This document shows positions 1 through 64,000 of a DNA stretch of 64,000 nt, piece after piece. Numbering within the stretch: the stretch's first letter is position 1; every line of letters starts with the position of its first letter. The DNA comes from Marinobacterium sediminicola (GTDB lineage Bacteria > Pseudomonadota > Gammaproteobacteria > Pseudomonadales > Balneatricaceae). The position numbers and the translations under genes are program-made. The stretch covers positions 1,054,001-1,118,000 of the forward strand of contig NZ_CP092123.1 of NCBI RefSeq assembly GCF_022343685.1, written 5' to 3'. The notes under the pieces were generated by a model. The model was not told the origin of the DNA and searched no databases. It saw only the letters and a list, made by a program, of their open reading frames with translations.

Positions 1-2
1 CA

Positions 3-377
3 GGCAATACCTACAACGATACGTCTGATGAAGACAGTGCCGAGACACATGCTGCGCTGATGCAGGAAGCGGCTCGCATTGGTGTGGCCTTTGTCCACAT
101 CATGCGCTCGCCGGTGCCCGAGATCGATGCGTTTGCACTGGCGCGTGAGCATTTCAACGGCGCTCTGATTCTGAACGACAGCTTTGAACCGGAGACAGCG
201 GCAGCAGCCATTGATGAAGGGCTGGGTGACGCGGTCTCTTTTGCCCGTCACTTTATTGCCAACCCGGACCTTGTCACACGTATCCGCAAGGGGCTGGCGC
301 TGTCTCGCTTCGATCGCAAAACCATTTATACCCCGGGGGCAGCCGGATATACCGACTACCCCGCAGCGGCTGAGTAA
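3..377 (+). CDS. Old Yellow Enzyme family NADH:flavin oxidoreductase, C-terminal part (cut by window edge)
   Basis: The reading frame is already open at the left edge, so the N-terminus lies outside the window. About 124 C-terminal residues are visible. They match the end of the FMN-binding TIM barrel of alkene reductases (NemA/OYE type): a segment resembling GNTYND, a beta strand with a GALILND-like motif, then the FMN phosphate-binding region with the DAVSFARHFIANPDL signature. This signature (G/S-R-x-x-I-A-N-P-D-L) is characteristic of the family. Such enzymes reduce activated C=C bonds with NAD(P)H. It lies 15 bp upstream of etfB and may be co-transcribed with it. The substrate cannot be told from this fragment. 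Confidence 0.8.
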   Translation, partial: GNTYNDTSDEDSAETHAALMQEAARIGVAFVHIMRSPVPEIDAFALAREHFNGALILNDSFEPETAAAAIDEGLGDAVSFARHFIANPDLVTRIRKGLALSRFDRKTIYTPGAAGYTDYPAAAE

Positions 378-392
378 TCCGAGGAAAACACT

Positions 393-1142
393 ATGAAAGT
401 TCTTGTACCGGTTAAGCGTGTCATCGACTACAACGTAAAGGTACGTGTGAAGTCAGACGGCACGGGCGTGGACCTGAACAATGTCAAAATGGCGATCAAT
501 CCGTTCGACGAGATTGCCGTTGAGGAGGCGGTGCGCCTGAAAGAAGCCGGCACGGCAACGGAAGTGGTCGTGGTAAGCATCGGTCCCAAGGCCAGTCAGG
601 AAGTGCTGCGTACCGCTCTGGCGGTTGGCGCTGATCGCGCCATTCATCTGGAAAGCGATGTTGATCTGGAGCCGTTGGCCGTTGCCAAGTGTCTCAAACA
701 GGTCGTTGCCGACGAGCAGCCCCAGTTGGTGATTTGTGGCAAGCAGGCAATTGATGACGATTCCAACCAGACCGGCCAGATGCTGGCGGCGCTGTTGGGC
801 TGGCCGCAGGGAACCTTCGCATCAGAAGTGACCCCGGAAGGTAATGCGATCAAGGTGACCCGCGAGATCGATGGTGGTCTGGAAACCCTTCAACTTAACC
901 TGCCAGCGGTAGTGACCAGCGACTTGCGTCTGAACGAGCCTCGCTATGCCTCTTTGCCCAATATCATGAAGGCGAAAAAGAAGCCGCTGGACTCCAGGCC
1001 GGTCACCGAACTGGGTATCGATGTGGCGACGCGCCTGAAGGCGGTCAACTATGCACCGCCGGCTGCGCGTAAAGGTGGTATCAAGGTTGAAAATGTGGCC
1101 GAGCTGATCGAAAAGCTGCGCCAGGAAGCCCGTGTGATCTGA
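393..1142 (+). CDS. etfB: Electron transfer flavoprotein beta subunit
   Basis: This 249-residue protein has the usual EtfB length and N-terminus ([13 protein letters not shown]). It carries the conserved AMP-binding region with the [13 protein letters not shown] motif (around residues 116-130) and the EtfB signature ending in [27 protein letters not shown]. EtfAB is a cytoplasmic FAD/AMP heterodimer that takes electrons from acyl-CoA dehydrogenases and passes them to ETF-quinone oxidoreductase. A ribosome-binding site (GAGGAAAA) precedes the ATG. Its place at the head of an island with eight ACAD subunits fits its use as their common acceptor. Confidence 0.96.
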
Positions 1143-1153
1143 AGGTGATGATG

Positions 1154-2089
1154 ATGAAAATTCTTGTAGTTGCAGAACATGATAACCAGCAGTTGAACGC
1201 GGTGACGCTGAATGTCGTCGAGGCTGCAACACGTCTGGGCGGTGAGATCGATATCCTGGTGGCGGGCGAAGGCTGTCAAACGGTAGCAGAACAGGCCGCT
1301 GCGGTTGCCAGCGTCAATCGTGTCCTGCTGGCCGATGCTGCGCATTACGCTGGCCAGCTGGCCGAAGAGCTGGCGCTGCTGGTTGTCGAAACGGTACAGC
1401 AGGGTGGCTATCAGGCCGTTCTGGCGCCGAGTTCGACTTCCGGCAAGAACCTGACACCGCGTGTCGCGGCTCTGCTGGATGTGGCTCAGGTTTCGGATGT
1501 TATTGAAATTAAAGGGGGTGGCAGTTATGTGCGCCCCATATATGCTGGTAATGTCATGCTGACAGTGGAGTCAGCGGAGCCCGTACAGGTGCTGACCGTG
1601 CGTCCGACCGCATTCGATGCGGCGGCTCAGGGTGGTTCTGCCGAGATCGTCAGTGTAACCGCATCTGCGTCTGTCGGTGTTTCGGCACTGGTGGGTCGTG
1701 AACTGAGCAAGTCTGATCGTCCGGAGCTGGGTTCTGCCGACGTGGTAGTGTCCGGCGGCCGCGGGTTGGGTGACGGTGACAAGTACCGTCAGGTGCTTGA
1801 GCCCTTGGCCGACAAGCTGGGGGCTGCTCTGGGGGCGTCCCGTGCTGCAGTGGATGCCGGCTTTGTACCCAATGATTATCAGGTCGGCCAGACCGGCAAG
1901 ATCGTCGCGCCACAGCTCTATGTGGCGGTGGGGATCTCGGGGGCCATCCAGCACCTGGCCGGCATGAGTGACTCCAAAGTGATCGTCGCCATCAACAAGG
2001 ATGCAGATGCGCCGATCTTCCAGATCGCAGATTACGGTCTGGAGGCGGATCTGTTCGAAGCCGTGCCTGAACTGACCCGCCAGCTTTAA
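1154..2089 (+). CDS. etfA: Electron transfer flavoprotein alpha subunit
   Basis: This is the FAD-binding partner of EtfB. The N-terminal domain begins [11 protein letters not shown]. The C-terminal FAD domain contains [41 protein letters not shown] (read in parts), the [16 protein letters not shown] segment and [13 protein letters not shown], all hallmark EtfA motifs. Four possible in-frame starts lie together (GTG at 1145, then ATG at 1148, 1151 and 1154). The AAGG at 1142-1145 is best spaced for 1154, so that start is chosen. The gene follows etfB with almost no gap, so the two are translationally linked. After its stop comes a 100-bp gap with a strong inverted repeat. Confidence 0.95.
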
Positions 2090-2107
2090 CGCGCTATAAC
2101 GTTTAAC

Positions 2108-2158
2108 ACGAGCCCGCTGCCCTTTCAGTGCAATGTGTGACCAACAGCACGGGCTCGT
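2108..2158. repeat. 9-bp perfect inverted repeat between etfA and the luxR-type gene
   Basis: ACGAGCCCG at 2108-2116 is matched by CGGGCTCGT at 2150-2158. With a small bulge the pairing extends a few bases inward (GCTG with CAGC). There is no T-run after it, so it is not a typical intrinsic terminator. It could be a structured 3' end for etfBA, a leader hairpin, or a binding site for the downstream regulator. Confidence 0.5.
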
Positions 2159-2193
2159 CAGACCCTACGACTACAATAACAGGGGTACATTAC

Positions 2194-3351
2194 ATGAACC
2201 GAATGGATGTAGAGCAGCTAGACAGTCTGCTATCCGCTTTGTACGAAGCCACTCTGGACAACAGCCAATGGGCTGATCCGCTGGAGCAGCTGCGTGCATT
2301 GTTTTCTGCCAACTATGTAACCCTGATTCTTAAAATGCCCGATACCCAGGATGAAGATGATCTTGGATTGATGGTATCGGTTGGAGACATGAAGGACTCA
2401 GGAGAAGTGGTGTACTTCCCGTATCGCCACAACCTGACACCCTTCGTGAACCAGCCGCCGGACAAGGTGTTTACTGAAGAAGATCTGATGACGTCCGAGG
2501 AGTGGCACGACAGTCCCTATCGTGTCCACTGGTGCGCTCCAAACGACGTTTACCACGTGATGGCAGTGGATATTTCCACGCCTGACTCGGGTACCTTGCG
2601 TTTTCGAGTCACCCGCGGCGAAGCCTCCCCCCCTTTTACCGCCGATGACAAGGAGTTGTGTGCTTTCCTGCTGCCGCACCTGAGACGTGCGCTGAATATC
2701 CGTAATCTGCTGGATCGCAGCCAGACTCTGGGCTCACTCTATTCAAAGGCGATCAGCCGCCTGTCGATTGCCACAGTGCTGATCGACGAGAATGGGCAGG
2801 TGCTGGATCAGAACGTATTTGCCCGTGAAATCCTCGAAAGTGGCGACGGCCTCAAACTTGTGGGCGGTCGTCTCGAGGCCAGTTACCCCAGTGATAACCG
2901 TGACTTGCGCCGTTTGATCAAGGAAGCGTTCGAATCCAAGCCTGGCGAGAATGGCCACAAGCTGCCCGAGGCGATGTCGATCACTCGGCCTTCAGGCGAA
3001 GTCAGCCTCGGTGTGGTGATTGAATCCATTCCTTCGACAGCCTGGGCTGAAGGCAAGGGGCAGCCTGCCGCCGTTGTCTATATTCGCGATGCGGTCGGGA
3101 AGTCTCAGGCCAGTAACGAGGTGGCGAAAAAGCTCTTCGGACTGACGCCCGCCGAGACCGCACTGTCGATCCAGCTCGCCAATGGTTTGTCGCTGGAGGA
3201 AGCGGCAGAAGCGCTGAACATTCGCCGCAATACCGCACGTGCGCATCTGCGAGCGATCTTCTCCAAGACCGGGGTGCGTCGCCAGACGGAGCTGGTGCGT
3301 ATCTTCCTCAACAGCGTTGCTGCTCTGGGACAAGGTGATCAGGAAGACTGA
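2194..3351 (+). CDS. LuxR-type transcriptional regulator (TeiR-like architecture)
   Basis: This protein has 385 residues from the ATG at 2194, preceded by AGGGG. An upstream in-frame ATG (2128) lacks a ribosome-binding site and lies inside the inverted repeat region. The last ~65 residues form a LuxR/GerE helix-turn-helix (FGLTPAETALSIQLANG...AAEALNI...TARAHLRAIFSKTGV). The N-terminal ~300 residues form a PAS/GAF-like sensory region without a receiver Asp domain. Length and domain order recall TeiR, the LuxR-type activator of steroid catabolism in Comamonas. That similarity is architectural only. It sits upstream of the SDR and DUF1302/1329 genes, so it is a candidate activator of the island. 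Confidence 0.85.
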   Translation: MNRMDVEQLDSLLSALYEATLDNSQWADPLEQLRALFSANYVTLILKMPDTQDEDDLGLMVSVGDMKDSGEVVYFPYRHNLTPFVNQPPDKVFTEEDLMTSEEWHDSPYRVHWCAPNDVYHVMAVDISTPDSGTLRFRVTRGEASPPFTADDKELCAFLLPHLRRALNIRNLLDRSQTLGSLYSKAISRLSIATVLIDENGQVLDQNVFAREILESGDGLKLVGGRLEASYPSDNRDLRRLIKEAFESKPGENGHKLPEAMSITRPSGEVSLGVVIESIPSTAWAEGKGQPAAVVYIRDAVGKSQASNEVAKKLFGLTPAETALSIQLANGLSLEEAAEALNIRRNTARAHLRAIFSKTGVRRQTELVRIFLNSVAALGQGDQED

Positions 3352-3429
3352 ATTTAAACCTCGTCCTGTTGCAGTATGTGAATGATCCCGGGCTGTTGCA
3401 CTCTGTTGTAAAACAGAGGAGGGACAGCC

Positions 3430-4260
3430 ATGGGACAAGTTGCTTTCATCACCGGTGCCAGTCGCGGCATCGGTCGTGCCACCGCGATCGCTTTTGCTCG
3501 TGCCGGCTATGATCTGGCTTTGAGTGCCCGCACCCTCGAAGAGGGGGAAACCCATACTCATGCTGTACGCCATGCTGACGGCTCGGCACTGGGCGGCAGT
3601 CTTAACCGTACCGCCGCTGAAGCACGTCAATACGGTGTGGACGTGAAGGTGTTCCGGATGGACCTGCTGGATTCCGATTCGGTGATTCAGGCAGCCGATC
3701 AGGTGCTGGAACATTTTGGTCGAGTCGACGTGCTGATCAACAACGCTGTCTATCAGGGCAGTGATCTCAACCTGCCGTTCATGTCTCTGGAGCCCGAAAC
3801 GTTGGAACGGGTTGCCCAAGGCTACATTCTTGCGCCTTTTCTGCTGACCCGCAGGCTGATGCCGCGGATGCTGGAGCAGGGTGGTGCCACCATCATCAAC
3901 ATGACTTCCGGGGCTGGCGAGAGTGACCCGCCGGTAGCGGCTGGCAAGGGTGGCTGGGGTTACGCCTATGGAGCCGGCAAGGCAGCCGTTTCCCGTCTGT
4001 CCGGCATTCTCTGTCGGGAGCTGGGTGATCAGGGCATTCGCGCCTTCACCGTCAATCCGGGTGTCGTTACCACCGAAACTCTCAAGGCTACGATCGGTGA
4101 CAAGGGACTGATTGCCCTGCGCAATGGCTCGGCACCGCCGGAGCTGCCCGCCGCCGTGTTGCTCTGGTTGGCTCAACATCCGGAGGCAAACGAATACCGC
4201 TATCAAACGATCAATGCACAGCCCCTTGCTCGTGAGAAGGGGATTCTGCCTGGAGGCTGA
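3430..4260 (+). CDS. Short-chain dehydrogenase/reductase (SDR)
   Basis: This 276-residue classical SDR has the Rossmann motif TGASRGIG at residues 8-15, the NNA motif (LINNAVYQG), a catalytic Ser in INMTSGAG and Tyr/Lys in YGAGKAAV. An insertion of about 25 residues after beta-2 and an unusual 'PPVAAGKGGWGYAYG' stretch before the catalytic Tyr distinguish it from the other SDRs here. It should oxidise or reduce a hydroxyl/keto group with NAD(P). A strong ribosome-binding site (GAGGAGGGA) sits upstream. It lies between the regulator and the outer-membrane genes. The substrate is unknown. Confidence 0.88.
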   Translation: MGQVAFITGASRGIGRATAIAFARAGYDLALSARTLEEGETHTHAVRHADGSALGGSLNRTAAEARQYGVDVKVFRMDLLDSDSVIQAADQVLEHFGRVDVLINNAVYQGSDLNLPFMSLEPETLERVAQGYILAPFLLTRRLMPRMLEQGGATIINMTSGAGESDPPVAAGKGGWGYAYGAGKAAVSRLSGILCRELGDQGIRAFTVNPGVVTTETLKATIGDKGLIALRNGSAPPELPAAVLLWLAQHPEANEYRYQTINAQPLAREKGILPGG

Positions 4261-4282
4261 TGCGAGAGGATCGGGGTGTCTC

Positions 4283-4300
4283 TAGTCTGGATGAACGATG
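4283..4300 (+). promoter_or_regulatory. Conserved 18-bp operator-like element, copy 1 (upstream of DUF1302 gene)
   Basis: TAGTCTGGATGAACGATG, 88 bp before the DUF1302 start. It matches the element seen at four other promoters in this window (13 of 18 positions invariant across all five). The core GTC-N6-GAC half-sites form an imperfect palindrome, degenerate here (AAC). It is probably a binding site for a dimeric regulator. Confidence 0.7.
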
Positions 4301-4388
4301 AGGCGGGCGGTCACCTCCCCGAGCATGTTGTCGTGGCGTTTTATAGCCGCACTACAACAAAAAAAATCATGCTCATTGGAGGGCACGA

Positions 4389-6017
4389 ATGATTAACAAA
4401 AGGACCTTCGCCGGACCCAAGGGGTTTGCCCCTCTGGCGCTGGCGCTCGCTGTCAGTCAGGCTCAGGCATTCGAGACAGTCTACCTGGGGGATGACACGA
4501 CTCTGGATGCGTCGATCACTCTTTCCTATACCGCCTCTGCAAGAACCTCTTCACCTTCAGATGTATATCTGAATAATCCCAATTACGACGATGCGACTCG
4601 CAACTTTGATCAGGGCAGCCTGATCAACAATCGCGTCAACGCACTGGGTGAAATTCGTTTGCGTCATGACAACGTCGGTGCATTGCTGCGTGGCAGCGTG
4701 TTCTACGATGATGTCTATCGCAGCAGCAATGACAACGACTCGGTCGATACCATCAACAAGATCGGTGCCGTTAACCGGTTTACCGATACCACTCGTGAAA
4801 TCAGCGGCTATGATCCGCGTCTGCTGGATGCCTTCGTCTACGGCAATTTCGTCATTGGTGATGATACCTACCTGTCGGTCAAAGCCGGTCGTCATATCGT
4901 TGCCTGGGGCGAGAGCCTGTTCTTCCCCAATATCAGCCAGGGACAGCTGCCGGTGGACGCGGCGGTGTTCAACGTACCGGGTACTGAAGCCAAGGAAGGG
5001 TATCTGCCGGTGGGCCAGCTGTCGGCCAGCCTGACCCTGACCGATAACCTGACCCTGACCGGTTTTTACCAGTACGACTGGGAGAAAACCCGCCTGAATC
5101 CGGTGGGGGACTTTTTTGGTAGTGATTTCTATGGGCCGGGGGCAGAATTTATTCGCACTGACTTCGGAAACATTAACTATGCTGGCGAAATAAAACCCAG
5201 CGACAGTGGTCAGTGGGGTATTGGTGCCCGTTACCTTATGGGGGACAGCACCGAGATTGGCCTGTTCCACTATCGATACCATGATCGCGTCGGGGCCATA
5301 CTTACAGATATTTCAGATAATGGAAGCACGCGCTATTCATCATTCGATAGTTTCAAAGGATGCACATCAAGCGATTTAGGTTGTTTCCAACTTGGATATT
5401 TTGACGATATCAAACTGACCGGTGTCAGCATTAGTTCCAAAGTGGGCGATGTTCAAATCGGCGGTGATATCAGTTATCGCGATAACGCCCCGGTGTATGT
5501 CGCATCTTCTGTGAGTGGTCTTCTCCCTCCTGAGCCCACTCGTGGCAGTTATCTGCAAACCAACCTGAACGGTGTGTATATCCTCGGCCCAAGTGCCTTG
5601 GCACATCAGACCACGTTGATGGCTGAAGTGGTGCACCAGCGTATTCACGATATCGACAAACTTACGATCACTTCCAGCGCAGGTTCCACAGAGTACGATT
5701 TGGCTGAATACGACGGACAGACCCGCGATAACGCTGTGCTGGCTGCCGCCGTCTTCATGGATTACCCCAACCTGTTCAGTGGCTGGGATCTGACCACCAA
5801 GGCGATCTGGACCCAGAATCTGGATGGCAGCGGCTTTGCCGGTGCCGGTCTGGGCCGTGATGAGAAGCGCCTGACGCTGGGGGCCGACTTCAAATACCTG
5901 GGCAACATGCAGGTAGGTCTGACCTGGGTGAACTACCTCAGCTCGGCCAATCTCGACAAGGGCCGCACCATGGCTGACCGCGACTATGTTTCGCTCAGCG
6001 CCAAATACACCTTCTAA
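4389..6017 (+). CDS. DUF1302 family outer-membrane protein
   Basis: This 542-residue protein has an N-terminal signal peptide (cleavage predicted after AQA at residue 27). It is rich in alternating beta-strand segments and ends with an aromatic residue (SAKYTF), as expected for an outer-membrane beta barrel. Sequence features such as VKAGRHIVAWGESLFFPNIS and the glycine/aromatic-rich barrel strands are typical of DUF1302. Members usually sit next to a DUF1329 gene, as here, in clusters for degrading sterols, terpenoids or other hydrophobic compounds, and are thought to help uptake across the outer membrane. That role is inferred from context. A GGAGGG ribosome-binding site precedes the ATG. 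Confidence 0.9.
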   Translation: MINKRTFAGPKGFAPLALALAVSQAQAFETVYLGDDTTLDASITLSYTASARTSSPSDVYLNNPNYDDATRNFDQGSLINNRVNALGEIRLRHDNVGALLRGSVFYDDVYRSSNDNDSVDTINKIGAVNRFTDTTREISGYDPRLLDAFVYGNFVIGDDTYLSVKAGRHIVAWGESLFFPNISQGQLPVDAAVFNVPGTEAKEGYLPVGQLSASLTLTDNLTLTGFYQYDWEKTRLNPVGDFFGSDFYGPGAEFIRTDFGNINYAGEIKPSDSGQWGIGARYLMGDSTEIGLFHYRYHDRVGAILTDISDNGSTRYSSFDSFKGCTSSDLGCFQLGYFDDIKLTGVSISSKVGDVQIGGDISYRDNAPVYVASSVSGLLPPEPTRGSYLQTNLNGVYILGPSALAHQTTLMAEVVHQRIHDIDKLTITSSAGSTEYDLAEYDGQTRDNAVLAAAVFMDYPNLFSGWDLTTKAIWTQNLDGSGFAGAGLGRDEKRLTLGADFKYLGNMQVGLTWVNYLSSANLDKGRTMADRDYVSLSAKYTF

Positions 6018-6034
6018 TCGGCAGGGATGATGAT

Positions 6035-7414
6035 ATGAAATTGAAGTACACCATGCTGGCAGCGGGCGTTGCGCTGCAGACGACATTGATCGCGGGTACG
6101 GCGCTGGCAGCAGCTACGGCTGAGGAACTGGCCGAGCTGGGAACCACGCGTACCTGTGTGGGGGCTCTTAAGGCGGGCAACGCCGAGGGCACGATTCCCG
6201 AGTGGAGCGGCAAGTGGCAGGGCGTGCCTGAACACGTCAACTTCCAGGGCACCGGCAACCATCCGATCGATCCCTATCCGGAAGACAAGCCTCTGTTTGT
6301 GATTACGGCACAGAACATGGATCAGTACGCCGACAAGCTGTCGGCGGGGCAGAAAGCCCTGTTCGACAAGTATCCGGATACGTTCACAATGCCGATCTAT
6401 CCCTCGCGCCGTGATTTCCGCTTCCCGGATAACGTCTGTGACGTTACCCGCAAGAATGCCGAAACGGCGAAGCTGGTGGATAACGGTGAAGGTGTCGAGG
6501 CCACAACCGGTGGCATTCTCTTCCCCTTCCCGAAAACCGGTCTGGAACTGCTGTGGACATCCTCCATCTTCACTTACCGTCCGTGGACTGAAGAGCTGAT
6601 CTCCGACAACGCCTACGTCCTGGAAGATGGCAACATCAACTGGGGCCGAGTGAAGTCCCGTAACCTGGCACCGCACCTGAAGCCGGGTACCAGCGGCCCG
6701 ACTGAAGGTCAGTCCTCCTTCTACCTGAACGAAACCATCCTGCCTGAACGTGATCGTGGCGAGATCAATACCGGGATGGAGTTCTGGAACCATACCGCCG
6801 AACCCCGCCAGAGCTGGCGTTATGACCCGGGCACCCGTCGTGTCCGCCAGTCTCCGGAATATGGTTACGACATGTCCTTCCCGGGTACCGGTGGCTCCAT
6901 CACCGTGGATGAAGTACGTATCTTCAATGGTTCGCCACAACGATATGACTGGAAGATCGTCGGTCAGCAGGAGATGTACATCCCGTACAACACCTACCGC
7001 CTGCATTCTGCTGACATCAGCTATGACGAACTGCTGACGCCGGGCCACGCCAACCCGGAACACATGCGTTACGAGCTGCAGCGCGTATGGGTGCTGGAAG
7101 GCAACCTCAAGGGCGACTACCGCCATATCTACGGCAAGCGTCACATGTATATCGATGCCGACACCTGGTTCATGGTGATGGCTGATAACTATGACGCGCG
7201 TGGAGGCCTCTGGCGTACCTCGATGGTGAATTACTTCTACGCCTATGAGGTACAGACCTGGCAGGCAGGCGTGGGCTTCTACCACGACCTGCAGGCGGGC
7301 AGCTACCTGGCGTTTAACCTGGTTAACGAGCAACCCAAGGCGTACACGCTGAATCGTGGCACCTTGTCCGACCGTGACTTCGGGCCTCAGGCCGCACGTC
7401 GAGCCGGGCTTTAA
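6035..7414 (+). CDS. DUF1329 family outer-membrane/periplasmic protein
   Basis: This 459-residue protein has a signal peptide (MKLKYTMLAAGVALQ..., cleavage near residue 25). Family features include ELGTTRTCVGALKAGNAEGTIPEW near the mature N-terminus, QSWRYDPGTRRVRQSPEYGYD in the middle and MYIDADTWFMVMADNYDARGGLWR late in the protein, all typical of DUF1329 (LolA/LolB-like fold). It is 17 bp after the DUF1302 gene, so the two are surely co-expressed. The proposed role is delivery of a hydrophobic substrate to or through its DUF1302 partner. This is not proven for the family as a whole. Confidence 0.9.
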   Translation: MKLKYTMLAAGVALQTTLIAGTALAAATAEELAELGTTRTCVGALKAGNAEGTIPEWSGKWQGVPEHVNFQGTGNHPIDPYPEDKPLFVITAQNMDQYADKLSAGQKALFDKYPDTFTMPIYPSRRDFRFPDNVCDVTRKNAETAKLVDNGEGVEATTGGILFPFPKTGLELLWTSSIFTYRPWTEELISDNAYVLEDGNINWGRVKSRNLAPHLKPGTSGPTEGQSSFYLNETILPERDRGEINTGMEFWNHTAEPRQSWRYDPGTRRVRQSPEYGYDMSFPGTGGSITVDEVRIFNGSPQRYDWKIVGQQEMYIPYNTYRLHSADISYDELLTPGHANPEHMRYELQRVWVLEGNLKGDYRHIYGKRHMYIDADTWFMVMADNYDARGGLWRTSMVNYFYAYEVQTWQAGVGFYHDLQAGSYLAFNLVNEQPKAYTLNRGTLSDRDFGPQAARRAGL

Positions 7415-7422
7415 GCCTTAAC

Positions 7423-7442
7423 GGGCACCCTTCGGGGTGCCC
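7423..7442 (+). terminator. Hairpin between DUF1329 and ACAD genes
   Basis: GGGCACCC (7423-7430), a TTCG tetraloop and GGGTGCCC (7435-7442) form a very stable 8-bp stem. There is no T-run after it, so it may be an RNA-processing or attenuating hairpin that sets different expression of the outer-membrane and ACAD genes, rather than a full terminator. Confidence 0.6.
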
Positions 7443-7472
7443 ATCTTCACAACCAACGGGGAGCGATGAACC

Positions 7473-8639
7473 ATGGAGTTCCGCTTTACAGAAGAGCAGC
7501 AGATGATTCGTGAAACCGCGGCCGGTTTCTTCGCCGACTGCTCGACCTCCGCCGCAGTGCGAGAGGCGATGGCCACCGAGCGTGGTTATGACCTGTCGCT
7601 CTGGCGGCAGATCTGTGACGACCTTTATCTGCACGCGATCACACTGCCAGAGTCCATTGGCGGTATGGGGCTGGGATATGTCGAACTGATTGCCGTCATG
7701 GAGCAGATGGGGCGCTATCTGGTGTGTGCACCCTATTTTTCCACAGTCTGTCAGGCGGTTCCCGCGTTGCAGCTGGCAGGAGCCGAGGCTGTGTCAGGCC
7801 CCTGGCTGGAACGGATATTGGGCGGGGAGACCGCAACCCTGGCATGGATTGGGCAGGAGCAGCCCGGTTGCGAGGCCGTGACAGCGACCTGTGAGGCGGT
7901 CGAAGATGGCTTCCTGTTGTCCGGTGACTACCGTCTGGTCGTGGATGGCCACAGCGCCGACATTCTGGTGTTGGCTGCACGACAGGCCGGCACGGAAGGT
8001 CGAGAAGGTATCAGTCTGTTCGTAGTGGATGCGGGTACCCAGGGGATAGAACGTCAGTGGACACCGACGCTGGATCAGACCCGGCACTTGGGTCGGATAC
8101 AGGTCGACAACCTGATGCTGCAGGCTGAGGCCTGTCTGGGCAACTCTGGCGAAGCCGGGGCTGTACTGGAACAGGTGCAGCAGCTCGCCACCATCGCTCT
8201 GGCAGCGGAGCAGATGGGTGGTGCCCAGCAGGTACAGGACTTGGCCGTCCAGTACACCCTCGAACGTGAGCAGTTCAATCGCCCCATCGCCAGTTTTCAG
8301 GCGATCAAGCACAAGGCCGCGGACATGATGCTGCGCACTGAGGTGGCCCGTTCCGCCTGTTATTACGCCGCCTGCATCGCCGATGAAGCCTGGCAGGGAG
8401 GCGCCATGGCCGCCGAGTTGCCTGAGGCCGGAGCGGTCGCCAAGTCCTACTGCTCTGATGCCTATTTCCGAAACGCTGGTGAGGCGCTGCAGATGCACGG
8501 TGGGGTCGGCTTCACCTGGGAATACGACGTTCACCTGTATTTCAAGCGTGCCAAAGCCAGCGAATTGATGTTGGGCACGGCCAGCGAGCATCGTGAAACC
8601 CTGGCCAAGTTGTTACTGGATGGAGGAGCCAACGCATGA
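7473..8639 (+). CDS. Acyl-CoA dehydrogenase, beta-type subunit
   Basis: This 388-residue ACAD-fold protein starts MEFRFTEEQQ. It has the flavin-contacting QFNRPIASFQAIKHKAADM segment (~residues 268-286) and a C-terminal LQMHGGVGFTWEYDVHLYFKRAK motif. The middle domain is diverged compared with the alpha-type ACADs and lacks the E-P-x-A-G-S-D loop. This matches the half-active partner in alpha2-beta2 ACADs of steroid catabolism. Its gene overlaps the next ACAD gene by 4 bp (ATGA), so the two products are likely a heterotetramer that desaturates a CoA ester and donates electrons to ETF. A GGGGAG ribosome-binding site precedes it. Confidence 0.88.
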   Translation: MEFRFTEEQQMIRETAAGFFADCSTSAAVREAMATERGYDLSLWRQICDDLYLHAITLPESIGGMGLGYVELIAVMEQMGRYLVCAPYFSTVCQAVPALQLAGAEAVSGPWLERILGGETATLAWIGQEQPGCEAVTATCEAVEDGFLLSGDYRLVVDGHSADILVLAARQAGTEGREGISLFVVDAGTQGIERQWTPTLDQTRHLGRIQVDNLMLQAEACLGNSGEAGAVLEQVQQLATIALAAEQMGGAQQVQDLAVQYTLEREQFNRPIASFQAIKHKAADMMLRTEVARSACYYAACIADEAWQGGAMAAELPEAGAVAKSYCSDAYFRNAGEALQMHGGVGFTWEYDVHLYFKRAKASELMLGTASEHRETLAKLLLDGGANA

Positions 8640-9832
8640 AACTGAGCTTCAGCGCCGAAGACGAGAGTTTCCGTACCGAAGTGGCCGACTGGCTGGCGGA
8701 CAATCTGACAGGGGAGTTTGCCAAACTGAAGTTCCGTGGCGGCCCCGGTGACGAACACAGTTTCCCTGAAGAGCGCAAACGCTGGGAGCAAAAACTGGCC
8801 GAAGGTGGCTGGACCTGTGTTGGCTGGCCGCAGGAGCACGGCGGTCGTGGCTGCAGTATCGAGCAACAGGTGATTTTCTTCGAAGAGTACGCCCGAGCCG
8901 GTGCGCCGGGGCGTGTGGGGCATATCGGCGAAGGGCTTGCCGGTCCGACGATCATCGCCTTCGGCACGCCGGCACAACAGGCCAAATACCTTCCCGGCAT
9001 CCTGTCAGGCAGTGAACTCTGGTGTCAGGGGTACTCCGAGCCTGGAGCCGGCTCCGATCTGGCGAACGTCAAGACCAAGGCCCGTTTCGATACCGAGCGC
9101 AACAAGTGGATCATCAACGGTCAGAAGGTCTGGACCTCGCTGGCGCATGAGTCGGATTACTGCTTTGTCATTGCCCGTACCGATCCTGACTCCGTGGCGC
9201 ACAAGGGACTGGGTTTCTTTCTGGTGAAGATGGATCAACCCGGTGTGGAGGTGCGCCCCATTGAGCAGATCACCGGTACCTCGGAGTTCAACGAGGTATT
9301 CTTCGATGATGCCGAGTGTGAGGCTGATGATATTGTCGGAGCCCCCGGCGATGGCTGGAAGGTGGCGATGGGACTGCTGGGCTTCGAGCGTGGCGTTTCT
9401 ACCCTGGGGCAGCAGATGCAGTTCCAGAACGAGCTCGACGAAGTAATCAGGGTAGCCAAGGCAAACGGCAGGGATCGTGATCCGGCGATTCGTCAGCGCA
9501 TTGCACAGGCTCACGCCGAGCTGAAGATCATGCGCTATAACAGCTTGCGCATGCTGTCTGGTCAGAGCGGAAGTGATGGCAGCCTTCAGGGCGAGGCGCT
9601 GATCTACAAGCTGTTCTGGTCCACCTGGCATCGTACACTGGGTGAGCTGGCGATTGATGTGTGTGGTCAGGAAGGTCAGCTGCTGGAGGCGGCACCCTAT
9701 GAACTGACCCGTCTGCAGTCGCTGTTCCTGTTCGTGCGCTCTGACACGATTTACGGTGGCAGTAACCAGATTCAGCGCAACATCATTGCTGAACGCGGGC
9801 TGGAGATGCCGCGTGAACCCAAATGGCGTTAA
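8636..9832 (+). CDS. fadE30: Acyl-CoA dehydrogenase, FadE30-like
   Basis: This 398-residue protein has full ACAD motifs: WCQGYSEPGAGSDLA, INGQKVWTS, a GFERGVSTLGQQ helix with the likely catalytic Glu, and YGGSNQIQRNIIAERGLEMPRE at the C-terminus. From memory it is close over its whole length to mycobacterial FadE30 (Rv3560c), which desaturates the 5-OH-HIP propanoyl-CoA side chain in C/D-ring steroid breakdown: TGEFA.LK, GGPG.EH, WCQGYSEPGAGSDLA, QITGT.EFNEVFFDDA and LGQQ are shared. It overlaps the beta-type ACAD gene. The symbol reflects inferred orthology, not a tested role. Confidence 0.88.
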   Translation: MKLSFSAEDESFRTEVADWLADNLTGEFAKLKFRGGPGDEHSFPEERKRWEQKLAEGGWTCVGWPQEHGGRGCSIEQQVIFFEEYARAGAPGRVGHIGEGLAGPTIIAFGTPAQQAKYLPGILSGSELWCQGYSEPGAGSDLANVKTKARFDTERNKWIINGQKVWTSLAHESDYCFVIARTDPDSVAHKGLGFFLVKMDQPGVEVRPIEQITGTSEFNEVFFDDAECEADDIVGAPGDGWKVAMGLLGFERGVSTLGQQMQFQNELDEVIRVAKANGRDRDPAIRQRIAQAHAELKIMRYNSLRMLSGQSGSDGSLQGEALIYKLFWSTWHRTLGELAIDVCGQEGQLLEAAPYELTRLQSLFLFVRSDTIYGGSNQIQRNIIAERGLEMPREPKWR

Positions 9833-9843
9833 CAGGAGGCCTC

Positions 9844-11085
9844 ATGTCCGATCATCGTCAGCAGGCGTTTACCCCGTTCAAGCTGGGGCCGATTACGCTG
9901 CGCAACCGTTTCATCCGTGCCGGGGCCAACGAGGCGATGAGCCTGGATGGCACGCCGACACAGGCCATGGTCAAACACCACCGTGATATGGCCCGTGGCG
10001 GAGTAGCATTGACGACGGTTGCTTACGGTGCCGTGTCCGAACGTGGCCGGACCCTGCCCAACCAGATTTGGCTGCGCGAAGCGATCATTCCTGACCTGCA
10101 GGCACTGACCGATGCGGTCCATGCAGAAGGTGGCAAGATCTCCATGCAGCTGACCCACGGTGGGTCCTTCATCACCTCGATCAAGGTGAAGGGCCGTACC
10201 ATCAGCGCTTCGTCCGGCATCAACAAGGCTGGACTCTTGTGTGGCAACTTCCTGCAGCGGGCGATGAAAGAGCAGGACATGGCACAGGTGATCGACGAGT
10301 TTGTCGCGGCTGCCAGAGTCTGCCGTGATGCCGGTTTCGATGCCGTGGAGCTGCACATGGGGCACGGTTATCTGCTTAACCAGTTCATCTCGCCACTGTC
10401 CAACAAGCGCAAGGATGAATATGGCGGCAGTGCCGAGAATCGGGCTCGTTTCCCCGCTCGCGTTCTCAGAGCGGTAAAAGACGCGGTCGGACAGGACCTG
10501 GCCATTCTGGCCAAGATCAACGTGGCTGACGGCGTGCGCCGAGGTGCCACGGTTGAGGATGCCATTGTCACCGGCCGACTCCTGCGGGAGGCGGGTGCCG
10601 ACATGCTGGTGCTGTCTGGCGGGCGCAACATCGAATCCGGCTGGTTCATGTTCGGCAGCAACATGAATCTGGACGAGATGAGTAAGGTCTTGGCTGATCA
10701 GAAGCTGACGCTGACCATGATCAAGCTGTCACAGAAAGGCGTACCTCAGGTGAAGTTCCGCCCCATGTATTTCCTCGACTATTCCCGCAAGATCCGTGCG
10801 GCGCTGGATATACCGCTGGGCTATCTGGGGGGCGTTTCATCCATGGATGACGTGGAGAAGGCGATGGTGGAAGGCTTTGAGGCGGTGGTCATGGCGCGTC
10901 CCCTGTTGCACGATCCCGAGCTGGTGCGCAAGTTCCAGCAGGGGCTGGTCAACAGGAGTGGCTGTACGCACTGTAACGGCTGCGTACCTTACATCTATCA
11001 TCCAGGCGGTACCCGCTGCATCGAAAACGCGCCGAATGATGTGGCGTTAAATCAGCGTCCGGCACGTTTGGGCTCCACCGGCTGA
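9844..11085 (+). CDS. NADH:flavin oxidoreductase (OYE-like) with Fe-S cysteine motif but no NAD domain
   Basis: This protein has 413 residues from the ATG at 9844, which has an AGGAGG at ideal distance. An upstream in-frame ATG (9823) lies within the preceding gene. The FMN TIM barrel has the active-site ELHMGHGYLLNQFISP motif and R-K-D-E-Y-G-G-S. After the barrel comes a CX2CX2CX11C motif (CTHCNGC...C, near residues 378-396), the 4Fe-4S ligand pattern of 2,4-dienoyl-CoA reductase. The protein ends ~17 residues later, so the C-terminal FAD/NAD(P) domain is absent. It probably reduces an enone or dienoyl-CoA with electrons from a separate donor. A terminator hairpin follows. Confidence 0.85.
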   Translation: MSDHRQQAFTPFKLGPITLRNRFIRAGANEAMSLDGTPTQAMVKHHRDMARGGVALTTVAYGAVSERGRTLPNQIWLREAIIPDLQALTDAVHAEGGKISMQLTHGGSFITSIKVKGRTISASSGINKAGLLCGNFLQRAMKEQDMAQVIDEFVAAARVCRDAGFDAVELHMGHGYLLNQFISPLSNKRKDEYGGSAENRARFPARVLRAVKDAVGQDLAILAKINVADGVRRGATVEDAIVTGRLLREAGADMLVLSGGRNIESGWFMFGSNMNLDEMSKVLADQKLTLTMIKLSQKGVPQVKFRPMYFLDYSRKIRAALDIPLGYLGGVSSMDDVEKAMVEGFEAVVMARPLLHDPELVRKFQQGLVNRSGCTHCNGCVPYIYHPGGTRCIENAPNDVALNQRPARLGSTG

Positions 11086-11100
11086 TGTGCTGAGCTGAAA

Positions 11101-11135
11101 CACCCCGGTTGTCACGAGAAACGTGCACCGGGGTG
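11101..11135 (+). terminator. Stem-loop terminator after the OYE-like gene
   Basis: CACCCCGG (11101-11108) pairs with CCGGGGTG (11128-11135), with an inner CACG/CGTG stem. A T-rich stretch (catttttgc) follows 15 bases later. It lies between two convergent genes and may stop both. Confidence 0.65.
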
Positions 11136-11141
11136 AATCCT

Positions 11142-11879
11142 TCAGCATTTTTGCAGGATGAAGAACTGGTATCCGAACTCACCCAGGCAGTCTTGGTAGA
11201 TATTCAGTTCTCGATCCAGGTCGGCCAGTGCGGTTGAATTCGGCATGTGCGTGTGCAGCTCATCGATGCGGGCACGCAAGGGCACAATATAGTTATCCCA
11301 GGCCTGCCGGCTCAGACTGAACGTGTTCAGGAGGTGGTATCCAGCCTTGTCCATCTGCTCAACGCGTCTCTCGGTCGAGGTCATATCAGGGTAGTCATTG
11401 CGCCAAAACTCAATGGCTTCACCACTGGGCGTTCCCGTGAGCCACACGAGATCACTCAAGACGAGAATGCCGTTCGGTTCCAGCAGGGAACGCCAGCACT
11501 CAAGTGCCTGTTCAACCCCCATGATGTAGGCGCAGCCCTCGGCCCAGACAAGATCGAAGGTGGCATCGGCAAACGGCAGGTCGGTCATGCTGGCACACAC
11601 GGTTTCAATGCGTGATGCAGTCCCGTTAAGCCTTGCGATTGCCGTGAGCTTCTCCAGTGCGGAGGCTGCATTGTCCACCGCTGTAATCGCGGCCGTCGTA
11701 TGCTGTGCCAGCAGACGTGTCGCCACACCATTACCGCAGCCGATCTCAAGCAATCTCCTGGGGGTATGAGGCACCTGATGTAACGCACTCAGCGTGTCCT
11801 CTTCGGAGCCGGGCCCCCAGCGATCCAGTGATGAAAAGATCGTCATGAAGTCCTGCATGTACTGGTCGTGTTCGTTCAT
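11142..11879 (-). CDS. Class I SAM-dependent methyltransferase
   Basis: The protein has about 245 residues from the ATG at 11879; a start at 11936 would add 19 residues, and neither has a convincing ribosome-binding site. SAM motif I is LLEIGCGNGVATRLL, followed by ITAVDNAASALEKL (acidic end of beta-2) and FDLVWAEGCAYIMG (motif II/III region), typical of the UbiE/Methyltransf_11 fold. The small-molecule substrate is unknown. It is convergent with the OYE-like gene and separate from the catabolic operons, so a link to the pathway is not established. Confidence 0.82.
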   Translation of the reverse strand: MNEHDQYMQDFMTIFSSLDRWGPGSEEDTLSALHQVPHTPRRLLEIGCGNGVATRLLAQHTTAAITAVDNAASALEKLTAIARLNGTASRIETVCASMTDLPFADATFDLVWAEGCAYIMGVEQALECWRSLLEPNGILVLSDLVWLTGTPSGEAIEFWRNDYPDMTSTERRVEQMDKAGYHLLNTFSLSRQAWDNYIVPLRARIDELHTHMPNSTALADLDRELNIYQDCLGEFGYQFFILQKC

Positions 11880-12056
11880 GTCTTTTGACAACCCTTTGAG
11901 CCTCAGAGCATCTCTCTCAGAGAAACCCTGCCGCATTAGTCATGACAGATGTAACTGTGAGGCAACCGCATCAAAAGGCGGGGCCAGCACCGATGACAAA
12001 CAGGTCATAATCCCAGGTATTCAGGATCTTTTCCGGTGTCTGGCTTATAACGGCAT

Positions 12057-12851
12057 TCAGGCAGACTTCTCAAGGTGAGTCTGGATAATATGCCAGGCTC
12101 GTTCACCTTTCGCCAGCAGGTCTGCCTGTACTTCCGGCGGGAAATCCGCTGTTACCGACTGCTGGTAAGAAGCGCGCTGACGGCAGCGGTCGAACCAGTC
12201 CTGGACCCTGGGGCAATCCCTGTACATGTCTGTCCAGCCAAACTGGAGAATGGTCTGGAAATAGGGCGCGAGACAGGCATCAGCCAGGCTGAAGCTGTCT
12301 GCCACTATCCACTGGTGTGTTTCCAGTGCGGCCTCCATATCCAGAATGGTATTACGATAAACCCGTACGGCATCGGCAACGTCTGGTGCCTCCAGTCCCA
12401 TTTTGACCAGCCGTTTCTGGCGCTCGCGGCGAGGCTTTTCAGGAATCAGGTCCAACAGGGCCTGACGCTCTGCTTCAGACTTCTCCATCAGACCCGGTCG
12501 CATCACCAACGGCCATTGCAGGGCACCACAGGAAGGGTGCAGCTTGGTATCCACGTGTTTCATCCAGAAGCGCATTTTGGCAACGGCATAAGGATCATCA
12601 GGCTTCAGGCTGGGTTCCGGCCAAGTGTCGTCAAGATATTCACAAATAATGCTGGACTCAATCACGGGCCTGCCATCATGGACCAGGGTTGGTACGACTC
12701 CCAGTGGGTTGAGTTTCAGGTAGTCCGCGCGCAGGTTTTCCTTCTGTGCCAGGTCGACATGATGTTTGCGCCAGTCGAGCTCTTTTTCAGCCAGAACGAT
12801 GCGTACTTTCTGGGCACAGGGGGACATGGGGTGGGTATATAGTTCTAACAT
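12057..12851 (-). CDS. Glutathione S-transferase family protein
   Basis: This 264-residue protein has an N-terminal thioredoxin-fold domain (SPCAQKVRIVLAEK motif at residues 10-23, then NPLGVVPTLVHDG and VIESSIICEYLD, which bind glutathione) and an all-alpha C-terminal domain with the SLADACLAPYFQTIL helix. The Ser-Pro-Cys motif suggests a Ser/Cys-type GST. It may detoxify or isomerise an electrophilic intermediate. It is divergently arranged from the LysR gene (115 bp apart), the usual layout when a LysR protein controls its neighbour. Confidence 0.9.
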   Translation of the reverse strand: MLELYTHPMSPCAQKVRIVLAEKELDWRKHHVDLAQKENLRADYLKLNPLGVVPTLVHDGRPVIESSIICEYLDDTWPEPSLKPDDPYAVAKMRFWMKHVDTKLHPSCGALQWPLVMRPGLMEKSEAERQALLDLIPEKPRRERQKRLVKMGLEAPDVADAVRVYRNTILDMEAALETHQWIVADSFSLADACLAPYFQTILQFGWTDMYRDCPRVQDWFDRCRQRASYQQSVTADFPPEVQADLLAKGERAWHIIQTHLEKSA

Positions 12852-12966
12852 GGGTCTGCTCCGTTTGGGAAAAGCTCACGAAGTCACTGTAGGCTTGTGC
12901 GAGTTGTGGAAAAAGATAAAAGTTGTCACTGGATTTGTGAAAACGATTCAATAATTAGAGGGGCAG

Positions 12967-13860
12967 ATGGATAAGCTAGGCGAGATGCAGGTGTTTGTTG
13001 CAATCGTGCGCAGTGGTGGTTTTTCGTCTGCGGCGCGTGAGCTGGGACTGTCCCCGTCAGCAGTCAGCAAGCAGGTTACACGCCTCGAAAAGCGATTGGG
13101 GGTGCGTTTGCTGCATCGCACAACCCGCTCGGTGAGAACCACCGAAGCCGGGCAGCAGTTCTACCGTCGCTGTGTGAAAATTATGGCGGACGTTGAAGAT
13201 GCTGAAGATTTGATAAGTGATCTGGGCCAGCTGCCCAAGGGCAAATTGCGTATCAATAGCACCCCCGGTTATGCCCGGCATCAATTGATGCCCCTACTGA
13301 TCGAATTTCAGCAGCTGTATCCCGGTATCACTATCGAGCTTGATCTGACCGGACAAACGGTCAATCTGGTCAGAGAGCAGGTCGATCTGGCGTTCCGGCT
13401 GGGGGAGTTAAGAGACACCAGTCTGGTGGCAAGACGGCTGTGCGAGAGCCCCCGCATTGTATGTGCGAGCCCGGAATACCTGCATAGATATGGAATGCCC
13501 CTGCACCCATCAGAACTCGCCAATCACCAGTGTTTAAGGCTGAATACCAGCGAGGCGTTTAATCAGTGGCGTTTTCGAGGGGGCGATGGTGAATACCGTA
13601 TGGACGTGAAGGGGGGATTCATAACGGATAACGTTGAAGCACTCCACGGCTATGCCCTGTTGGGAGGAGGGATTGCCAGGCTGGCTTCTTTCATCGTCGA
13701 CCAGGATCTTAACGAGGGCAGGCTTGTGCCGTTGCTACAGGACTATCAGACAGATCGGCAGCAGGTGCATTTGGTTTATGCCCATCGCAAGCATCAGCCA
13801 GCCAAGTTGAAGGTTTTTGTGGAGTTTGTGATTAACAGACTGGCCCTGTCGGATACCTGA
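12967..13860 (+). CDS. LysR family transcriptional regulator
   Basis: This 297-residue protein has an N-terminal winged HTH (MQVFVAIVRSGGFSSAARELGLSPSAVSKQVTRLEKRLGV), with LLHRTTRSVRTTEAG completing the domain. The rest is a periplasmic-binding-protein-like effector domain. It is of the CrgA/PA2220-type subgroup judging by the N-terminus. An AGAGGGG ribosome-binding site precedes the ATG. It most likely regulates the divergent GST gene and itself. Any role in the steroid-like regulon is unproven. Confidence 0.93.
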   Translation: MDKLGEMQVFVAIVRSGGFSSAARELGLSPSAVSKQVTRLEKRLGVRLLHRTTRSVRTTEAGQQFYRRCVKIMADVEDAEDLISDLGQLPKGKLRINSTPGYARHQLMPLLIEFQQLYPGITIELDLTGQTVNLVREQVDLAFRLGELRDTSLVARRLCESPRIVCASPEYLHRYGMPLHPSELANHQCLRLNTSEAFNQWRFRGGDGEYRMDVKGGFITDNVEALHGYALLGGGIARLASFIVDQDLNEGRLVPLLQDYQTDRQQVHLVYAHRKHQPAKLKVFVEFVINRLALSDT

Positions 13861-13878
13861 GCCCATGAGTGACTGGAT

Positions 13879-13913
13879 AAAAAAAGACTCCCGGGGTGTG
13901 CGGCCGCCGGGAG
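13879..13913 (-). terminator. Rho-independent terminator for the minus-strand SDR/hydratase operon
   Basis: On the minus strand, CTCCCGG (complement of 13907-13913) and CCGGGAG (complement of 13888-13894) form a GC-rich stem, followed by a run of seven T (complement of 13879-13885). It lies 40 bp after the SDR stop codon. Confidence 0.85.
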
Positions 13914-13952
13914 CCAAAGACCATGTGAGATGGTGGAGTGCAATTCGGATAA

Positions 13953-14705
13953 TCAGGCGGTCAGGCTGCCACCATTGAGCGGATAAATCTGGCCGGTCAC
14001 CCAGCTGGCTTCGGTCGATGCCAGGTAGGCAACACCGGCACCCACGTCTTCCGGGGAACCGGCTCGAGGGACCATGCAACTCTTGGCGGCAATCTTCTCG
14101 GAACCTTCCCAGTTGTTCATGGTGCCAAGGGACAGGCCATTGACGGTAACGCCCTGACGACCGGTTTCGGCGGCCAGCTGGCGGATAAAGCCCACGGCCC
14201 CGGCTTTCGAGGCGGCGTAGGCGGCGATGCCCATGGGCACCCCGGCGCGCCAGGATTCAGACGTGATGCAGATGAAACGCCCCCAGCCACGCTCAAGCAT
14301 GCCGGGCAGTACGGCCTGAGCAGCGTGCATCAGAGCATTGAGGTTCAGGTCCAGAAACTGCTGCCACTGGGCCGGATCGGATTCCAGGAACTTGCCATAG
14401 CCCATGCCGTCGGTCGGTACGCCGGCATTGGCGACAAAAATGTCCACACTGCCGAAGGCCTCATTCACGCGGGCAACCATCTGTTTCAGCTGGGCCGGGT
14501 CGGTAATGTCGGCGGCGACGCCGATGACATCAAAGCCTTCGCTGCGCAGCTGCTCGGCCGCGGCATCAGCGCGCTCCTGATAAAAATCATTGATGGCTAC
14601 ACGGGCGCCCTGACGAGCCAGTGCGCGGGCTACGCCCAACCCCATGCCGCGACCGGCACCGGTAACCAGGGCATTTTTACCCTTGAGTGAAAACAGCGGT
14701 TCCAT
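13953..14705 (-). CDS. Short-chain dehydrogenase/reductase, paralogue of the SDR at 54224
   Basis: This 250-residue SDR has the cofactor motif TGAGRGMGLG, VANAG, a catalytic Ser in ITSESWRAG, YAASK, and a C-terminal VTGQIYPLNGGS. It is strikingly similar to the SDR at 54224-54979 (shared TGAG.GMGLGVARALA.QGA.V.INDYY/FYQERA, SESWR, SLGTMNN, PEDVGA.VAYLAS.EASW), so the two are paralogues. The SESWR and SLGTMNN signatures mark a subgroup of its own. An AGGAG ribosome-binding site precedes it. It is co-directional with, and downstream of, the enoyl-CoA hydratase gene, with a terminator after it. Confidence 0.88.
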   Translation of the reverse strand: MEPLFSLKGKNALVTGAGRGMGLGVARALARQGARVAINDFYQERADAAAEQLRSEGFDVIGVAADITDPAQLKQMVARVNEAFGSVDIFVANAGVPTDGMGYGKFLESDPAQWQQFLDLNLNALMHAAQAVLPGMLERGWGRFICITSESWRAGVPMGIAAYAASKAGAVGFIRQLAAETGRQGVTVNGLSLGTMNNWEGSEKIAAKSCMVPRAGSPEDVGAGVAYLASTEASWVTGQIYPLNGGSLTA

Positions 14706-14782
14706 CGATGGCGTCTCCTTGTTGTGCTTGTATATGGGTGACGAGTGCAGCTGAACGAATCGGCTAACTTGATAACCCGGCG

Positions 14783-15580
14783 TTATTCGCCGGTGAAGTT
14801 GGGGTGCCGTTTCTCCAGAAAGGCCTGCATCCCTTCCTGCTGGTCGCGGGAGGCAAACAGCATGGCGTTGGCCTTGCGCTCAAGGGACAGGGCGCTTTCG
14901 AGTGAAGCATCCATACCGTGCAGGATGCATTCCTTGATCTGTTCAACCGCCAGCGGCGGCATGCGGGCGATGGTGCGGGCTGTTTTCAGCGCCGTTTCCA
15001 TCACCTGATCATCCGGGCAAACCTCACTGACCAGGCCCGCCACCCAGGCTTCCTGTGCGCTGATCGGACGACCGGTCAGCGCCATGCTCATCGCCTTGGT
15101 CTTGCCCACGGCGCGGACAAGGCGCTGGGTGCCACCAATCCCCGGCATGATGCCGATGCGGATCTCGGGCTGGCAAAAACTGGCACTCTCGCCTGCGATG
15201 AGAATGTCGGCATGCATGGCCAACTCGCATCCGCCGCCAAAGGCATAGCCGCAGATCGCTGCTATCACCGGTTTTGGACAGTGCTGAATCGGTGCCCAGA
15301 CGCGCTCGGTGTGGCGCTTGTAGATCTCGATAGGATCAGCGTCGATCAGGCCGGTGATATCACCACCGGCCGCAAATACTTTCTCGCCACCGGTCAGCAC
15401 AATGCAACGCACCTGATCGTCAGCAGCCAGTTCAGTGAAGCGGCGATTGAGTTGTTGTTGCAGCTCCAGACTCAGTGCATTGGTGGCGTGTGGGCGGTTC
15501 AAGCGCAGCACAGCAATACCCGGTTCGGGGTGCTCCAGCAGCAGTGTGTCTTCAGGACGTTGTTGATCAGTCACGGCCAT
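14783..15580 (-). CDS. Enoyl-CoA hydratase/isomerase (canonical crotonase)
   Basis: The protein has about 265 residues from the ATG at 15580 (MAVTDQQ). An upstream in-frame ATG at 15637 lies inside the regulatory element. Crotonase motifs are complete: the oxyanion-hole region AAGGDI and CGYAFGGGCELAMHADI carrying the first catalytic Glu, and ASFCQPEIRIGIMPGIGGTQRL carrying the second. Both acid/base glutamates of crotonase (E144 and E164 in rat numbering) are therefore kept, and it should hydrate trans-2-enoyl-CoA. It heads a minus-strand unit with the SDR, driven from a promoter region holding one copy of the 18-bp element. Confidence 0.88.
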   Translation of the reverse strand: MAVTDQQRPEDTLLLEHPEPGIAVLRLNRPHATNALSLELQQQLNRRFTELAADDQVRCIVLTGGEKVFAAGGDITGLIDADPIEIYKRHTERVWAPIQHCPKPVIAAICGYAFGGGCELAMHADILIAGESASFCQPEIRIGIMPGIGGTQRLVRAVGKTKAMSMALTGRPISAQEAWVAGLVSEVCPDDQVMETALKTARTIARMPPLAVEQIKECILHGMDASLESALSLERKANAMLFASRDQQEGMQAFLEKRHPNFTGE

Positions 15581-15634
15581 CGCCTCAGAGAGAGTGGATA
15601 TTGAGGGCGATTCTGTCAGCTGGCACCAGATAAA

Positions 15635-15652
15635 CATCGTCCATTCAGACGA
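15635..15652 (-). promoter_or_regulatory. Conserved 18-bp operator-like element, copy 2 (upstream of enoyl-CoA hydratase)
   Basis: On the minus strand this reads TCGTCTGAATGGACGATG, 54 bp before the hydratase start. Here the half-sites are perfect: TCGTC-N6-GACGA. It lies in the divergent region shared with the SDR-chsH2 operon starting at 15712, so it could control both directions. Confidence 0.72.
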
Positions 15653-15711
15653 AGAGTGAAGTTCGCCGGGCTTATTAGACTGCAAGCATCAAGAAGAATA
15701 AGGAGGCGTTT

Positions 15712-16494
15712 ATGACGCAGTCAGCATACTTTGATTACAGCGGCCAGGTGGTTCTGGTGACCGGCGGAACCAAGGGGATTGGTGCCGGTATTGCCCGCGC
15801 GTTTCTGGCAGCGGGTGCGACGGTGATTGTATGCGGTCGCAACGCTCCTGAGCAAATGCCATCCGGAAATGGACGCGAAGCGGTGTTCATGCCGTTGGAC
15901 GTGCGTGACTATGAAGCAGCCGACGTCATGCTGCAGACCATCGTCAATGAATATGGCCGTCTGGATGTGCTGATCAACAATGCCGGCGGTGCACCCCATG
16001 CGCTGGCGGCAGACGTATCGCCGCGCTTCCATGAAGGCATTCTGCGCCTGAACCTGATTGCTCCGCTGAACCTTGCGCAGCTGGCCAACCGCCACATGCA
16101 ACAGCAGAAGCAGGGCGGCAACATCATCTTTATCGGCAGCATCAGCGCGCTGCGTGCCTCTCCCGGTACTGCTGCCTACGGTGCTGCCAAGGCCGGTATT
16201 CTCTCGCTGGCATCCTCGCTGGCGGTGGAATGGGCACCCAAGGTGCGCGTGACGGCCGTCAGCCCAGGGCTGGTCGAGACTGAGCAGTCTCACCTGCACT
16301 ACGGCGACGAAGCCGGTATCGCGGCGGTAGCCGCAACGATCCCGGCCGGCCGCATGGCAACGCCGGACGATATCGGCAATGCATGCCTCTATATGGCTTC
16401 ATCGATCGCATCCTATGCCAGCGGCAGCAATCTGCTGCTCAATGGTGGCGGCGAGAAGCCCGCATTTCTTCAGGCCGGTAAGGCCAACAACTGA
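15712..16494 (+). CDS. Short-chain dehydrogenase/reductase
   Basis: This 260-residue classical SDR has TGGTKGIGAG at residues 17-26, NNAGG, IIFIGSISAL with the catalytic Ser, YGAAKAG with Tyr and Lys, and a C-terminal YASGSNLLLNGGG. A strong AAGGAGG ribosome-binding site precedes it. It leads the operon that carries the side-chain module (MaoC-DUF35, ACAD, MaoC, aldolase, ACADs), so it probably handles a 3-hydroxyacyl or ring hydroxyl group of the same substrate. The exact position of oxidation is not deducible. Confidence 0.88.
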   Translation: MTQSAYFDYSGQVVLVTGGTKGIGAGIARAFLAAGATVIVCGRNAPEQMPSGNGREAVFMPLDVRDYEAADVMLQTIVNEYGRLDVLINNAGGAPHALAADVSPRFHEGILRLNLIAPLNLAQLANRHMQQQKQGGNIIFIGSISALRASPGTAAYGAAKAGILSLASSLAVEWAPKVRVTAVSPGLVETEQSHLHYGDEAGIAAVAATIPAGRMATPDDIGNACLYMASSIASYASGSNLLLNGGGEKPAFLQAGKANN

Positions 16495-16549
16495 AACAAC
16501 CCGGCGCCGCCCGCGACCGGGTGGCCCCATATCGTAAAGGAGACGTATC

Positions 16550-17521
16550 TTGGCTGATTACGAATGGTTATCGGAAGTGCGTTCCATGGTGGGGCGGGAA
16601 TATGGCCGCATCTATGCATGGGACGAAGTGAACCCGGCGATGGTTCGGCAGTGGTGTGAGGTCATGGGGGTGGACAACCCGCTCTATACCGATCCTGACT
16701 ATGCCGCGACCACCGAGTTTGGTGAAATCGTTGCGCCCCCTGCCATGCTGCAGGCCTGGTGTCTGGAAGGGCTGCACATGAACAACTATCCGCCGGGCTC
16801 TACCGACGAAAATCCCTATGAAGTACTGGGTCTGATCGAGGCTCAGGGCTATCCGGCCGTAGTGGCAGTGAATTCGGAGCTGACCTTTGATCGTTATGTG
16901 CGCATGGGTGAAAAGCTCTATTACACCACTCTGATCAAAGAAGTCAGCGAAGAGAAAACCACGGCCCTGGGCACCGGTTTCTTCGTGACTCAGGTGATGT
17001 CCTTTTTCTCCGAGAAACCGGAAGGCGACGAGAAGGTCGGTGAACTGCTGTTTCGCGTGATCAAGTTCAAGCCGGCACAGCAGCCGAAGCCGGTGGAGAA
17101 GAGCGAATCGGCAGTACCCAAGATCAAGCGTCCGCGCCCGGGTATCAGCGACGATACGCGTTTCTTCTGGGAGGGCTGTGAAGCAGGCGAGTTGCGCATT
17201 CAGCACTGCAAGAGCTGCAACAGGCTGCAGCATCCGCCTGCACCGGTGTGCAGCCACTGTCAGAGCTTCGAGCTGGATTACCAGATCAGCAAGGGCAAGG
17301 GAGAACTGTACTCCTTCGTGGTGATGCACTACCCGGAAGTACCGCCGTTTGAATACCCCAACCCGATCGGTCTGATTCAGCTGGACGAAGGCGTCCGCAT
17401 TCCGGCAGGCCTGACGGGCATCAATCCGGCAGACCTTGAAATCGGTCAGCGCGTAGAGGTCGAGTTCCAGACCTTTGACGATGAACTCACGCTGCCGTTG
17501 TTCCGGCCGGCATCCGCCTGA
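16550..17521 (+). CDS. chsH2: ChsH2-like fusion: MaoC-like domain plus DUF35 (Zn-ribbon/OB-fold)
   Basis: This 323-residue protein has an unusual TTG start, supported by AAAGGAG 7 bp upstream and by the alignable N-terminus. Residues ~15-165 form a MaoC/FAS1-type hot-dog domain in which the catalytic His is replaced (GVDNPLYTDPDYA instead of a D-x4-H motif). Residues ~195-320 form a DUF35 domain with a four-Cys zinc ribbon (CKSCNRLQHPPAPVCSHC) and OB fold. This is exactly the layout of mycobacterial ChsH2, which forms a hydratase with ChsH1 and docks the Ltp2 aldolase through DUF35. ACAD, ChsH1 and Ltp2 homologues follow in the same operon. Confidence 0.9.
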   Translation: MADYEWLSEVRSMVGREYGRIYAWDEVNPAMVRQWCEVMGVDNPLYTDPDYAATTEFGEIVAPPAMLQAWCLEGLHMNNYPPGSTDENPYEVLGLIEAQGYPAVVAVNSELTFDRYVRMGEKLYYTTLIKEVSEEKTTALGTGFFVTQVMSFFSEKPEGDEKVGELLFRVIKFKPAQQPKPVEKSESAVPKIKRPRPGISDDTRFFWEGCEAGELRIQHCKSCNRLQHPPAPVCSHCQSFELDYQISKGKGELYSFVVMHYPEVPPFEYPNPIGLIQLDEGVRIPAGLTGINPADLEIGQRVEVEFQTFDDELTLPLFRPASA

Positions 17522-17530
17522 GGAGGAAGC

Positions 17531-18664
17531 ATGGACTTTACATTGACAGAAGATCAGCGCGCCATTGCCGAAATGGCGGGCGGACTGTTCACCGATTTCT
17601 GCACCGATGAGCGCATGCGCGACTTCGATGAAAGCGGTGCCACCCTCATGCAGGATCTTTGGCAGACCTGTGTCGAAACCGGCCTGCATTCTCTGTATAT
17701 CCCGGAAGAAGCGGGTGGCAGTGGTTTGGGCATGACCGAGCTAATGCTGGTGCTGGAAGCACAGGGGCGAGGTCTGGGTCTGGTACCGCTTTGGCGTCAT
17801 CAGGTTGCGGCTGCCACTCTGGCCCAGTTTGCCGCCGACGCGTTCGCGGGTCTGCTGGAAGCCGCGGCCGGTGCCGAGAAGGTACTGACACTGAGTGCCG
17901 GTGATCGCAGCCGCGCGACCGGTCTGGCGCTGAAAGCCGAGCAGGTTGATGACGGCTGGGTGCTGAACGGCACCGCGCATGCTGTCCCGGGTGCCGTCGA
18001 AGCTGCCGCTGCGCTGGTGCTGGTCGATACTGCTGAAGGCGCTCGCGTAGCCTGTGTTGAATTCGATGCAGCGGGCGTTAATCGCGTAGCGGGTGTGCTG
18101 ACGCAGGGCGAGAGCGTAGCGGATATCAAGTGCGATAAGGTCAAACTGGCTGCCGCTGCGGTATTGCCTGTTGCGGCCACTGACTGGCTGGAAACCCGCG
18201 CCATCGCCGCTCAGGCGGCCCTGCAGCTGGGCGTGAGCGAGGAGCAGATCCGCCGCACCGTGGAGTACGTCAACGAGCGTATTCAGTTCGGGCGCGCCAT
18301 CGGGCAGTTTCAGGCGGTTCAGATGAGCATGGCTGACTGCAAGGTTGCGCTGGAAGCCCTGCGCTCCTCAGTGTGGCAGCTCTGCTATCGCATCGATGCC
18401 GGTCTGCCGGCACCTTCCGAAGCACTGGCTACGGCCTGGCTGGCCTGCGAAGCCGGGCACAAGATCGGCCATACCGCCCAGCACGTGCATGGCGGCATCG
18501 GTGTCGATCTGACCTATCCGATTCACCGTTTTCTCTACTGGAGCCGCGCTCTGAGTCTGGGCCTGGGCGGCAGCCGGGCAACTCTGGAACGTCTTGGCGA
18601 CTGGTTGGCAACTCACGATACCTTGGGATGGAAATATGACCTCGAAGAAAACAATGCGATTTGA
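17531..18664 (+). CDS. chsE1: Acyl-CoA dehydrogenase, ChsE1/FadE28-like beta-type subunit
   Basis: This 377-residue ACAD-fold protein has a diverged middle domain. The C-terminal half has RIQFGRAIGQFQAVQMSMADC and HVHGGIGVDLTYPIHRFLYWSRALSLGLGG, which parallels FadE28 (HVHGG.GVD..HP.HR, LGGA...L.R.G). FadE28 pairs with FadE29 as ChsE1-ChsE2 to desaturate the C22 propanoyl-CoA side chain of steroids. The alpha partner here is the ACAD at 20257, with ChsH1 and Ltp2 genes between them. It begins 10 bp after ChsH2, with a GAGGAGG ribosome-binding site. Confidence 0.88.
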   Translation: MDFTLTEDQRAIAEMAGGLFTDFCTDERMRDFDESGATLMQDLWQTCVETGLHSLYIPEEAGGSGLGMTELMLVLEAQGRGLGLVPLWRHQVAAATLAQFAADAFAGLLEAAAGAEKVLTLSAGDRSRATGLALKAEQVDDGWVLNGTAHAVPGAVEAAAALVLVDTAEGARVACVEFDAAGVNRVAGVLTQGESVADIKCDKVKLAAAAVLPVAATDWLETRAIAAQAALQLGVSEEQIRRTVEYVNERIQFGRAIGQFQAVQMSMADCKVALEALRSSVWQLCYRIDAGLPAPSEALATAWLACEAGHKIGHTAQHVHGGIGVDLTYPIHRFLYWSRALSLGLGGSRATLERLGDWLATHDTLGWKYDLEENNAI

Positions 18665-19055
18665 AGATGTCAGCCTCGGTGATCAGTTGCCGCCGCTGGA
18701 AATCCCGATCACAGTGGCACTGATCGCCGGTGGTGCGATTGCAACCCGTGACTACTTTCCGGGGCATCACGACAAGGACGCGGCTCAGGAACTGGGTTCG
18801 CCCCATGTGTTCATGAATATCCTGACCACCAGTGGTCTGGTGGAGCGTTTTGTCGAGCAGTGGTGTGGGCCTGAAGGTCGCTTCCAGGATCTGAAGATCC
18901 GTTTGGGCGCGCCGAACTATCCCGGCGACAGCATGAAGTTTCAGGGCGAAGTCACTGCCCTGGATGCGGACAGTCGCAGTGTGGAAGTGACGCTCAAGGG
19001 CAAGAATTCCATGGGCAACCACGTCACAGGTACGGTAGCGGTCACGCTGCCCTGA
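18636..19055 (+). CDS. chsH1: ChsH1-like MaoC family hydratase
   Basis: This protein has 139 residues from ATG 18636, which overlaps the end of the ACAD gene by 29 bp. Other in-frame starts are 18594 and 18654. It is a single hot-dog domain with the (R)-hydratase catalytic motif intact: ATRDYFPGHHDKDAA carries the Asp and His. This complements the MaoC domain of the ChsH2 protein, which lacks the His, so the pair should form one active hydratase for the 17(20)-ene-type CoA ester. Length and motif match mycobacterial ChsH1 (about 130 residues). It lies 17 bp before the aldolase gene. Confidence 0.88.
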   Translation: MTSKKTMRFEDVSLGDQLPPLEIPITVALIAGGAIATRDYFPGHHDKDAAQELGSPHVFMNILTTSGLVERFVEQWCGPEGRFQDLKIRLGAPNYPGDSMKFQGEVTALDADSRSVEVTLKGKNSMGNHVTGTVAVTLP

Positions 19056-19071
19056 GCCGGAGGAGACAAGA

Positions 19072-20247
19072 ATGAACGATAACATCAGCAACAAGGCCGC
19101 GATCGTCGGCCTTGGCGCCACCGAGTTTTCCAAGAACTCCGGCCGTACGGAACTGCGTCTGGCGATGGAAGCCACCCTGGCAGCACTGGAAGATGCCGGT
19201 ATCGACCCGTCCGAAGTGGATGGTTTCAGCAGCTACTCCGTAGACAAGGTGCCGGAGTACGAAATCGCTCGTCTGCTGGGCTGCAAGGAAGTGAAATTCT
19301 TCTCCCAGATCCCGCACGGTGGCGGCGCCGCCTGTGCACCGATCATGCATGCGGCCATGGCCGTTGCCACTGGCGTGGCCAAGACCGTGGTGGTGTACCG
19401 CGCCATGAACGAGCGCTCCTGGTACCGTTTCGGCACCGGCAGCTACGGCTTTGCCGATACCCCGATCTTCGAGAACGTGAACTACGGCTGGTACATGCCG
19501 CACGGTTTCCATACCCCGGCGGCCTGGGTCGGCATGTTCGCGCAGCGCTACATGCACACCTATGTAGCGACCTCTGAAGACTTCGGTCGTGTAGCAGTTG
19601 CGGTGCGCGATTTCGCGGCCACCAACCCGAATGCCTTTTTCTACGAGAAGCCGATCACGCTGGAAGACCACCAGAACTCACGCTGGATCTGTGAGCCTCT
19701 GCACCTGCTGGACTGCTGTCAGGAGTCCGATGGGGCCGTCGCACTGGTCATCACCAGCGCCGACCGCGCCAAGGACCTCAAACAGAAGCCGGTGATGATC
19801 AAGGCCGGTTCTCAGGGTATCGCCGATGGTCAGCAGATCATGACGTCTTACTACCGTGAAGACATCACCGGTCTGCCGGAAATGGGTGTCGTCGCTCGTG
19901 AGCTGTACCGTCAGTCCGGTCTGACGCCGGATGACATCCAGACCGCGGTCATTTATGACCACTTCACCCCGTTTGTATTGCCGCAGCTGGAAGAGTTCGG
20001 TTTTGCCAAGCGAGGCGAGGCCAAGGACTTCATCCGCGCCGGCCATCATGCCCGTGGTGGCAGACTGCCGATCAATACCCACGGCGGCCAGCTGGGCGAG
20101 GCCTACATCCATGGCATGAACGGTGTAGCCGAGGGCGTGCGCCAGGTGCGTGGCAGCTCGGTCAACCAGGTGGATGACGTGGAAAACGTCCTGGTTACTG
20201 CCGGTACCGGTGTGCCAACCAGCGGTCTGATTCTGAGCGCAAGCTAA
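19072..20247 (+). CDS. ltp2: Ltp2-like thiolase-fold acyl-CoA aldolase
   Basis: This 391-residue SCP-x/thiolase-fold protein has the Ltp2-type motifs IYDHFTPFVLPQLEEFGF and INTHGGQLGEAYIHGMNGVAEGVRQ. The tyrosines in these segments correspond, as far as I recall, to the catalytic Tyr pair of Ltp2. Ltp2 cleaves the hydrated C22 steroid CoA ester by a retro-aldol reaction to a C17 ketone and propionyl-CoA, in complex with ChsH1-ChsH2. All partners are encoded in the same operon. No thiolase-type C-terminal Cys motif is visible, supporting the aldolase reading. Confidence 0.9.
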   Translation: MNDNISNKAAIVGLGATEFSKNSGRTELRLAMEATLAALEDAGIDPSEVDGFSSYSVDKVPEYEIARLLGCKEVKFFSQIPHGGGAACAPIMHAAMAVATGVAKTVVVYRAMNERSWYRFGTGSYGFADTPIFENVNYGWYMPHGFHTPAAWVGMFAQRYMHTYVATSEDFGRVAVAVRDFAATNPNAFFYEKPITLEDHQNSRWICEPLHLLDCCQESDGAVALVITSADRAKDLKQKPVMIKAGSQGIADGQQIMTSYYREDITGLPEMGVVARELYRQSGLTPDDIQTAVIYDHFTPFVLPQLEEFGFAKRGEAKDFIRAGHHARGGRLPINTHGGQLGEAYIHGMNGVAEGVRQVRGSSVNQVDDVENVLVTAGTGVPTSGLILSAS

Positions 20248-20256
20248 GGAGGTCAC

Positions 20257-21423
20257 ATGTTTGTCGATCTGACACCCGAGCAGCATGCGCTGCGACTGAA
20301 AATTCGTGATTACTTCACCAACCTGATGACGCCGGAGCTGCGCAGCTCCCTGCGCGGCAAGGAAGGCGGTGACGAGTTCCGCGATACCATCCGCCAGATG
20401 GGCAAGGATGGCTGGCTGGCCGTGGGCTGGCCGAAAGAGCATGGCGGTCAGGGCTATGCCGCCACCGAACAGCTGATCTTCTTCGAAGAAGCCAACATCG
20501 CGGGCGCGCCGCTGCCGTTCGTGACCATCAGTACCGTGGGCCCGGCGCTGATGGAATATGGTACCGACTTTCAGAAAGAGAAATTCCTGCCGGGTATCGC
20601 CAGTGGCGAGATCAACTTCGCCATCGGCTACTCTGAACCCAATGCCGGTTCGGACCTGGCGGTGCTGAAAACCCATGCCCGTGTCGAAGACGATCACTTT
20701 GTGGTCAACGGTAACAAGCTGTGGACCTCCGGTGCCGAGTCTGCCGATTTCGTCTGGCTGGCGGCTCGCACCGATCCGGATCTGCCCCGTCACAAGGGCA
20801 TCTCCATCATGATCGTGGACACCACCTCCGAGGGCTTCTCGCACACGGTGATCCCGACCTGCTCCAACCCGACAGCAGCCACCTACTATGACAACGTCAA
20901 GGTGCCAAAAGAGATGCTGGTAGGCGAGTTGAATGGCGGCTGGAAGCTGATCACCTCCCAGTTGAACCACGAGCGTCTGGGTCTGGGTTCCTGGTCTGAC
21001 AAGGTGGTGGGGCTGTTCCGTCGCGTTTACCTGTGGGCCAAGGCCAGGGATGAGAATGGTCGCTGTGCCATGGATCAGGCCTGGGTCCGCTCCGCGCTGG
21101 CCGAGTGCTACTCGCGTCTGGAGGCGATGCGTCTGATCAACTTCCGCATCGCGTCGGATCTGGAAAAGGGCCAGATGGATGTGGCGCTGGCCTCCACCAC
21201 CAAGGTGTACGGTTCTGAATCAGCGATCGAAATCCTGCGCCGTCTGGTCGACATCGTCGGTGCCAACGGTATGATCCGCGAAGGCTCCGCTGCGTCTTTG
21301 CTGATGGGTGAACTGGAATATGAAGTGCGTGCGTCCGTGACGCTGACCTTCGGTGGCGGTACCAATGAGATCCAGCGTGAGCTGATCGCCCAGTTCGGTC
21401 TCGGCATGCAGCGTGGTCGTTGA
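20257..21423 (+). CDS. chsE2: Acyl-CoA dehydrogenase, ChsE2/FadE29-FadE26 type alpha subunit
   Basis: This 388-residue protein starts MFVDLTPEQHALR, close to FadE29 (MFIDLTPEQ). Motifs are DGWLAVGWPKEHGGQG, FAIGYSEPNAGSDLA, VNGNKLWTSGAESADFVWLA, the helix LNHERLGLG with the probable catalytic Glu, and TLTFGGGTNEIQRELIA at the C-terminus. Both mycobacterial FadE29 and FadE26 share this pattern. It is the likely catalytic partner of the ChsE1-like subunit at 17531. It sits 10 bp downstream of the Ltp2 gene, with an AAGGAGG ribosome-binding site. Confidence 0.9.
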   Translation: MFVDLTPEQHALRLKIRDYFTNLMTPELRSSLRGKEGGDEFRDTIRQMGKDGWLAVGWPKEHGGQGYAATEQLIFFEEANIAGAPLPFVTISTVGPALMEYGTDFQKEKFLPGIASGEINFAIGYSEPNAGSDLAVLKTHARVEDDHFVVNGNKLWTSGAESADFVWLAARTDPDLPRHKGISIMIVDTTSEGFSHTVIPTCSNPTAATYYDNVKVPKEMLVGELNGGWKLITSQLNHERLGLGSWSDKVVGLFRRVYLWAKARDENGRCAMDQAWVRSALAECYSRLEAMRLINFRIASDLEKGQMDVALASTTKVYGSESAIEILRRLVDIVGANGMIREGSAASLLMGELEYEVRASVTLTFGGGTNEIQRELIAQFGLGMQRGR

Positions 21424-21447
21424 GCCGGAGACGAGGAGAGAATAAGA

Positions 21448-22656
21448 ATGAGCACGATTGAAGAGTTTCGCGCCGAAACCCGCGCCTGGCTCGAGGCTAA
21501 CTGCCCCGAGTCTCTGCGTGGTGCGGCGGCAGCTGGCGAACTGGTCTGGGGTGGTTCCAAGGTTGAGTTTGGCAGTGAAGACCAGCGTCTCTGGTTCGAA
21601 CGCATGCGCGACAAGAACTGGTTCTGCCCGGACTGGCCCGAAGCCTATGGTGGTGGCGGCCTGACACCGGAACAGGATGCTGTTCTGCAGCAGGAGCTGA
21701 AGCGCCTTAAATGCCGCCCGCCACAGATCAACCTGGGTATCTGGATGCTGGGGCCTGTGCTGCTGGAATTCGGCACGGAAGAACAGAAAAAGCGTCTGCT
21801 GACGCCGATGACCCGTGGCGAAGTGCGCTGGTGCCAGGGCTTCAGTGAGCCCAACGCCGGTTCTGATCTGGCCAATATTCGCACCTCGGCCGTGGATGCC
21901 GGTGATCACTTCGTGGTCAACGGCAGCAAGATCTGGACGTCCTATGGCGATAAATCCGACTGGATGTACTGTCTGGTGCGCACGGACAACAGCAGCGCCA
22001 AGAAGCAGGAAGGCATCAGTCTGGTGGTGCTGGATATGCATGCCGAAGGCGTCGAGGCGCGCCCGATCGACCTGATCAGTGGCAAGTCCACCTTCTGCGA
22101 GGTGTTCTTCGACAACGTCAAGGTGCCCAAAGAAAACCTGATCGGTCCGCTGAACGGCGGTTGGACTCTGGCCAAGCGCCTGCTGCAGCATGAGCGCAGC
22201 GCCATGTCCAAGTTCGGTGAGTTCAGTCTGCCGACCCACTTCGATCTGATGAGCATTCTGGGGGACTATCTGCCTCAGTCTGAGTCTCCATCTGACATCG
22301 CCCTGCGTGCCCGCGCTCGTGCCTGTGCCATGGACGAGCATGCCTATAATCTGACCGTACAGCGCATGGGCCAGCAGGCACGTGCCGGTCAGGATGTCAG
22401 TGGTATTGCTGCGATCATGAAACTGGTCCACAGCGAACAGGAAAAGCAGAAGTTCGAGCTGCTGGTCGATGCCATGGGCTACCGTGCTCTGGGTTGGGAC
22501 GGTGAGGAGTTCAGCGAAAAAGAGCAGGCGATCAGTAAGGCCTGGCTGCTCAGCTACACCCAGACCATTGCCGGTGGCTCATCGGAAGTGCAGTTGAACG
22601 TGATTGCCAAGCGTGTACTGGATCTGCCCGATGCTCCCAAAGGAGGCGCCAAATGA
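21448..22656 (+). CDS. Acyl-CoA dehydrogenase, alpha-type subunit
   Basis: This 402-residue ACAD has RWCQGFSEPNAGSDLANI, VNGSKIWTSYGDKSDWMY, the helix LQHERSAMSKFGE with the likely catalytic Glu, and IAGGSSEVQLNVIAKRVLDLP at the C-terminus. It overlaps the next ACAD gene by 4 bp (ATGA), so the two form a tightly coupled pair, presumably a heterotetramer acting at another desaturation step of the same pathway. Substrate specificity cannot be assigned. The segment 230-290 includes a Ser/Pro-rich insertion not seen in the other ACADs here. Confidence 0.88.
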   Translation: MSTIEEFRAETRAWLEANCPESLRGAAAAGELVWGGSKVEFGSEDQRLWFERMRDKNWFCPDWPEAYGGGGLTPEQDAVLQQELKRLKCRPPQINLGIWMLGPVLLEFGTEEQKKRLLTPMTRGEVRWCQGFSEPNAGSDLANIRTSAVDAGDHFVVNGSKIWTSYGDKSDWMYCLVRTDNSSAKKQEGISLVVLDMHAEGVEARPIDLISGKSTFCEVFFDNVKVPKENLIGPLNGGWTLAKRLLQHERSAMSKFGEFSLPTHFDLMSILGDYLPQSESPSDIALRARARACAMDEHAYNLTVQRMGQQARAGQDVSGIAAIMKLVHSEQEKQKFELLVDAMGYRALGWDGEEFSEKEQAISKAWLLSYTQTIAGGSSEVQLNVIAKRVLDLPDAPKGGAK

Positions 22657-23786
22657 GCCTGATTTATAACGAAGAGCAGCGCATGCTGCTGGATACGGCG
22701 CAGGAGTTCTTTGCCGAGCGTAGCCCGGTGTCGGCCCTGCGGGCGATGCGAGATCGCGGCGATGAGCTGGGTTTCGAGCCGGACCTCTGGCAGGAAATGA
22801 CCGAACTGGGCTGGACCGCGATACCTTTCCCGGAAAGCCTCGGCGGTCTCGAGTTCGGCTATGCCGGCATGGGCGCGGTGTTCGAATCCGCCGGTCGCCA
22901 TCTGAGCGCCTCTCCGCTGTTGTCGTCTATCGTGCTCTGCGGCTCCGTACTGGAGCTTGGCGGCAGCGAAGCCCAGCAGGAAAACTGGCTGAGTGAGCTG
23001 ATGAGCGGCAGCAAGCGTCTTGCACTGGCCGTTGACGAGGGGGCTCGTCATAACCCGGAGCAGATTGCGCTGTCGGCCAGCCGCAATGACAGTGGCTTTG
23101 AGCTCAACGGCAACAAGGTCATGGTCGTCGACGGTCTGGGCGCGGACGGTTGGATCGTTGCCGCCCGTACCGGTGATGCGGCGAACGCCATCAGTCTGTT
23201 TATCGTTCCGGCGGGTGCCGAGGGCGTAACTCTCACACGCCAGAACCTGATCGACTCACGCAATACTGCTCGCCTGGCATTCAACCAGGTACAGGTTGCG
23301 CCTGATGACCTGATCGGTGAACTGGATCGTGGTGCCGAGGTGTTGAACCGTGCACTGGACCGTGGCCGCGCCTGCATTGCCGCAGAACTTCAGGGTGCCT
23401 GTGAAGAACTGTTCAAAATCACCCTCGACTACCTGCGTACCCGTGTCCAGTTCGATGTGCCTATCGGTTCCTTCCAGGCACTTCAGCACCGCGCCGCCTG
23501 GATGCATGTCGATATCGAGTTGGCCCGTTCCAGCCTGATGGCGGCGCTGGAAGCACTGGATGCCGGTGATGCCCAGGCCAGTCAGTTGGTCAGCCTGGCC
23601 AAGTGGAAGGTCGGTCAGATGGCGGACAAGGTGAGTGGCGAGGCCGTCCAGATGCATGGTGGCATCGGTGTCACCGATGAGCTGGATGTGGGCCTCTACT
23701 TCAAACGCATCCGTGTGCTGCAGGCACTGCTGGGTGATGCTGACTACCATCTGGACCGGTCGGCTTCACTGCTGGAATCTGCCTGA
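22653..23786 (+). CDS. Acyl-CoA dehydrogenase, beta-type subunit
   Basis: This 377-residue partner of the previous ACAD starts MSLIYNEEQRMLLDTAQEF. It has the RVQFDVPIGSFQALQHRAAWMHVD segment, in which the usual Arg of the R-P-I-G motif is Val, and QMHGGIGVTDELDVGLYFKRIRVLQALLG. The middle domain lacks the E-P-x-A-G-S-D loop. Its start overlaps the upstream stop. It is the last gene of the operon begun at 15712; a strong terminator follows 44 bp after its stop. Confidence 0.87.
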   Translation: MSLIYNEEQRMLLDTAQEFFAERSPVSALRAMRDRGDELGFEPDLWQEMTELGWTAIPFPESLGGLEFGYAGMGAVFESAGRHLSASPLLSSIVLCGSVLELGGSEAQQENWLSELMSGSKRLALAVDEGARHNPEQIALSASRNDSGFELNGNKVMVVDGLGADGWIVAARTGDAANAISLFIVPAGAEGVTLTRQNLIDSRNTARLAFNQVQVAPDDLIGELDRGAEVLNRALDRGRACIAAELQGACEELFKITLDYLRTRVQFDVPIGSFQALQHRAAWMHVDIELARSSLMAALEALDAGDAQASQLVSLAKWKVGQMADKVSGEAVQMHGGIGVTDELDVGLYFKRIRVLQALLGDADYHLDRSASLLESA

Positions 23787-23829
23787 GACCCTGTCGGCAG
23801 GGGAGCGCTCGTCTCCTCTGCCTCTTGGT

Positions 23830-23859
23830 GGCCTCTTTCTATGCTGTGGAGGCCTTTTT
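23830..23859 (+). terminator. Rho-independent terminator after the side-chain operon
   Basis: GGCCTC (23830-23835) and GAGGCC (23849-23854) form a stem followed by five T (23855-23859). A second hairpin just upstream (GGCAGGGGAG paired with CTCCTCTGCC, within about 23798-23826) may strengthen it. Confidence 0.8.
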
Positions 23860-23940
23860 CCGATGCCTGTGTGCTTCGGGCTTTAAGGCCCGGATTGCTG
23901 GCCGTTCCGATGACTCAGGTGTCACTGAAGAGGGACAAGA

Positions 23941-25614
23941 ATGAAAATAAGAACAAAATTTCTCTCCATCTCGATCGTACCCATGATCATTGTCGTTCTG
24001 GCCGTCATGCTGGTGGTGCAGTGGCAGCTGCAGCAGCTTGAAAACAAGGAAGTCGACACGATCCGTAGCGAGATGATGGAAACTCGCCAACAGGAACTGA
24101 AAAACTATATCGATATGGCAATGGGCGCGATTCGTCCCTTGCAGCATCGCCTGGATATGCGTTACCAGGAAAAAATCGCTCAGGCGCAGGAAGTGCTGAA
24201 TGGCATGACCTTTGGTGAGGGCGGTTTCATCTATGGCTATGACCTCGATGGCAATATCGTTTTCCACTCCGGCAATACCGACATGATCGGCAAATCGGTG
24301 CTGGATCTGAAAGACCCGGATGGCAAACCCTTCGTTCGCGACATTATCGAGACAGCACTGGACGGTGGCGGTTTCGTGCAGTTTCGCTGGCCCCGAGAAG
24401 CGGGTGGCGAGCCCGCGCTGAGGCTCACTTATGCCCGTGAAATCGAAGTCTGGGGCTGGGTGATTGCAACCGGCTTCTTCATTGATGACATTGAATCTCA
24501 GGTTGCGCTGCGAGAGGCCAATATCGGCCATACCGTGACTCAGACGATGATCTGGATTCTGGCCTCCGGGCTGGTACTGGCCGTGCTGGTCAGTGCGGTC
24601 AACCTGTTGTTGTCACGACGGATACTGGGACCGCTGCAGCTGACGGCTCAGGCTCTTTTGGATATTGCTGAAGGCGAGGGGGACCTGACGCGCCGTCTGG
24701 ATGTTCACAGCCGTGACGAAGTCGGCGATGTGGCGCGGGGCTTCAACGGCTTTGTCGAAAAAATTCATCAGCTGGTCAAGGAAGTTCAGGTGGCGGTGGG
24801 CTCACTGAGCCAGTCCACCGCGTCCATGACCCAGGTGGTAGATCAGACACAGGCTGATACCCGTCAGCAGCGAGAAGATACCGGACGCACCGCCGCCTCC
24901 ATTCAGGAGATGGTTGCCGCAGTTCAGGAGGTCGCGTCCAGTGCCACCATGGCGGCCGAGGCGGCACAGCAGGCAGATGCCAACGCCCGCAACGGTGATC
25001 GTGTTGTGGAGGAGACCATTCGATCGATCAACCAGCTGGCAGATGATGTCCACCGCTCGGCCGAGGTCATTACCCGTCTGGGTGTCGATGCCGACGCTAT
25101 CGGCAGTGTCGTGTCGGTTATCAGCGGGATTGCAGAACAGACCAATCTGCTGGCCCTGAACGCTGCGATTGAAGCGGCGCGCGCGGGTGATCAGGGGCGG
25201 GGATTCTCGGTGGTCGCCGATGAGGTCCGTACGCTTGCCAGTCGGACGCAGCAGAGCACTGAAGAAATTCAGCGCATGATCGAGCGTCTTCAAAGTGGTG
25301 CGCGCGAAGCGGTCACGGTGATGAGCCGCAGCCGTGAGCAAAGTGCCGCCACGACCGAGCGTGCCGAGGACGCGACCCGTTCACTGCAGCAGATCACCGC
25401 TTCAGTGGCGACGATCAGCGAAATGAATACCCAGATTGCGGGCGCGGCTGAACAGCAGACAGCGGTTGCCAATGAGATCGACGGCAGTGTGCAGCAGGTA
25501 GCGGCGATTGCCGACAAGGCCGATCACAACGCCAGTATTCTTGCGGACACCACCGCCGGCATGGCGCAGCTGGAGCAGCGCCTGAGCCAGCTGGTGATGA
25601 CCTTCAAGGTCTAA
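23941..25614 (+). CDS. Methyl-accepting chemotaxis protein with single Cache domain
   Basis: This 557-residue transducer has TM1 (about residues 10-30), a periplasmic sCache-type domain ([21 protein letters not shown]...[14 protein letters not shown]), TM2 (about 203-224), HAMP (225-280) and an MCP signalling domain with the conserved hairpin tip [34 protein letters not shown]. No C-terminal CheR-tethering pentapeptide is present. It sits between two catabolic operons, just after a terminator, so it probably has its own promoter. It may sense the island's substrate or a breakdown product, inferred from position only. Confidence 0.93.
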
Positions 25615-25621
25615 GCGAGCG

Positions 25622-26071
25622 CTACAGGTTGGAGTGTGCCTTCTTGCACTCCAGTACCCCCGCCTGTCCGGTGGGGGTATCAACCTGCTGCAGCAGCGAT
25701 CGCGCCATCCACAGTCCCATCTTCACTTCCTGCCAGATGTAATAGCTTTCACCGGGTTGGGTATCGATCACCAGTGTCGATGTGTTCTCGGTAATAGAGG
25801 ATATTTCGTGCCGGCCCGGGTCTACGACCCAGTGGAAGTAGGTTTTGGGTCCCGTCTGACCGGCCACTCGCCCATTCAGCGCCACCGTCATCGGAATGGC
25901 ACCGCCAAAGGTCTCGTTGCGATAGACATAAATGCTCGATTTATCGGCGGGGACAATGAACTGCTTGGATTCACTGTCGCTGCTCATGGAGTCCATGGGA
26001 ACGCTGGCACACCCGCCCAGCAGCATCACCCACAAGACTGAGATAACAGCGAAGACAGATCGGATAGACAT
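25622..26071 (-). CDS. DUF2846-type lipoprotein
   Basis: This 149-residue protein has a lipoprotein signal peptide with lipobox LLGGC (Cys at about residue 21). The mature part contains IYVYRNETFGGAIPMTVALNGRVAGQT and HWVVDPGRHEISS, features of DUF2846 proteins of unknown function. It is convergent with the MCP gene, 7 bp apart, and two short inverted repeats at its 3' end (around 25631-25652 and 25657-25680) may terminate both. It is likely a house-keeping envelope protein with no evident link to the pathway. Confidence 0.82.
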   Translation of the reverse strand: MSIRSVFAVISVLWVMLLGGCASVPMDSMSSDSESKQFIVPADKSSIYVYRNETFGGAIPMTVALNGRVAGQTGPKTYFHWVVDPGRHEISSITENTSTLVIDTQPGESYYIWQEVKMGLWMARSLLQQVDTPTGQAGVLECKKAHSNL

Positions 26072-26434
26072 GGCCGTGCTTCCTTGTTGACGTGGTATCT
26101 CTCAGAGCTTGGTACAGTCCGGCGAAACTTGCACGGTTGTGGACGTTTTTTCCTGATCCTGAGCAACCGCTATCGCTGGCAATCGGGGGCGCTTATTTTC
26201 ATGGCCCAAGACTGCACTCATCTTTTATGACGCAGCGCCTGGAGAAATGAGACTTTTTATCTGTGCATTACGTACAAGTGTCAGCGAATACCGCCCAGTT
26301 CGTCTCAAAAGCTGCTGTTCTGTAACAAAAACATGTATTTCTTGGTCTTTTGACTGTTTAATGACCATATAGAAAAACATCCCAATGTCGCTAAAATAAG
26401 ACACTTATAATCGAGATTCTCCGACGAGATTGGC
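26072..26434. other. Intergenic region between lipoprotein and GGDEF genes
   Basis: This is a 363-bp divergent region. The right half (26281-26434) is clearly A/T-rich. A perfect TATAAT (26406-26411) lies 23 bp before the GGDEF start and could be its -10 box, but no good -35 is seen at the right spacing. No gene and no copy of the 18-bp element was found. Confidence 0.5.
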
Positions 26435-28195
26435 ATGACTCTAAAATATCGTCTTATCTTCGGCTTTGTCGCGATCGCGGCGGTCATGAGTGCCTTCAGT
26501 CTGGTGATCGCACGCAAAGAAGTCGTTGCCATGCGTGGCTTTGATAACCTGGTGAAGATCAACAGCCAGGAGACTTATCACGCCGCCAGAACCAGCATGT
26601 TGCTGCAGAGAACCAAATCCAATCTGCGTGAACTCATCGTTGAAGCAGCTGTGGGAGTGGAGACGGATGAGATCATCTATACCCTTGATGTCGTATCGGA
26701 ATCACTGGCTGAATTAGAGCACTTGAGTGCCAGTTGGCTGGAGATCGTCAATCGAGACCTCTCCCACTCGGATGATTTTGACGAAGCGCTGGTGGAAGAT
26801 GAGCGCGAGGAGCTTGAGGAATTACAGGAGGTCAAGGAACAGCTGGCCTCTTTCATTAGTGCCAGCCGGGAGCTGTTGAGCCTTTATCAGCAGAAGCCCG
26901 ATGGTCTGTCGGAAATGTATGAGTTTTTTGAGCATGAGCTCGAAAACCCTTCACGCCAGCTGCAGTTGAACCTGCAGGAACTCTGGGACGACACTCAGGA
27001 AGAGGCTGAAGAGGAAAGTGCGCGCTTTATTGCGTCGCTGGAAGAGGTGTTCTATCTGGCGCTGGCGTTATCAGGGCTTTCGATTCTGCTGGCAGGTGTC
27101 GCAGGTATCAGCTATTCGCACTGGATTACCCGTTCGCTGAATCGGGTCATGGTGGGTATCCGGTCGATCCACAAAGGGGATTATGGCGTCACACTGCCCA
27201 TAAAGGGGGATGATGAAATCGCGCAACTGTCGCTGGCACTGAATCACCTGTCCAGCCAGCTTGAGGCCAATATCGAGGCTCGAGAAGTCGCCGAGGAACA
27301 GTTGCAGATGTTCAACCAGGAACTCGACGCCATCGTCGAGAATCTGCCCGCCATGTTGTTCCTCAGAGATGCCGATAGCCTCAAGTTCGTGCGGCTGAAC
27401 AAGGCCGGAGAAAACCTGCTGGGGTTGAGTCGAGATCAGGTCATCGGCAAAACGGTATATGATCTGTTCCCGCATGATCAGGCGAGCCGCTTTTCTTCCA
27501 TGGACAGCGAACTGGTGACCAATCGTCGTGAAGTCGTGGTGGATTTGAGAATCGACACGCCAGCAGGGCCACGTGATCTGCATGCGCGCAAGATCGCGCT
27601 CAGGGACAGTGCGGGTAAAGTCAGGTTTTTGCTGGGTGTGGCAACGGATGTCACCGAAGAAAAGCGCCTGCGTGATGATTTACAGAACCTGGCCAGTCAT
27701 GATGCGCTTACCGGATTGCTGAATCGCCGGGTCCTGATGGAACAGCTCAATACCGAGGTTGCACGTGCCACGCGTTATGGTAACCCGCTGAGCCTGATCA
27801 TGTTTGATGCGGACCACTTCAAGAAAGTCAACGACCACTATGGGCACCAGGCGGGTGATCGTGTGCTGCATGACCTGGCGAAAGTGACCGGGCAACTCAT
27901 TCGTACCAGCGATATTGCCGGCCGATACGGTGGCGAGGAGTTCATGCTGGTGCTGCCCATGACCGATGCGGCCAGTGCAAAAGAGTTGGCAGAGCGTCTG
28001 CGGGAGCGTGTCGCGGAACTGTTGATACCACAGGTGTCTGAGTGCGACGAGGCGATCAGCATCACCATCAGCCTGGGGGTCGCCAGTCTTGCGGGTGAAA
28101 TCAATACCACCCAGGAACTGATTCGTGCGGCAGATGAAGCGCTGTATCGTGCCAAGCATGAAGGACGAAACCGTGTGTGCGTGGCACACGCCTGA
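26435..28195 (+). CDS. Membrane-bound diguanylate cyclase (HAMP-PAS-GGDEF)
   Basis: This 586-residue protein has TM1 (about residues 5-27), a mostly helical, very acidic periplasmic region, TM2 (about 207-230), HAMP, a PAS domain (about 295-415; AMLFLRDADSLKFVRLNKAGENLLGL) and a C-terminal GGDEF domain. The active-site motif is GGEEF and the inhibitory I-site RxxD (RTSD) is present five residues upstream, so it should make c-di-GMP under product control. With the neighbouring MCP it forms a small signalling block inside the catabolic island, possibly linking substrate sensing to motility or biofilm formation. Confidence 0.93.
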   Translation: MTLKYRLIFGFVAIAAVMSAFSLVIARKEVVAMRGFDNLVKINSQETYHAARTSMLLQRTKSNLRELIVEAAVGVETDEIIYTLDVVSESLAELEHLSASWLEIVNRDLSHSDDFDEALVEDEREELEELQEVKEQLASFISASRELLSLYQQKPDGLSEMYEFFEHELENPSRQLQLNLQELWDDTQEEAEEESARFIASLEEVFYLALALSGLSILLAGVAGISYSHWITRSLNRVMVGIRSIHKGDYGVTLPIKGDDEIAQLSLALNHLSSQLEANIEAREVAEEQLQMFNQELDAIVENLPAMLFLRDADSLKFVRLNKAGENLLGLSRDQVIGKTVYDLFPHDQASRFSSMDSELVTNRREVVVDLRIDTPAGPRDLHARKIALRDSAGKVRFLLGVATDVTEEKRLRDDLQNLASHDALTGLLNRRVLMEQLNTEVARATRYGNPLSLIMFDADHFKKVNDHYGHQAGDRVLHDLAKVTGQLIRTSDIAGRYGGEEFMLVLPMTDAASAKELAERLRERVAELLIPQVSECDEAISITISLGVASLAGEINTTQELIRAADEALYRAKHEGRNRVCVAHA

Positions 28196-28256
28196 CTGAA
28201 GCCGCTACCGTGAAACGCGGCTGACAATCGGTCCTATCCGTCCAGGGCCGTAATGC

Positions 28257-28276
28257 GGGAGCCCGGCAGGGCTCCC
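28257..28276. terminator. Hairpin between convergent GGDEF and flavoprotein genes
   Basis: GGGAGCCC (28257-28264), a 4-base loop and GGGCTCCC (28269-28276) form a strong stem between two convergent genes. There is no T-run on either side, so it is a weak or rho-assisted terminator. Another stem (AGCCGC...GCGGCT, 28199-28221) lies just upstream. Confidence 0.5.
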
Positions 28277-28290
28277 GATGCGGTCTGCTG

Positions 28291-30420
28291 TCAGAGCTTA
28301 ACAGCGGCTTTCATGCCCGAGCGAAGGGCGCCCTCGATATAGGCGACTTCGTCACCATCACCGATATTGACCACCTCGATACCCTGCTTTTCAAGGCTGC
28401 TGCTCAGGCAGCGATTGGTGTCGGCACCGATTGCCAGAACCACCGAATCCGCCGCCAGCTCGTGGCTGTTGCCTTCGGCATCCGAGTAGTTCAGCGCCTT
28501 TTTGCCAATGGTGTGCACCTGGGTGTTTTTCTCCATTCGCACGCCGTGGCTCTCAAGATTGTGCAGCACCTTCCAGCGACGCACGATTGAAAGCTCGGCG
28601 CCCAGATCAGGGCCGGGTTCGAGGACATGCACATTACGACCACGTTCGACCAGGAACTCGGCCAGCTCCAGGCCGACCAGCCCGCCACCGATGATGGTGA
28701 CGTTCTTGCCCAGCGGCATCCACAGCTTGGACAGGCTCTGCATTGCTTCGGTGCTGTTGGTGACGCCGACCAGTGAGCCGGACTTCATCATCATGCGCTG
28801 GGTGACGCTGAGCTTGCGCTTGGCGATGTCGGAACCTTCACCGGTCATCAGTTTACGCAGCTCATCACCTGACCAGACATGTTTCTGATCGGCACCGGGA
28901 ATATCCGGGGCATTGCGGCGCGCACCTACGGCCACAATCACCTGATCAGGTTGCAGCTCTTTGACCAGTGCATCGTCCGCGTTGGTGTTCAGCCGGACAT
29001 CAATCGGCAGATCACGTACCTGCTTGATCAGATAGTCGAGCAGAGCCCCGTTCTCGGGATAGGCGAGGGCGGCAAAGAACAGGGTGCCGCCCAGACGGCC
29101 ACTGCGCTCGACCAGGGTTACCTGATGGCCGCGCAGGGCGCTGACGCGGGCGGCTTCCAGACCGGCGGGGCCACCGCCGACCACCAGCACTTTCTTCGGG
29201 CTGTCGCTGGCGATCAGCTGCAACTCGGATTCGTGGCCGGTCTGCGGGTTGACGGCACACTTGACCCGCTCGTTGACAAAAATCTGGCTAACACAGGCGT
29301 AGCAGTAGATGCAGGGGCGCACATCGGCCGCACGATTGTCCTTCAGCTTGTTGGGCAGGTCAGGATCGGCCAGCAGCTTGCGTCCCATGGCAACGAAGTC
29401 GCAATTGCCATCGGCAATGGCCTTATCGGCCATTTCCGGGTCGATACGACCCGCGGCCGTCACCGGAATATTCAGCGCCTTGCGAATGTGTGCAGCCCAG
29501 TCGAGGAACATGCCCCGTTGCTGCGGAATCGGTGCCTTGGTGAAGGCGTTACCGCTGCTCAGGTTGGCGTAGGCCGAAACGCTGATCAGGTCGATACCGG
29601 CCTCCTGCGCCATCTGCGCGGTGAGGGTCGCGTCTTCAAGGCTGATCCCGCCGGGCAGGTCCAGTTCCAGAGCATCCATGCGCATCCACACCGGGTAGTC
29701 CCGACCGACACGTTCACGGATGGCATGGATGACTTCAAGCAGCAGGCGGGCACGGTTTTCCAGCGGGCCACCATATTCGTCATCGCGCTTGTTGTAATAG
29801 GGCGAGAGGAAACCGGCAATGATGTAGGTGTGACCTGCATGGATCTCGACCCCGTCAAAACCGGCTTTTTTGGCCCGCTCCGCGGCGTCGGCGAACCAGG
29901 TCACCATCTGTCGGATATCATCCTTGTCCATCACACGGATGCGGACACCGGATTTTTCCCGGCCCTTGGATGAGCTGATAAAGCGGCCTAGCTCCGACTG
30001 CGTCAGCGATGCGAACATGTCGGTATTGGCGGCCGGCGGCATGGACGGTACCCAAAGCTCCCGGCCTTCGGCCAGATCGCGTACCGATGTTTTGCCCGCA
30101 TGCTGAAGCTGCATGGCGATCTTGGCGCCATGCTTGTGCACGCGGTCGGTCAGTTGCTTGAGCCCGGGGATGAAATCATCAGACGATACACCCACCTGAA
30201 ACGGCTCGGCGGTGCCGGCCGGATAGGCGATGGAACACACGCCCATGGTGAGCATGCCGGCGCCACCCTTGGCACGGGCCTCGTAGAACGCCTGAATGCG
30301 TTCGCCACAGGTGCCATCCTGCTCGGCGTAGTTGGACCCCATCGGGGCCATCAATATGCGGTTTTTCAGCTCAAGCGAGCCGATCTTGCCCGGGGTAAAA
30401 AGGTGTTGATAAGCGGCCAT
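28291..30420 (-). CDS. 2,4-dienoyl-CoA reductase-like / BaiCD-type NADH:flavin oxidoreductase
   Basis: The protein has about 709 residues from ATG 30420, preceded by AGGAG at 8 bp. The N-terminal OYE TIM barrel (1-340) has EIHAGHTYIIAGFLSP and RDDEYGG. A 4Fe-4S motif (CX2CX2CX11C; CIYCYAC...KC) lies around 350-366. The C-terminal FAD/NAD(P) domains have VVGGGPAGLEAARV and IIGGGLVGLELAEFL. This is the architecture of FadH and of the bile-acid enone reductases BaiCD/BaiH. It would reduce a conjugated C=C next to a carbonyl. It follows the HsaD-like gene in a minus-strand unit. Whether it acts on a ring enone or on dienoyl-CoA is unknown. Confidence 0.9.
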   Translation of the reverse strand: MAAYQHLFTPGKIGSLELKNRILMAPMGSNYAEQDGTCGERIQAFYEARAKGGAGMLTMGVCSIAYPAGTAEPFQVGVSSDDFIPGLKQLTDRVHKHGAKIAMQLQHAGKTSVRDLAEGRELWVPSMPPAANTDMFASLTQSELGRFISSSKGREKSGVRIRVMDKDDIRQMVTWFADAAERAKKAGFDGVEIHAGHTYIIAGFLSPYYNKRDDEYGGPLENRARLLLEVIHAIRERVGRDYPVWMRMDALELDLPGGISLEDATLTAQMAQEAGIDLISVSAYANLSSGNAFTKAPIPQQRGMFLDWAAHIRKALNIPVTAAGRIDPEMADKAIADGNCDFVAMGRKLLADPDLPNKLKDNRAADVRPCIYCYACVSQIFVNERVKCAVNPQTGHESELQLIASDSPKKVLVVGGGPAGLEAARVSALRGHQVTLVERSGRLGGTLFFAALAYPENGALLDYLIKQVRDLPIDVRLNTNADDALVKELQPDQVIVAVGARRNAPDIPGADQKHVWSGDELRKLMTGEGSDIAKRKLSVTQRMMMKSGSLVGVTNSTEAMQSLSKLWMPLGKNVTIIGGGLVGLELAEFLVERGRNVHVLEPGPDLGAELSIVRRWKVLHNLESHGVRMEKNTQVHTIGKKALNYSDAEGNSHELAADSVVLAIGADTNRCLSSSLEKQGIEVVNIGDGDEVAYIEGALRSGMKAAVKL

Positions 30421-30471
30421 AGGCATCACTCCTGAATCTGCTCAGAGTATGAAGGTGCGGCAAAGCCGGCT

Positions 30472-31302
30472 TCAACCCTGCTGCAGAAAGTCGATACAGG
30501 TGCGGTTGAACAGATCGGTATGTTCGACCTGAACCCAGTGACCGCAACGGTTGAGCATGAGGAATCGGGCCTCGGGTGCCTTGTCGAGGAACTTGAACAC
30601 GCCTTCGACCGGGTTGAAACGGTCATTGCTGCCCCAGAAGCCAAGGATCGGGCAGGTGAGTTCACCCAGACGCTCGGTCATGTTCGGCACCATCATGGTG
30701 GAAAACAGGTTGGCCGGCTGAGTGACAGCAACCGCAGCACGCTCGGCAAGCAGTGCATCTTCCAGCTGGGACGCATCATAGAGCTGCAGCTGCATCACCT
30801 GACGCATCTCTTCCACACCCATAGGCCCCTGGCCATAGACTTCGACCATGCGCTTGATCCCTTCCATCTGGAAGTAGGTTTCACGCTCTTCGACACCGCC
30901 GGGTGCCATCAGCACCAGGCGTTCAACGGTAGCCGGATGGGCCAATGCCTGGCCCAGCGCGATGGCGCCACCCAGTGAGTTGCCCAGCAGGCTGCAGCGC
31001 TCGATGCCGGTGGCCTGCAGGAACTGGTTCAGGCACTCGACAAAGAATTCGAGGTTGTAATGGGCGTCTTCCGGCTTGCTGGAACGTCCAAAGCCCGGCA
31101 GGTCCAACACGATGTTGCGATAACCGGCTTCGGCAAAGACGGGATAGTTGGTCTTGAAATTGCTGAAACCGCTGGCACCGGGGCCGCTGCCGTGCAGCCA
31201 GAGCACGACCGGGCCTTCACCCACGTCCAGATAGTGTAATGTCAGGCCGTTTTCGAGTTGGGCGTAATGGCCGATTGGCAGTGGCAGGTCCTGATGATCC
31301 AT
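30472..31302 (-). CDS. hsaD: Alpha/beta hydrolase, meta-cleavage-product hydrolase (HsaD/TesD-like)
   Basis: This protein has 276 residues from ATG 31302 (AAGGAGA ribosome-binding site), rather than 31332. The oxyanion region GSGPGASGFSNFK, nucleophile elbow GNSLGG, acid in FWGSNDRFNP and His in RCGHWVQVEH are the full triad and signatures of C-C bond hydrolases of the BphD/MhpC/HsaD group. In steroid catabolism HsaD splits the ring-A cleavage product into HIP and a hydroxyhexadienoate. An extradiol dioxygenase that would make such a product lies at 41902. A copy of the 18-bp element is upstream. The symbol is by inferred function. Confidence 0.86.
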   Translation of the reverse strand: MDHQDLPLPIGHYAQLENGLTLHYLDVGEGPVVLWLHGSGPGASGFSNFKTNYPVFAEAGYRNIVLDLPGFGRSSKPEDAHYNLEFFVECLNQFLQATGIERCSLLGNSLGGAIALGQALAHPATVERLVLMAPGGVEERETYFQMEGIKRMVEVYGQGPMGVEEMRQVMQLQLYDASQLEDALLAERAAVAVTQPANLFSTMMVPNMTERLGELTCPILGFWGSNDRFNPVEGVFKFLDKAPEARFLMLNRCGHWVQVEHTDLFNRTCIDFLQQG

Positions 31303-31385
31303 GGTGTTCTCCTTATTATGGAGGCGGCGCACAGGCCGCCTATAGATCGAGTCCTGCTTATCCTCTAACCGGCAGGGTGTCAGGA

Positions 31386-31403
31386 CATCGTCCGTTCAGA
31401 CCA
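31386..31403 (-). promoter_or_regulatory. Conserved 18-bp operator-like element, copy 3 (upstream of hydrolase)
   Basis: On the minus strand this reads TGGTCTGAACGGACGATG, 83 bp before the hydrolase start. It faces away from copy 4, only 18 bp further on, so the divergent promoter region has one element for each direction. Confidence 0.75.
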
Positions 31404-31421
31404 GCATGGGGCCGGTCGGCT

Positions 31422-31439
31422 TAGTCTTGATGGACGATG
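31422..31439 (+). promoter_or_regulatory. Conserved 18-bp operator-like element, copy 4 (upstream of SDR-ligase operon)
   Basis: TAGTCTTGATGGACGATG, 84 bp before the SDR start at 31524. It is on the opposite strand to copy 3. The equal distances (83 and 84 bp) to the two start codons argue that the element has a fixed place in the promoter. Confidence 0.76.
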
Positions 31440-31523
31440 TTCGACTTGCATGGCTGGTCAAAGATGCATCACACAACAAGAACCTGAAAGCGGTGTGCCT
31501 GAGGGTGCACAGGAGGATGTGTG

Positions 31524-32255
31524 ATGAAACATCAAGGCAAGGTGGTATTCGTGACCGGTGCCGGTCAGGGCATGGGTCAGGCTGTGGTGAAGCAGTTTGC
31601 AGCCGAAGGCGCCAAAGTGGCAGCCATCGATATCAACAAGGAGGCCGCGGAAGCCACGGCTGCATCCTGTGAGGGTGAGGTCATTGCGATCGCCTGTGAC
31701 ATCTCCAACAGCGAATCGGTCAAGGGCGCGATGCAGCAGGTCAAAGACGCCTTTGGCCGTCTTGATGTGGTGGTCAACAACGCCGGTATCGGCTCTGTCG
31801 ACGAGTTTCTCAATACGCCGGATGACAACTGGGAGCGCGTAATTGGCGTTAACCTGACCGGTACCTTCCTGTGCTGTCGTGAAGGCGCACGCCTGATGGC
31901 CGAAAACGGCAGCGGAGCGATCATCAACGTATCCAGTTCTGCGGTCATGTCCGGAGAAGGCCCGAGCCACTATGTGGCGTCCAAGGCCGGTGTCATGGGC
32001 CTGACCCGCAGTATCGCCCGTGAACTGGCGCCCAACGGCATCCGCGTTAACACCCTGGTTCCGGGTGCAACCAACACACCGATGATGGCCGGTATTCCCG
32101 AAGAGTGGATGCAGCAGATGATCAGCACCATCCCGATGGGCCGCATGGCCGAGCCGGAAGACGTGGCCAAGGTCGCTTCTTTCCTGGCCAGCGACGACGC
32201 AGGCTTCATCACCGGACAGAACATTGCCGTCAACGGCGGCATGGTTTTCATCTGA
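31524..32255 (+). CDS. Short-chain dehydrogenase/reductase (FabG-like)
   Basis: This protein has 243 residues from ATG 31524 (AGGAGG 7 bp upstream). Motifs: TGAGQGMGQ, NNAGIG, INVSSSAVMSGEG, YVASKAGV and the C-terminal GFITGQNIAVNGGM. It resembles NAD-dependent hydroxysteroid/cyclohexanol-type SDRs of the FabG-like group. It opens an operon with the NTF2-like protein, CoA ligase, aldolase/thiolase and DUF35-MaoC fusion, so it may oxidise a ring or side-chain alcohol early in the pathway. Substrate inferred from context only. Confidence 0.88.
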   Translation: MKHQGKVVFVTGAGQGMGQAVVKQFAAEGAKVAAIDINKEAAEATAASCEGEVIAIACDISNSESVKGAMQQVKDAFGRLDVVVNNAGIGSVDEFLNTPDDNWERVIGVNLTGTFLCCREGARLMAENGSGAIINVSSSAVMSGEGPSHYVASKAGVMGLTRSIARELAPNGIRVNTLVPGATNTPMMAGIPEEWMQQMISTIPMGRMAEPEDVAKVASFLASDDAGFITGQNIAVNGGMVFI

Positions 32256-32262
32256 GGTGACC

Positions 32263-32892
32263 ATGGCTGATATGACACTGGAACAGCGTATTGATCGTCT
32301 TGAGTCCATCGAGGCGATTCGTCAGCTGGCGGGCAAATATTCGTTGTCGCTGGATATGCGCGACCTGGATGCACACGTGAACCTTTTTGCACCCGATATC
32401 CGTGTCGGACGTGAAAAGGTCGGGCGTGAGCACCTCAAGGCGTGGGTAGATACCACGCTGCGTGATCAGTTCACCGGTACCTCGCACCACCTGGGGCAGC
32501 ATATCATCGAGTTTGTCGATGCCGATCATGCCATCGGCGTCGTCTACTCCAAGAACGAGCATGAGACCGGCCCCGAGTGGGTGATCATGCAGATGCTGTA
32601 TTGGGACGACTATGAGCGCATCGACGGGCAGTGGTACTTCCGCCGTCGTCTGCCCTGCTACTGGTATGCCACCGATCTGAACAAGCCGCCCATCGGCGAC
32701 ATGAAAATGCGCTGGCCGGGACGTGAACCCTACGAGGGTACGTTCCACGGCCTGTTCCCGTCCTGGCAGCAGTTCTGGAGTCAGCGCCCGCCGGAAGGTG
32801 AGCTGCCAGAGGTTGCGCCGCCGGCGCCCGTGGAGCGTTTCCTGCAGACCATGCGCGGTGATACGCCCGCGCCGAGAATTCGGGTACGCTGA
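32263..32892 (+). CDS. SnoaL/NTF2-like protein (possible isomerase or dehydratase)
   Basis: This 209-residue protein begins at ATG 32263 with GAGGTGA before it. The first ~145 residues form an NTF2/SnoaL-like cone fold (RLESIEAIRQLAGKYSLSLDMRDLDAHVNLFAPD, then LGQHIIEFVD and YWDDYERIDGQWYFRRRLPCYWYA), the fold shared by ketosteroid isomerase, scytalone dehydratase and BaiE. A Pro-rich tail of about 55 residues follows. BaiE, a bile-acid 7-alpha dehydratase, has the same fold, so a dehydration or double-bond shift on a polycyclic CoA ester is plausible, though unproven. It lies between an SDR gene and the CoA ligase. Confidence 0.8.
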   Translation: MADMTLEQRIDRLESIEAIRQLAGKYSLSLDMRDLDAHVNLFAPDIRVGREKVGREHLKAWVDTTLRDQFTGTSHHLGQHIIEFVDADHAIGVVYSKNEHETGPEWVIMQMLYWDDYERIDGQWYFRRRLPCYWYATDLNKPPIGDMKMRWPGREPYEGTFHGLFPSWQQFWSQRPPEGELPEVAPPAPVERFLQTMRGDTPAPRIRVR

Positions 32893-32930
32893 GTTCAGCG
32901 GACCGTCACATAAAAAGAAGGAATAAGCGC

Positions 32931-34760
32931 ATGAGTTCCAATCAAACTGCGCCGTCACCGGCGGTGGTGCCGCGCGAGGAGACCCAGCGCAAGCTGGACC
33001 GTCGATCCCAGGCGGCCGCTTTGATTAAGCCGGCGGACCGCTACACGATTGCCGATCGCGTCGAGCAGCAGGCCGAGACGCTGGGGGATCATCCGTTCAT
33101 CATCTACGGTGATACCCGCCTGAGTTATGCCGAGCTGAACGCCCGGGCCAACCAGGTCGCCCATGCGGCACTGGCCTGCGGCCTCAAGTCCGGCGATGTC
33201 TGTGGCATGGCGATGGAAAACCGTCCCGAGTTTTTCACCACCTGGTTCGGTCTGACCAAAATAGGTGTGGTCGTTGCCTTTATCAACAACCAGATCAACG
33301 GGCGTCCGCTACAGCACGCGCTGGAGTCCACCGACGCCAAGGCCGTGATCGTCGGTGAGGAATGTGCTCACCTGTTCGCCCAGACTCCGGATCTTAACGT
33401 GCCCCAGTGGTTGCTGCCGGATGCCGAGAAGCCTGCCGCTGAAGCAGACCTGGCCGGTCTGAGCCGTGACTACATCAATGCGCTCGAAACCGCTTCACGC
33501 GAGCAGGTGGACAAGTCGCACCGTGCCGATATTACCGCGGAAACGCCGACACTGCTGATCTTCACCTCCGGCACCACCGGTCTGCCCAAGGCGGCAATCT
33601 ACAGCCACATGCGCTGGCTGTGCTCCGGTGATGTCATGGAGGTGACCGTCGCGGCCACGCCTGACGACGTCTTCTACTGCTTCCTGCCGCTCTATCATGG
33701 TGCGGCGGCGACGTCACTGACGTCCACCGCGCTCAAGGCCGGTTCCACCATCCTGTTGCGCCGCAAGTTCAGCGTCAGCCGTTTCTGGTCTGACGTCCGT
33801 GAGCACAATGTGACCGTGTGCCAGTACATCGGCGAGATCTGCCGCTATCTGCTCAATCAGGAAACCGATTGTGGTGAGCACAAGATGCGAGCCATGGTCG
33901 GTGCCGGTCTGACGAACGAGACCTGGTCCCGCTGGATCGAGCGTTTCGGCCAGATGGATGTCTACGAGGGCTGGGGCTCGACCGAGGCCAACACCAACCT
34001 GATCAACGTGGACAACTACATCGGCTCCTGTGGTCGCGTGCCGGACTGGAACAAGACCAACCTGCGCCTGATTCGTTACGACGTGGAAAGCGACAGTTAT
34101 GTCCGTGATGAGAACGGCTACTGTGTCCAGTGCCAGCCGGGTGAAGTGGGTGAAGCCGTTGGTATGATCATCAACCATCCTGAAATCGGTGGCGGTCGTT
34201 TTGAAGGGTATACGTCCAGGGACGCCACCGAACAGAAGATTCTGCGTGGCGTGTTCAGCGAAGGTGACAGCTGGTGGCGTTCCGGCGACCTGCTGCGCTA
34301 TGACGAAGACGGTTACTTCTACTTCGTTGACCGTGTCGGCGATACCTTCCGCTGGAAGAGCGAGAACGTATCCACTCAGGAAGTGGCGGCTGCACTGGGT
34401 GACTTCACCGGTGTCGAGCTGATCAACGTCTACGGCGTGCGGGTGCCTGACCATGAAGGACGTGGCGGCATGGCGGCGATCGTCATGCAGGAAGGTGCCG
34501 AGTTCGATCCCCAGGCGTTTTATGACCTGACCGAAGAGCGTATCCCCCGCTATGCGGCACCGCTGTTCGTGCGTGTCAGTGAAGCGGCCGATATGACCAC
34601 CACGTTCAAGCTGCGCAAGGTGGATCTGCAGCGTCAGGGCTACAGCCCGGAGCACTGCAAGGATCCGCTCTATATACGTGATGACAAGGCTGGCACCTAT
34701 AAGCCTTACTCGGCTGACGCACTGGCCGCAGTCGGGTTGCCACCGTTCGAATACCAATAA
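32931..34760 (+). CDS. FATP/very-long-chain acyl-CoA synthetase family CoA ligase
   Basis: This 609-residue AMP-forming ligase has the P-loop LLIFTSGTTGLPKAAIYSH (about residues 205-223), the acyl/adenylate motif GWGSTEAN and the hinge SGDLLRYDEDGYFYFVDRVGDTFRWKSENVST, with the C-terminal lysine in TTFKLRKVDL. Length and motifs match the FATP/SLC27 family (FadD6-like), which includes bile acyl-CoA synthetase, and differ from FadD3 (about 500 residues). It should activate a bulky carboxylic acid such as a sterol side chain or ring-cleavage acid to its CoA thioester. It is the only CoA ligase in the window. Confidence 0.92.
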   Translation: MSSNQTAPSPAVVPREETQRKLDRRSQAAALIKPADRYTIADRVEQQAETLGDHPFIIYGDTRLSYAELNARANQVAHAALACGLKSGDVCGMAMENRPEFFTTWFGLTKIGVVVAFINNQINGRPLQHALESTDAKAVIVGEECAHLFAQTPDLNVPQWLLPDAEKPAAEADLAGLSRDYINALETASREQVDKSHRADITAETPTLLIFTSGTTGLPKAAIYSHMRWLCSGDVMEVTVAATPDDVFYCFLPLYHGAAATSLTSTALKAGSTILLRRKFSVSRFWSDVREHNVTVCQYIGEICRYLLNQETDCGEHKMRAMVGAGLTNETWSRWIERFGQMDVYEGWGSTEANTNLINVDNYIGSCGRVPDWNKTNLRLIRYDVESDSYVRDENGYCVQCQPGEVGEAVGMIINHPEIGGGRFEGYTSRDATEQKILRGVFSEGDSWWRSGDLLRYDEDGYFYFVDRVGDTFRWKSENVSTQEVAAALGDFTGVELINVYGVRVPDHEGRGGMAAIVMQEGAEFDPQAFYDLTEERIPRYAAPLFVRVSEAADMTTTFKLRKVDLQRQGYSPEHCKDPLYIRDDKAGTYKPYSADALAAVGLPPFEYQ

Positions 34761-34777
34761 GGCGTCGGGAGATAACA

Positions 34778-35989
34778 ATGGGATTGAGAGGAGATGCCGC
34801 GATTGTGGGCGCGGCGCAGTACAAGCCTGAAAAATATGCCACGGCGCCGCAGATGTTCCACCTCGAGCAGGTGGCCGATCTGGCGGCCCAGGCACTGGAA
34901 GATGCAGGACTCAAGGCCAGTGATCTGGATGGTCTGGTGATCAACGGTCCCCAGTTCCACGAAGCGTCTGTCTTCGTACCGGCCATGGCGGCCGAGTATC
35001 TGGGCATTGAGCTGAACTTCGCCGAAGTGGTCGACCTGGGGGGCTGCACCCCGGTAGGCATGGTATGGCGCGCGGCAGCGGCCATCGAGATGGGGCTGTG
35101 TCAGGCGGTACTCTGCGTGATTCCGATGCGCCTTGCACCGTTCGGCCCGAGCGAAGATCCGGCCTGGATGGCCCGTGCCATGCGCTTTGGTGGTCACAGC
35201 ACCGCCTTCGGTGCACCGGAGGCCGAGTTCGATCTGCCTTACGGCCACATGGGCCAGAACACCGGCTATGCCATGATCGCCCAGCGCTATGCGGCGCAGT
35301 ACGGCTACGACCAGGCCGCGATGGCCAAGATCTGTGTTGATCAGCGTACCAATGCCCAGGCCAACCCGGATGCCATGTTCTTCGGCAAGCCGCTGACGGT
35401 CGAAGAGGTCCTTGGTTCGAAGATGGTCGCTGACCCGCTGCACGTGCTGGAAATCGTCATGCCGGTAGCCGGTGGTGCCGCCGTGATCGTGACGTCCAGG
35501 GAACTGGCGGCCAAGACCAAACACCGCCCGGCGTTCGTGAAGGGCTTTGGCGAGCGTCTGTCGTTCAAGTCACCGTCCTATGCCAACGACATGACCGTGA
35601 CCCCGGTTGCGGCTGCGGCCAAGCGCGCCTTCGAAATGGCCGGCGTCAAACCGCAGGATATGGACGCGGCGCAGATCTACGACTGCTACACCATCACCGT
35701 GTTGCTGTCGCTGGAGGATGCCGGTTTCTGTCCGAAAGGTGAGGGGATGCGCTTCATCAAGGAGAACGACCTGACCTTCAAGGGCAACTTCCCGCTGAAC
35801 ACCCACGGCGGTCAGCTCAGCTTCGGTCAGGCTGGCAGTGCCGGTGGCTTCTCGCAGGTGATCGAAGCCTACACCCAGATCGCCGGTCGTGCCGATGCAC
35901 GTCAGCTCAAGCGTTGCGATCAGGTGTTCGTCTCCGGAACCGGCGGCGTGATGAGTGAACAGGGTGCATTGATTCTGCAGGGGGGCTAA
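34778..35989 (+). CDS. Second thiolase-fold enzyme, SCP-x/Ltp2-like aldolase or thiolase
   Basis: This 403-residue protein has a thiolase fold: VVDLGGCTPVGMVWRAAAAIEMG near the classical nucleophile position, IYDCYTITVLLSLEDAGFCPKGEG, NTHGGQLSFGQAGSAGG and a terminal VSGTGGVMSEQGALIL. The NTHGGQ motif is shared with the Ltp2-like protein at 19072, but the YDH motif becomes YDC and the C-terminal thiolase Cys is absent. It is coupled to the DUF35-MaoC fusion (3 bp apart), repeating the hydratase-aldolase pairing. It is best read as a second retro-aldolase acting on a different chain length or ring position. Confidence 0.85.
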   Translation: MGLRGDAAIVGAAQYKPEKYATAPQMFHLEQVADLAAQALEDAGLKASDLDGLVINGPQFHEASVFVPAMAAEYLGIELNFAEVVDLGGCTPVGMVWRAAAAIEMGLCQAVLCVIPMRLAPFGPSEDPAWMARAMRFGGHSTAFGAPEAEFDLPYGHMGQNTGYAMIAQRYAAQYGYDQAAMAKICVDQRTNAQANPDAMFFGKPLTVEEVLGSKMVADPLHVLEIVMPVAGGAAVIVTSRELAAKTKHRPAFVKGFGERLSFKSPSYANDMTVTPVAAAAKRAFEMAGVKPQDMDAAQIYDCYTITVLLSLEDAGFCPKGEGMRFIKENDLTFKGNFPLNTHGGQLSFGQAGSAGGFSQVIEAYTQIAGRADARQLKRCDQVFVSGTGGVMSEQGALILQGG

Positions 35990-35992
35990 GTC

Positions 35993-36925
35993 ATGAGTCT
36001 GAAACCGATGCCAGAGATGACCGAGATCTCCAAGCCCTTCTGGCAGGGCCTGAACGAAGGCGAGATCCGTATCCAGCAATGTAACGCCTGTGACGGCTGG
36101 GTGTTCTACCCGCGCCGTCACTGCACGCACTGCCTGGCCCATGATCTTGAGTGGAAGCCGGTGTCCGGCAAGGGCACGCTGTACAGCTACACGCTGACCC
36201 GTATTCCAACGCTGCCGGAGTTTGCCGACGAAATGCCGCAGGCACTGGCGGTGGTCGAGCTGGAACAGGGCGTGCGCGTCAACACCACCCTGGTGGGGCT
36301 GGCCGAAGACGAGATCAAGGTCGGCATGGCGCTGAAGCCGGTGCTGGATCAGGTCGATGCCAAGGGCAACACCCTGCTGCGCTTCACCGCTGCGGACAAG
36401 GCCCTGGATAGCCTGCCGTATGTGAATCCGCTGGACAGCCTGCCGCGCAACGACAAGGGCCAGGTACAGGTCGGCGTCGACAACCCGGTCGCCTTGCAGG
36501 CACTGGTAAGCGACGAATACACCGACTGGAGCAACAGCATTGTGGTCGATCAGGAACTGATCAACACCTTTGCCGAGCTGTCCGGTGACAACTACTGGAT
36601 CCACACCGATCCGGAGCGTGCCGCCAAGGATAGCCCCTTCGGCACCACCATCGCCCACGGCTCGCTGGTGCAGGTATTGCAGTCGCGCCTCAACTTTGCG
36701 CTGCCGTTTGAAATTACGGGATTCCAGACCATGGTCAATTACGGCTCTGACCGTCTGCGCTTCCCGTCGCCCGTTCCGGCCGGATCCGAGATCCAGGCCC
36801 GTGCGCGGGTGAAGTCAGTGCAGCAGTCCCGCAAGGGCACTGCGCTGACGCTCGAGGTCAATATCCACGTTGTGGGTAATGACCGCCCTTCAGTGATCAA
36901 TGATCTTGTGATCCTGTATCGCTGA
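35993..36925 (+). CDS. DUF35-MaoC fusion hydratase
   Basis: This 310-residue protein has the domains in the reverse order of the ChsH2-like protein. Residues 1-130 form a DUF35 zinc ribbon and OB fold (four Cys: CNACDGWVFYPRRHCTHC). Residues ~170-310 form a MaoC domain with the full (R)-hydratase motif ELSGDNYWIHTDP and FGTTIAHGSL (Asp and His present). One chain therefore carries both the docking module and an active hydratase, where the first module needs ChsH1 plus ChsH2. It is likely to work with the thiolase-fold enzyme encoded immediately upstream. A terminator follows. Confidence 0.9.
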   Translation: MSLKPMPEMTEISKPFWQGLNEGEIRIQQCNACDGWVFYPRRHCTHCLAHDLEWKPVSGKGTLYSYTLTRIPTLPEFADEMPQALAVVELEQGVRVNTTLVGLAEDEIKVGMALKPVLDQVDAKGNTLLRFTAADKALDSLPYVNPLDSLPRNDKGQVQVGVDNPVALQALVSDEYTDWSNSIVVDQELINTFAELSGDNYWIHTDPERAAKDSPFGTTIAHGSLVQVLQSRLNFALPFEITGFQTMVNYGSDRLRFPSPVPAGSEIQARARVKSVQQSRKGTALTLEVNIHVVGNDRPSVINDLVILYR

Positions 36926-36956
36926 CCGTTGTCTTGTTCATGCTGTGCTTTGATTT

Positions 36957-36986
36957 GCCGCCCTTCGCGAGAGGGGCGGCTTTTTT
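36957..36986 (+). terminator. Rho-independent terminator after the ligase/aldolase operon
   Basis: GCCGCCC (36957-36963) and GGGCGGC (36974-36980) form a stem followed by six T (36981-36986), 31 bp after the DUF35-MaoC stop codon. Confidence 0.93.
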
Positions 36987-37072
36987 GGTTTGGAATGCGG
37001 CAGCATTTTGCTGGATGTTTGGTTAGCACACCGTCTCAACGCCCAGGCAGGTAGATTTGACTATTCTTAAGG

Positions 37073-37474
37073 ATGAATCGAGTCACCGAAGTGAAGTCAA
37101 CCATGCCAGCCTCCGACAACCAGATTACCGTTTTTTACGATGGGGCCTGCCCCAGGTGCATTCGTGATCGGGCACATTACGAACACCTCGATTCTGAAGC
37201 GGATAATCAGGTCGTGTGGTTTGACATTACTGGTCAAGAACAGGCCTTGCTGAAATTGGGCATCGATCCACACAAAGCGCTGACCGAACTGCATATCCGT
37301 ACGGCCGATGGCCGCATCCTGTCTGAACTCGATGCCTACCGCGTTTTGATGGCCCGCATCCCACGGTACCGATTGCTCGGTCGCCTCATTGGCTGGCCGC
37401 TGATACGGCCTCTTGCCAGCCGTCTTTACCGCTGGCTTGTGAACCGGCGTCTGCGAAAGGCTGGACGGCTATAA
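37073..37474 (+). CDS. DCC family thiol-disulfide oxidoreductase-like protein (DUF393)
   Basis: The protein has 133 residues if started at 37073; 37103 is another possible ATG, and neither has a well-placed ribosome-binding site. The N-terminal FYDGACPRCIRDR motif (D-x-x-C-P-x-C) defines the DCC family, with a thioredoxin-like fold and a conserved ALTELHIRTADGRILSELDAYRVL segment. Function is unknown in general. It ends at the junction with the integrase remnant: its stop codon overlaps the far end of that pseudogene, so its own C-terminus could come from the junction. Confidence 0.83.
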   Translation: MNRVTEVKSTMPASDNQITVFYDGACPRCIRDRAHYEHLDSEADNQVVWFDITGQEQALLKLGIDPHKALTELHIRTADGRILSELDAYRVLMARIPRYRLLGRLIGWPLIRPLASRLYRWLVNRRLRKAGRL

Positions 37475-37803
37475 GCATATAGTGAATCCAGCAGACACGC
37501 GCGGGAAGGGTTTACTGGCACGTAGAAGGTCGAAGTCGCCAAGATCACTATTGAGTACCGTGTGGTAAAGAAATGCCAGTGCATCCAAAGCGGTTTTCTG
37601 TGTATTGATAGATACATGTTGCTCGTTAGACACCATGTAAGAAAGGCACGTACTTCCAGTGTTCCCATCTGTTCCGGATGGGTCAGCCTATGGAAGTAGA
37701 TATAACGCTTGATCCAGTGAAGGTATGTCTTCTCCGTGCGTATACTGTATCCACGCAACCTGATTTCTTGACGAATATGGTTCAGAAATAGGCTCCGTCC
37801 CAT
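37469..37803 (-). pseudogene. Integron-type integrase (IntI/XerD-like) N-terminal remnant, frameshifted and truncated
   Basis: Read from 37803 on the minus strand, the first ~57 residues match the N-terminal SAM-like domain of integron integrases (FLNHIRQEIRLRGYSIRTEK, then TYLHWIKRYIYFH, HPEQMGTLEVRAFLT). At about 37630-37640 the frame is lost. The next frame carries straight on with the expected MVSNEQHVSINTQKTALDAL, then AFLYHTVLNSDLGDFD and RASKPFPR, after which homology stops and a stop codon follows (37469-37471). The catalytic Arg/His/Tyr domain is absent, so the gene is dead. It runs away from the cassette-like ORF at 38152, as intI does from its array. Confidence 0.82.
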
Positions 37804-38151
37804 GTCAGCATCTCCTGTGCATAACTGATTGCATAATTTTGTATTTGTATACAGTGTATTTTTGTGTGTCGAATGCCTATGTGCGAACCGATGCAGGAGA
37901 GTGCTCATTTGCGACTAGAATCAACACGCAATATTGTTCTGTATCAGGTAATTATGGATATTGTGTTGTGGGATACTGCGCACACCCTTTCAAGCAATTG
38001 CGCATGCTCGTTTTCAACGGAGGAGAATGGCTGTGATTCATCATTTATCCAATCTATACAGTCAGTTAGTGAGCGCTTCACTGCTCTTTATTTGAGCAAA
38101 AATAGGCATGCGCAGTATTAAAATGTTAATGCTCAGCACAAGGATGCGTAG
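37804..38151. other. Low-GC region between integrase remnant and small ORF
   Basis: These 348 bp are clearly more A/T-rich than the catabolic genes. This is where an integron would keep its attI site and cassette promoter, but I could not find a convincing attI core (GTTRRRY with flanks). No protein of recognisable type is encoded. Confidence 0.45.
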
Positions 38152-38415
38152 ATGAAAAGGTATTGGCGTATTCGTGGAATGAACGGCTTAGACCAGGTCA
38201 GCGAATTGATGATCCCATCAGGAAGTATCACCGATAAAAATCTAGAGTTAATGTTGCAGGCATTGGTAGCAAAGCATGGCTTATCTGATGACGAGATAGT
38301 TTCATGCTTTTATAGAAAAAACTGTAAGGCTCATCGCAACTTATTAGAAGTGCGACATGACAGAAAAACTGGACATTTGAATGCGGCGAAAATCCTTACT
38401 TTACCGCAACCCTAG
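38152..38415 (+). CDS. Small hypothetical protein, cassette-like
   Basis: This 87-residue basic protein (MKRYWRIRGMNG...) has no family I recognise. Base composition is lower in GC than the catabolic genes, and AAGGATG lies before the start. Its last residues run into a CAAC-CCTA-GTTG inverted repeat. Its position, rightward from the leftward integrase remnant, and its size suit an integron gene cassette, but no clear attC site was identified. It could also be a non-functional leftover. Confidence 0.5.
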   Translation: MKRYWRIRGMNGLDQVSELMIPSGSITDKNLELMLQALVAKHGLSDDEIVSCFYRKNCKAHRNLLEVRHDRKTGHLNAAKILTLPQP

Positions 38416-38430
38416 TTGTGGGTGCTAAGG

Positions 38431-38434
38431 AGGT
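38431..38434. repeat. Target-site duplication AGGT (left of IS)
   Basis: AGGT at 38431-38434 is repeated at 39433-39436 directly outside the two inverted ends of the element. This indicates a fairly recent insertion with intact borders. Confidence 0.7.
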
Positions 38435-39432
38435 TGTTCACGCCGGTTAAGTTCGAGATGCTGGTTATCGCCAAACAAACAGCACAGAACAACCGACATG
38501 AACAACCCTCACAAGAATGCCCGAACTACGCCTCATATTCGAGCCCTGATCGTTGATCGAGCCCTCCGTAAGCGGCAGCCGGTGCGAGACATTGCCAGCA
38601 CTTTTGGTATCAGCACGCACACTGTGTACAAGTGGATTGCTCGTTATCGAGAGGCAGGTGAGGCTGGTCTTGAGTCAGCATCCAGCCGTCCCCACGCCTC
38701 ACCGAGGCAGATGCCGAAACAGTGGGTTGAGCTGATTCAGAAGATGCGCCTGACACTCAAGTGGACTGCCAAGCAGATCGCACAGGCACTGAGTCTGGCT
38801 TACTCCACAGTGACAGCTGTACTGCGCCGACTTAAGCTCAATCGAGCCTCACACCTGGAGCCGGTGCAACCTGCGCAGCGCTACGAACACCCCGCGCCGG
38901 GTGACATGCTGCATATGGATATCAAGAAGCTGCCTCGCTTCGACAGGCCCGGCCACCGCGTGACAAACAACCGTCGCCAGAATACCCGAGGTGCGGGTTA
39001 TGAGTGCGTTCATATCTGTATTGATGATCACAGCCGCTGGGCGTTTGCCCGGGTACTACCAGATGAGCAGCAAGGCACCACAACGCGCTTTTTGGAAAAC
39101 GCTCTAGCGGCCTACCGCGGAATAGGTGTAGAGGTGAAACGCCTGATGACCGATAACGGTCCAGCCTATCGTTCCCGTCGGTTCAATGCAGTTTTACAAC
39201 GGGAAGGGATCAAGCATGTATACACGCGCCCATACACGCCCAGAACGAACGGCAAGGCGGAGCGATTTATACAAACAATGATCAGGGAGTGGGCATATGC
39301 AGTGCCCTACGCAAACGACATATCAAGGGCCTGGGCGCTGACAGACTGGATCAACCACTACAATAAACAGCGCCCTCATGGCAGTATCGGAAATCTACCG
39401 CCGGTGTCTCGAATACCGAAGCTGCGTGAACA
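38435..39432 (+). mobile_element. IS481-family insertion sequence, complete
   Basis: The element is 998 bp. Left end TGTTCACGC (38435-38443) matches right end GCGTGAACA (39424-39432) as a perfect 9-bp inverted repeat. Further in, TTCGAGA recurs in both ends with a 2-base offset. It begins with TGT, as IS481-family ends do, and is flanked by the 4-bp duplication AGGT. It carries one transposase gene. The ends were deduced here from sequence alone. Confidence 0.82.
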
Positions 39433-39442
39433 AGGTGTTTAG
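38498..39442 (+). CDS. IS481-family transposase
   Basis: This 314-residue protein has an N-terminal HTH (VRDIASTFGISTHTVYKWIARYREAGEAGL) and a second HTH (WTAKQIAQALSLAYSTVTAVLRRL), then an rve-type DDE catalytic domain: Asp in MLHMDIKKLPRF, Asp in LMTDNGPAYRS and Glu in NGKAERFIQTM. YNKQRPHGSIGNLPPVSR is the usual family C-terminus. The reading frame crosses the right end of the element, so the last codons and the stop (TAG, 39440-39442) come from the target DNA. It looks intact. Confidence 0.93.
   Translation: MNNPHKNARTTPHIRALIVDRALRKRQPVRDIASTFGISTHTVYKWIARYREAGEAGLESASSRPHASPRQMPKQWVELIQKMRLTLKWTAKQIAQALSLAYSTVTAVLRRLKLNRASHLEPVQPAQRYEHPAPGDMLHMDIKKLPRFDRPGHRVTNNRRQNTRGAGYECVHICIDDHSRWAFARVLPDEQQGTTTRFLENALAAYRGIGVEVKRLMTDNGPAYRSRRFNAVLQREGIKHVYTRPYTPRTNGKAERFIQTMIREWAYAVPYANDISRAWALTDWINHYNKQRPHGSIGNLPPVSRIPKLREQGV
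39433..39436. repeat. Target-site duplication AGGT (right of IS)
   Basis: This is the second copy of the AGGT direct repeat flanking the IS481 element. The transposase stop codon follows 3 bp later, outside the element. Confidence 0.7.
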
Positions 39443-39660
39443 TATTCACACCTAGTCGATGAAAGTGGGAAGATTATTTCGTGCCCTGCTCTCGACTAAG
39501 TAGCATAAACAAGTCTATGTTGTTCGCCACTACGTGGCCGGACTCGCTGAAACTCGCCGCAAATTGAGGCGTTAATGACATAATTTGTACGGTTTGTATG
39601 TCAATGCATGGCCCACTTAACGTCCGCTCTGGGCCAAAACCAAACTAAATCACAGACCCT

Positions 39661-39706
39661 GCGCCTCTTGAAGCGTATTGCTTGTTTCAAGAGGCGCTGT
39701 CTTTTT
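39661..39706 (+). terminator. Strong Rho-independent terminator, probably bidirectional
   Basis: GCGCCTCTTGAA (39661-39672) and TTCAAGAGGCGC (39686-39697) form a perfect 12-bp stem followed by a T-run (39702-39706). It lies 13 bp from the stop of the minus-strand hydroxylase gene, so besides stopping rightward transcripts from the IS it likely also ends the hydroxylase mRNA. Confidence 0.88.
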
Positions 39707-39718
39707 AAAGCAGCTTGA

Positions 39719-41644
39719 TCAGATCATAAACTCATCAAAGAACGCACTCAGCTCCTCATGTGCATCCAGTGGCAGGATGGTGGCGATATGCTGGTCGGGG
39801 CGAACCACGACCATGCAGCCGTTGGTGCGATCGATGCCACGCTGCTCGAAGATATCCATGCCTTCCTCGGTACGGAAGACCTTTTCGTAATCCCTCAGGC
39901 CGTATTTGCCCTTGGCCGGCCAGAGGTAATCCGGCATCTGTTCGATGCCCAGATCCTGTTGCTGGAATACCGCATAGGTGTCGATCACGGCGTCGATATC
40001 GGCGCCTTCAGGCGTGTATTTCTTCACTGGTGAGGTGGCTGCATTGGCCAGGAAGTCGATCAGTTTGCCGGATTTCGAGTTCGTTTCCAGCGGACTTTGC
40101 TCGTCGCCGAAGATAAAGATGCGCCAGCGACCGTCGGCTTTCACCAGGTGGCCCAGATGCACCGGCCGGCCATCGGCCAGGCGAACCGCTTCGGCCGAGT
40201 GGAAGCGCTGGCCAATGGGGTAGCCGGTTGCCAGTCCCTGATGTTCATGGCCGGTACAGAGGTAGGATTCATCGTAGCCGATGGAGGTGCCGGCAATGAA
40301 ACCGTTCTGTCGGGCGATGAACTTCTCGATATCAGCGGTGCTCTTCTTCGTTGGTTGTTCATCCTGATTGGCCGTCGGACGGGTCGCCACCAGTTTGGAC
40401 ATCTCGCGGTCGGCATTGATCAGCATGAAGGCGACTTTGCGACGTTCGTCCTCGTAGGTTTGCAGCAGCTTGGGATGGCTTTTGCCCTGAATGACAGCAG
40501 CCAGTTTCCAGCCCAGGTTGAAGGTGTCGGGCAGGGAAGTGTTCAGGCCCCAGCCACCCTTGGGGCTGTGGGTGTGACAGGCATCGCCGGCCACAAAGGC
40601 TCGCGGAATCAGATTGTCAGGGTTGCCCGCCGGGGTGTCGTCAAAGCGATCGGCGACACGTTGACCGACTTCGTAGATGGACCACCAGGCCACTTCCTTC
40701 ACATCCAGTGTGTAAGGATGCATGATCAGCTGTGCCTTGGCGATGATGTCGTCGGCGGTCATGTCCAGCTGTGAGGCGCGTTGATCCTTGTCGAGCAGGT
40801 CAAGTTCGACATAGAGGCGAACCAGATAGCCGCCCTCGCGCGGGACGATCATCACCGCCCCGTTTTCCTTCGACTGGACAAAGCTTTTTACGCGGATGTC
40901 GGGGAAGTCGGTCACGGGCAGAACATCCATGACACCCCAGGCCTTGTTGGCGGAATCCCCTTCAAGCTGGATGCCCAGGTTCTTGCGCACCGCACTGCGC
41001 GCGCCGTCACAGCCGACCACGTAGCGTGCCTTGATGGTTTCGACCTTGGCTGACTGGCTGGCACCGATGCGTTCAAAGGTGGCAGTGATCGGGTGGGCGC
41101 TCAGGTCCTGAGTCAGGCTTTCATCGACGTCCAGTTCAAGCAGGCGTCGGCTGTAATGCGGCACCAGATGGGTGACGGAACGCTCCATCCCTTCAAGCAG
41201 CAGTTCGTGCAGACGAGCCTGGTTGACGACCCCGTGGACAAACTCGGACAGGCCAAGACGCGCATCGCGTACCCTGTGGGTGCGTTTGATGTTTTCAGGA
41301 TGCTCGGTATCCGGCTCCCAGAAGGCGTTCTGGCGCAGCTGATAGCATTCTTTCACCATCATTTCGCTGCAGTTGAAAGCTTCCATGATCTCCATGGTAC
41401 GGCAGGAAATACCATCCGCCTGGCCGAACAGCAGCGGGCCGTCCTTCTGATCAACGATACAGGTCTTGATATCGGCAAATTCCGACAGCTGACGTGCCAG
41501 CGCAAGCCCGGCAGGGCCGCAGCCCACAATCAGGACATCCACTTCTTTGGGCAGGTCCACGATCGGTGGAATGGGGGCAGGTTCACGGGCCGCATCCGGG
41601 ATCTCGTAGTTGCCGGGCTTAAAGCCGTTGAGATGATACTGCAT
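39719..41644 (-). CDS. FAD-dependent aromatic hydroxylase, MobA/phenol 2-monooxygenase-like
   Basis: This protein has 641 residues from ATG 41644 (AGAGGA upstream). N-terminal FAD motif VDVLIVGCGPAGLALARQL (about residues 32-50), second motif GCDGARSAVRKNLG, third AFVAGDACHTHSPKGGWGLNTSL, and a C-terminal thioredoxin-like dimerisation domain, as in phenol hydroxylase and MobA (3-hydroxybenzoate 4-monooxygenase), whose start (MQ.HLNGF.PGN) it shares. It should add an OH ortho to a phenol to make a catechol. It is divergent from an extradiol dioxygenase gene, a logical next enzyme. It may replace HsaAB here. Confidence 0.88.
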   Translation of the reverse strand: MQYHLNGFKPGNYEIPDAAREPAPIPPIVDLPKEVDVLIVGCGPAGLALARQLSEFADIKTCIVDQKDGPLLFGQADGISCRTMEIMEAFNCSEMMVKECYQLRQNAFWEPDTEHPENIKRTHRVRDARLGLSEFVHGVVNQARLHELLLEGMERSVTHLVPHYSRRLLELDVDESLTQDLSAHPITATFERIGASQSAKVETIKARYVVGCDGARSAVRKNLGIQLEGDSANKAWGVMDVLPVTDFPDIRVKSFVQSKENGAVMIVPREGGYLVRLYVELDLLDKDQRASQLDMTADDIIAKAQLIMHPYTLDVKEVAWWSIYEVGQRVADRFDDTPAGNPDNLIPRAFVAGDACHTHSPKGGWGLNTSLPDTFNLGWKLAAVIQGKSHPKLLQTYEDERRKVAFMLINADREMSKLVATRPTANQDEQPTKKSTADIEKFIARQNGFIAGTSIGYDESYLCTGHEHQGLATGYPIGQRFHSAEAVRLADGRPVHLGHLVKADGRWRIFIFGDEQSPLETNSKSGKLIDFLANAATSPVKKYTPEGADIDAVIDTYAVFQQQDLGIEQMPDYLWPAKGKYGLRDYEKVFRTEEGMDIFEQRGIDRTNGCMVVVRPDQHIATILPLDAHEELSAFFDEFMI

Positions 41645-41901
41645 CACAGAATCCTCTTATCGTTATTGGTCGGCTGACTATTACTTTAGTGCCTGATATT
41701 GGCGTTTGTCAGATGGGTTAAGCCTAGGCGTTCAGCCCGAGAGGGTTTGTCACCTGAAAATGGGGACAAGAGAATCACGGTCTTCCAGCCCCGGATTTGA
41801 TCCCATTCATTTTTCCGAATTCTGTTTAGTCTCAATGGACGATGAGACGCTGTACCTCCCTTCCGATAATGGGCAAAAGAACAAGACCCCGGAGGGATGA
41901 G
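41645..41901. other. Divergent promoter region, hydroxylase/dioxygenase
   Basis: This 257-bp gap holds one copy of the 18-bp element near its right end. A GATAAT hexamer (about 41866-41871), ~21 bp after the element, is a possible -10 box for the dioxygenase operon. No second element facing the hydroxylase was found. Confidence 0.5.
41827..41844 (+). promoter_or_regulatory. Conserved 18-bp operator-like element, copy 5 (upstream of dioxygenase operon)
   Basis: TAGTCTCAATGGACGATG, 57 bp before the dioxygenase start at 41902. It is nearly identical to copy 4, differing only at positions 7-8. Confidence 0.76.
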
Positions 41902-42792
41902 ATGATCGATATTCGCGAGTTGGGTTACTTTGTGGCCCAGGCTGAAAGCCTGAAGGAATGGCAGGACTATGCCGAGAACGTACTTGGCATGATGACATCG
42001 GAAGCGCCTGAGGGCGGCCTCTACGTCAAAATGGATGAACGCCCTTTCCGAATGCTGATTTTGGAAGGCAGCGAAAATCGTTATCTCGCTTCCGGTTGGG
42101 AGCTGGCATCGGAGGAAGCCTTTGCTGCCGCTACCGCCGAGCTGGACGAAAAGGGCATTGCCTGGGAAGCGGGCGACAAGACGCTGTGCAACCAGCGCGG
42201 CGTTCAGCAGCTGGCCATTGTACGTGATCCGGCGGGTAACCGTCACGAACTCTACTGGGGCCACCGTTCCGACTTCCTGCCGTTCGTATCACCACAGGGC
42301 GTGCCGCGCTTTGTCACCGGTGATATGGGGTTGGGGCACATCGTACTGCCGGCTCCCAACTTTGACGAAACCCGCGACTTCCTGAAAAACGTCTTCGGTT
42401 TCGGTCTCTCCGACATCATGAATCACAAGCCTGCGCCGGACGCCGATCCGCTGCGCATCCACTTCATGCACTGTAACAACGCCCGTCACCACAGTCTGGC
42501 CATTGCCGAGTTCCCGGTACCGTCTGGCTGTGTTCACGCCATGGTGGAAGTGGACTCCATGACTGAAGTGGGGCGTGCCCATGACCGCATGACAGCCAAC
42601 GGCGTCAAGTTGTCCGCAACGCTGGGCGAGCACCTCAACGACCGCATGACCTCGTTCTACATGAAAACCCCGTCCGGCTTCGATATGGAGTACGGCTTTG
42701 GTGGCCTGCAGGTCGACTGGAGCGAGCACAGTGCCTTTGAATTTACTCGCGTCAGTGTCTGGGGACACGACTTCTCGATCGGCTTCAAATAA
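41902..42792 (+). CDS. hsaC: Type I extradiol dioxygenase (HsaC/BphC-like)
   Basis: This protein has 296 residues from ATG 41902 (GGAGGG 5 bp upstream), preferred to 41842. It is a two-domain vicinal oxygen chelate enzyme. The 2-His-1-Glu iron ligands are visible in DMGLGHIVL, ARHHSLAI and GFDMEYG. SATLGEHLNDRMTSFYMKTP parallels HsaC (SATLGRHVND.M.SFYMKTP), and the start (IRELGYFVAQAESL..W..Y) also agrees. HsaC cleaves the catechol ring of 3,4-DHSA in steroid breakdown. It is the first gene of the operon containing ipdA and ipdB. Other catechols (biphenyl-type) cannot be excluded. Confidence 0.88.
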   Translation: MIDIRELGYFVAQAESLKEWQDYAENVLGMMTSEAPEGGLYVKMDERPFRMLILEGSENRYLASGWELASEEAFAAATAELDEKGIAWEAGDKTLCNQRGVQQLAIVRDPAGNRHELYWGHRSDFLPFVSPQGVPRFVTGDMGLGHIVLPAPNFDETRDFLKNVFGFGLSDIMNHKPAPDADPLRIHFMHCNNARHHSLAIAEFPVPSGCVHAMVEVDSMTEVGRAHDRMTANGVKLSATLGEHLNDRMTSFYMKTPSGFDMEYGFGGLQVDWSEHSAFEFTRVSVWGHDFSIGFK

Positions 42793-42820
42793 GCGCCCGG
42801 TTTCAAGTAAGGAGTTATAG

Positions 42821-43693
42821 ATGAACAAGCAGATGACAACCGTGGAAGCGGTAGCCCAGCTGCGCGATGGCATGACCATCGGCTTTGGTGGCTGGGGTCC
42901 CCGGCGCAAGCCGATGGCGATCGTGCGCGAGATCCTGCGCTCTGACGTTAAAGACCTGACCGTGGTTGCCTATGGTGGACCGGAAGTGGGCATGCTCTGT
43001 GCCGCCGGCAAAGTGAAAAAGCTGATCTTCGGTTTTGCCACGTTGGATGCGATCCCGCTGGAGCCCTGGTTCCGCAAGGTGCGTCAGGCGGGCGAGATCG
43101 AAGTGATGGAGCTGGATGAAGGCATGTTCCAGTGGGGGCTGCGTGCCGCCGGCATGCGTCTGCCGTTCCTGCCGACTCGCTGTGGTCTGGCCACCGATGT
43201 GACCACCCATAACGACCTGCGCACCATCAAATCGCCATACGACGATGGTGAAGAGCTGCTGGCGATGCCGGCGCTGAATCTGGATATGGCGTTTATCCAC
43301 GTCAACAAGGCAGACAAGCTGGGCAACACGCTGATCACCGGCAGCGATCCCTATTTTGACCACCTGGTGGCCCGTGCCGCCGAGCGTTGCATCGTCTCCA
43401 CCGATGAGCTGGAAGACAAGCTGGAGCTGGATGCGGCAACCGCTCGTTTCAACACCTTCGAGCGCTACCTGGTGCAGGGCGTGGTGCATGCGCCTATGGG
43501 GGCTCATCCGACCATGTGTGCGCCGAATTACGGTTGGGATCTGAACCACCTCAAGCGCTATGTCGCCAGTGCCAGTGATGAAAATGGCTGGCAGGTGTAC
43601 ATGGACGAGTTCATCAACGGTGGTGAAGAGGCTTACCAGGCTGCCAATGGTGGCGTTGAAGCGATGGGCAAGCTGCCCCTGCCGACATTCTGA
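42821..43693 (+). CDS. ipdA: IpdA, CoA-transferase-like ring hydrolase subunit A
   Basis: This 290-residue CoA-transferase family I protein is close to mycobacterial IpdA (Rv3551): shared AQLRDGMTIGFGGWGPRRKPMA, ILRSDVKDLTVVAYGGPE, MLCAAGKVKKL and the ELDEGMFQWGLRAAGMRLPF segment holding the Glu reported as catalytic in IpdA. IpdAB is a hydrolase, not a transferase: it opens the last steroid ring (COCHEA-CoA). An IpdB gene follows after 14 bp, so the complete heterodimer is encoded. Closest known function is therefore C-ring opening in HIP catabolism. Confidence 0.93.
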   Translation: MNKQMTTVEAVAQLRDGMTIGFGGWGPRRKPMAIVREILRSDVKDLTVVAYGGPEVGMLCAAGKVKKLIFGFATLDAIPLEPWFRKVRQAGEIEVMELDEGMFQWGLRAAGMRLPFLPTRCGLATDVTTHNDLRTIKSPYDDGEELLAMPALNLDMAFIHVNKADKLGNTLITGSDPYFDHLVARAAERCIVSTDELEDKLELDAATARFNTFERYLVQGVVHAPMGAHPTMCAPNYGWDLNHLKRYVASASDENGWQVYMDEFINGGEEAYQAANGGVEAMGKLPLPTF

Positions 43694-43707
43694 GGAGAGT
43701 CACAACA

Positions 43708-44517
43708 ATGACGACCAACTGTGAATTTACGCTGGCCGAACTGATGATTGTGGCCGCTTCCGAAGCTTTCCGCGGCGATGGTGAAATCCTCGCCTCCGGT
43801 CTGGGCATCATTCCGCGCCTGGGCGCCAGTCTGGCGAAGATGACCCACACCCCGGAGCTGCTCATGACCGACAGCGAATCGCTGCTGGTTGAAGAGCCAA
43901 TCCCGGTCGGCCCGCGGGGTGACTATGTGCCGAAGTACTCCGGTTACATGTCCTTTGAGCGGGTGTTCGAGTGTGTCTGGGGTGGCAAGCGTCACGCCAT
44001 GATCGGACCGACTCAGGTCGACCGTTTCGGTCAGACCAACCTGTCCGTGGTGGGTGACTACAACAAGCCGAAGGTGGCGATGCTGGGTGTGCGCGGTCTG
44101 CCGGGCAACAGCATCAACCACATCAACTCGCTGTTCGTGCCCAGCCACAACACGCGTGCCTTCGTGGCGGGTGAAGTCGATATGGTTTCCGGCGTGGGCT
44201 ACAACCCGGCACGCTGGACCGAGGATATGCGTCAGGACCTGATGGAGATCCGTCACATCGTCACCAACATCTGTGTGATGGATTTTGGTGGCCCGGATCA
44301 CGCCATCCGTGTGCGTTCCCTGCACCCGGGCGTGACCTTCGAAGAAGTTCAGGCCAATACCGGTTTTGAACTGCTGAAAGCACCGGACATGGGCGAAACC
44401 GCGCATCCGACCGCAGAACAGCTGGCGATCATCGCCCAGCTGGACCCGCACAACCTGCGTGCCCGTCAGCTCAAGGATAACCCGCCGGGTATCCGTACCG
44501 CGTCAACCGAACAGTAA
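43708..44517 (+). CDS. ipdB: IpdB, CoA-transferase-like ring hydrolase subunit B
   Basis: This 269-residue partner of IpdA has the family pattern of Rv3552: LMTDSESLLV, GYMSFERVFECVWGGKRHAMIGPTQVDRFGQTNLS, GVRGLPGNSINH, VDMVSGVGY, CVMDFGGPDHAIRVRSLHPGV. It lacks the catalytic Glu motif of true CoA-transferase beta subunits, in line with the hydrolase role of the complex. A GAGGAGAG ribosome-binding site lies upstream. It overlaps nothing and is followed by a crotonase-family gene 13 bp later. Confidence 0.92.
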   Translation: MTTNCEFTLAELMIVAASEAFRGDGEILASGLGIIPRLGASLAKMTHTPELLMTDSESLLVEEPIPVGPRGDYVPKYSGYMSFERVFECVWGGKRHAMIGPTQVDRFGQTNLSVVGDYNKPKVAMLGVRGLPGNSINHINSLFVPSHNTRAFVAGEVDMVSGVGYNPARWTEDMRQDLMEIRHIVTNICVMDFGGPDHAIRVRSLHPGVTFEEVQANTGFELLKAPDMGETAHPTAEQLAIIAQLDPHNLRARQLKDNPPGIRTASTEQ

Positions 44518-44530
44518 ACAGGAGCCTGTC

Positions 44531-45454
44531 ATGACTGCAGCCAATCAATCGCAGGAATTCGTGCAGCGCGAAGACAAGTCGGTCTACGAGACCGAGCAGC
44601 CGGTGCTGTACAGCGTCAAAGACGGTATCGCCACCGTGACCATGAACCGCCCGAGCTTCAATAACGCGCAGAACTCGCAGATGACCTACGCCCTGGACGC
44701 GGCTTTCCGTCAGGCCGTTGATGACGACAGCGTCAAGGTGATCGTGCTGCGCGGTGAAGGCAAGCACTTTTCCGCCGGTCATGACATCGGCACCCCCGGC
44801 CGCGATATCAACAAGGAATTTGATCGCCGCCACCTCTGGTGGGACCACACCAACAAGCCGGGTGGCGAATACCTCTATGCGCGTGAACAGGAAGTCTATC
44901 TGGGCATGTGCCGCCGCTGGCGTGACCTGCCCAAGCCGACCATCGCCATGGTGCAGGGCGCCTGTGTCGCCGGTGGCCTGATGCTGGCCTGGGTCTGTGA
45001 CCTGATCATTGCCAGTGACGATGCCTTCTTCCAGGACCCGGTAGTGCGTATGGGGATTCCGGGTGTCGAGTACTTTGCTCACCCTTACGAACTCAATCCC
45101 CGTGTGGCCAAGGAATTCCTCTTCCTGGGTGATCGCATGAGTGCCGAGCGTGCCCGCGAGATGGGCATGGTTAACCGGGTCACCACTCGCGCGGAACTGG
45201 CTGACACCACCTATGAGATGGCGGCCAGGATTGCGCGTCAGCCGCGCATGGGGCTGGCGCTGACCAAGCAGGTGATCAATCACGTAGAAGACCTGCAGGG
45301 CAAGCGGACCGGTATGGAAGCGGCTTTCGCCTGGCATCACTTTGCGCACGTTCATAACGAACAGATTTCCGGTGACCTGCTGGGCGGCTATGACGCCAAG
45401 GGCATGGTCAAGGCCAACAAGGCCGAAGCGGGTGACAGCGGAGAGAAAGCATGA
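44531..45454 (+). CDS. Crotonase-fold protein lacking both canonical catalytic glutamates
   Basis: This protein has 307 residues from ATG 44531 (CAGGAG upstream); 44459 lies inside ipdB. Crotonase features: VTMNRPSFNNAQNSQM, HFSAGHDIGTP and GACVAGGLMLAWVCDLIIAS. Where crotonase has its first Glu there is Leu/Met (GGLMLAW), and where it has the second there is Val (FFQDPVVRMGI). It is therefore unlikely to be a normal hydratase. It also has an extra ~25-residue segment (FDRRHLWWDHTNKPGGEYLYAREQE). It overlaps ipdC by 4 bp, so it belongs to the ring-opening operon. Confidence 0.86.
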   Translation: MTAANQSQEFVQREDKSVYETEQPVLYSVKDGIATVTMNRPSFNNAQNSQMTYALDAAFRQAVDDDSVKVIVLRGEGKHFSAGHDIGTPGRDINKEFDRRHLWWDHTNKPGGEYLYAREQEVYLGMCRRWRDLPKPTIAMVQGACVAGGLMLAWVCDLIIASDDAFFQDPVVRMGIPGVEYFAHPYELNPRVAKEFLFLGDRMSAERAREMGMVNRVTTRAELADTTYEMAARIARQPRMGLALTKQVINHVEDLQGKRTGMEAAFAWHHFAHVHNEQISGDLLGGYDAKGMVKANKAEAGDSGEKA

Positions 45455-46554
45455 ACAGCACCAGCCCGCTGTTGCAGACCGAGTTGACCCGTCGTCTGGG
45501 ATGTCGTTACCCGATCATCCAGACGGCCATGGGCTGGGTGTCGGACGCCAATCTGGTGATCGCCACCACCAACGGCGGCGGCTTCGGCTTTCTGGCCGGT
45601 GCCACCATCGAGCCTGCAAAGCTGGAAGACGAGATCCTGAAAGTGATCAACGCGACCGGTGGCAGCAACTTTGGTCTCAACTTCCACATGTTCCAGGAAA
45701 ACGCCATGCAGTGCGTGGAACTGGCGATCAAGTACCGCTTGAAGGCTGTGAGCTATGGCCGTGGCCCGGACAAGGAGACCATCGGTCGACTCAAGGCGGC
45801 CGGTGTGCTCTGTATCCCCACCGTTGGGGCGCTCAAGCATGCGGTGAAAGCGGTTCAACTCGGTGCTGACATGATCACCATTCAGGGCAGCGAAGGCGGC
45901 GGTCACACCGGTGGCGTACCGACCACCATTCTGCTGCCGCAGGTGCTGGATGCGGTCGATGTGCCCGTGATTGCGGCGGGTGGCTATTCCACCGGTCGTG
46001 GTCTGGCTTCGGCATTGGCCGCCGGTGCTGCCGGTATCGCCATGGGCACCCGCTTCATGATGACGTCGGATTCACCCACCCCGCAGCAGACGCTGGAGCG
46101 TTATCTGGCTGTTCAGGACCCGCAGAAGATTCGCGTCACCCTGGCGGTGGATGGCATGCGCCACCGCATGGTCGAAAACGCCTTTATCCACAAGCTGGAA
46201 GGGGCCAGTCCCATGCGCAAGCTGTGGATCGCGCTGAGCAGTGCGCGTCAGTGGAAGCGTGAGACCGGCATGACCTTCGGCCACATGCTGAAAACATTCT
46301 TCAAGGCTGTGAAAGAGGACCCGGCGCAGATGTCGCAGGTGGTGATGTCTGCCAACCAGCCGGTTCTGCTGCAGCGTTCCATGGTTCAGGGCTTCCCTGA
46401 CGAGGGCATTCTGCCCAGCGGCCAGGTGGCCGCGGCCATCAATGAATTGATTAGCGCACCGGACCTGATCGCGTCGATCGCCGGTGAAGCTGAAACCTGT
46501 CTGGAGGCGCTGTGTGCCCGCGCCAATGGTCAGGCTCTGGAGGAGGCTTCCTGA
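45451..46554 (+). CDS. ipdC: IpdC, nitronate-monooxygenase-like flavin reductase
   Basis: This 367-residue TIM-barrel flavoprotein of the NMO/2-nitropropane dioxygenase superfamily starts PIIQTAMGWVSDANLVIATTNGGGFGFLAGAT and has the FMN loop IQGSEGGGHTGGVPTT and VIAAGGYSTGRGLASALAAGAAGIAMGTRF. Mycobacterial IpdC (Rv3553) has the same pattern and acts in HIP C/D-ring breakdown, producing a ring double bond before EchA20 action. It sits between the crotonase and EchA20 genes, as in an ipd operon. The nitronate activity itself is not implied. Confidence 0.92.
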   Translation: MNSTSPLLQTELTRRLGCRYPIIQTAMGWVSDANLVIATTNGGGFGFLAGATIEPAKLEDEILKVINATGGSNFGLNFHMFQENAMQCVELAIKYRLKAVSYGRGPDKETIGRLKAAGVLCIPTVGALKHAVKAVQLGADMITIQGSEGGGHTGGVPTTILLPQVLDAVDVPVIAAGGYSTGRGLASALAAGAAGIAMGTRFMMTSDSPTPQQTLERYLAVQDPQKIRVTLAVDGMRHRMVENAFIHKLEGASPMRKLWIALSSARQWKRETGMTFGHMLKTFFKAVKEDPAQMSQVVMSANQPVLLQRSMVQGFPDEGILPSGQVAAAINELISAPDLIASIAGEAETCLEALCARANGQALEEAS

Positions 46555-46555
46555 T

Positions 46556-47308
46556 ATGAGTACTGCTTTTACGACCCGGATTGAAAACGGTGTGGCCGAG
46601 CTGGTCATTGCCAAGCCCCCGGTGAATGCCCTGGACAGCCGTGAGTGGTTTGAGCTGGCCGAGGGGATTGACGCTCTGGGTCGCAACCCGGATGTGCGCG
46701 TGGTTGTGATCCGTTCGGAAGGGCGCGGCTTCTGTGCCGGCGTGGATATCAAGGAACTGGATCAGCACCCCGAACGCATCGTCGCGGTGAATGGCGGCAA
46801 CTACGCCACCTTCAAGGCGGTTCACCGCTGTGAGGTGCCGGTTATTGTCGCGGTTCACGGTTATGTGCTCGGCGGTGGCATCGGCATCACCGGCGCCGCC
46901 GACATCGTGGTGGCGTCCGAGTGTGCCAGCTTCGCACTGCCGGAAGTGGACCGTGGCGCCATGGGCGGCGGTGCTCACCTGCAGCGTCTGTTCCCGGTAC
47001 AGAAAGTGCGCCAGATGTTCTTCACCGGTGAGGCGGTATCGGCCCGTGAAGCCGATCGCTACAACTTCATCGAGCGCATCGTACCGAAAGAGCAGCTGCG
47101 TGAAGCGGCGCTGGAGATTGCGGCCAAGATCGCGGCCAAGAGCCCGGACATGATCCGCATCGCCAAGGAAGCCCTGAACGGAATTGAGGATGGCAATCTG
47201 GAAGACAAGTACCGCTGGGAGCAGGGCTTCACCCTGCAGGCGTACACCAGTCCGGATTCGGCGGAAACCCGCCGTGCCTTTGTCGAAAAACGTGACGCCA
47301 GTTTCTGA
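46556..47308 (+). CDS. echA20: EchA20-like crotonase, ring D opening hydrolase
   Basis: This protein has 250 residues from ATG 46556 (GGAGGAGG upstream). It matches mycobacterial EchA20 (Rv3550) along its length: KPPVNALDSREWFELAE, VIRSEGRGFCAGVDIKE, AVHGYVLGGGIGI, FALPEVDRGAMGGGAHL and YRWEQGFTLQ. Only the second crotonase Glu (in ALPE) is kept; the first is replaced, as in EchA20 itself. EchA20 hydrolyses ring D of HIEC-CoA in the HIP pathway. It is in one operon with ipdABC. Confidence 0.91.
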   Translation: MSTAFTTRIENGVAELVIAKPPVNALDSREWFELAEGIDALGRNPDVRVVVIRSEGRGFCAGVDIKELDQHPERIVAVNGGNYATFKAVHRCEVPVIVAVHGYVLGGGIGITGAADIVVASECASFALPEVDRGAMGGGAHLQRLFPVQKVRQMFFTGEAVSAREADRYNFIERIVPKEQLREAALEIAAKIAAKSPDMIRIAKEALNGIEDGNLEDKYRWEQGFTLQAYTSPDSAETRRAFVEKRDASF

Positions 47309-47316
47309 GGTTCGCC

Positions 47317-48483
47317 ATGGATCTGAATTATACCCCCCGCCAGCAGGCTTTCCGCCAGGAAGTGCGTGCGTGGCTAAAGGACAATCTGCCGGCGCAGAAG
47401 CTGGCCAGCTATGACACCTGCGAAGGGTTTGAGCAGCACCGTGAATGGGAGCGCAAGCTGTTTGATGCGCGCCTGTCGATGGTGATGTGGCCGGAAGAGT
47501 TGGGTGGCCGTGGCTGTGACCTGACCGAGTGGCTGATCTTCGAAGAGGAATACTACGGTGCCGACGCGCCCATGCGCGTGAACCAGAACGGCCAGCTGCT
47601 GTTGGGCCCGACACTGATGGAGTTCGGCACCGAGGAGCAGAAAAAACGCTTCCTGCCGCGCATGGCGGCCAGTGACGACATGTGGGCGCAGGCCTGGTCC
47701 GAGCCCAACGCCGGCTCCGATATGGCGGCGATCTCCTCCAAGGCGATCCGTGATGGCGATCACTACGTGATCAACGGCCAGAAGACCTGGTCCACCCGTG
47801 CCATCTACGCCGATTGGGCCTTTGGTCTGTTCCGCTCCGATGCCGACTCCAAGCGTCACCACGGTCTGTCGTTCCTGATGGTGCCGCTGGATGCCGAAGG
47901 CGTGACCATTCGCCCGATCAAGGCGCTCAACGGTAAGGATGCCTTTGCCGAAATCTTCTTCGACAACGTGCGTGTGCCGGTTGAAAACCGCATCGGTGAA
48001 GAGGGCAGCGGCTGGCATGTGGCCATGGCCACCGCCGGTTTCGAGCGTGGTCTGTTGCTGCGTTCACCGGCCCGATTCCAGCAGCCGGTACGCAAGCTGG
48101 TCGAGCTGTACAAGGCCAACCAGGCCGCCGCTGATCGTGACCCGAGCATTCGCGATGCGGTGATGGATGTCTGGGCCGGTGCCGAATCCTATGCGTTGTC
48201 GGCTTATCAGTCCGTAGGTCGTCTGGCCCGTGGCGAAAAGATCGGTGCCGAGTCCAGCATCAACAAGATCATCTGGTCCGAGCTGGATCTGAAGATCCAT
48301 GAAACGGCGATGCGCATTCTGGGTGCTCGTGGCGAACTGCTCTCCAGCGCGCCGCAGAACCAGGATGACCACGGCTGGCTGGAGGGCTTCCTGTTTGCTC
48401 AGGCCGGCCCGATCTACGCTGGTGCCAACGAGATTCAACGCAACATTATTGCCGAGCGCATGCTTGGCCTGCCGAAAGCCTGA
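47317..48483 (+). CDS. fadE31: Acyl-CoA dehydrogenase, FadE31-like alpha subunit
   Basis: This 388-residue protein matches FadE31 (Rv3562) along its length: EGF.QHR.W, LFDA.LS...WPEE.GGRG, FEEEY, MWAQAWSEPNAGSDMAA, INGQKTWSTRA, FGLFRSD, the helix GFERGLLLRSPARFQQP with the probable catalytic Glu, and PIYAGANEIQRNIIAERMLGLP. FadE31-33 act after ring opening on the linear CoA ester. Its beta partner is the next gene. A TGAGGTTCGCC leader follows EchA20. Confidence 0.89.
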   Translation: MDLNYTPRQQAFRQEVRAWLKDNLPAQKLASYDTCEGFEQHREWERKLFDARLSMVMWPEELGGRGCDLTEWLIFEEEYYGADAPMRVNQNGQLLLGPTLMEFGTEEQKKRFLPRMAASDDMWAQAWSEPNAGSDMAAISSKAIRDGDHYVINGQKTWSTRAIYADWAFGLFRSDADSKRHHGLSFLMVPLDAEGVTIRPIKALNGKDAFAEIFFDNVRVPVENRIGEEGSGWHVAMATAGFERGLLLRSPARFQQPVRKLVELYKANQAAADRDPSIRDAVMDVWAGAESYALSAYQSVGRLARGEKIGAESSINKIIWSELDLKIHETAMRILGARGELLSSAPQNQDDHGWLEGFLFAQAGPIYAGANEIQRNIIAERMLGLPKA

Positions 48484-48491
48484 GGTGCGCC

Positions 48492-49553
48492 ATGGACTTC
48501 ACTTTTACTGATGACGAACGCGCCTTCCAGGATGCGATCAGCCGCTTCCTGATGACCGAGGCGGCTCCGGAAGCGCTGCGCGAAATCTGGGAAACCGATG
48601 CCGGCCGTTCACCGGATCTGCGCAATAAAATGGCCGAGCAGGGCCTGACTGCCTTGTCCATTCCTGAAGAGGCCGGTGGCCTGGGCATGGGTGATGTGGT
48701 CTGGTCGCTGATGACCCAGGAGCTGGGCTACTACGGCATTCCTGACTCTCTGGCGGACACCGCCTATGTCAGTGCCGGACTGATTGCGGCCCTGCCCGAG
48801 ACCGTCGCAGACCGTAACGGCTGGCTGGAACAGATTGCTGAGGGCAGCATCCGTATCGCCGTCGGTCATCCGGTCAATCCTCTGGTGGCCGACGCCCATC
48901 TGGCTGACTTCACCCTGCTCAATCACGAGGGTGAGATCCATGCGGTGCCGCGCTCGCTGATTGACGTGGAGCACAACGCCAGCATCGACTCTTCCCGCCG
49001 CCTGTGTCGGGTGATGTGGGAGCCGAGCAATTCGACCCGTGTTGCGGACGCTGAAACCGGTGCGCCGATCTGGGAAGAAGCACTGAACCGTGGTGCGCTC
49101 TCGGTGGCGGGCCAGTTGCTGGGTCTGGCTCAGCGCATGCTGGACCTGTCCGTTGACTATGTGGCTCAGCGCAAGCAGTTCGGCAAGCCCATCGGCAGCT
49201 TCCAGGCGGTGAAGCACCATCTGGCCGATGTGGCCAGCAAAATCGAATTCGCCAAGCCGGTGCTTTACCGTGCGGCCTACTCGCTGCAGCACGGTCAGGC
49301 TGACGCCGCTCTGCACATTTCTCAGGCGCATGTGGCCTGTGCTGAAGCGGCGCACCTGGCGGCCCGTCACGGCATCCAGGTACACGGCGCCATGGGGTAC
49401 ACCTGGGAAGTGGACCTGCAGATGTTCATGAAACGCACCTGGGCACTGGAATCCTCCTGGGGAGATCGTGCCTTCCACAAGGCGCGTATCAGCGCCGCCA
49501 TCTTTGCTGACGACGCGCCTCTGGGCCCGGGTCAGACATTCGGGAGGTCATGA
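48492..49553 (+). CDS. fadE32: Acyl-CoA dehydrogenase, FadE32-like beta subunit
   Basis: This 353-residue ACAD-fold protein is shorter than its alpha partner. It has RKQFGKPIGSFQAVKHHLADVASKIEF and VHGAMGYTWEVDLQMFMKRTWALESSWGD. The middle domain lacks E-P-x-A-G-S-D and no Glu lies at the E-R helix position (ALSVAGQLLGL). This is the pattern of a structural half-subunit in alpha2-beta2 ACADs. Position directly after FadE31 mirrors fadE31-fadE32 in mycobacteria, hence the symbol. It overlaps the thiolase gene. Confidence 0.85.
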   Translation: MDFTFTDDERAFQDAISRFLMTEAAPEALREIWETDAGRSPDLRNKMAEQGLTALSIPEEAGGLGMGDVVWSLMTQELGYYGIPDSLADTAYVSAGLIAALPETVADRNGWLEQIAEGSIRIAVGHPVNPLVADAHLADFTLLNHEGEIHAVPRSLIDVEHNASIDSSRRLCRVMWEPSNSTRVADAETGAPIWEEALNRGALSVAGQLLGLAQRMLDLSVDYVAQRKQFGKPIGSFQAVKHHLADVASKIEFAKPVLYRAAYSLQHGQADAALHISQAHVACAEAAHLAARHGIQVHGAMGYTWEVDLQMFMKRTWALESSWGDRAFHKARISAAIFADDAPLGPGQTFGRS

Positions 49554-50707
49554 TGGCTGAAGCCTATATTGTCGATGCCCTGCGCACGCCCACCGGGCGC
49601 CGCAAGGGCGGGTTGTCCCATGTCCACGCCATCGATCTGGGTGCGCATGTGCTCAAGGCGCTGGTGGCGCGTAACGCCATCCCGGCCGACGCGTATGACG
49701 ACGTCATTTTCGGCTGCGTGGACACCATCGGCTCTCAGGCCGGTGATATCGCCCGGACCAGCTGGCTGGCTGCCGGTCTGCCGCTCAATGTGGCGGGTAC
49801 TACCGTGGACCGCCAGTGCGGTTCGTCACAGCAGGCGCTGCACTTCGCGGCCCAGGCGGTGATGAGCGGCACTCAGGACGTGATCGCCGTGGGCGGTGTT
49901 CAGACCATGACCCAGATTCCGATCTCGGCCGCCATGCTGGCCGGCCAGCCCTACGGCTTCACCACGCCCTTTGCCGAGAGCAAGGGCTGGCAGGCGCGTT
50001 TCGGTGATGCACCGGTGAACCAGTTCTATGCCGCTCAGCGCATCGCGGATCACTGGGGCATCAGCCGCGCCGACATGGAAGCCTTCGCACTGGAAAGTCA
50101 CCGCCGTGCCATTGCGGCGATTGAAGCCGGTCACTTTGACCGCGAGATCGTGCCGCTGGAAGGCGTGACCCGTGACGAGACCCCGCGTCAAACCACGCTG
50201 GAAAAGATGGCTGAGCTGGAGCCGGTGGACCCGACCTATCCGTCGATCACCGCGGCTGTTTCCAGCCAGACCTGTGATGCCTCCGCTGCGCTGCTGGTGG
50301 TGTCGGAAGCTGCGCTCAAGCGTTACAACCTGACGCCGCGCGCCCGCATCCATCACATCAGTGTCTGCGGTGACGATCCCATCTGGCATTTGCGTGCACC
50401 GATCCCGGCTACCGAAGCGGCGATGAAGAAAGCGGGTATGACCCTGGATCAGATCGACCTGGTCGAGATCAACGAAGCCTTTGCGTCCGTGGTGATGTCC
50501 TGGTTGCAGGAGACCGGTTATAGCCATGACAAGACCAACGTCAACGGCGGTGCAATCGCCCTGGGTCACCCGTTGGGTGCCAGCGGTGCGCGTCTGATGA
50601 CCGGTTTGCTGCATGAACTGGAGCGCCGGGGCGGTCGTTACGGTTTGCAGACCATGTGCGAAGGCGGCGGCCAGGCCAATGTGACCATTATCGAACGCTT
50701 AGGTTGA
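49553..50707 (+). CDS. fadA6: Thiolase, FadA6-like
   Basis: This 384-residue thiolase II type protein starts MAEAYIVDALRTPTGRRKGGL. Catalytic Cys in TTVDRQCGSSQQALHFAAQA, NEAFASVVMSW, His in GGAIALGHPLGASGAR and Cys in MCEGGGQANVTIIERLG are all present. FadA6 (Rv3556c), which cleaves beta-ketoadipyl-type CoA esters in HIP breakdown, shares GCVDTIGSQAGDIAR, IPIS.AM and LQTMCEGGG.ANVTIIERL. Start 49553 is preferred over 49550 because homologues start MAEAY or similar; both follow GGGAGG. Last in the ipd-fadE31/32 run. Confidence 0.92.
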   Translation: MAEAYIVDALRTPTGRRKGGLSHVHAIDLGAHVLKALVARNAIPADAYDDVIFGCVDTIGSQAGDIARTSWLAAGLPLNVAGTTVDRQCGSSQQALHFAAQAVMSGTQDVIAVGGVQTMTQIPISAAMLAGQPYGFTTPFAESKGWQARFGDAPVNQFYAAQRIADHWGISRADMEAFALESHRRAIAAIEAGHFDREIVPLEGVTRDETPRQTTLEKMAELEPVDPTYPSITAAVSSQTCDASAALLVVSEAALKRYNLTPRARIHHISVCGDDPIWHLRAPIPATEAAMKKAGMTLDQIDLVEINEAFASVVMSWLQETGYSHDKTNVNGGAIALGHPLGASGARLMTGLLHELERRGGRYGLQTMCEGGGQANVTIIERLG

Positions 50708-50778
50708 TAGCCAACATCCTTTTCTAGCTATCCGTACTTGAATTGACTGACCCGCTGCGGCGGGTCCAGGGGAGAGTT

Positions 50779-51663
50779 ATGTCTATTCTTCAGGGCCGAG
50801 TGGCCATCATTACCGGTGCCGGCGGTGGTTTGGGTGCCGCGCATGCCAAAGTATTTGCCGCCGAAGGCTGTGCCGTTGTTGTCAACGACATCAATGAAGC
50901 TGCGGCTCAGGCTGTAGTTGACGAGATCACCGCAGCCGGTGGCAAGGCGGTGGTCAACACCTCCGACATCACCAACTACGAAGACAGCGCCAACGCTGTC
51001 AAGCAGGCCATCGAGAGCTTCGGTGATCTGCACATTGTGCTGAACAATGCCGGTGTGAACCGCGACCGCATGTTCGCGTCCATGACCGAACAGGAGTGGG
51101 ACACCATCATGGCGGTGCACCTGAAAGGGCACTTCTGCATCTCCTCCCATGCCGTTCACTACTGGCGTGATCAGGTCAAGGCGGGCAAGCAGGTAGCTGC
51201 ACGCATCATCAATACCACCTCCGGTGCGGGCCTGCAGGGCTCCATCGGTCAGTCCAACTACGCTGCTGCCAAGGGCGGTATCGCTGCACTGACGCTGAAC
51301 CAGGCTGCCGAGCTGGGCCGTTACGGCATCACTGCCAATGCGGTTGCGCCGGCGGCGCGTACCGGCATGACGACCGCCGTTGAAGCCATGGCTACCCGTA
51401 TGGCCAAGCCGGAAGACGGCAGCTTCGACTACTGGGCACCGGAAAACGTGTCTTCACTGCTGGCCTGGCTGGCCTCCGAGGAAGCGGGCGATGTCACCGG
51501 CAAGGTGTTCGAGTCCGAAGGCGGTCGCATCTGTATCTGTGACGGCTGGCGCACCACTGAAGGCGTGGACAAGGGCGACCGTTGGGAGCCGTCCGAGCTG
51601 GGTGAAGTGGTCCACAAACTGATTAAAGACGCCGTTCCGGCACAGAAAGTCTGGGGCAGCTGA
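50779..51663 (+). CDS. Short-chain dehydrogenase, 17-beta-HSD4/MFE2-like type
   Basis: This protein has 294 residues from ATG 50779 (GGGGAGAG upstream), preferred to 50743. TGAGGGLGAAHA, NNAGVNRDRMF, INTTSGAGLQGSIGQSNYAAAKGGIAALT and the long C-terminal stretch ending in VTGKVFESEGGRICICDGWRTTEG match the 3-hydroxyacyl-CoA dehydrogenase unit of multifunctional enzyme 2 (17-beta-HSD4). Such SDRs oxidise (R)-3-hydroxyacyl-CoA. A 70-bp gap before it may hold an operon-internal promoter. Partner of the (R)-hydratase encoded at 52472. Confidence 0.9.
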   Translation: MSILQGRVAIITGAGGGLGAAHAKVFAAEGCAVVVNDINEAAAQAVVDEITAAGGKAVVNTSDITNYEDSANAVKQAIESFGDLHIVLNNAGVNRDRMFASMTEQEWDTIMAVHLKGHFCISSHAVHYWRDQVKAGKQVAARIINTTSGAGLQGSIGQSNYAAAKGGIAALTLNQAAELGRYGITANAVAPAARTGMTTAVEAMATRMAKPEDGSFDYWAPENVSSLLAWLASEEAGDVTGKVFESEGGRICICDGWRTTEGVDKGDRWEPSELGEVVHKLIKDAVPAQKVWGS

Positions 51664-51674
51664 GGAGAACGCAC

Positions 51675-52460
51675 ATGAGCACTATTCCGAAATACGTTGA
51701 AGGTCACGGTCTGCTCAAGGGCAAGTCCGTGCTGATTACAGCTGCTGCTGGGGCGGGCATCGGTTTTTCGGCCGCCAAGCGTGCTGCCGAAGAGGGCTGT
51801 CGTGCGCTGATGATCTCCGACATCCATCCGCGTCGTCTGGAAGAGGCGGTCGCGGCGCTGAAGCAGGAGACCGGCCTGAACGAAGTCTACGGCCAGCTGT
51901 GTAACGTCACCGTGGAAGAAGAAGTCCAGGCACTGGTTGCCGCTGCCGAGGAGCAGCTGGGCGGTGTCGATGTACTGATCAACAACGCTGGTCTCGGCGG
52001 TCAGAAGACCGTGGTCGAGATGAGCGACGAAGAGTGGCACCGGGTGCTGGATATCACCCTGACCGGCACCTTCCGCATGACCCGCGCCATGCTGCCGCAC
52101 ATGCAGGCACGCGGCGCCGGTGCCATCGTCAACAACGCCTCGGTACTGGGCTGGCGTGCGCAGAAGGAACAGGCGCATTACGCCGCGGCCAAGGCCGGGG
52201 TGATGGCGCTGACCCGCTGCAGTGCACTGGAAGCCGCCGAGCATGGCGTGCGCATCAATGCGGTGTCACCGTCGATCGCGCTGCATGATTTCCTCAAGAA
52301 AGCCTCCAGCGAAGAGCTGCTGGCGCAGCTGGCCAGCCGCGAAGCCTTTGGTCGTGCGGCCGAGGTCTGGGAAGTGGCCAACGTGATGATGTTCCTGGCC
52401 AGCGATTACTCGTCCTACATGACCGGTGAAGTGCTCTCGGTCAGCTCTCAGCACGCCTAA
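51675..52460 (+). CDS. ipdF: IpdF-like SDR (5-oxo group reductase of HIP-CoA)
   Basis: This 261-residue SDR has an atypical glycine motif (TAAAGAGIGFSAAKRA), NNAGLGGQ, IVNNASVLGWRAQKEQAHYAAAKAGVMALTRCSALEAAEHG, INAVSPSIA.H.FL and FLASDYSSYMTGEVLSVSSQH. These segments agree nearly word for word with mycobacterial IpdF (Rv3559c), which reduces the C-5 keto group of 5-oxo HIP-CoA derivatives before FadE30. The FadE30-like gene is at 8636, so the step and its successor are at opposite ends of the island. High-confidence orthologue call. Confidence 0.93.
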   Translation: MSTIPKYVEGHGLLKGKSVLITAAAGAGIGFSAAKRAAEEGCRALMISDIHPRRLEEAVAALKQETGLNEVYGQLCNVTVEEEVQALVAAAEEQLGGVDVLINNAGLGGQKTVVEMSDEEWHRVLDITLTGTFRMTRAMLPHMQARGAGAIVNNASVLGWRAQKEQAHYAAAKAGVMALTRCSALEAAEHGVRINAVSPSIALHDFLKKASSEELLAQLASREAFGRAAEVWEVANVMMFLASDYSSYMTGEVLSVSSQHA

Positions 52461-52471
52461 GGAGATTGATG

Positions 52472-52942
52472 ATGGCAAACCAGACATTCAGCAGCGCCGA
52501 GTCGCTGCTGGCCGCCGAAGGGATGGATCTGGGCTGCAGCGAGTGGCTGGAGATCACCCAGGAGCGGATCAATCTCTTTGCCGAGGCGACCGGTGACCAC
52601 CAGTGGATCCATGTCGATCCGGTGAAAGCCGCCGAAGGTCCCTTCGGCAAATGCATCGCCCACGGCTATCTGACTCTGTCGCTGGTGAACCTGTTTCTGC
52701 CGCAGTTGATGGCCGTGGAAAACCTGCAGATGGGCGTCAACTACGGCTGCGACAAGGTGCGCTTCCCGGCGGCGGTGCCGGTGGGCAGTCGCATCCGTGG
52801 CCGCGGTGAAGTGATCGCCGTGGAAGCGATCAAACAGGCGGTGCAGGCCACCGTGCGCGTGACCGTCGAGATCGAAGGCAGTGACCGTCCGGGTTGCGTC
52901 ATCGACACCATCAGCCGTTACACCTTCAATCCGGCTCAGTAA
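52472..52942 (+). CDS. MaoC family (R)-specific enoyl-CoA hydratase
   Basis: This protein has 156 residues from ATG 52472 (AAGGAG 7 bp upstream; 52469 also possible). Single hot-dog domain with the hydratase motif [34 protein letters not shown] (Asp and His present) and the family stretch [22 protein letters not shown]. It hydrates trans-2-enoyl-CoA to the (R)-3-hydroxyacyl-CoA, which suits the 17-beta-HSD4-type SDR encoded at 50779. Same operon as IpdF and the next thiolase. Confidence 0.9.
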
Positions 52943-52953
52943 GGAGAATCGAG

Positions 52954-54159
52954 ATGAGCGAAGCAGTCATTGTATCCACGGCGCGTACCGCGCTGACCAA
53001 GTCGTTCCGCGGCTCCTTCAACGATACCGAAGCCCCGGTGCTGGGTGGCCATGTGGTCCGTGCTGTTGTTGAGCGCGCCGGTATCGAACCGGAAGCGGTG
53101 GAAGACGTGATCATGGGCGCGGCGGTGCAGCAGGGCACCCAGGCCTACAACATCGGCCGTCTGTGCGCGTACACCGGCGGTCTGCCGGATACGGTGCCGG
53201 GGATGGCGCTGGACCGCATGTGTGCCTCCGGTCTGATGACCATCGGGGTGGCGGCCAAGAGCATTATGGCCGGTGAAATGAACGTGGCCATCGCCGGTGG
53301 CGTCGAGTCGCTGTCACTGACCCAGACCAAGCACAAGAATACCTATCGCGCCCAGTCCGAGGCGGTGAAGGAAGTGGTGCCCAGCGCCTACATTCCGATG
53401 ATCGAAACCGCCGAGATCGTGGCCGAGCGTTATGGCATCAGCCGTGAGGAACAGGATCGTTATGCCCTGCAGAGCCAGCAGCGCACCGCTGCCGCGCAGG
53501 AAGCGGGTCTGTTCGATGACGAGATCGTACCGCTGACGGCTCAGCAGCTGGTGTTCGATGCCGACCGCAAGCCGGCCGGTCATAAGGAAGTGGTGGCGGA
53601 TCGTGACGAGTGCAACCGTCCGCAAACGACCTACGAAAGCCTGGCCGGACTGGCGCCGGTGTGGAAGGACGGTCAGTGGATCGTGGAAGGCAAGCATGTC
53701 ACCGCCGGTAACGCGTCCCAGTTCTCCGACGGTGCCTCCGCTGCCTTGCTGATGAGCCGTGAAGAAGCGGATCGCCGTGGTATCGCGCCGCTGGGCATCT
53801 ACAAGGGCATCGCCGTGGCCGGCTGCAAGCCGGAAGAGATGGGTATCGGCCCGGTCTATGCCATTCCCAAGCTGCTGGAGCGCTTCAACCTTAAAGTGGA
53901 CGATGTGGGTTTGTGGGAGATCAACGAAGCTTTTGCCAGTCAGGTGCTGTACTGCCGCGACAAGCTGGGCATCCCCAATGATCGCCTGAACGTGAATGGT
54001 GGGGCCATCTCCATCGGCCATCCGTTCGGCATGTCCGGCGCGCGCATGGTGGGTCATGCGTTGATCGAAGGCCGTCGTCGTGGCGTCAAGTATGTCGTCA
54101 TCGCCATGTGCATCGGTGGTGGCATGGGCGCAGCGGGCCTGTTCGAAGTCTGCCCCTGA
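52954..54159 (+). CDS. Thiolase (acetyl-CoA acyltransferase family)
   Basis: This protein has 401 residues from ATG 52954 (AAGGAGAA upstream); the longer reading from 52894 overlaps maoC. Catalytic Cys in [35 protein letters not shown], His in [29 protein letters not shown] and Cys in [15 protein letters not shown] form the complete thiolase active site. Second thiolase in the operon after the FadA6-like one; probably cleaves a further 3-ketoacyl-CoA. FadA5-like alignment is possible but not distinctive. Confidence 0.9.
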
Positions 54160-54223
54160 TCGACAGCATAGGCGTCCTGCGGGGCGCCCTGTCTTGAAAA
54201 CGCTCTGATACAAGGACAAGAAC

Positions 54224-54979
54224 ATGAGCCAGAAATTGTTTGAACTTGAAGGCCTGGTGGCACTGGTGACCGGTGCCGGCCAGGGAATGGGGCTGGGTGT
54301 TGCCCGTGCGCTGGCGACTCAGGGGGCCAAGGTCGTGATCAACGACTATTACGCCGAGCGTGCCGAGAACGCCGTGGCTCAGCTGCGTGAAGAAGGCTTT
54401 GACGTCTGCGCTGCACCGGGTGATATCACTGATGCCGAGGTACGTGAAAGCATCGTGGCCACCGCCGAACGCGAGTACGGGCCGGTCAGTATTCTGGTTA
54501 ATAACGCCGGTGTCCCGCCGGGCATGCCGGATTCATTGCGTCACTTCAAGGATCTGGCCGACGAGGATTTTGAGCGCCAGCTGGACCTCAACCTGCGCGC
54601 CATTCTGGGTCTGACCCGCCGTGTCGTTGATGGCATGGTGGAGCAGGGCTTTGGTCGCATCATCATTATCAGTTCCGAATCCTGGCGTCAGGGCTTGCAG
54701 TTTGGCCTGACCAACTATGCGGCTGCCAAGTCGGCTGCGCTGGGTTTCATGCGTCATCTGGCCCATGAGGTTGGACGCAAGGGCATCACGGCCAATGCAG
54801 TATCGCTGGGCACGATGAACAACTTCGGTGACTATGCCGAGTATGCCAAGGCGACTGCCGTGGGTCGTACCGGAACACCGGAAGACGTGGGTGCTGCGGT
54901 GGCCTATCTGGCGTCGCGTGAGGCCTCCTGGATGTCGGGTCAGGTGCTGCCGCTCAACGGTGGTTCCATCACCTCCTGA
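54224..54979 (+). CDS. Short-chain dehydrogenase, paralogue of the SDR at 13953
   Basis: This 251-residue SDR has TGAGQGMGLGVARALA, NNAGVPPGM, IIISSESWRQG, YAAAKSAA, SLGTMNNFG and MSGQVLPLNGGS. It shares the SESWR and SLGTMNN signatures with the SDR at 13953-14705, marking a recent duplication of an island gene. It sits 64 bp after the thiolase and just before the TetR gene, in the same direction. Substrate unknown; probably a ring-keto or hydroxyl group. Confidence 0.88.
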   Translation: MSQKLFELEGLVALVTGAGQGMGLGVARALATQGAKVVINDYYAERAENAVAQLREEGFDVCAAPGDITDAEVRESIVATAEREYGPVSILVNNAGVPPGMPDSLRHFKDLADEDFERQLDLNLRAILGLTRRVVDGMVEQGFGRIIIISSESWRQGLQFGLTNYAAAKSAALGFMRHLAHEVGRKGITANAVSLGTMNNFGDYAEYAKATAVGRTGTPEDVGAAVAYLASREASWMSGQVLPLNGGSITS

Positions 54980-54991
54980 GGTAAGTGTGTC

Positions 54992-55645
54992 ATGCGTCGT
55001 ACCCGCGAAGAAGCTGAAGCCACGCGCCTGGCCATCATGGAGAAGGGCCTTGAGCTGTTTTCCGAACAGGGCGTGGCGGCGACCCGGTTGAGTGATATTG
55101 CCCGGGAAGCCGGCTTCACCCGCGGGGCGATCTACTGGCACTTCAAGAACAAGTGGGATCTGTTCGAGGCAATCAGCGAACACTATTCCCGGCCCTTCAA
55201 GGCGCTCAGCGATGCCTGCCTGTCCGATCAGGAACAGGACCCGCTGGGCAAGCTGCGTCAGCTGCTGGTGACGCTGCTCAGCCGGATCGAGCATGACGCC
55301 AGCTTCCGACGGATGATGCTGATGTTCATCCGTGAAAGCTCCGGCATGGGCGAGCGCGAGGTGTCCGACCCCGTGGCGGCCTTCATGCACTATCAGCACC
55401 AGCGCAGGCTGAGTGTGATCCGCAATGCAATCCGGCGGGGGCAGCTGCCCGTCAACATCGATCCCGAGGCCGCATCCTGGCTGATCAAGGCGATGATTGA
55501 CGGCTTCGTGACCAGCTGGCTGCAGCGGGCCGATTTTTTTTCGATTTCAAGTAATGCAGACGTGTTTGTGGATACGGTGATCGCCAGTCTGAGTGCGTTA
55601 CAGCCTGTTCCCGACTCTGTCGATGATGAGGTATGTGAAGTATGA
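54992..55645 (+). CDS. TetR/AcrR family transcriptional regulator
   Basis: This 217-residue protein has an N-terminal HTH (residues ~10-60; LFSEQGVAATRLSDIAREAGFTRGAIYWHFKNKWDLFEAI) typical of the AcrR/TtgR group, and a C-terminal ligand-binding domain with WLIKAMIDGFVTSWLQRADFF. It starts 12 bp after the SDR stop and overlaps the ETF-QO gene by 4 bp. Being in the same transcript as the catabolic genes suggests autoregulated control, and it is a candidate binder of the 18-bp palindromic element. Ligand unknown. Confidence 0.92.
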   Translation: MRRTREEAEATRLAIMEKGLELFSEQGVAATRLSDIAREAGFTRGAIYWHFKNKWDLFEAISEHYSRPFKALSDACLSDQEQDPLGKLRQLLVTLLSRIEHDASFRRMMLMFIRESSGMGEREVSDPVAAFMHYQHQRRLSVIRNAIRRGQLPVNIDPEAASWLIKAMIDGFVTSWLQRADFFSISSNADVFVDTVIASLSALQPVPDSVDDEVCEV

Positions 55646-57294
55646 GTCGTGAATCGATGGAATTTGATGTGGTCATCGTGGGGGCCGGCCCTGCCGGTCT
55701 GTCCGCGGCCTGCCGCCTGATGCAGCTGGCGCAGTCCAACGAGCAGGAACTGACCGTCTGTGTGGTTGAAAAGGGCTCTGAAGTGGGGGCCCATATTTTG
55801 TCCGGCGCGGTGATGGAAACCAGGGCGCTGGATGAGCTTTTTCCCGACTGGAAAGAGCTGGGGGCACCGCTGAATACGGCGGTGACCGCCGACCGTGTGG
55901 TGATGCTCAAGGATGCCGAACGCGTGACCGCGTTGCCCAATGCGCTGGTGCCCAAGCCGATGCACAATGACGGCAACTACATCGTCAGCCTGGGCAATGT
56001 CTGTCGCTGGCTGGCGGAGCAGGCCGAGGGGTTGGGCGTGGGGGTGTTCCCGGGCTTTGCCGCTGCCGAGGTGCTCTATCACGAGGATGGCAGCGTTAAA
56101 GGAATCGCCACCGGCGATATGGGCGTGACCGCCGCGGGTGAGCAGGGCCCCAACTACATGCCGGGCATGGAGTTGCATGCCAAATACACCCTGTTTACTG
56201 AAGGCTGTCGAGGGCATCTGGGCAAACAGCTGATCAGCCGCTTCAAGCTGGATCAGGATGCGGACCCCCAGCACTACGGTATCGGCATCAAGGAGCTCTG
56301 GGACATCGACCCGGCGAAGCATCAGCCCGGTCTGGTGGTGCACGGTTCCGGCTGGCCGCTGACCGAATCCGGCGCCAGTGGCGGTTTCTTCCTCTACCAC
56401 ACCGATGACCACCAGGTGGTGGTGGGTCTGATCACCGACCTGAACTATGCCAACCCCTGGCTGAGCCCGTTTGACGAGTTCCAGCGCATGAAGCACCACC
56501 CCGAGATCAGCCGCGTGCTGGCGGGTGGCAAGCGTGTGTCCTATGGCGCCCGTGCCATCGCCAAGGGCGGCTTCAATGCACTGCCGAAGATGACCATGCC
56601 CGGTGCGCTGCTGCTGGGCTGTGATGCCGGAACGCTGAACTTCAGCAAGATCAAGGGTACGCATACCGCGATGAAATCCGGCATGCTGGCCGCGGAAGCG
56701 GTGGCCGAAGCCCTGCTGGCCGGTGATGAGGGAGGGCGTGATCTGTCCGCTTTCACCGATGCGTTCAAGGCGTCCTGGCTGTACGACGAGCTCTACCGCT
56801 CGCGCAATTTCGGTCCGGCGATGCACAAACTGGGCACCTGGCTGGGCGGTGCGTTCAACTATGTGGATCAGAACTGGTTTGGCGGCAAGATTCCGGTCAC
56901 GCTGCATGACACCGAACATGATTACGCCCAGCTGAAACCGGCGGACCAGTCCCCGAAGATCGACTATCCCAAACCGGATGGCGTGCTCTCCTTCGACAAG
57001 CCCTCATCGGTATTCCTGTCCAATACCAACCATGAGGAAGACCAGCCCTGCCATCTGCAGCTGAAGGATGCCCGCATCCCGATCAGCCAGAACCTGCCGA
57101 TGTTTGCCGAACCGGCACAGCGCTTCTGCCCGGCGGGGGTATATGAAGTGGTGGAGGGTGAAAACGGACCCCAGTTCCAGATCAACGGCCAGAACTGCGT
57201 TCACTGCAAGACCTGCGACATCAAGGACCCGGCCCAGAACATCACCTGGGTGGTGCCGGAAGGAGCGGGGGGGCCGAACTATCCGAACATGTAA
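55642..57294 (+). CDS. etfD: Electron transfer flavoprotein-ubiquinone oxidoreductase
   Basis: This 550-residue protein has an N-terminal FAD motif DVVIVGAGPAGLSAACRL, the membrane-associated quinone-binding region with GGFFLYHTDDHQVVVGLITDLNYANPW, LLGCDAGTLNFSKIKGTHTAMKSGMLAAE, and a C-terminal 4Fe-4S ferredoxin module (RFCPAGVYE and NCVHCKTCDIKDP, four Cys). It passes electrons from reduced ETF into the quinone pool. With etfBA at the left end it completes the path for the island's acyl-CoA dehydrogenases. It overlaps the TetR gene and is closed by a terminator. Confidence 0.95.
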   Translation: MSRESMEFDVVIVGAGPAGLSAACRLMQLAQSNEQELTVCVVEKGSEVGAHILSGAVMETRALDELFPDWKELGAPLNTAVTADRVVMLKDAERVTALPNALVPKPMHNDGNYIVSLGNVCRWLAEQAEGLGVGVFPGFAAAEVLYHEDGSVKGIATGDMGVTAAGEQGPNYMPGMELHAKYTLFTEGCRGHLGKQLISRFKLDQDADPQHYGIGIKELWDIDPAKHQPGLVVHGSGWPLTESGASGGFFLYHTDDHQVVVGLITDLNYANPWLSPFDEFQRMKHHPEISRVLAGGKRVSYGARAIAKGGFNALPKMTMPGALLLGCDAGTLNFSKIKGTHTAMKSGMLAAEAVAEALLAGDEGGRDLSAFTDAFKASWLYDELYRSRNFGPAMHKLGTWLGGAFNYVDQNWFGGKIPVTLHDTEHDYAQLKPADQSPKIDYPKPDGVLSFDKPSSVFLSNTNHEEDQPCHLQLKDARIPISQNLPMFAEPAQRFCPAGVYEVVEGENGPQFQINGQNCVHCKTCDIKDPAQNITWVVPEGAGGPNYPNM

Positions 57295-57304
57295 ACGATT
57301 CTCA

Positions 57305-57328
57305 GGGGTGCCTTTTGGCACCCCTTTT
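57305..57328 (+). terminator. Rho-independent terminator at the end of the catabolic island
   Basis: GGGGTGCC (57305-57312), a TTTT loop, GGCACCCC (57317-57324), then TTTT (57325-57328). It marks the right border of the island's last transcript, before the dcw cluster promoter region. Confidence 0.9.
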
Positions 57329-57669
57329 CGTTTCCTGCTGTCCACTGAGACGCTGATGCAGCCGTTATTTGGGACTCCTTTTTTATTTCCAGAAAATCCC
57401 ATTATGAATATTCTGGTGTATGCTCCTTCGTCCCGTCAGAGGTAGAGCTTTTAAACGATTGATTTAATGCGATGAGATGCCCGTCTTCGTTTAAAACAGC
57501 CATTGTTACATTAGTGAAAATCATGTTGTTCCACTCTGTTACACTCCTCCCCCCTGCATGATTCATGATGTCTGCCTTTCTATCTAATACATTGTTAATA
57601 AAGAATATTTTTTATTGATTGGTTTGTGATTTCGGCGCTGCTTAATTGTCACCCGGACTTTACATCACC

Positions 57670-57698
57670 TTGCATCTACTGTGCTTACTACCTATAGT
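57670..57698 (+). promoter_or_regulatory. Probable sigma-70 promoter of the dcw cluster (Pmra)
   Basis: TTGCAT (57670-57675) and TATAGT (57693-57698) are 17 bp apart, the optimal spacing. The predicted start of transcription (around 57705) lies directly at the first MraZ box, so MraZ binding would block it. Confidence 0.7.
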
Positions 57699-57707
57699 GT
57701 CGCCTAG

Positions 57708-57741
57708 TGGGAAAAAGTGGATAAAAGTGGGTAATTTTGGG
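57708..57741 (+). promoter_or_regulatory. MraZ-binding repeats (four TGGG/TGGA boxes, 10-bp period)
   Basis: TGGG (57708), TGGA (57718), TGGG (57728) and TGGG (57738) start exactly 10 bp apart; another TGGG is at 57750. Repeated TGGGN boxes with 5-bp spacers are the known MraZ operator in E. coli and other bacteria. Autoregulation is expected. Confidence 0.82.
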
Positions 57742-57757
57742 TGCTGCGGTGGGAATA

Positions 57758-58210
57758 ATGTTCCGCGGAGTGAATCCGATCAATCTCGATGCCAAAGGCC
57801 GTATGGCCCTGCCGGCTCGCTATCGCGATTCGGTGCGGGAGCATTGTGGCGGTAAAATGGTCGTCACGATTGATACTGAAGATCGGTGCCTGCTGCTTTA
57901 CCCACAGCCCGAATGGGATGAAATCCAGGCCAAGATCGATGCGTTACCCAGTTTCAACAAGGCGGTACGGCGTATCCAGCGATTGCTGACCGGGCATGCG
58001 ACGGACCTGGAGCTGGATGCGAATGGACGCATGTTATTGCCGGCACCTTTGCGTGACTACGCCAGGCTCGACAAGAAGGTCGTTTTGCTTGGTCAGGGGA
58101 ATAAATTCGAAATCTGGAGTGAAGAGCTCTGGAACAGCACGCGCGATGAGTATCTGCAGGTGGACGATGAAGATGATATCCCGCCTGAATTGCAGAGCCT
58201 TTCGCTTTAA
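57758..58210 (+). CDS. mraZ: Transcriptional regulator/division protein MraZ
   Basis: This protein has 150 residues from ATG 57758 (MFRGVNPINLDAKGRMALPARYRDSV), the usual MraZ start. A longer reading from TTG 57737 crosses the boxes and is rejected. Two SpoVT/AbrB-like halves each have a D-x-K-G-R or D-x-N-G-R motif (NLDAKGRMALPA and ELDANGRMLLPAPL). MraZ forms a ring that binds the repeats in its own promoter and represses the dcw cluster. First gene of the cluster. Confidence 0.96.
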   Translation: MFRGVNPINLDAKGRMALPARYRDSVREHCGGKMVVTIDTEDRCLLLYPQPEWDEIQAKIDALPSFNKAVRRIQRLLTGHATDLELDANGRMLLPAPLRDYARLDKKVVLLGQGNKFEIWSEELWNSTRDEYLQVDDEDDIPPELQSLSL

Positions 58211-58231
58211 CGGACATAACGACGGATCAAC

Positions 58232-59170
58232 ATGAGTCAGACATTCAGTCACATTACCGTGCTGCTTAATGAAGCGGTCAAGGAACTGGTCCAGGATCCG
58301 GACGGCTTTTATATCGATGGCACCTTTGGTCGAGGTGGTCACAGTGCGCTGGTGCTTGAGCAGTTGTCGGACAACGGCCATCTGATGGCGATCGACAAGG
58401 ATCCGGAAGCGATTCGTCATGCGCATGTCCGTTTTGCGGACGAGCCCCGTTTCAGTATCGAGCACGGCTCCTTTGCCCAGTTGCAGTCGTTTGTTGAGCA
58501 GCGCGGGATGATGGGTAAGGTCAGTGGCGTACTGCTGGATCTGGGTGTCAGCTCTCCCCAGTTGGATGATCCCGAGCGCGGCTTCAGCTTCCTCAACGAC
58601 GGTCCTCTGGATATGCGTATGGACACCACGTCCGGAGAGAGTGCTGCTGACTGGGTTAACCGAGCGTCTGAAACCGAAATTGCCGATGTGATTTACCAGT
58701 ACGGTGAAGAGCGTTTCTCCCGCCGTATGGCCAGGGCTATCGTCGCCGAGCGTGAACAGGAACCGATCACGACCACGGCGCGTTTGGCCAAAATCATTTC
58801 CGAAGCCAACCCTCGCTGGGAAAAAGGCAAGCACCCGGCAACACGTGCTTTTCAGGGCATCCGCATTCATATCAACCGCGAACTGGCTGATGTTGAAGCT
58901 TGTCTGGATCAGGCGCTGGAGGTGCTGGCGCCGGGTGGTCGGCTGGTGGTGATCAGCTTCCACTCGCTGGAAGATCGAATTGTTAAGCGCTTCATCCGCC
59001 GTCATGTGAAAGGGGATGAGCATATTCCGCCGGGTGTGCCGGTCACGGATGCAATGCTGAAGCGGCGTTTGAAATCGGCCGGGAAGGCGATACGTGCGGG
59101 CAAGGATGAACTGAATCAGAACCCTCGTGCACGCAGTGCCGTCATGCGTGCGGCTATCAAGCTGGCATGA
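58232..59170 (+). CDS. rsmH: 16S rRNA (cytosine(1402)-N(4))-methyltransferase
   Basis: This 312-residue RsmH/MraW protein starts HITVLLNEAVKELV. SAM motif YIDGTFGRGGHSALVLEQL, substrate region GVLLDLGVSSPQLDDPERGFSF.NDGPLDMRMD, and VISFHSLEDRIVKRF are characteristic. It methylates C1402 of 16S rRNA with RsmI. Gene starts 21 bp after mraZ and overlaps ftsL by 4 bp. Confidence 0.97.
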   Translation: MSQTFSHITVLLNEAVKELVQDPDGFYIDGTFGRGGHSALVLEQLSDNGHLMAIDKDPEAIRHAHVRFADEPRFSIEHGSFAQLQSFVEQRGMMGKVSGVLLDLGVSSPQLDDPERGFSFLNDGPLDMRMDTTSGESAADWVNRASETEIADVIYQYGEERFSRRMARAIVAEREQEPITTTARLAKIISEANPRWEKGKHPATRAFQGIRIHINRELADVEACLDQALEVLAPGGRLVVISFHSLEDRIVKRFIRRHVKGDEHIPPGVPVTDAMLKRRLKSAGKAIRAGKDELNQNPRARSAVMRAAIKLA

Positions 59171-59580
59171 AACGTCCTCGGTTCGAGGTTAAGCGCCCCG
59201 ACATTGGACAGTGGGCGCAGACGCTTAAGGGCAAGCTGCCGCAATGGCGAGTGGCGCCAAGGGAAAGGGCGCAGCCTGCACGGATGCTGAGTGGTAGCGA
59301 GCTGCTTGTTCCGGCGGCGACCACGCTGCTGCTGACGCTGATGGTGATGGGAAGTGCCATGGCGGTCATTTTCTCGGCCTATGAGTATCGCCGTCTGTTT
59401 AACCAGCATCAGGTGCTGGTACAGCAGTGGGATGAACTACAGGTCGAATGGGGACAGTACCTGCTGGAGCAGAGTGTATGGTCCGCGCATCATCGGGTTG
59501 AAGCCGTGGCCGCGGACAAGATGAACATGGTAGTACCTGCAACCGAAGCGATCGAGATCGTCCGCCATGAGCAGCGATAA
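59167..59580 (+). CDS. ftsL: Cell division protein FtsL
   Basis: This 137-residue bitopic protein has a cytoplasmic N-terminus of about 45 residues (longer than E. coli's, basic: KRPRFEVKRPDIGQW), one TM segment (ATTLLLTLMVMGSAMAVIFSAY, about residues 51-72), and a coiled-coil periplasmic part with YRRLFNQHQVLVQQWDELQVEWGQYLLEQS. Position between rsmH and ftsI is diagnostic. It forms the FtsQLB complex. Confidence 0.93.
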   Translation: MKRPRFEVKRPDIGQWAQTLKGKLPQWRVAPRERAQPARMLSGSELLVPAATTLLLTLMVMGSAMAVIFSAYEYRRLFNQHQVLVQQWDELQVEWGQYLLEQSVWSAHHRVEAVAADKMNMVVPATEAIEIVRHEQR

Positions 59581-61285
59581 AGCGAGTGACATTCAGAATC
59601 AAGCGGCGCGCGGCTGGCGCATCTGGCTGGTTGTGGTGTTGCTCGCCCTGATCGTGGCGGCCATTACCTCCAAGCTTTTCTCGCTTTACACCAACGATCA
59701 GGATTTTCTGCGCAGTCAGGGTGATGCGCGTTCTCTGCGTACCATGCTCATTCCTGCACACCGTGGGCTGATCAGTGATCGCAACGGCGAACCACTGGCC
59801 GTCAGCGCGCCGGTGGCAACCATCTGGGCCGACCCCCTGAAAACCGACCTCCAGCATGCGGGGCTGACTCGGCTGGCTCAGTTGCTGGGGAAGCGTCCGC
59901 ATGACATCAAGGCAGAGCTGACGGCCAACCGTGAGCGCCGTTTTCTTTATCTGAAGCGTCAGGTGACTCCGGAACTGGCCGAGAAGGTCGAGGCACTGGG
60001 GGTTACCGGCATCCATGTCGATCGTGAATACAAGCGCTATTACCCGTCAGGCGAGGTGAGTACCCATCTGGTCGGTTTCACCAACGTTGATGGTGAAGGC
60101 CAGGAAGGGCTGGAGCTGGCCTATAACCACAGCCTGCGTGGCGAGCCAGGGCGCAAGCTGGTACTCAAGGATCGCGTGGGACGTACCGTCAAACATATTC
60201 GTTCACTACAGGATGCCGATCCCGGTAACGACCTGCAGCTGAGTATCGATTTGCGTGTCCAGTACATGGCTTACCGTGAGATGAAAGCGGCAGTGGAAGC
60301 GCACAGGGCGGATTCGGGTTCAGCTGTCGTGCTGGATGCCCACACGGGTGAAGTTCTGGCACTGGTCAATCAGCCGTCCTATAACCCCAATGACCGTTCA
60401 GGGCTGAATACGTCGGCGCTGCGCAACCGGGCGTTGACCGATCTGTTTGAACCCGGTTCGACCATCAAGCCATTTACCGTGGCCGCGGCCATGATGAGCG
60501 GCGACTATACCGGTGATTCAGTCATTGACACCTCACCCGGCTTTATCCGGGTTTCAGGTGCCAGCATCAAGGACCACCGCAATTATGGCGAGCTGGACCT
60601 GACCGGTATTATCACCAAGTCCAGTAACGTCGGGGTCACCAAGCTGGCACTGGAAATGGAACCGGATGCGGTACGCAATCTGCTGTTCAATGTGGGGCTG
60701 GGTAAGGACACCGGTACCGGTTTTCCCGGTGAGCGCACAGGTGTCCTGCCTTATCTGAATGAACGTCAGCGCGTGGAGCGGGCCACCATGTCCTACGGAT
60801 ATGGTCTGTCCACGACTCTGCTGCAGCTGGCCCAGGCCTATGTGCCCTTGGCCGCGGACGGGATTTTTAGACCGGTAACCTTGCTCAAGCAGACTCAGCC
60901 CACGGCCGGGACTCGAGTGATGCCGCCGGGTATTGCGCCTCAGGTGCTGGAAATGATGGAAACCGTCATCGGTCCAGCGGGTACAGGCAGGCGTGCGGCT
61001 GTTGAAGGTTACCGTGTAGGAGGCAAGACCGGCACCGTGCACAAGGCCAGTGGCGGTGGCTATGCCGATGACAAATATGTCTCCGTTTTTACAGGGGTTG
61101 TCCCGATCAGCAATCCGCGATTCGTGATTGCCGTCATGGTGGATAACCCCAAAGGGCAGGAATATTTCGGCGGTTTGGTGGCGGCGCCGATTTTTTCCCG
61201 AATTGCGGGCGGGGCGTTGAGGTTGCTTAACGTGCCGCCGGACAAATGGCCTGAACCCGCGTCTTCACAGGTGGCGATGCAATGA
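59567..61285 (+). CDS. ftsI: Peptidoglycan D,D-transpeptidase FtsI (PBP3)
   Basis: This 572-residue protein has a TM anchor (about residues 18-38), a PBP dimer domain with IPAHRGLISDRNGEPLA, and a transpeptidase domain with S-x-x-K in FEPGSTIKPFTVAAAM, S-x-N in ITKSSNVGVTKLA and K-T-G in RVGGKTGTVHKASGGGY. It cross-links septal peptidoglycan. Overlaps ftsL by 14 bp and murE by 4 bp. Confidence 0.97.
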   Translation: MSSDKASDIQNQAARGWRIWLVVVLLALIVAAITSKLFSLYTNDQDFLRSQGDARSLRTMLIPAHRGLISDRNGEPLAVSAPVATIWADPLKTDLQHAGLTRLAQLLGKRPHDIKAELTANRERRFLYLKRQVTPELAEKVEALGVTGIHVDREYKRYYPSGEVSTHLVGFTNVDGEGQEGLELAYNHSLRGEPGRKLVLKDRVGRTVKHIRSLQDADPGNDLQLSIDLRVQYMAYREMKAAVEAHRADSGSAVVLDAHTGEVLALVNQPSYNPNDRSGLNTSALRNRALTDLFEPGSTIKPFTVAAAMMSGDYTGDSVIDTSPGFIRVSGASIKDHRNYGELDLTGIITKSSNVGVTKLALEMEPDAVRNLLFNVGLGKDTGTGFPGERTGVLPYLNERQRVERATMSYGYGLSTTLLQLAQAYVPLAADGIFRPVTLLKQTQPTAGTRVMPPGIAPQVLEMMETVIGPAGTGRRAAVEGYRVGGKTGTVHKASGGGYADDKYVSVFTGVVPISNPRFVIAVMVDNPKGQEYFGGLVAAPIFSRIAGGALRLLNVPPDKWPEPASSQVAMQ

Positions 61286-62796
61286 GTATCTATACACAGT
61301 CCCTGTTAACACTGCTGCCGCAGGCGTCTTCGACGCTCGCGGCTTTGCCCGTTGATAGGCCGGTAGTGGTGTCCGGGCTGACCCTGGACAGTCGTCAGGT
61401 AAAGCCGGGTGATCTGTTTTTCGCCCGCAGCGGCGTCTCCTGTCGCGGTGCTGATTTCATCGCGGACGCTCAGCAGAAAGGTGCGGTCGCGGTTGTGGTT
61501 GAAGAGGGTGAGCTGACGGGCGCTGAGCGTGCCCGGATCAAGGTGCCATTGCTGGAAGTACAGGGACTGGACGCGGTCGTCGGAGAGGTGGCCAGTCGTT
61601 TTTATGGCAACCCCAGTCAGCACCTGAAGGTGATCGGTGTTACCGGTACCAACGGCAAAACCTCGTGCAGCAATTATCTGGCACAGGCGCTGGAATTGCT
61701 GGGTCATCGAGCAGCGGTTATCGGCACGCTCGGTAACGGTTTTCTGCAAGACCTCAAGCCGGCAACCCATACCACGCCGGATGCGATTGCCCTGCAGGCC
61801 TTGCTGGCCGAACTGAAGCAGGCGGGCGCGGAATACGTGGTGATGGAGGTGTCCAGTCATGCGCTGGATCAGCAGCGCGTGGCCGGTATGCGCTTTGTCG
61901 CGGCCGGTTTTACAAACCTGACCCGCGATCATCTGGATTATCACGGTGATATGGCGGCCTATGGAGACGCCAAGGCCAAGCTCTTCGTGGATCATATGCC
62001 GGCCCTGCAGGCGATCAACCTGGATGATGTGTTCGGTCGAACGCTCTGGCAACAACTGCAGCCGGTACAGGCTCGGGTCGAGGGGTTCGGGTTGAGTGAG
62101 CCGGGGGCAGACGTCAGGGTCGAAGGGCTGGCGTTTGGTCCCGAAGGGGCAGAATTCGCGCTGCGGGTCGGTGATGAATGCGCAGCAGTTAAAACGTCAC
62201 TGATGGGCAGCTTCAATGTCAGCAACCTGTTGCTCTGCGCCACTTTGTTGCAGTTGATGGAGTATCCACTGGCGCAGGTGGCTGATGTGCTGGGCAAGGT
62301 TCAGCCCGTGGCGGGGCGGATGCAGGCTCTTCCAGTCGTTGCACACGCGCCGTCGGTAGTGGTGGATTTTGCGCACACCCCTGACGCACTGGCCCAGGCG
62401 CTGCAGGCGCTGCGTTTGCATCGTCCCTCCGAGGGGAGGCTGATATGTGTGTTTGGGTGTGGCGGTGATCGCGATGCCGGTAAACGTCCGGAAATGGGGC
62501 GAATCGTCTCTGAACTGGCCGATCAACTGGTGGTTACCAGTGACAACCCTCGTTCAGAGTCCCCGGCTGCCATTATTGCCGACATTCTGGCAGGCGTGAG
62601 TCCAGAAGCCGCCGTTCATGTAGAGGCCGATAGAGCAGCGGCCATCCGTTGGGCGATTGATCAGGCTGCGGCCGAAGATCTGGTGCTGATTGCAGGCAAG
62701 GGGCATGAGCGCTGGCAGGAGATCAATGGAGTCAAGGAGCCTTTTGATGACTGTCAACAGGCTTGGCATGTATTGCAGGAAGGAGCTGATGTATGA
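61282..62796 (+). CDS. murE: UDP-MurNAc-L-Ala-D-Glu:meso-DAP ligase
   Basis: This 504-residue Mur ligase has the ATP P-loop IGVTGTNGKTSCSN and the DNPRSESP motif, marking meso-diaminopimelate specificity, with KGHERWQEINGVKEPFDD near the end. It adds meso-DAP to the peptidoglycan precursor in the cytoplasm. Overlaps ftsI and murF by 4 bp each. Confidence 0.96.
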   Translation: MSIYTQSLLTLLPQASSTLAALPVDRPVVVSGLTLDSRQVKPGDLFFARSGVSCRGADFIADAQQKGAVAVVVEEGELTGAERARIKVPLLEVQGLDAVVGEVASRFYGNPSQHLKVIGVTGTNGKTSCSNYLAQALELLGHRAAVIGTLGNGFLQDLKPATHTTPDAIALQALLAELKQAGAEYVVMEVSSHALDQQRVAGMRFVAAGFTNLTRDHLDYHGDMAAYGDAKAKLFVDHMPALQAINLDDVFGRTLWQQLQPVQARVEGFGLSEPGADVRVEGLAFGPEGAEFALRVGDECAAVKTSLMGSFNVSNLLLCATLLQLMEYPLAQVADVLGKVQPVAGRMQALPVVAHAPSVVVDFAHTPDALAQALQALRLHRPSEGRLICVFGCGGDRDAGKRPEMGRIVSELADQLVVTSDNPRSESPAAIIADILAGVSPEAAVHVEADRAAAIRWAIDQAAAEDLVLIAGKGHERWQEINGVKEPFDDCQQAWHVLQEGADV

Positions 62797-64000
62797 TGCG
62801 CGCCTTCGAGCTGAATGAGCTCCAGCAGGTGCTGGGTGCGCAGCAGCTGGGTGAAAACTGTACGTTGCAACGAGTCGTGACCGACAGCCGTCTTCTGGCG
62901 CCGGGCGATCTTTTTGTGGCGCTGAAGGGCCCGAATTTTGACGGGCACGATTTTGTCGGTGCTGCCGAGTTGAAGGGGGCTGCGGCGGTTGTGGTGGACC
63001 ACAGGGTCGATACCCGACTGCCCCAGTTGGTTGTCACCGACACCTTAAAAGCGCTGGGACAGCTGGGCGGTTATAACCGCTCGCTGTTCCGCGCACCGGT
63101 TTTTGCCGTGACCGGCAGTGGTGGCAAGACCACCGTGAAAGAAATGCTGGCGGGGCTGCTGGCGACCAAGGGCGAAGTACTGGCGACCGAGGGAAATCTC
63201 AATAACGAGATCGGTGCACCGCTGACTTTGCTGCGTCTGACGCCCGAGCACAGATCGGCGGTCATCGAACTGGGCGCCAGTGCTCAGGGCGAGATCGCCA
63301 GAACGGTTTCTTGTACACAGCCGGACGTGGCGATCCTGAATAATGCCATGGGTGCTCATCTTGAAGGCTTTGGTGGTCTTGAAGGCGTGGTGCGGGCCAA
63401 AGGCGAGATTTTTGGTGGCTTGCGCGAAGGCGGTGTCGGAGTGGTTAATCTGGATTCGCCTCATGCATCGGTCTGGATTGAGCGGTTGCACCGACTCAAG
63501 CGCAGGGTCTTTACCTTTGGGGTGGAGAATGGTGCTGCGGATATCAGTGCCAGCCATCTGGAGATGAATGACGATGGCAGCTGGCGATTCGTGCTGGATG
63601 ATGGCACCGATCAGCTACCGGTGAACCTGAAGATTCTGGGTCGACATAACGTTGCCAATGCAACTGCAGCAGCGGCTGCCTGGGTTGCTGCGGGGATGCC
63701 TTTGCCACAGATATCCGGCGTGCTGGACCGGTTTACGCCGGTGGCCGGTCGTTTGAGCCCACACCGTTTGAAGAGCGGCGCCCTGGTGATTGACGACAGT
63801 TATAACGCCAATGCGGATGCGATCAAGGCGGCAACCGATCTGCTGGCACAGTTGTCCGGCGAACGGATTCTCGTATTGGGTGATATGGCTGAACTGGGTG
63901 AGGAATCTCCTCGCCTGCATGCCGAAGTTGGGCATTATGCTGCCGAGCGTGGCATTGAGCGCCTGCTGGTGACCGGTCCCAAGATGCAGGCTGCGGCGGA
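62793..64000 (+). CDS. murF: UDP-MurNAc-tripeptide:D-Ala-D-Ala ligase MurF (cut by window edge)
   Basis: About 402 residues are visible from the ATG at 62793 (second ATG at 62796); the C-terminus lies beyond the window. N-terminal substrate domain (VVTDSRLLAPGDLFVALKGPNFDGHDF), P-loop FAVTGSGGKTTVKEMLAGLL, EGNLNNEIGAPLTLL, and VIDDSYNANADAIKAA with the conserved N-A-N segment of MurF. It adds D-Ala-D-Ala to the tripeptide precursor. The start overlaps murE by 4 bp. Confidence 0.95.
   Translation, partial: MMRAFELNELQQVLGAQQLGENCTLQRVVTDSRLLAPGDLFVALKGPNFDGHDFVGAAELKGAAAVVVDHRVDTRLPQLVVTDTLKALGQLGGYNRSLFRAPVFAVTGSGGKTTVKEMLAGLLATKGEVLATEGNLNNEIGAPLTLLRLTPEHRSAVIELGASAQGEIARTVSCTQPDVAILNNAMGAHLEGFGGLEGVVRAKGEIFGGLREGGVGVVNLDSPHASVWIERLHRLKRRVFTFGVENGAADISASHLEMNDDGSWRFVLDDGTDQLPVNLKILGRHNVANATAAAAAWVAAGMPLPQISGVLDRFTPVAGRLSPHRLKSGALVIDDSYNANADAIKAATDLLAQLSGERILVLGDMAELGEESPRLHAEVGHYAAERGIERLLVTGPKMQAAA

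Follow-up and report, generated by a model that had tools for sequence, protein, structure and literature searches.

The closest described counterpart is TeiR/TesR of Comamonas testosteroni, a LuxR-type activator that, according to extracts of four papers, is needed to induce the steroid-degradation genes (PMC6895838, PMC8700777, PMC6678751, PMC8399759). One of these extracts ascribes kinase activity to TeiR, which it describes as a polar membrane protein (PMC6678751). In the extracts, tesR-like genes are said to be known only in C. testosteroni (PMC6895838/PMC8700777/PMC6678751); TeiR-like genes are also reported in P. stutzeri Chol1, where deleting one of them causes delayed growth on cholate (data cited as unpublished in a review, PMC8399759). 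The literature text searched, which lies outside the original TeiR paper, names no operator for TeiR/TesR-like proteins. KstR/KstR2 of Actinobacteria and EdcR of Caenibius have palindromic operators before steroid genes, as described here; these proteins are repressors, whereas we propose an activator. The EdcR palindrome, TnnCnnTACnAnTnGTAnnGnnA, overlaps the -10, and bile acid-degrading Proteobacteria are reported to lack KstR homologues (PMC8700777 and PMC8399759, respectively).

The window analysed here is a 64,000-nucleotide stretch of a Marinobacterium genome (genome 1054001-1118000), in which an initial annotation had noted five copies of an 18-bp element at catabolic promoters. We propose, with a probability of roughly 85%, that the island's own TeiR/TesR-like LuxR one-component regulator uses this element as its operator and acts by class II activation. 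The features concerned are as follows, in window coordinates unless marked as genome.

2194..3351, forward strand: LuxR-type (GerE HTH) regulator, proposed binder, lying after the run of genes that starts with the operator at genome 1052354
4283..4300, forward strand: predicted operator copy, 88 bp before a DUF1302 gene (4389), with a weak -10-like GAGCAT at 4321-4326
15635..15652, reverse strand: predicted operator copy, 54 bp before an enoyl-CoA hydratase-like gene (14783-15580, reverse strand)
15615-15610, reverse strand: -10-like CAGAAT for the preceding copy, offset 19
15637..15654, forward strand: second reading of the 15635 palindrome, 57 bp before the gene at 15712
15676-15681, forward strand: -10-like TAGACT for this second reading
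31386..31403, reverse strand: predicted operator copy, 83 bp before an HsaD-like gene (30472-31302, reverse strand)
31365-31360, reverse strand: -10-like GAGGAT for the preceding copy
31422..31439, forward strand: predicted operator copy, 84 bp before the SDR gene at 31524, with -10-like AAAGAT at 31460-31465
41827..41844, forward strand: predicted operator copy, 57 bp before an HsaC-like gene (41902), with -10-like GATAAT at 41865-41870
54992..55645, forward strand: TetR/AcrR-type regulator, unsupported as binder
genome 1014529: left site, before an SDR gene
genome 1020530: left site, before a flavin reductase gene
genome 1028899: left site, before an MFS gene
genome 1031877: left site, before a ketosteroid dehydrogenase-like gene
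genome 1049857: left site, before a gene for a BNR protein, then an MMPL transporter
genome 1049893: left site, before an HsaA-like gene
genome 1052354: left site, 1.6 kb left of the window, before SDR, OYE, two further genes and then LuxR

The five window sites have the coordinates, strands and distances to start codons first given for them, and the aligned copies are identical at 13 of 18 positions, also as claimed; none is expected by chance (100 dinucleotide-preserving shuffles). The exact 18-bp pattern occurs five times in the genome of 3,554,135 bases, at these sites only, against 0 for the reversed-pattern control. At 15635 a single palindrome serves both flanking genes, each reading having its own -10-like hexamer, and another genome of the genus (G177) has the same arrangement.

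The regulon proposed for these sites is supported, but its extent was set too small, because the window contains five of the 12 good sites and the other seven are to its left, at distances of up to 40 kb. The 12 are spread over about 81 kb of a steroid-gene island. The left-hand sites were located by a search allowing up to two mismatches and by scanning 135.5 kb with a matrix. Genome-wide, matches with up to two mismatches do not exceed chance (26 vs 29 in the control), and thus position alone separates such matches from background. The same holds for the refined pattern with at most one mismatch, where the total is unremarkable (22 vs 20 for the reversed-pattern control) and the excess lies in position: 13 of the 22 fall inside the 81 kb (binomial 2e-16, for an interval chosen from the data). 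A 46-column model, trained on 40 sites (8 of them from this genome, and each chosen for having a -10-like hexamer), gave ten matches at E<=0.05 among the 150 of 907 first-look candidates that were scored. The steroid island holds all ten, which do not include the sites at 1028899 and 1049857.

The conserved part of the element is TMGTCY-N4-GRACGA, followed by TG. The partial palindrome described earlier is present as a 16-bp near-palindrome; the final TG stands outside it and is best read as a piece of a poor -35 element. Spacing was measured on 200 sites scoring at least 19, reduced to 110 non-redundant sites by dropping the 90 whose 45 downstream bases were at least 60% identical to those of a kept site. 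In these, xAxxxT starts 20 bases after the motif in 61 and 21 bases after it in 37, with 0-15 sites at other offsets (15/110 at offset 19). About 93 of the 110 have a -10-like hexamer at offset 20 or 21, N-containing sites being dropped. Among the island sites the hexamer is at offset 20-21 in 9/12 and the best hexamer is at 19 in the other 3/12; some of these hexamers are weak. If the hexamer occupies -12 to -7, the dyad centre would lie at -42.5 or -43.5; a spacer of 17 bp would put the start of the -35 hexamer at motif position 16. The ATG at positions 16-18 would then take the place of TTG in TTGACA, and this double use would account for the palindrome being incomplete.

Class II activation by LuxR-type proteins employs a dyad operator overlapping the -35 and centred at about -42.5. 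Judged from the -10-like hexamers at offset 20-21, the island element would have this form, with a dyad near -42.5 that overlaps the -35. The likeness to the lux-type boxes of class II activators is one of position, and the sequences differ. The lux box of AHL-type LuxR proteins is 20 bp long with ACCTGT...ACAGGT arms, whereas the island operator is 16 bp and of the GTC-N6-GAC type; the ACCTGT...ACAGGT arms were not found in the site sequences.

The proposed binder belongs to the LuxR/GerE HTH family, with PF00196 matching residues 327-370 at 24.4 bits, a narrow pass over the cut-off of 23.5. TeiR is about 385-390 residues long. The Marinobacterium protein has 385 and is encoded among HsaA/C/D-like genes (whose scores do not reach the NCBIfam equivalog cut-offs); it is likened to the TeiR/TesR group by class, length and a gene setting shared with steroid genes. 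In contrast to the kinase activity reported for TeiR, a Pfam search of this protein returned no kinase family. The structure model has a mean pLDDT of 77 and a pTM of 0.48, and TM scores among the best 50 Foldseek rows are low (0.19-0.37 of query). The assignment of GAF-like and PAS-like domains before the HTH is therefore tentative and of low confidence.

The LuxR gene follows two genes that we take to encode electron-transfer flavoprotein subunits; an NCBIfam search at 1e-60 returned nothing for either, and a Vibrio plasmid with the same gene order carries this annotation for the two genes before LuxR. A gap of 104 bp containing an inverted repeat, ACGAGCCCG/CGGGCTCGT, separates LuxR from the preceding gene, so that co-transcription with the upstream genes and autoregulation are likely but not certain.

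Comparison with orthologous clusters, a check suggested in the initial annotation, finds sites upstream of homologous genes in many genera. Eighty named loci were chosen by their LuxR (56-87% identity), from Marinobacterium, Shewanella, Halomonas, Thauera, Zoogloea, Aromatoleum, Pseudomonas and others. At a score of at least 17 the own-genome matrix gives 213 matches in 79 of these 80 LuxR-chosen loci, against 1.5 in shuffles, and the sites thus recur beside LuxR orthologues in both Gamma- and Betaproteobacteria. In a wider set of 249 sites in 109 loci, in which some genomes are counted twice, a called start lies no more than 350 bp away for 210 sites, and 15 sites are inside called genes. The commonest first genes are the SDR at genome 1013700 (30), HsaA (29) and the BNR protein (22), followed by the gene at genome 1057430 (16) and the hydratase at window 14783 (14).

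An order-level survey sought both LuxR and the exact refined pattern in the same 293 genomes. LuxR scores above 300 bits in six (G000, G177, G258, G139, G122 and G007), which carry 5, 6, 5, 4, 9 and 4 exact sites, not all near LuxR. Nine of the 293 genomes reach four exact sites, the other three (G182, G254 and G265) being unrelated-looking. The hypergeometric value for this co-occurrence is 1e-10, over genomes that are not independent. HsaA-like genes (E<=1e-80) are present in 58 of the 293, namely the six LuxR genomes and 52 others; 37 of these 52 have no exact site, 14 have one to three and G254 has four. Model scans within genera show the same contrast: 0 matches in G218 vs 10, 10 and 8; 0 in G085 and G266 vs 5 in G139; 0 in G163 vs 4 in G007; 0 in G094 and 1 in G170 vs 5 in G122. 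In the order-genome searches G218 lacks both LuxR and HsaA. Gain and loss affect LuxR and the steroid genes jointly, so part of the co-occurrence could reflect the gene island.

A pattern-first scan of 369 class genomes found six exact sites in G514, five in the own genome and four in G556. LuxR was sought in 80 of the 369 (21 with at least two matches, 7 others picked and 52 with none), and at 1e-30 it was found in G514 alone (50 and 45%); G556, with its four sites, has no LuxR match at that threshold. G514 is one of two other class genomes with an HsaA relative, and a site lies 98 bp before the called start of that gene.

The LuxRs of the six genomes and of G174, relatives found by whole sequence, have the helix RNT[AG]RAHLR in common. 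As proof of binding this recognition helix is weak: 57 proteins were retrieved and selected with peptide patterns derived from it, and its invariance among them is thus partly by construction. For four LuxR relatives with much the same helix (L052, L056, L058 and L060), sites are absent from the nearest 1.5 kb or so.

Both the LuxR protein (2194) and the TetR protein (54992) had been named as candidate binders; co-occurrence supports the former and leaves the latter unsupported. It is highly improbable that the TetR/AcrR-type protein binds the palindrome as a KstR-like repressor freed by a steroid-CoA ligand, even though its gene lies inside the island and steroid genes of Actinobacteria are under TetR-type repressors (PMC8399759). 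The motif does not track the TetR gene: in 48 genomes, orthologues occur only in G177 and G258 (80 and 93%), both of the genus Marinobacterium; in G139, which carries the motif, no match is better than 4e-6, and the matches in G007 and G122 are only AcrR-like at about 30%. The operator is moreover placed upstream of and overlapping the -35, not over the -10. Another regulator inside or outside the island, such as the LysR-type protein at 12967, might bind the motif, with LuxR acting elsewhere or indirectly; LysR-type HsdR takes part in hsdA control in Comamonas, according to an extract (PMC6678751). We consider this improbable, as LuxR tracks the motif across genomes in tests that covered LuxR and TetR. 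A dyad centred at about -42.5 also suits LuxR-type activators.

The nearly constant distance from motif to -10-like hexamer, and the overlap of the motif end with the -35, would fit an alternative-sigma or extended promoter element that is no operator at all. The near-palindrome is read both ways at divergent genes, however, extends well upstream of the -35 and tracks LuxR, which makes such an element very improbable indeed. Chance, or copied promoter DNA devoid of function, has next to no likelihood. Some flanks in close relatives are alike, and 90 of the 200 sites were redundant, but 100 shuffles yield an expectation of 0, and the 110 sites with unlike downstream sequence retain both motif and -10 spacing.

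From the computed sites, their clustering in the island, their co-occurrence with LuxR, their recurrence before homologous genes and their -10 spacing, we infer binding, activation, a ligand and autoregulation by LuxR as follows. A LuxR dimer would bind TMGTCY-N4-GRACGA, centred about 42.5-43.5 bp upstream of the transcription start. The operator would overlap a poor -35 that would begin with the asymmetric ATG of motif positions 16-18, and bound LuxR would recruit RNA polymerase to the -10 hexamer 20-21 bp past the motif, in class II fashion. The GAF/PAS-like sensor part probably detects a steroid or a breakdown product, and uptake, ring-cleavage and beta-oxidation genes would be switched on together. 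The regulator gene is itself downstream of the operator at genome 1052354, which makes positive feedback likely. A defined operator, a single candidate regulator and a predicted start site make steroid-gene regulation directly testable; the operator would also predict steroid regulons in many genera and could be a promoter part for steroid biosensors.

Whether TMGTCY-N4-GRACGA near -42.5 and a GAF/PAS-LuxR form one steroid-catabolism code across Gamma- and Betaproteobacteria, and perhaps Alphaproteobacteria, is in our judgement evenly balanced. If so, direct class II activation would replace the kinase-cascade picture of TeiR, and steroid regulons could be read directly from genome sequence. 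Of the 52 other order genomes with an HsaA-like gene, 15 bear sites, and eight of these 15 belong to one family (f29), with LuxR relatives of 27-30%; their sites mostly share TAGTCCACTTGGACGATG, and CATAAT stands at offset 21 in the two regions read, so the operator code may reach beyond the close LuxR group. A variant operator in family f40, TAGCC-N5-GAGGTATG, was rejected as a regulon motif, giving 19 matches vs 31 in the control (<=1 mismatch, 11 genomes). It is exact at three HsaA promoters, with one exact site each in G106, G180, G261 and G241 among the 11. Plasmids were scanned at a score of at least 14 (0-0.3 in mononucleotide shuffles), some pairs being two readings of one palindrome. 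The C. necator N-1 plasmid, with a LuxR of 37%, has 0 sites in 27.8 kb. There are six matches on a Caballeronia plasmid, three on that of Cupriavidus C39 and three on that of Burkholderia arboris (two within called genes). The four on the Vibrio alfacsensis plasmid precede a LuxR-containing run, a hydratase/SDR pair and an HsaA-like gene. A Sphingobium plasmid has two matches, one inside a gene and the other 54 bp before an annotated KshA gene.

Two genes, each with the operator (the 18-bp near-palindromic element) 5' of it, perhaps have a role in outer-membrane steroid uptake:

window 4389-7414, +, DUF1302 gene
genome 1024680-1026071, -, DUF1329 gene; operator at genome 1026188, weak

An OYE-type flavoenzyme is encoded beside the HsaD-like gene, and its top NCBIfam match is BaiCD, whose score of 495 bits falls short of the 825-bit cut-off. 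Its gene and two others are placed as follows:

window 28291-30420, -, OYE-type flavoenzyme gene, adjoining the HsaD-like gene
window 26435-28195, +, HAMP-PAS-GGDEF protein gene, within the island
genome 1041121-1042071, -, gene for an IS110-type transposase, to the left of the window, with island genes on both sides

Away from the island, a TAGACTTTTTGGACGATG-like sequence occurs at genome 2913032 (+), and similar sites in G177, G258 and G218 bring the Marinobacterium genomes carrying it to four. G218 has its site though it lacks LuxR, the proposed motif binder; the sequence is probably unrelated. An additional LuxR paralogue, 63-64% identical, is present in two Marinobacterium genomes (L103, at G177:C25, and G258:C11), and that of G177 has motif sites of its own.
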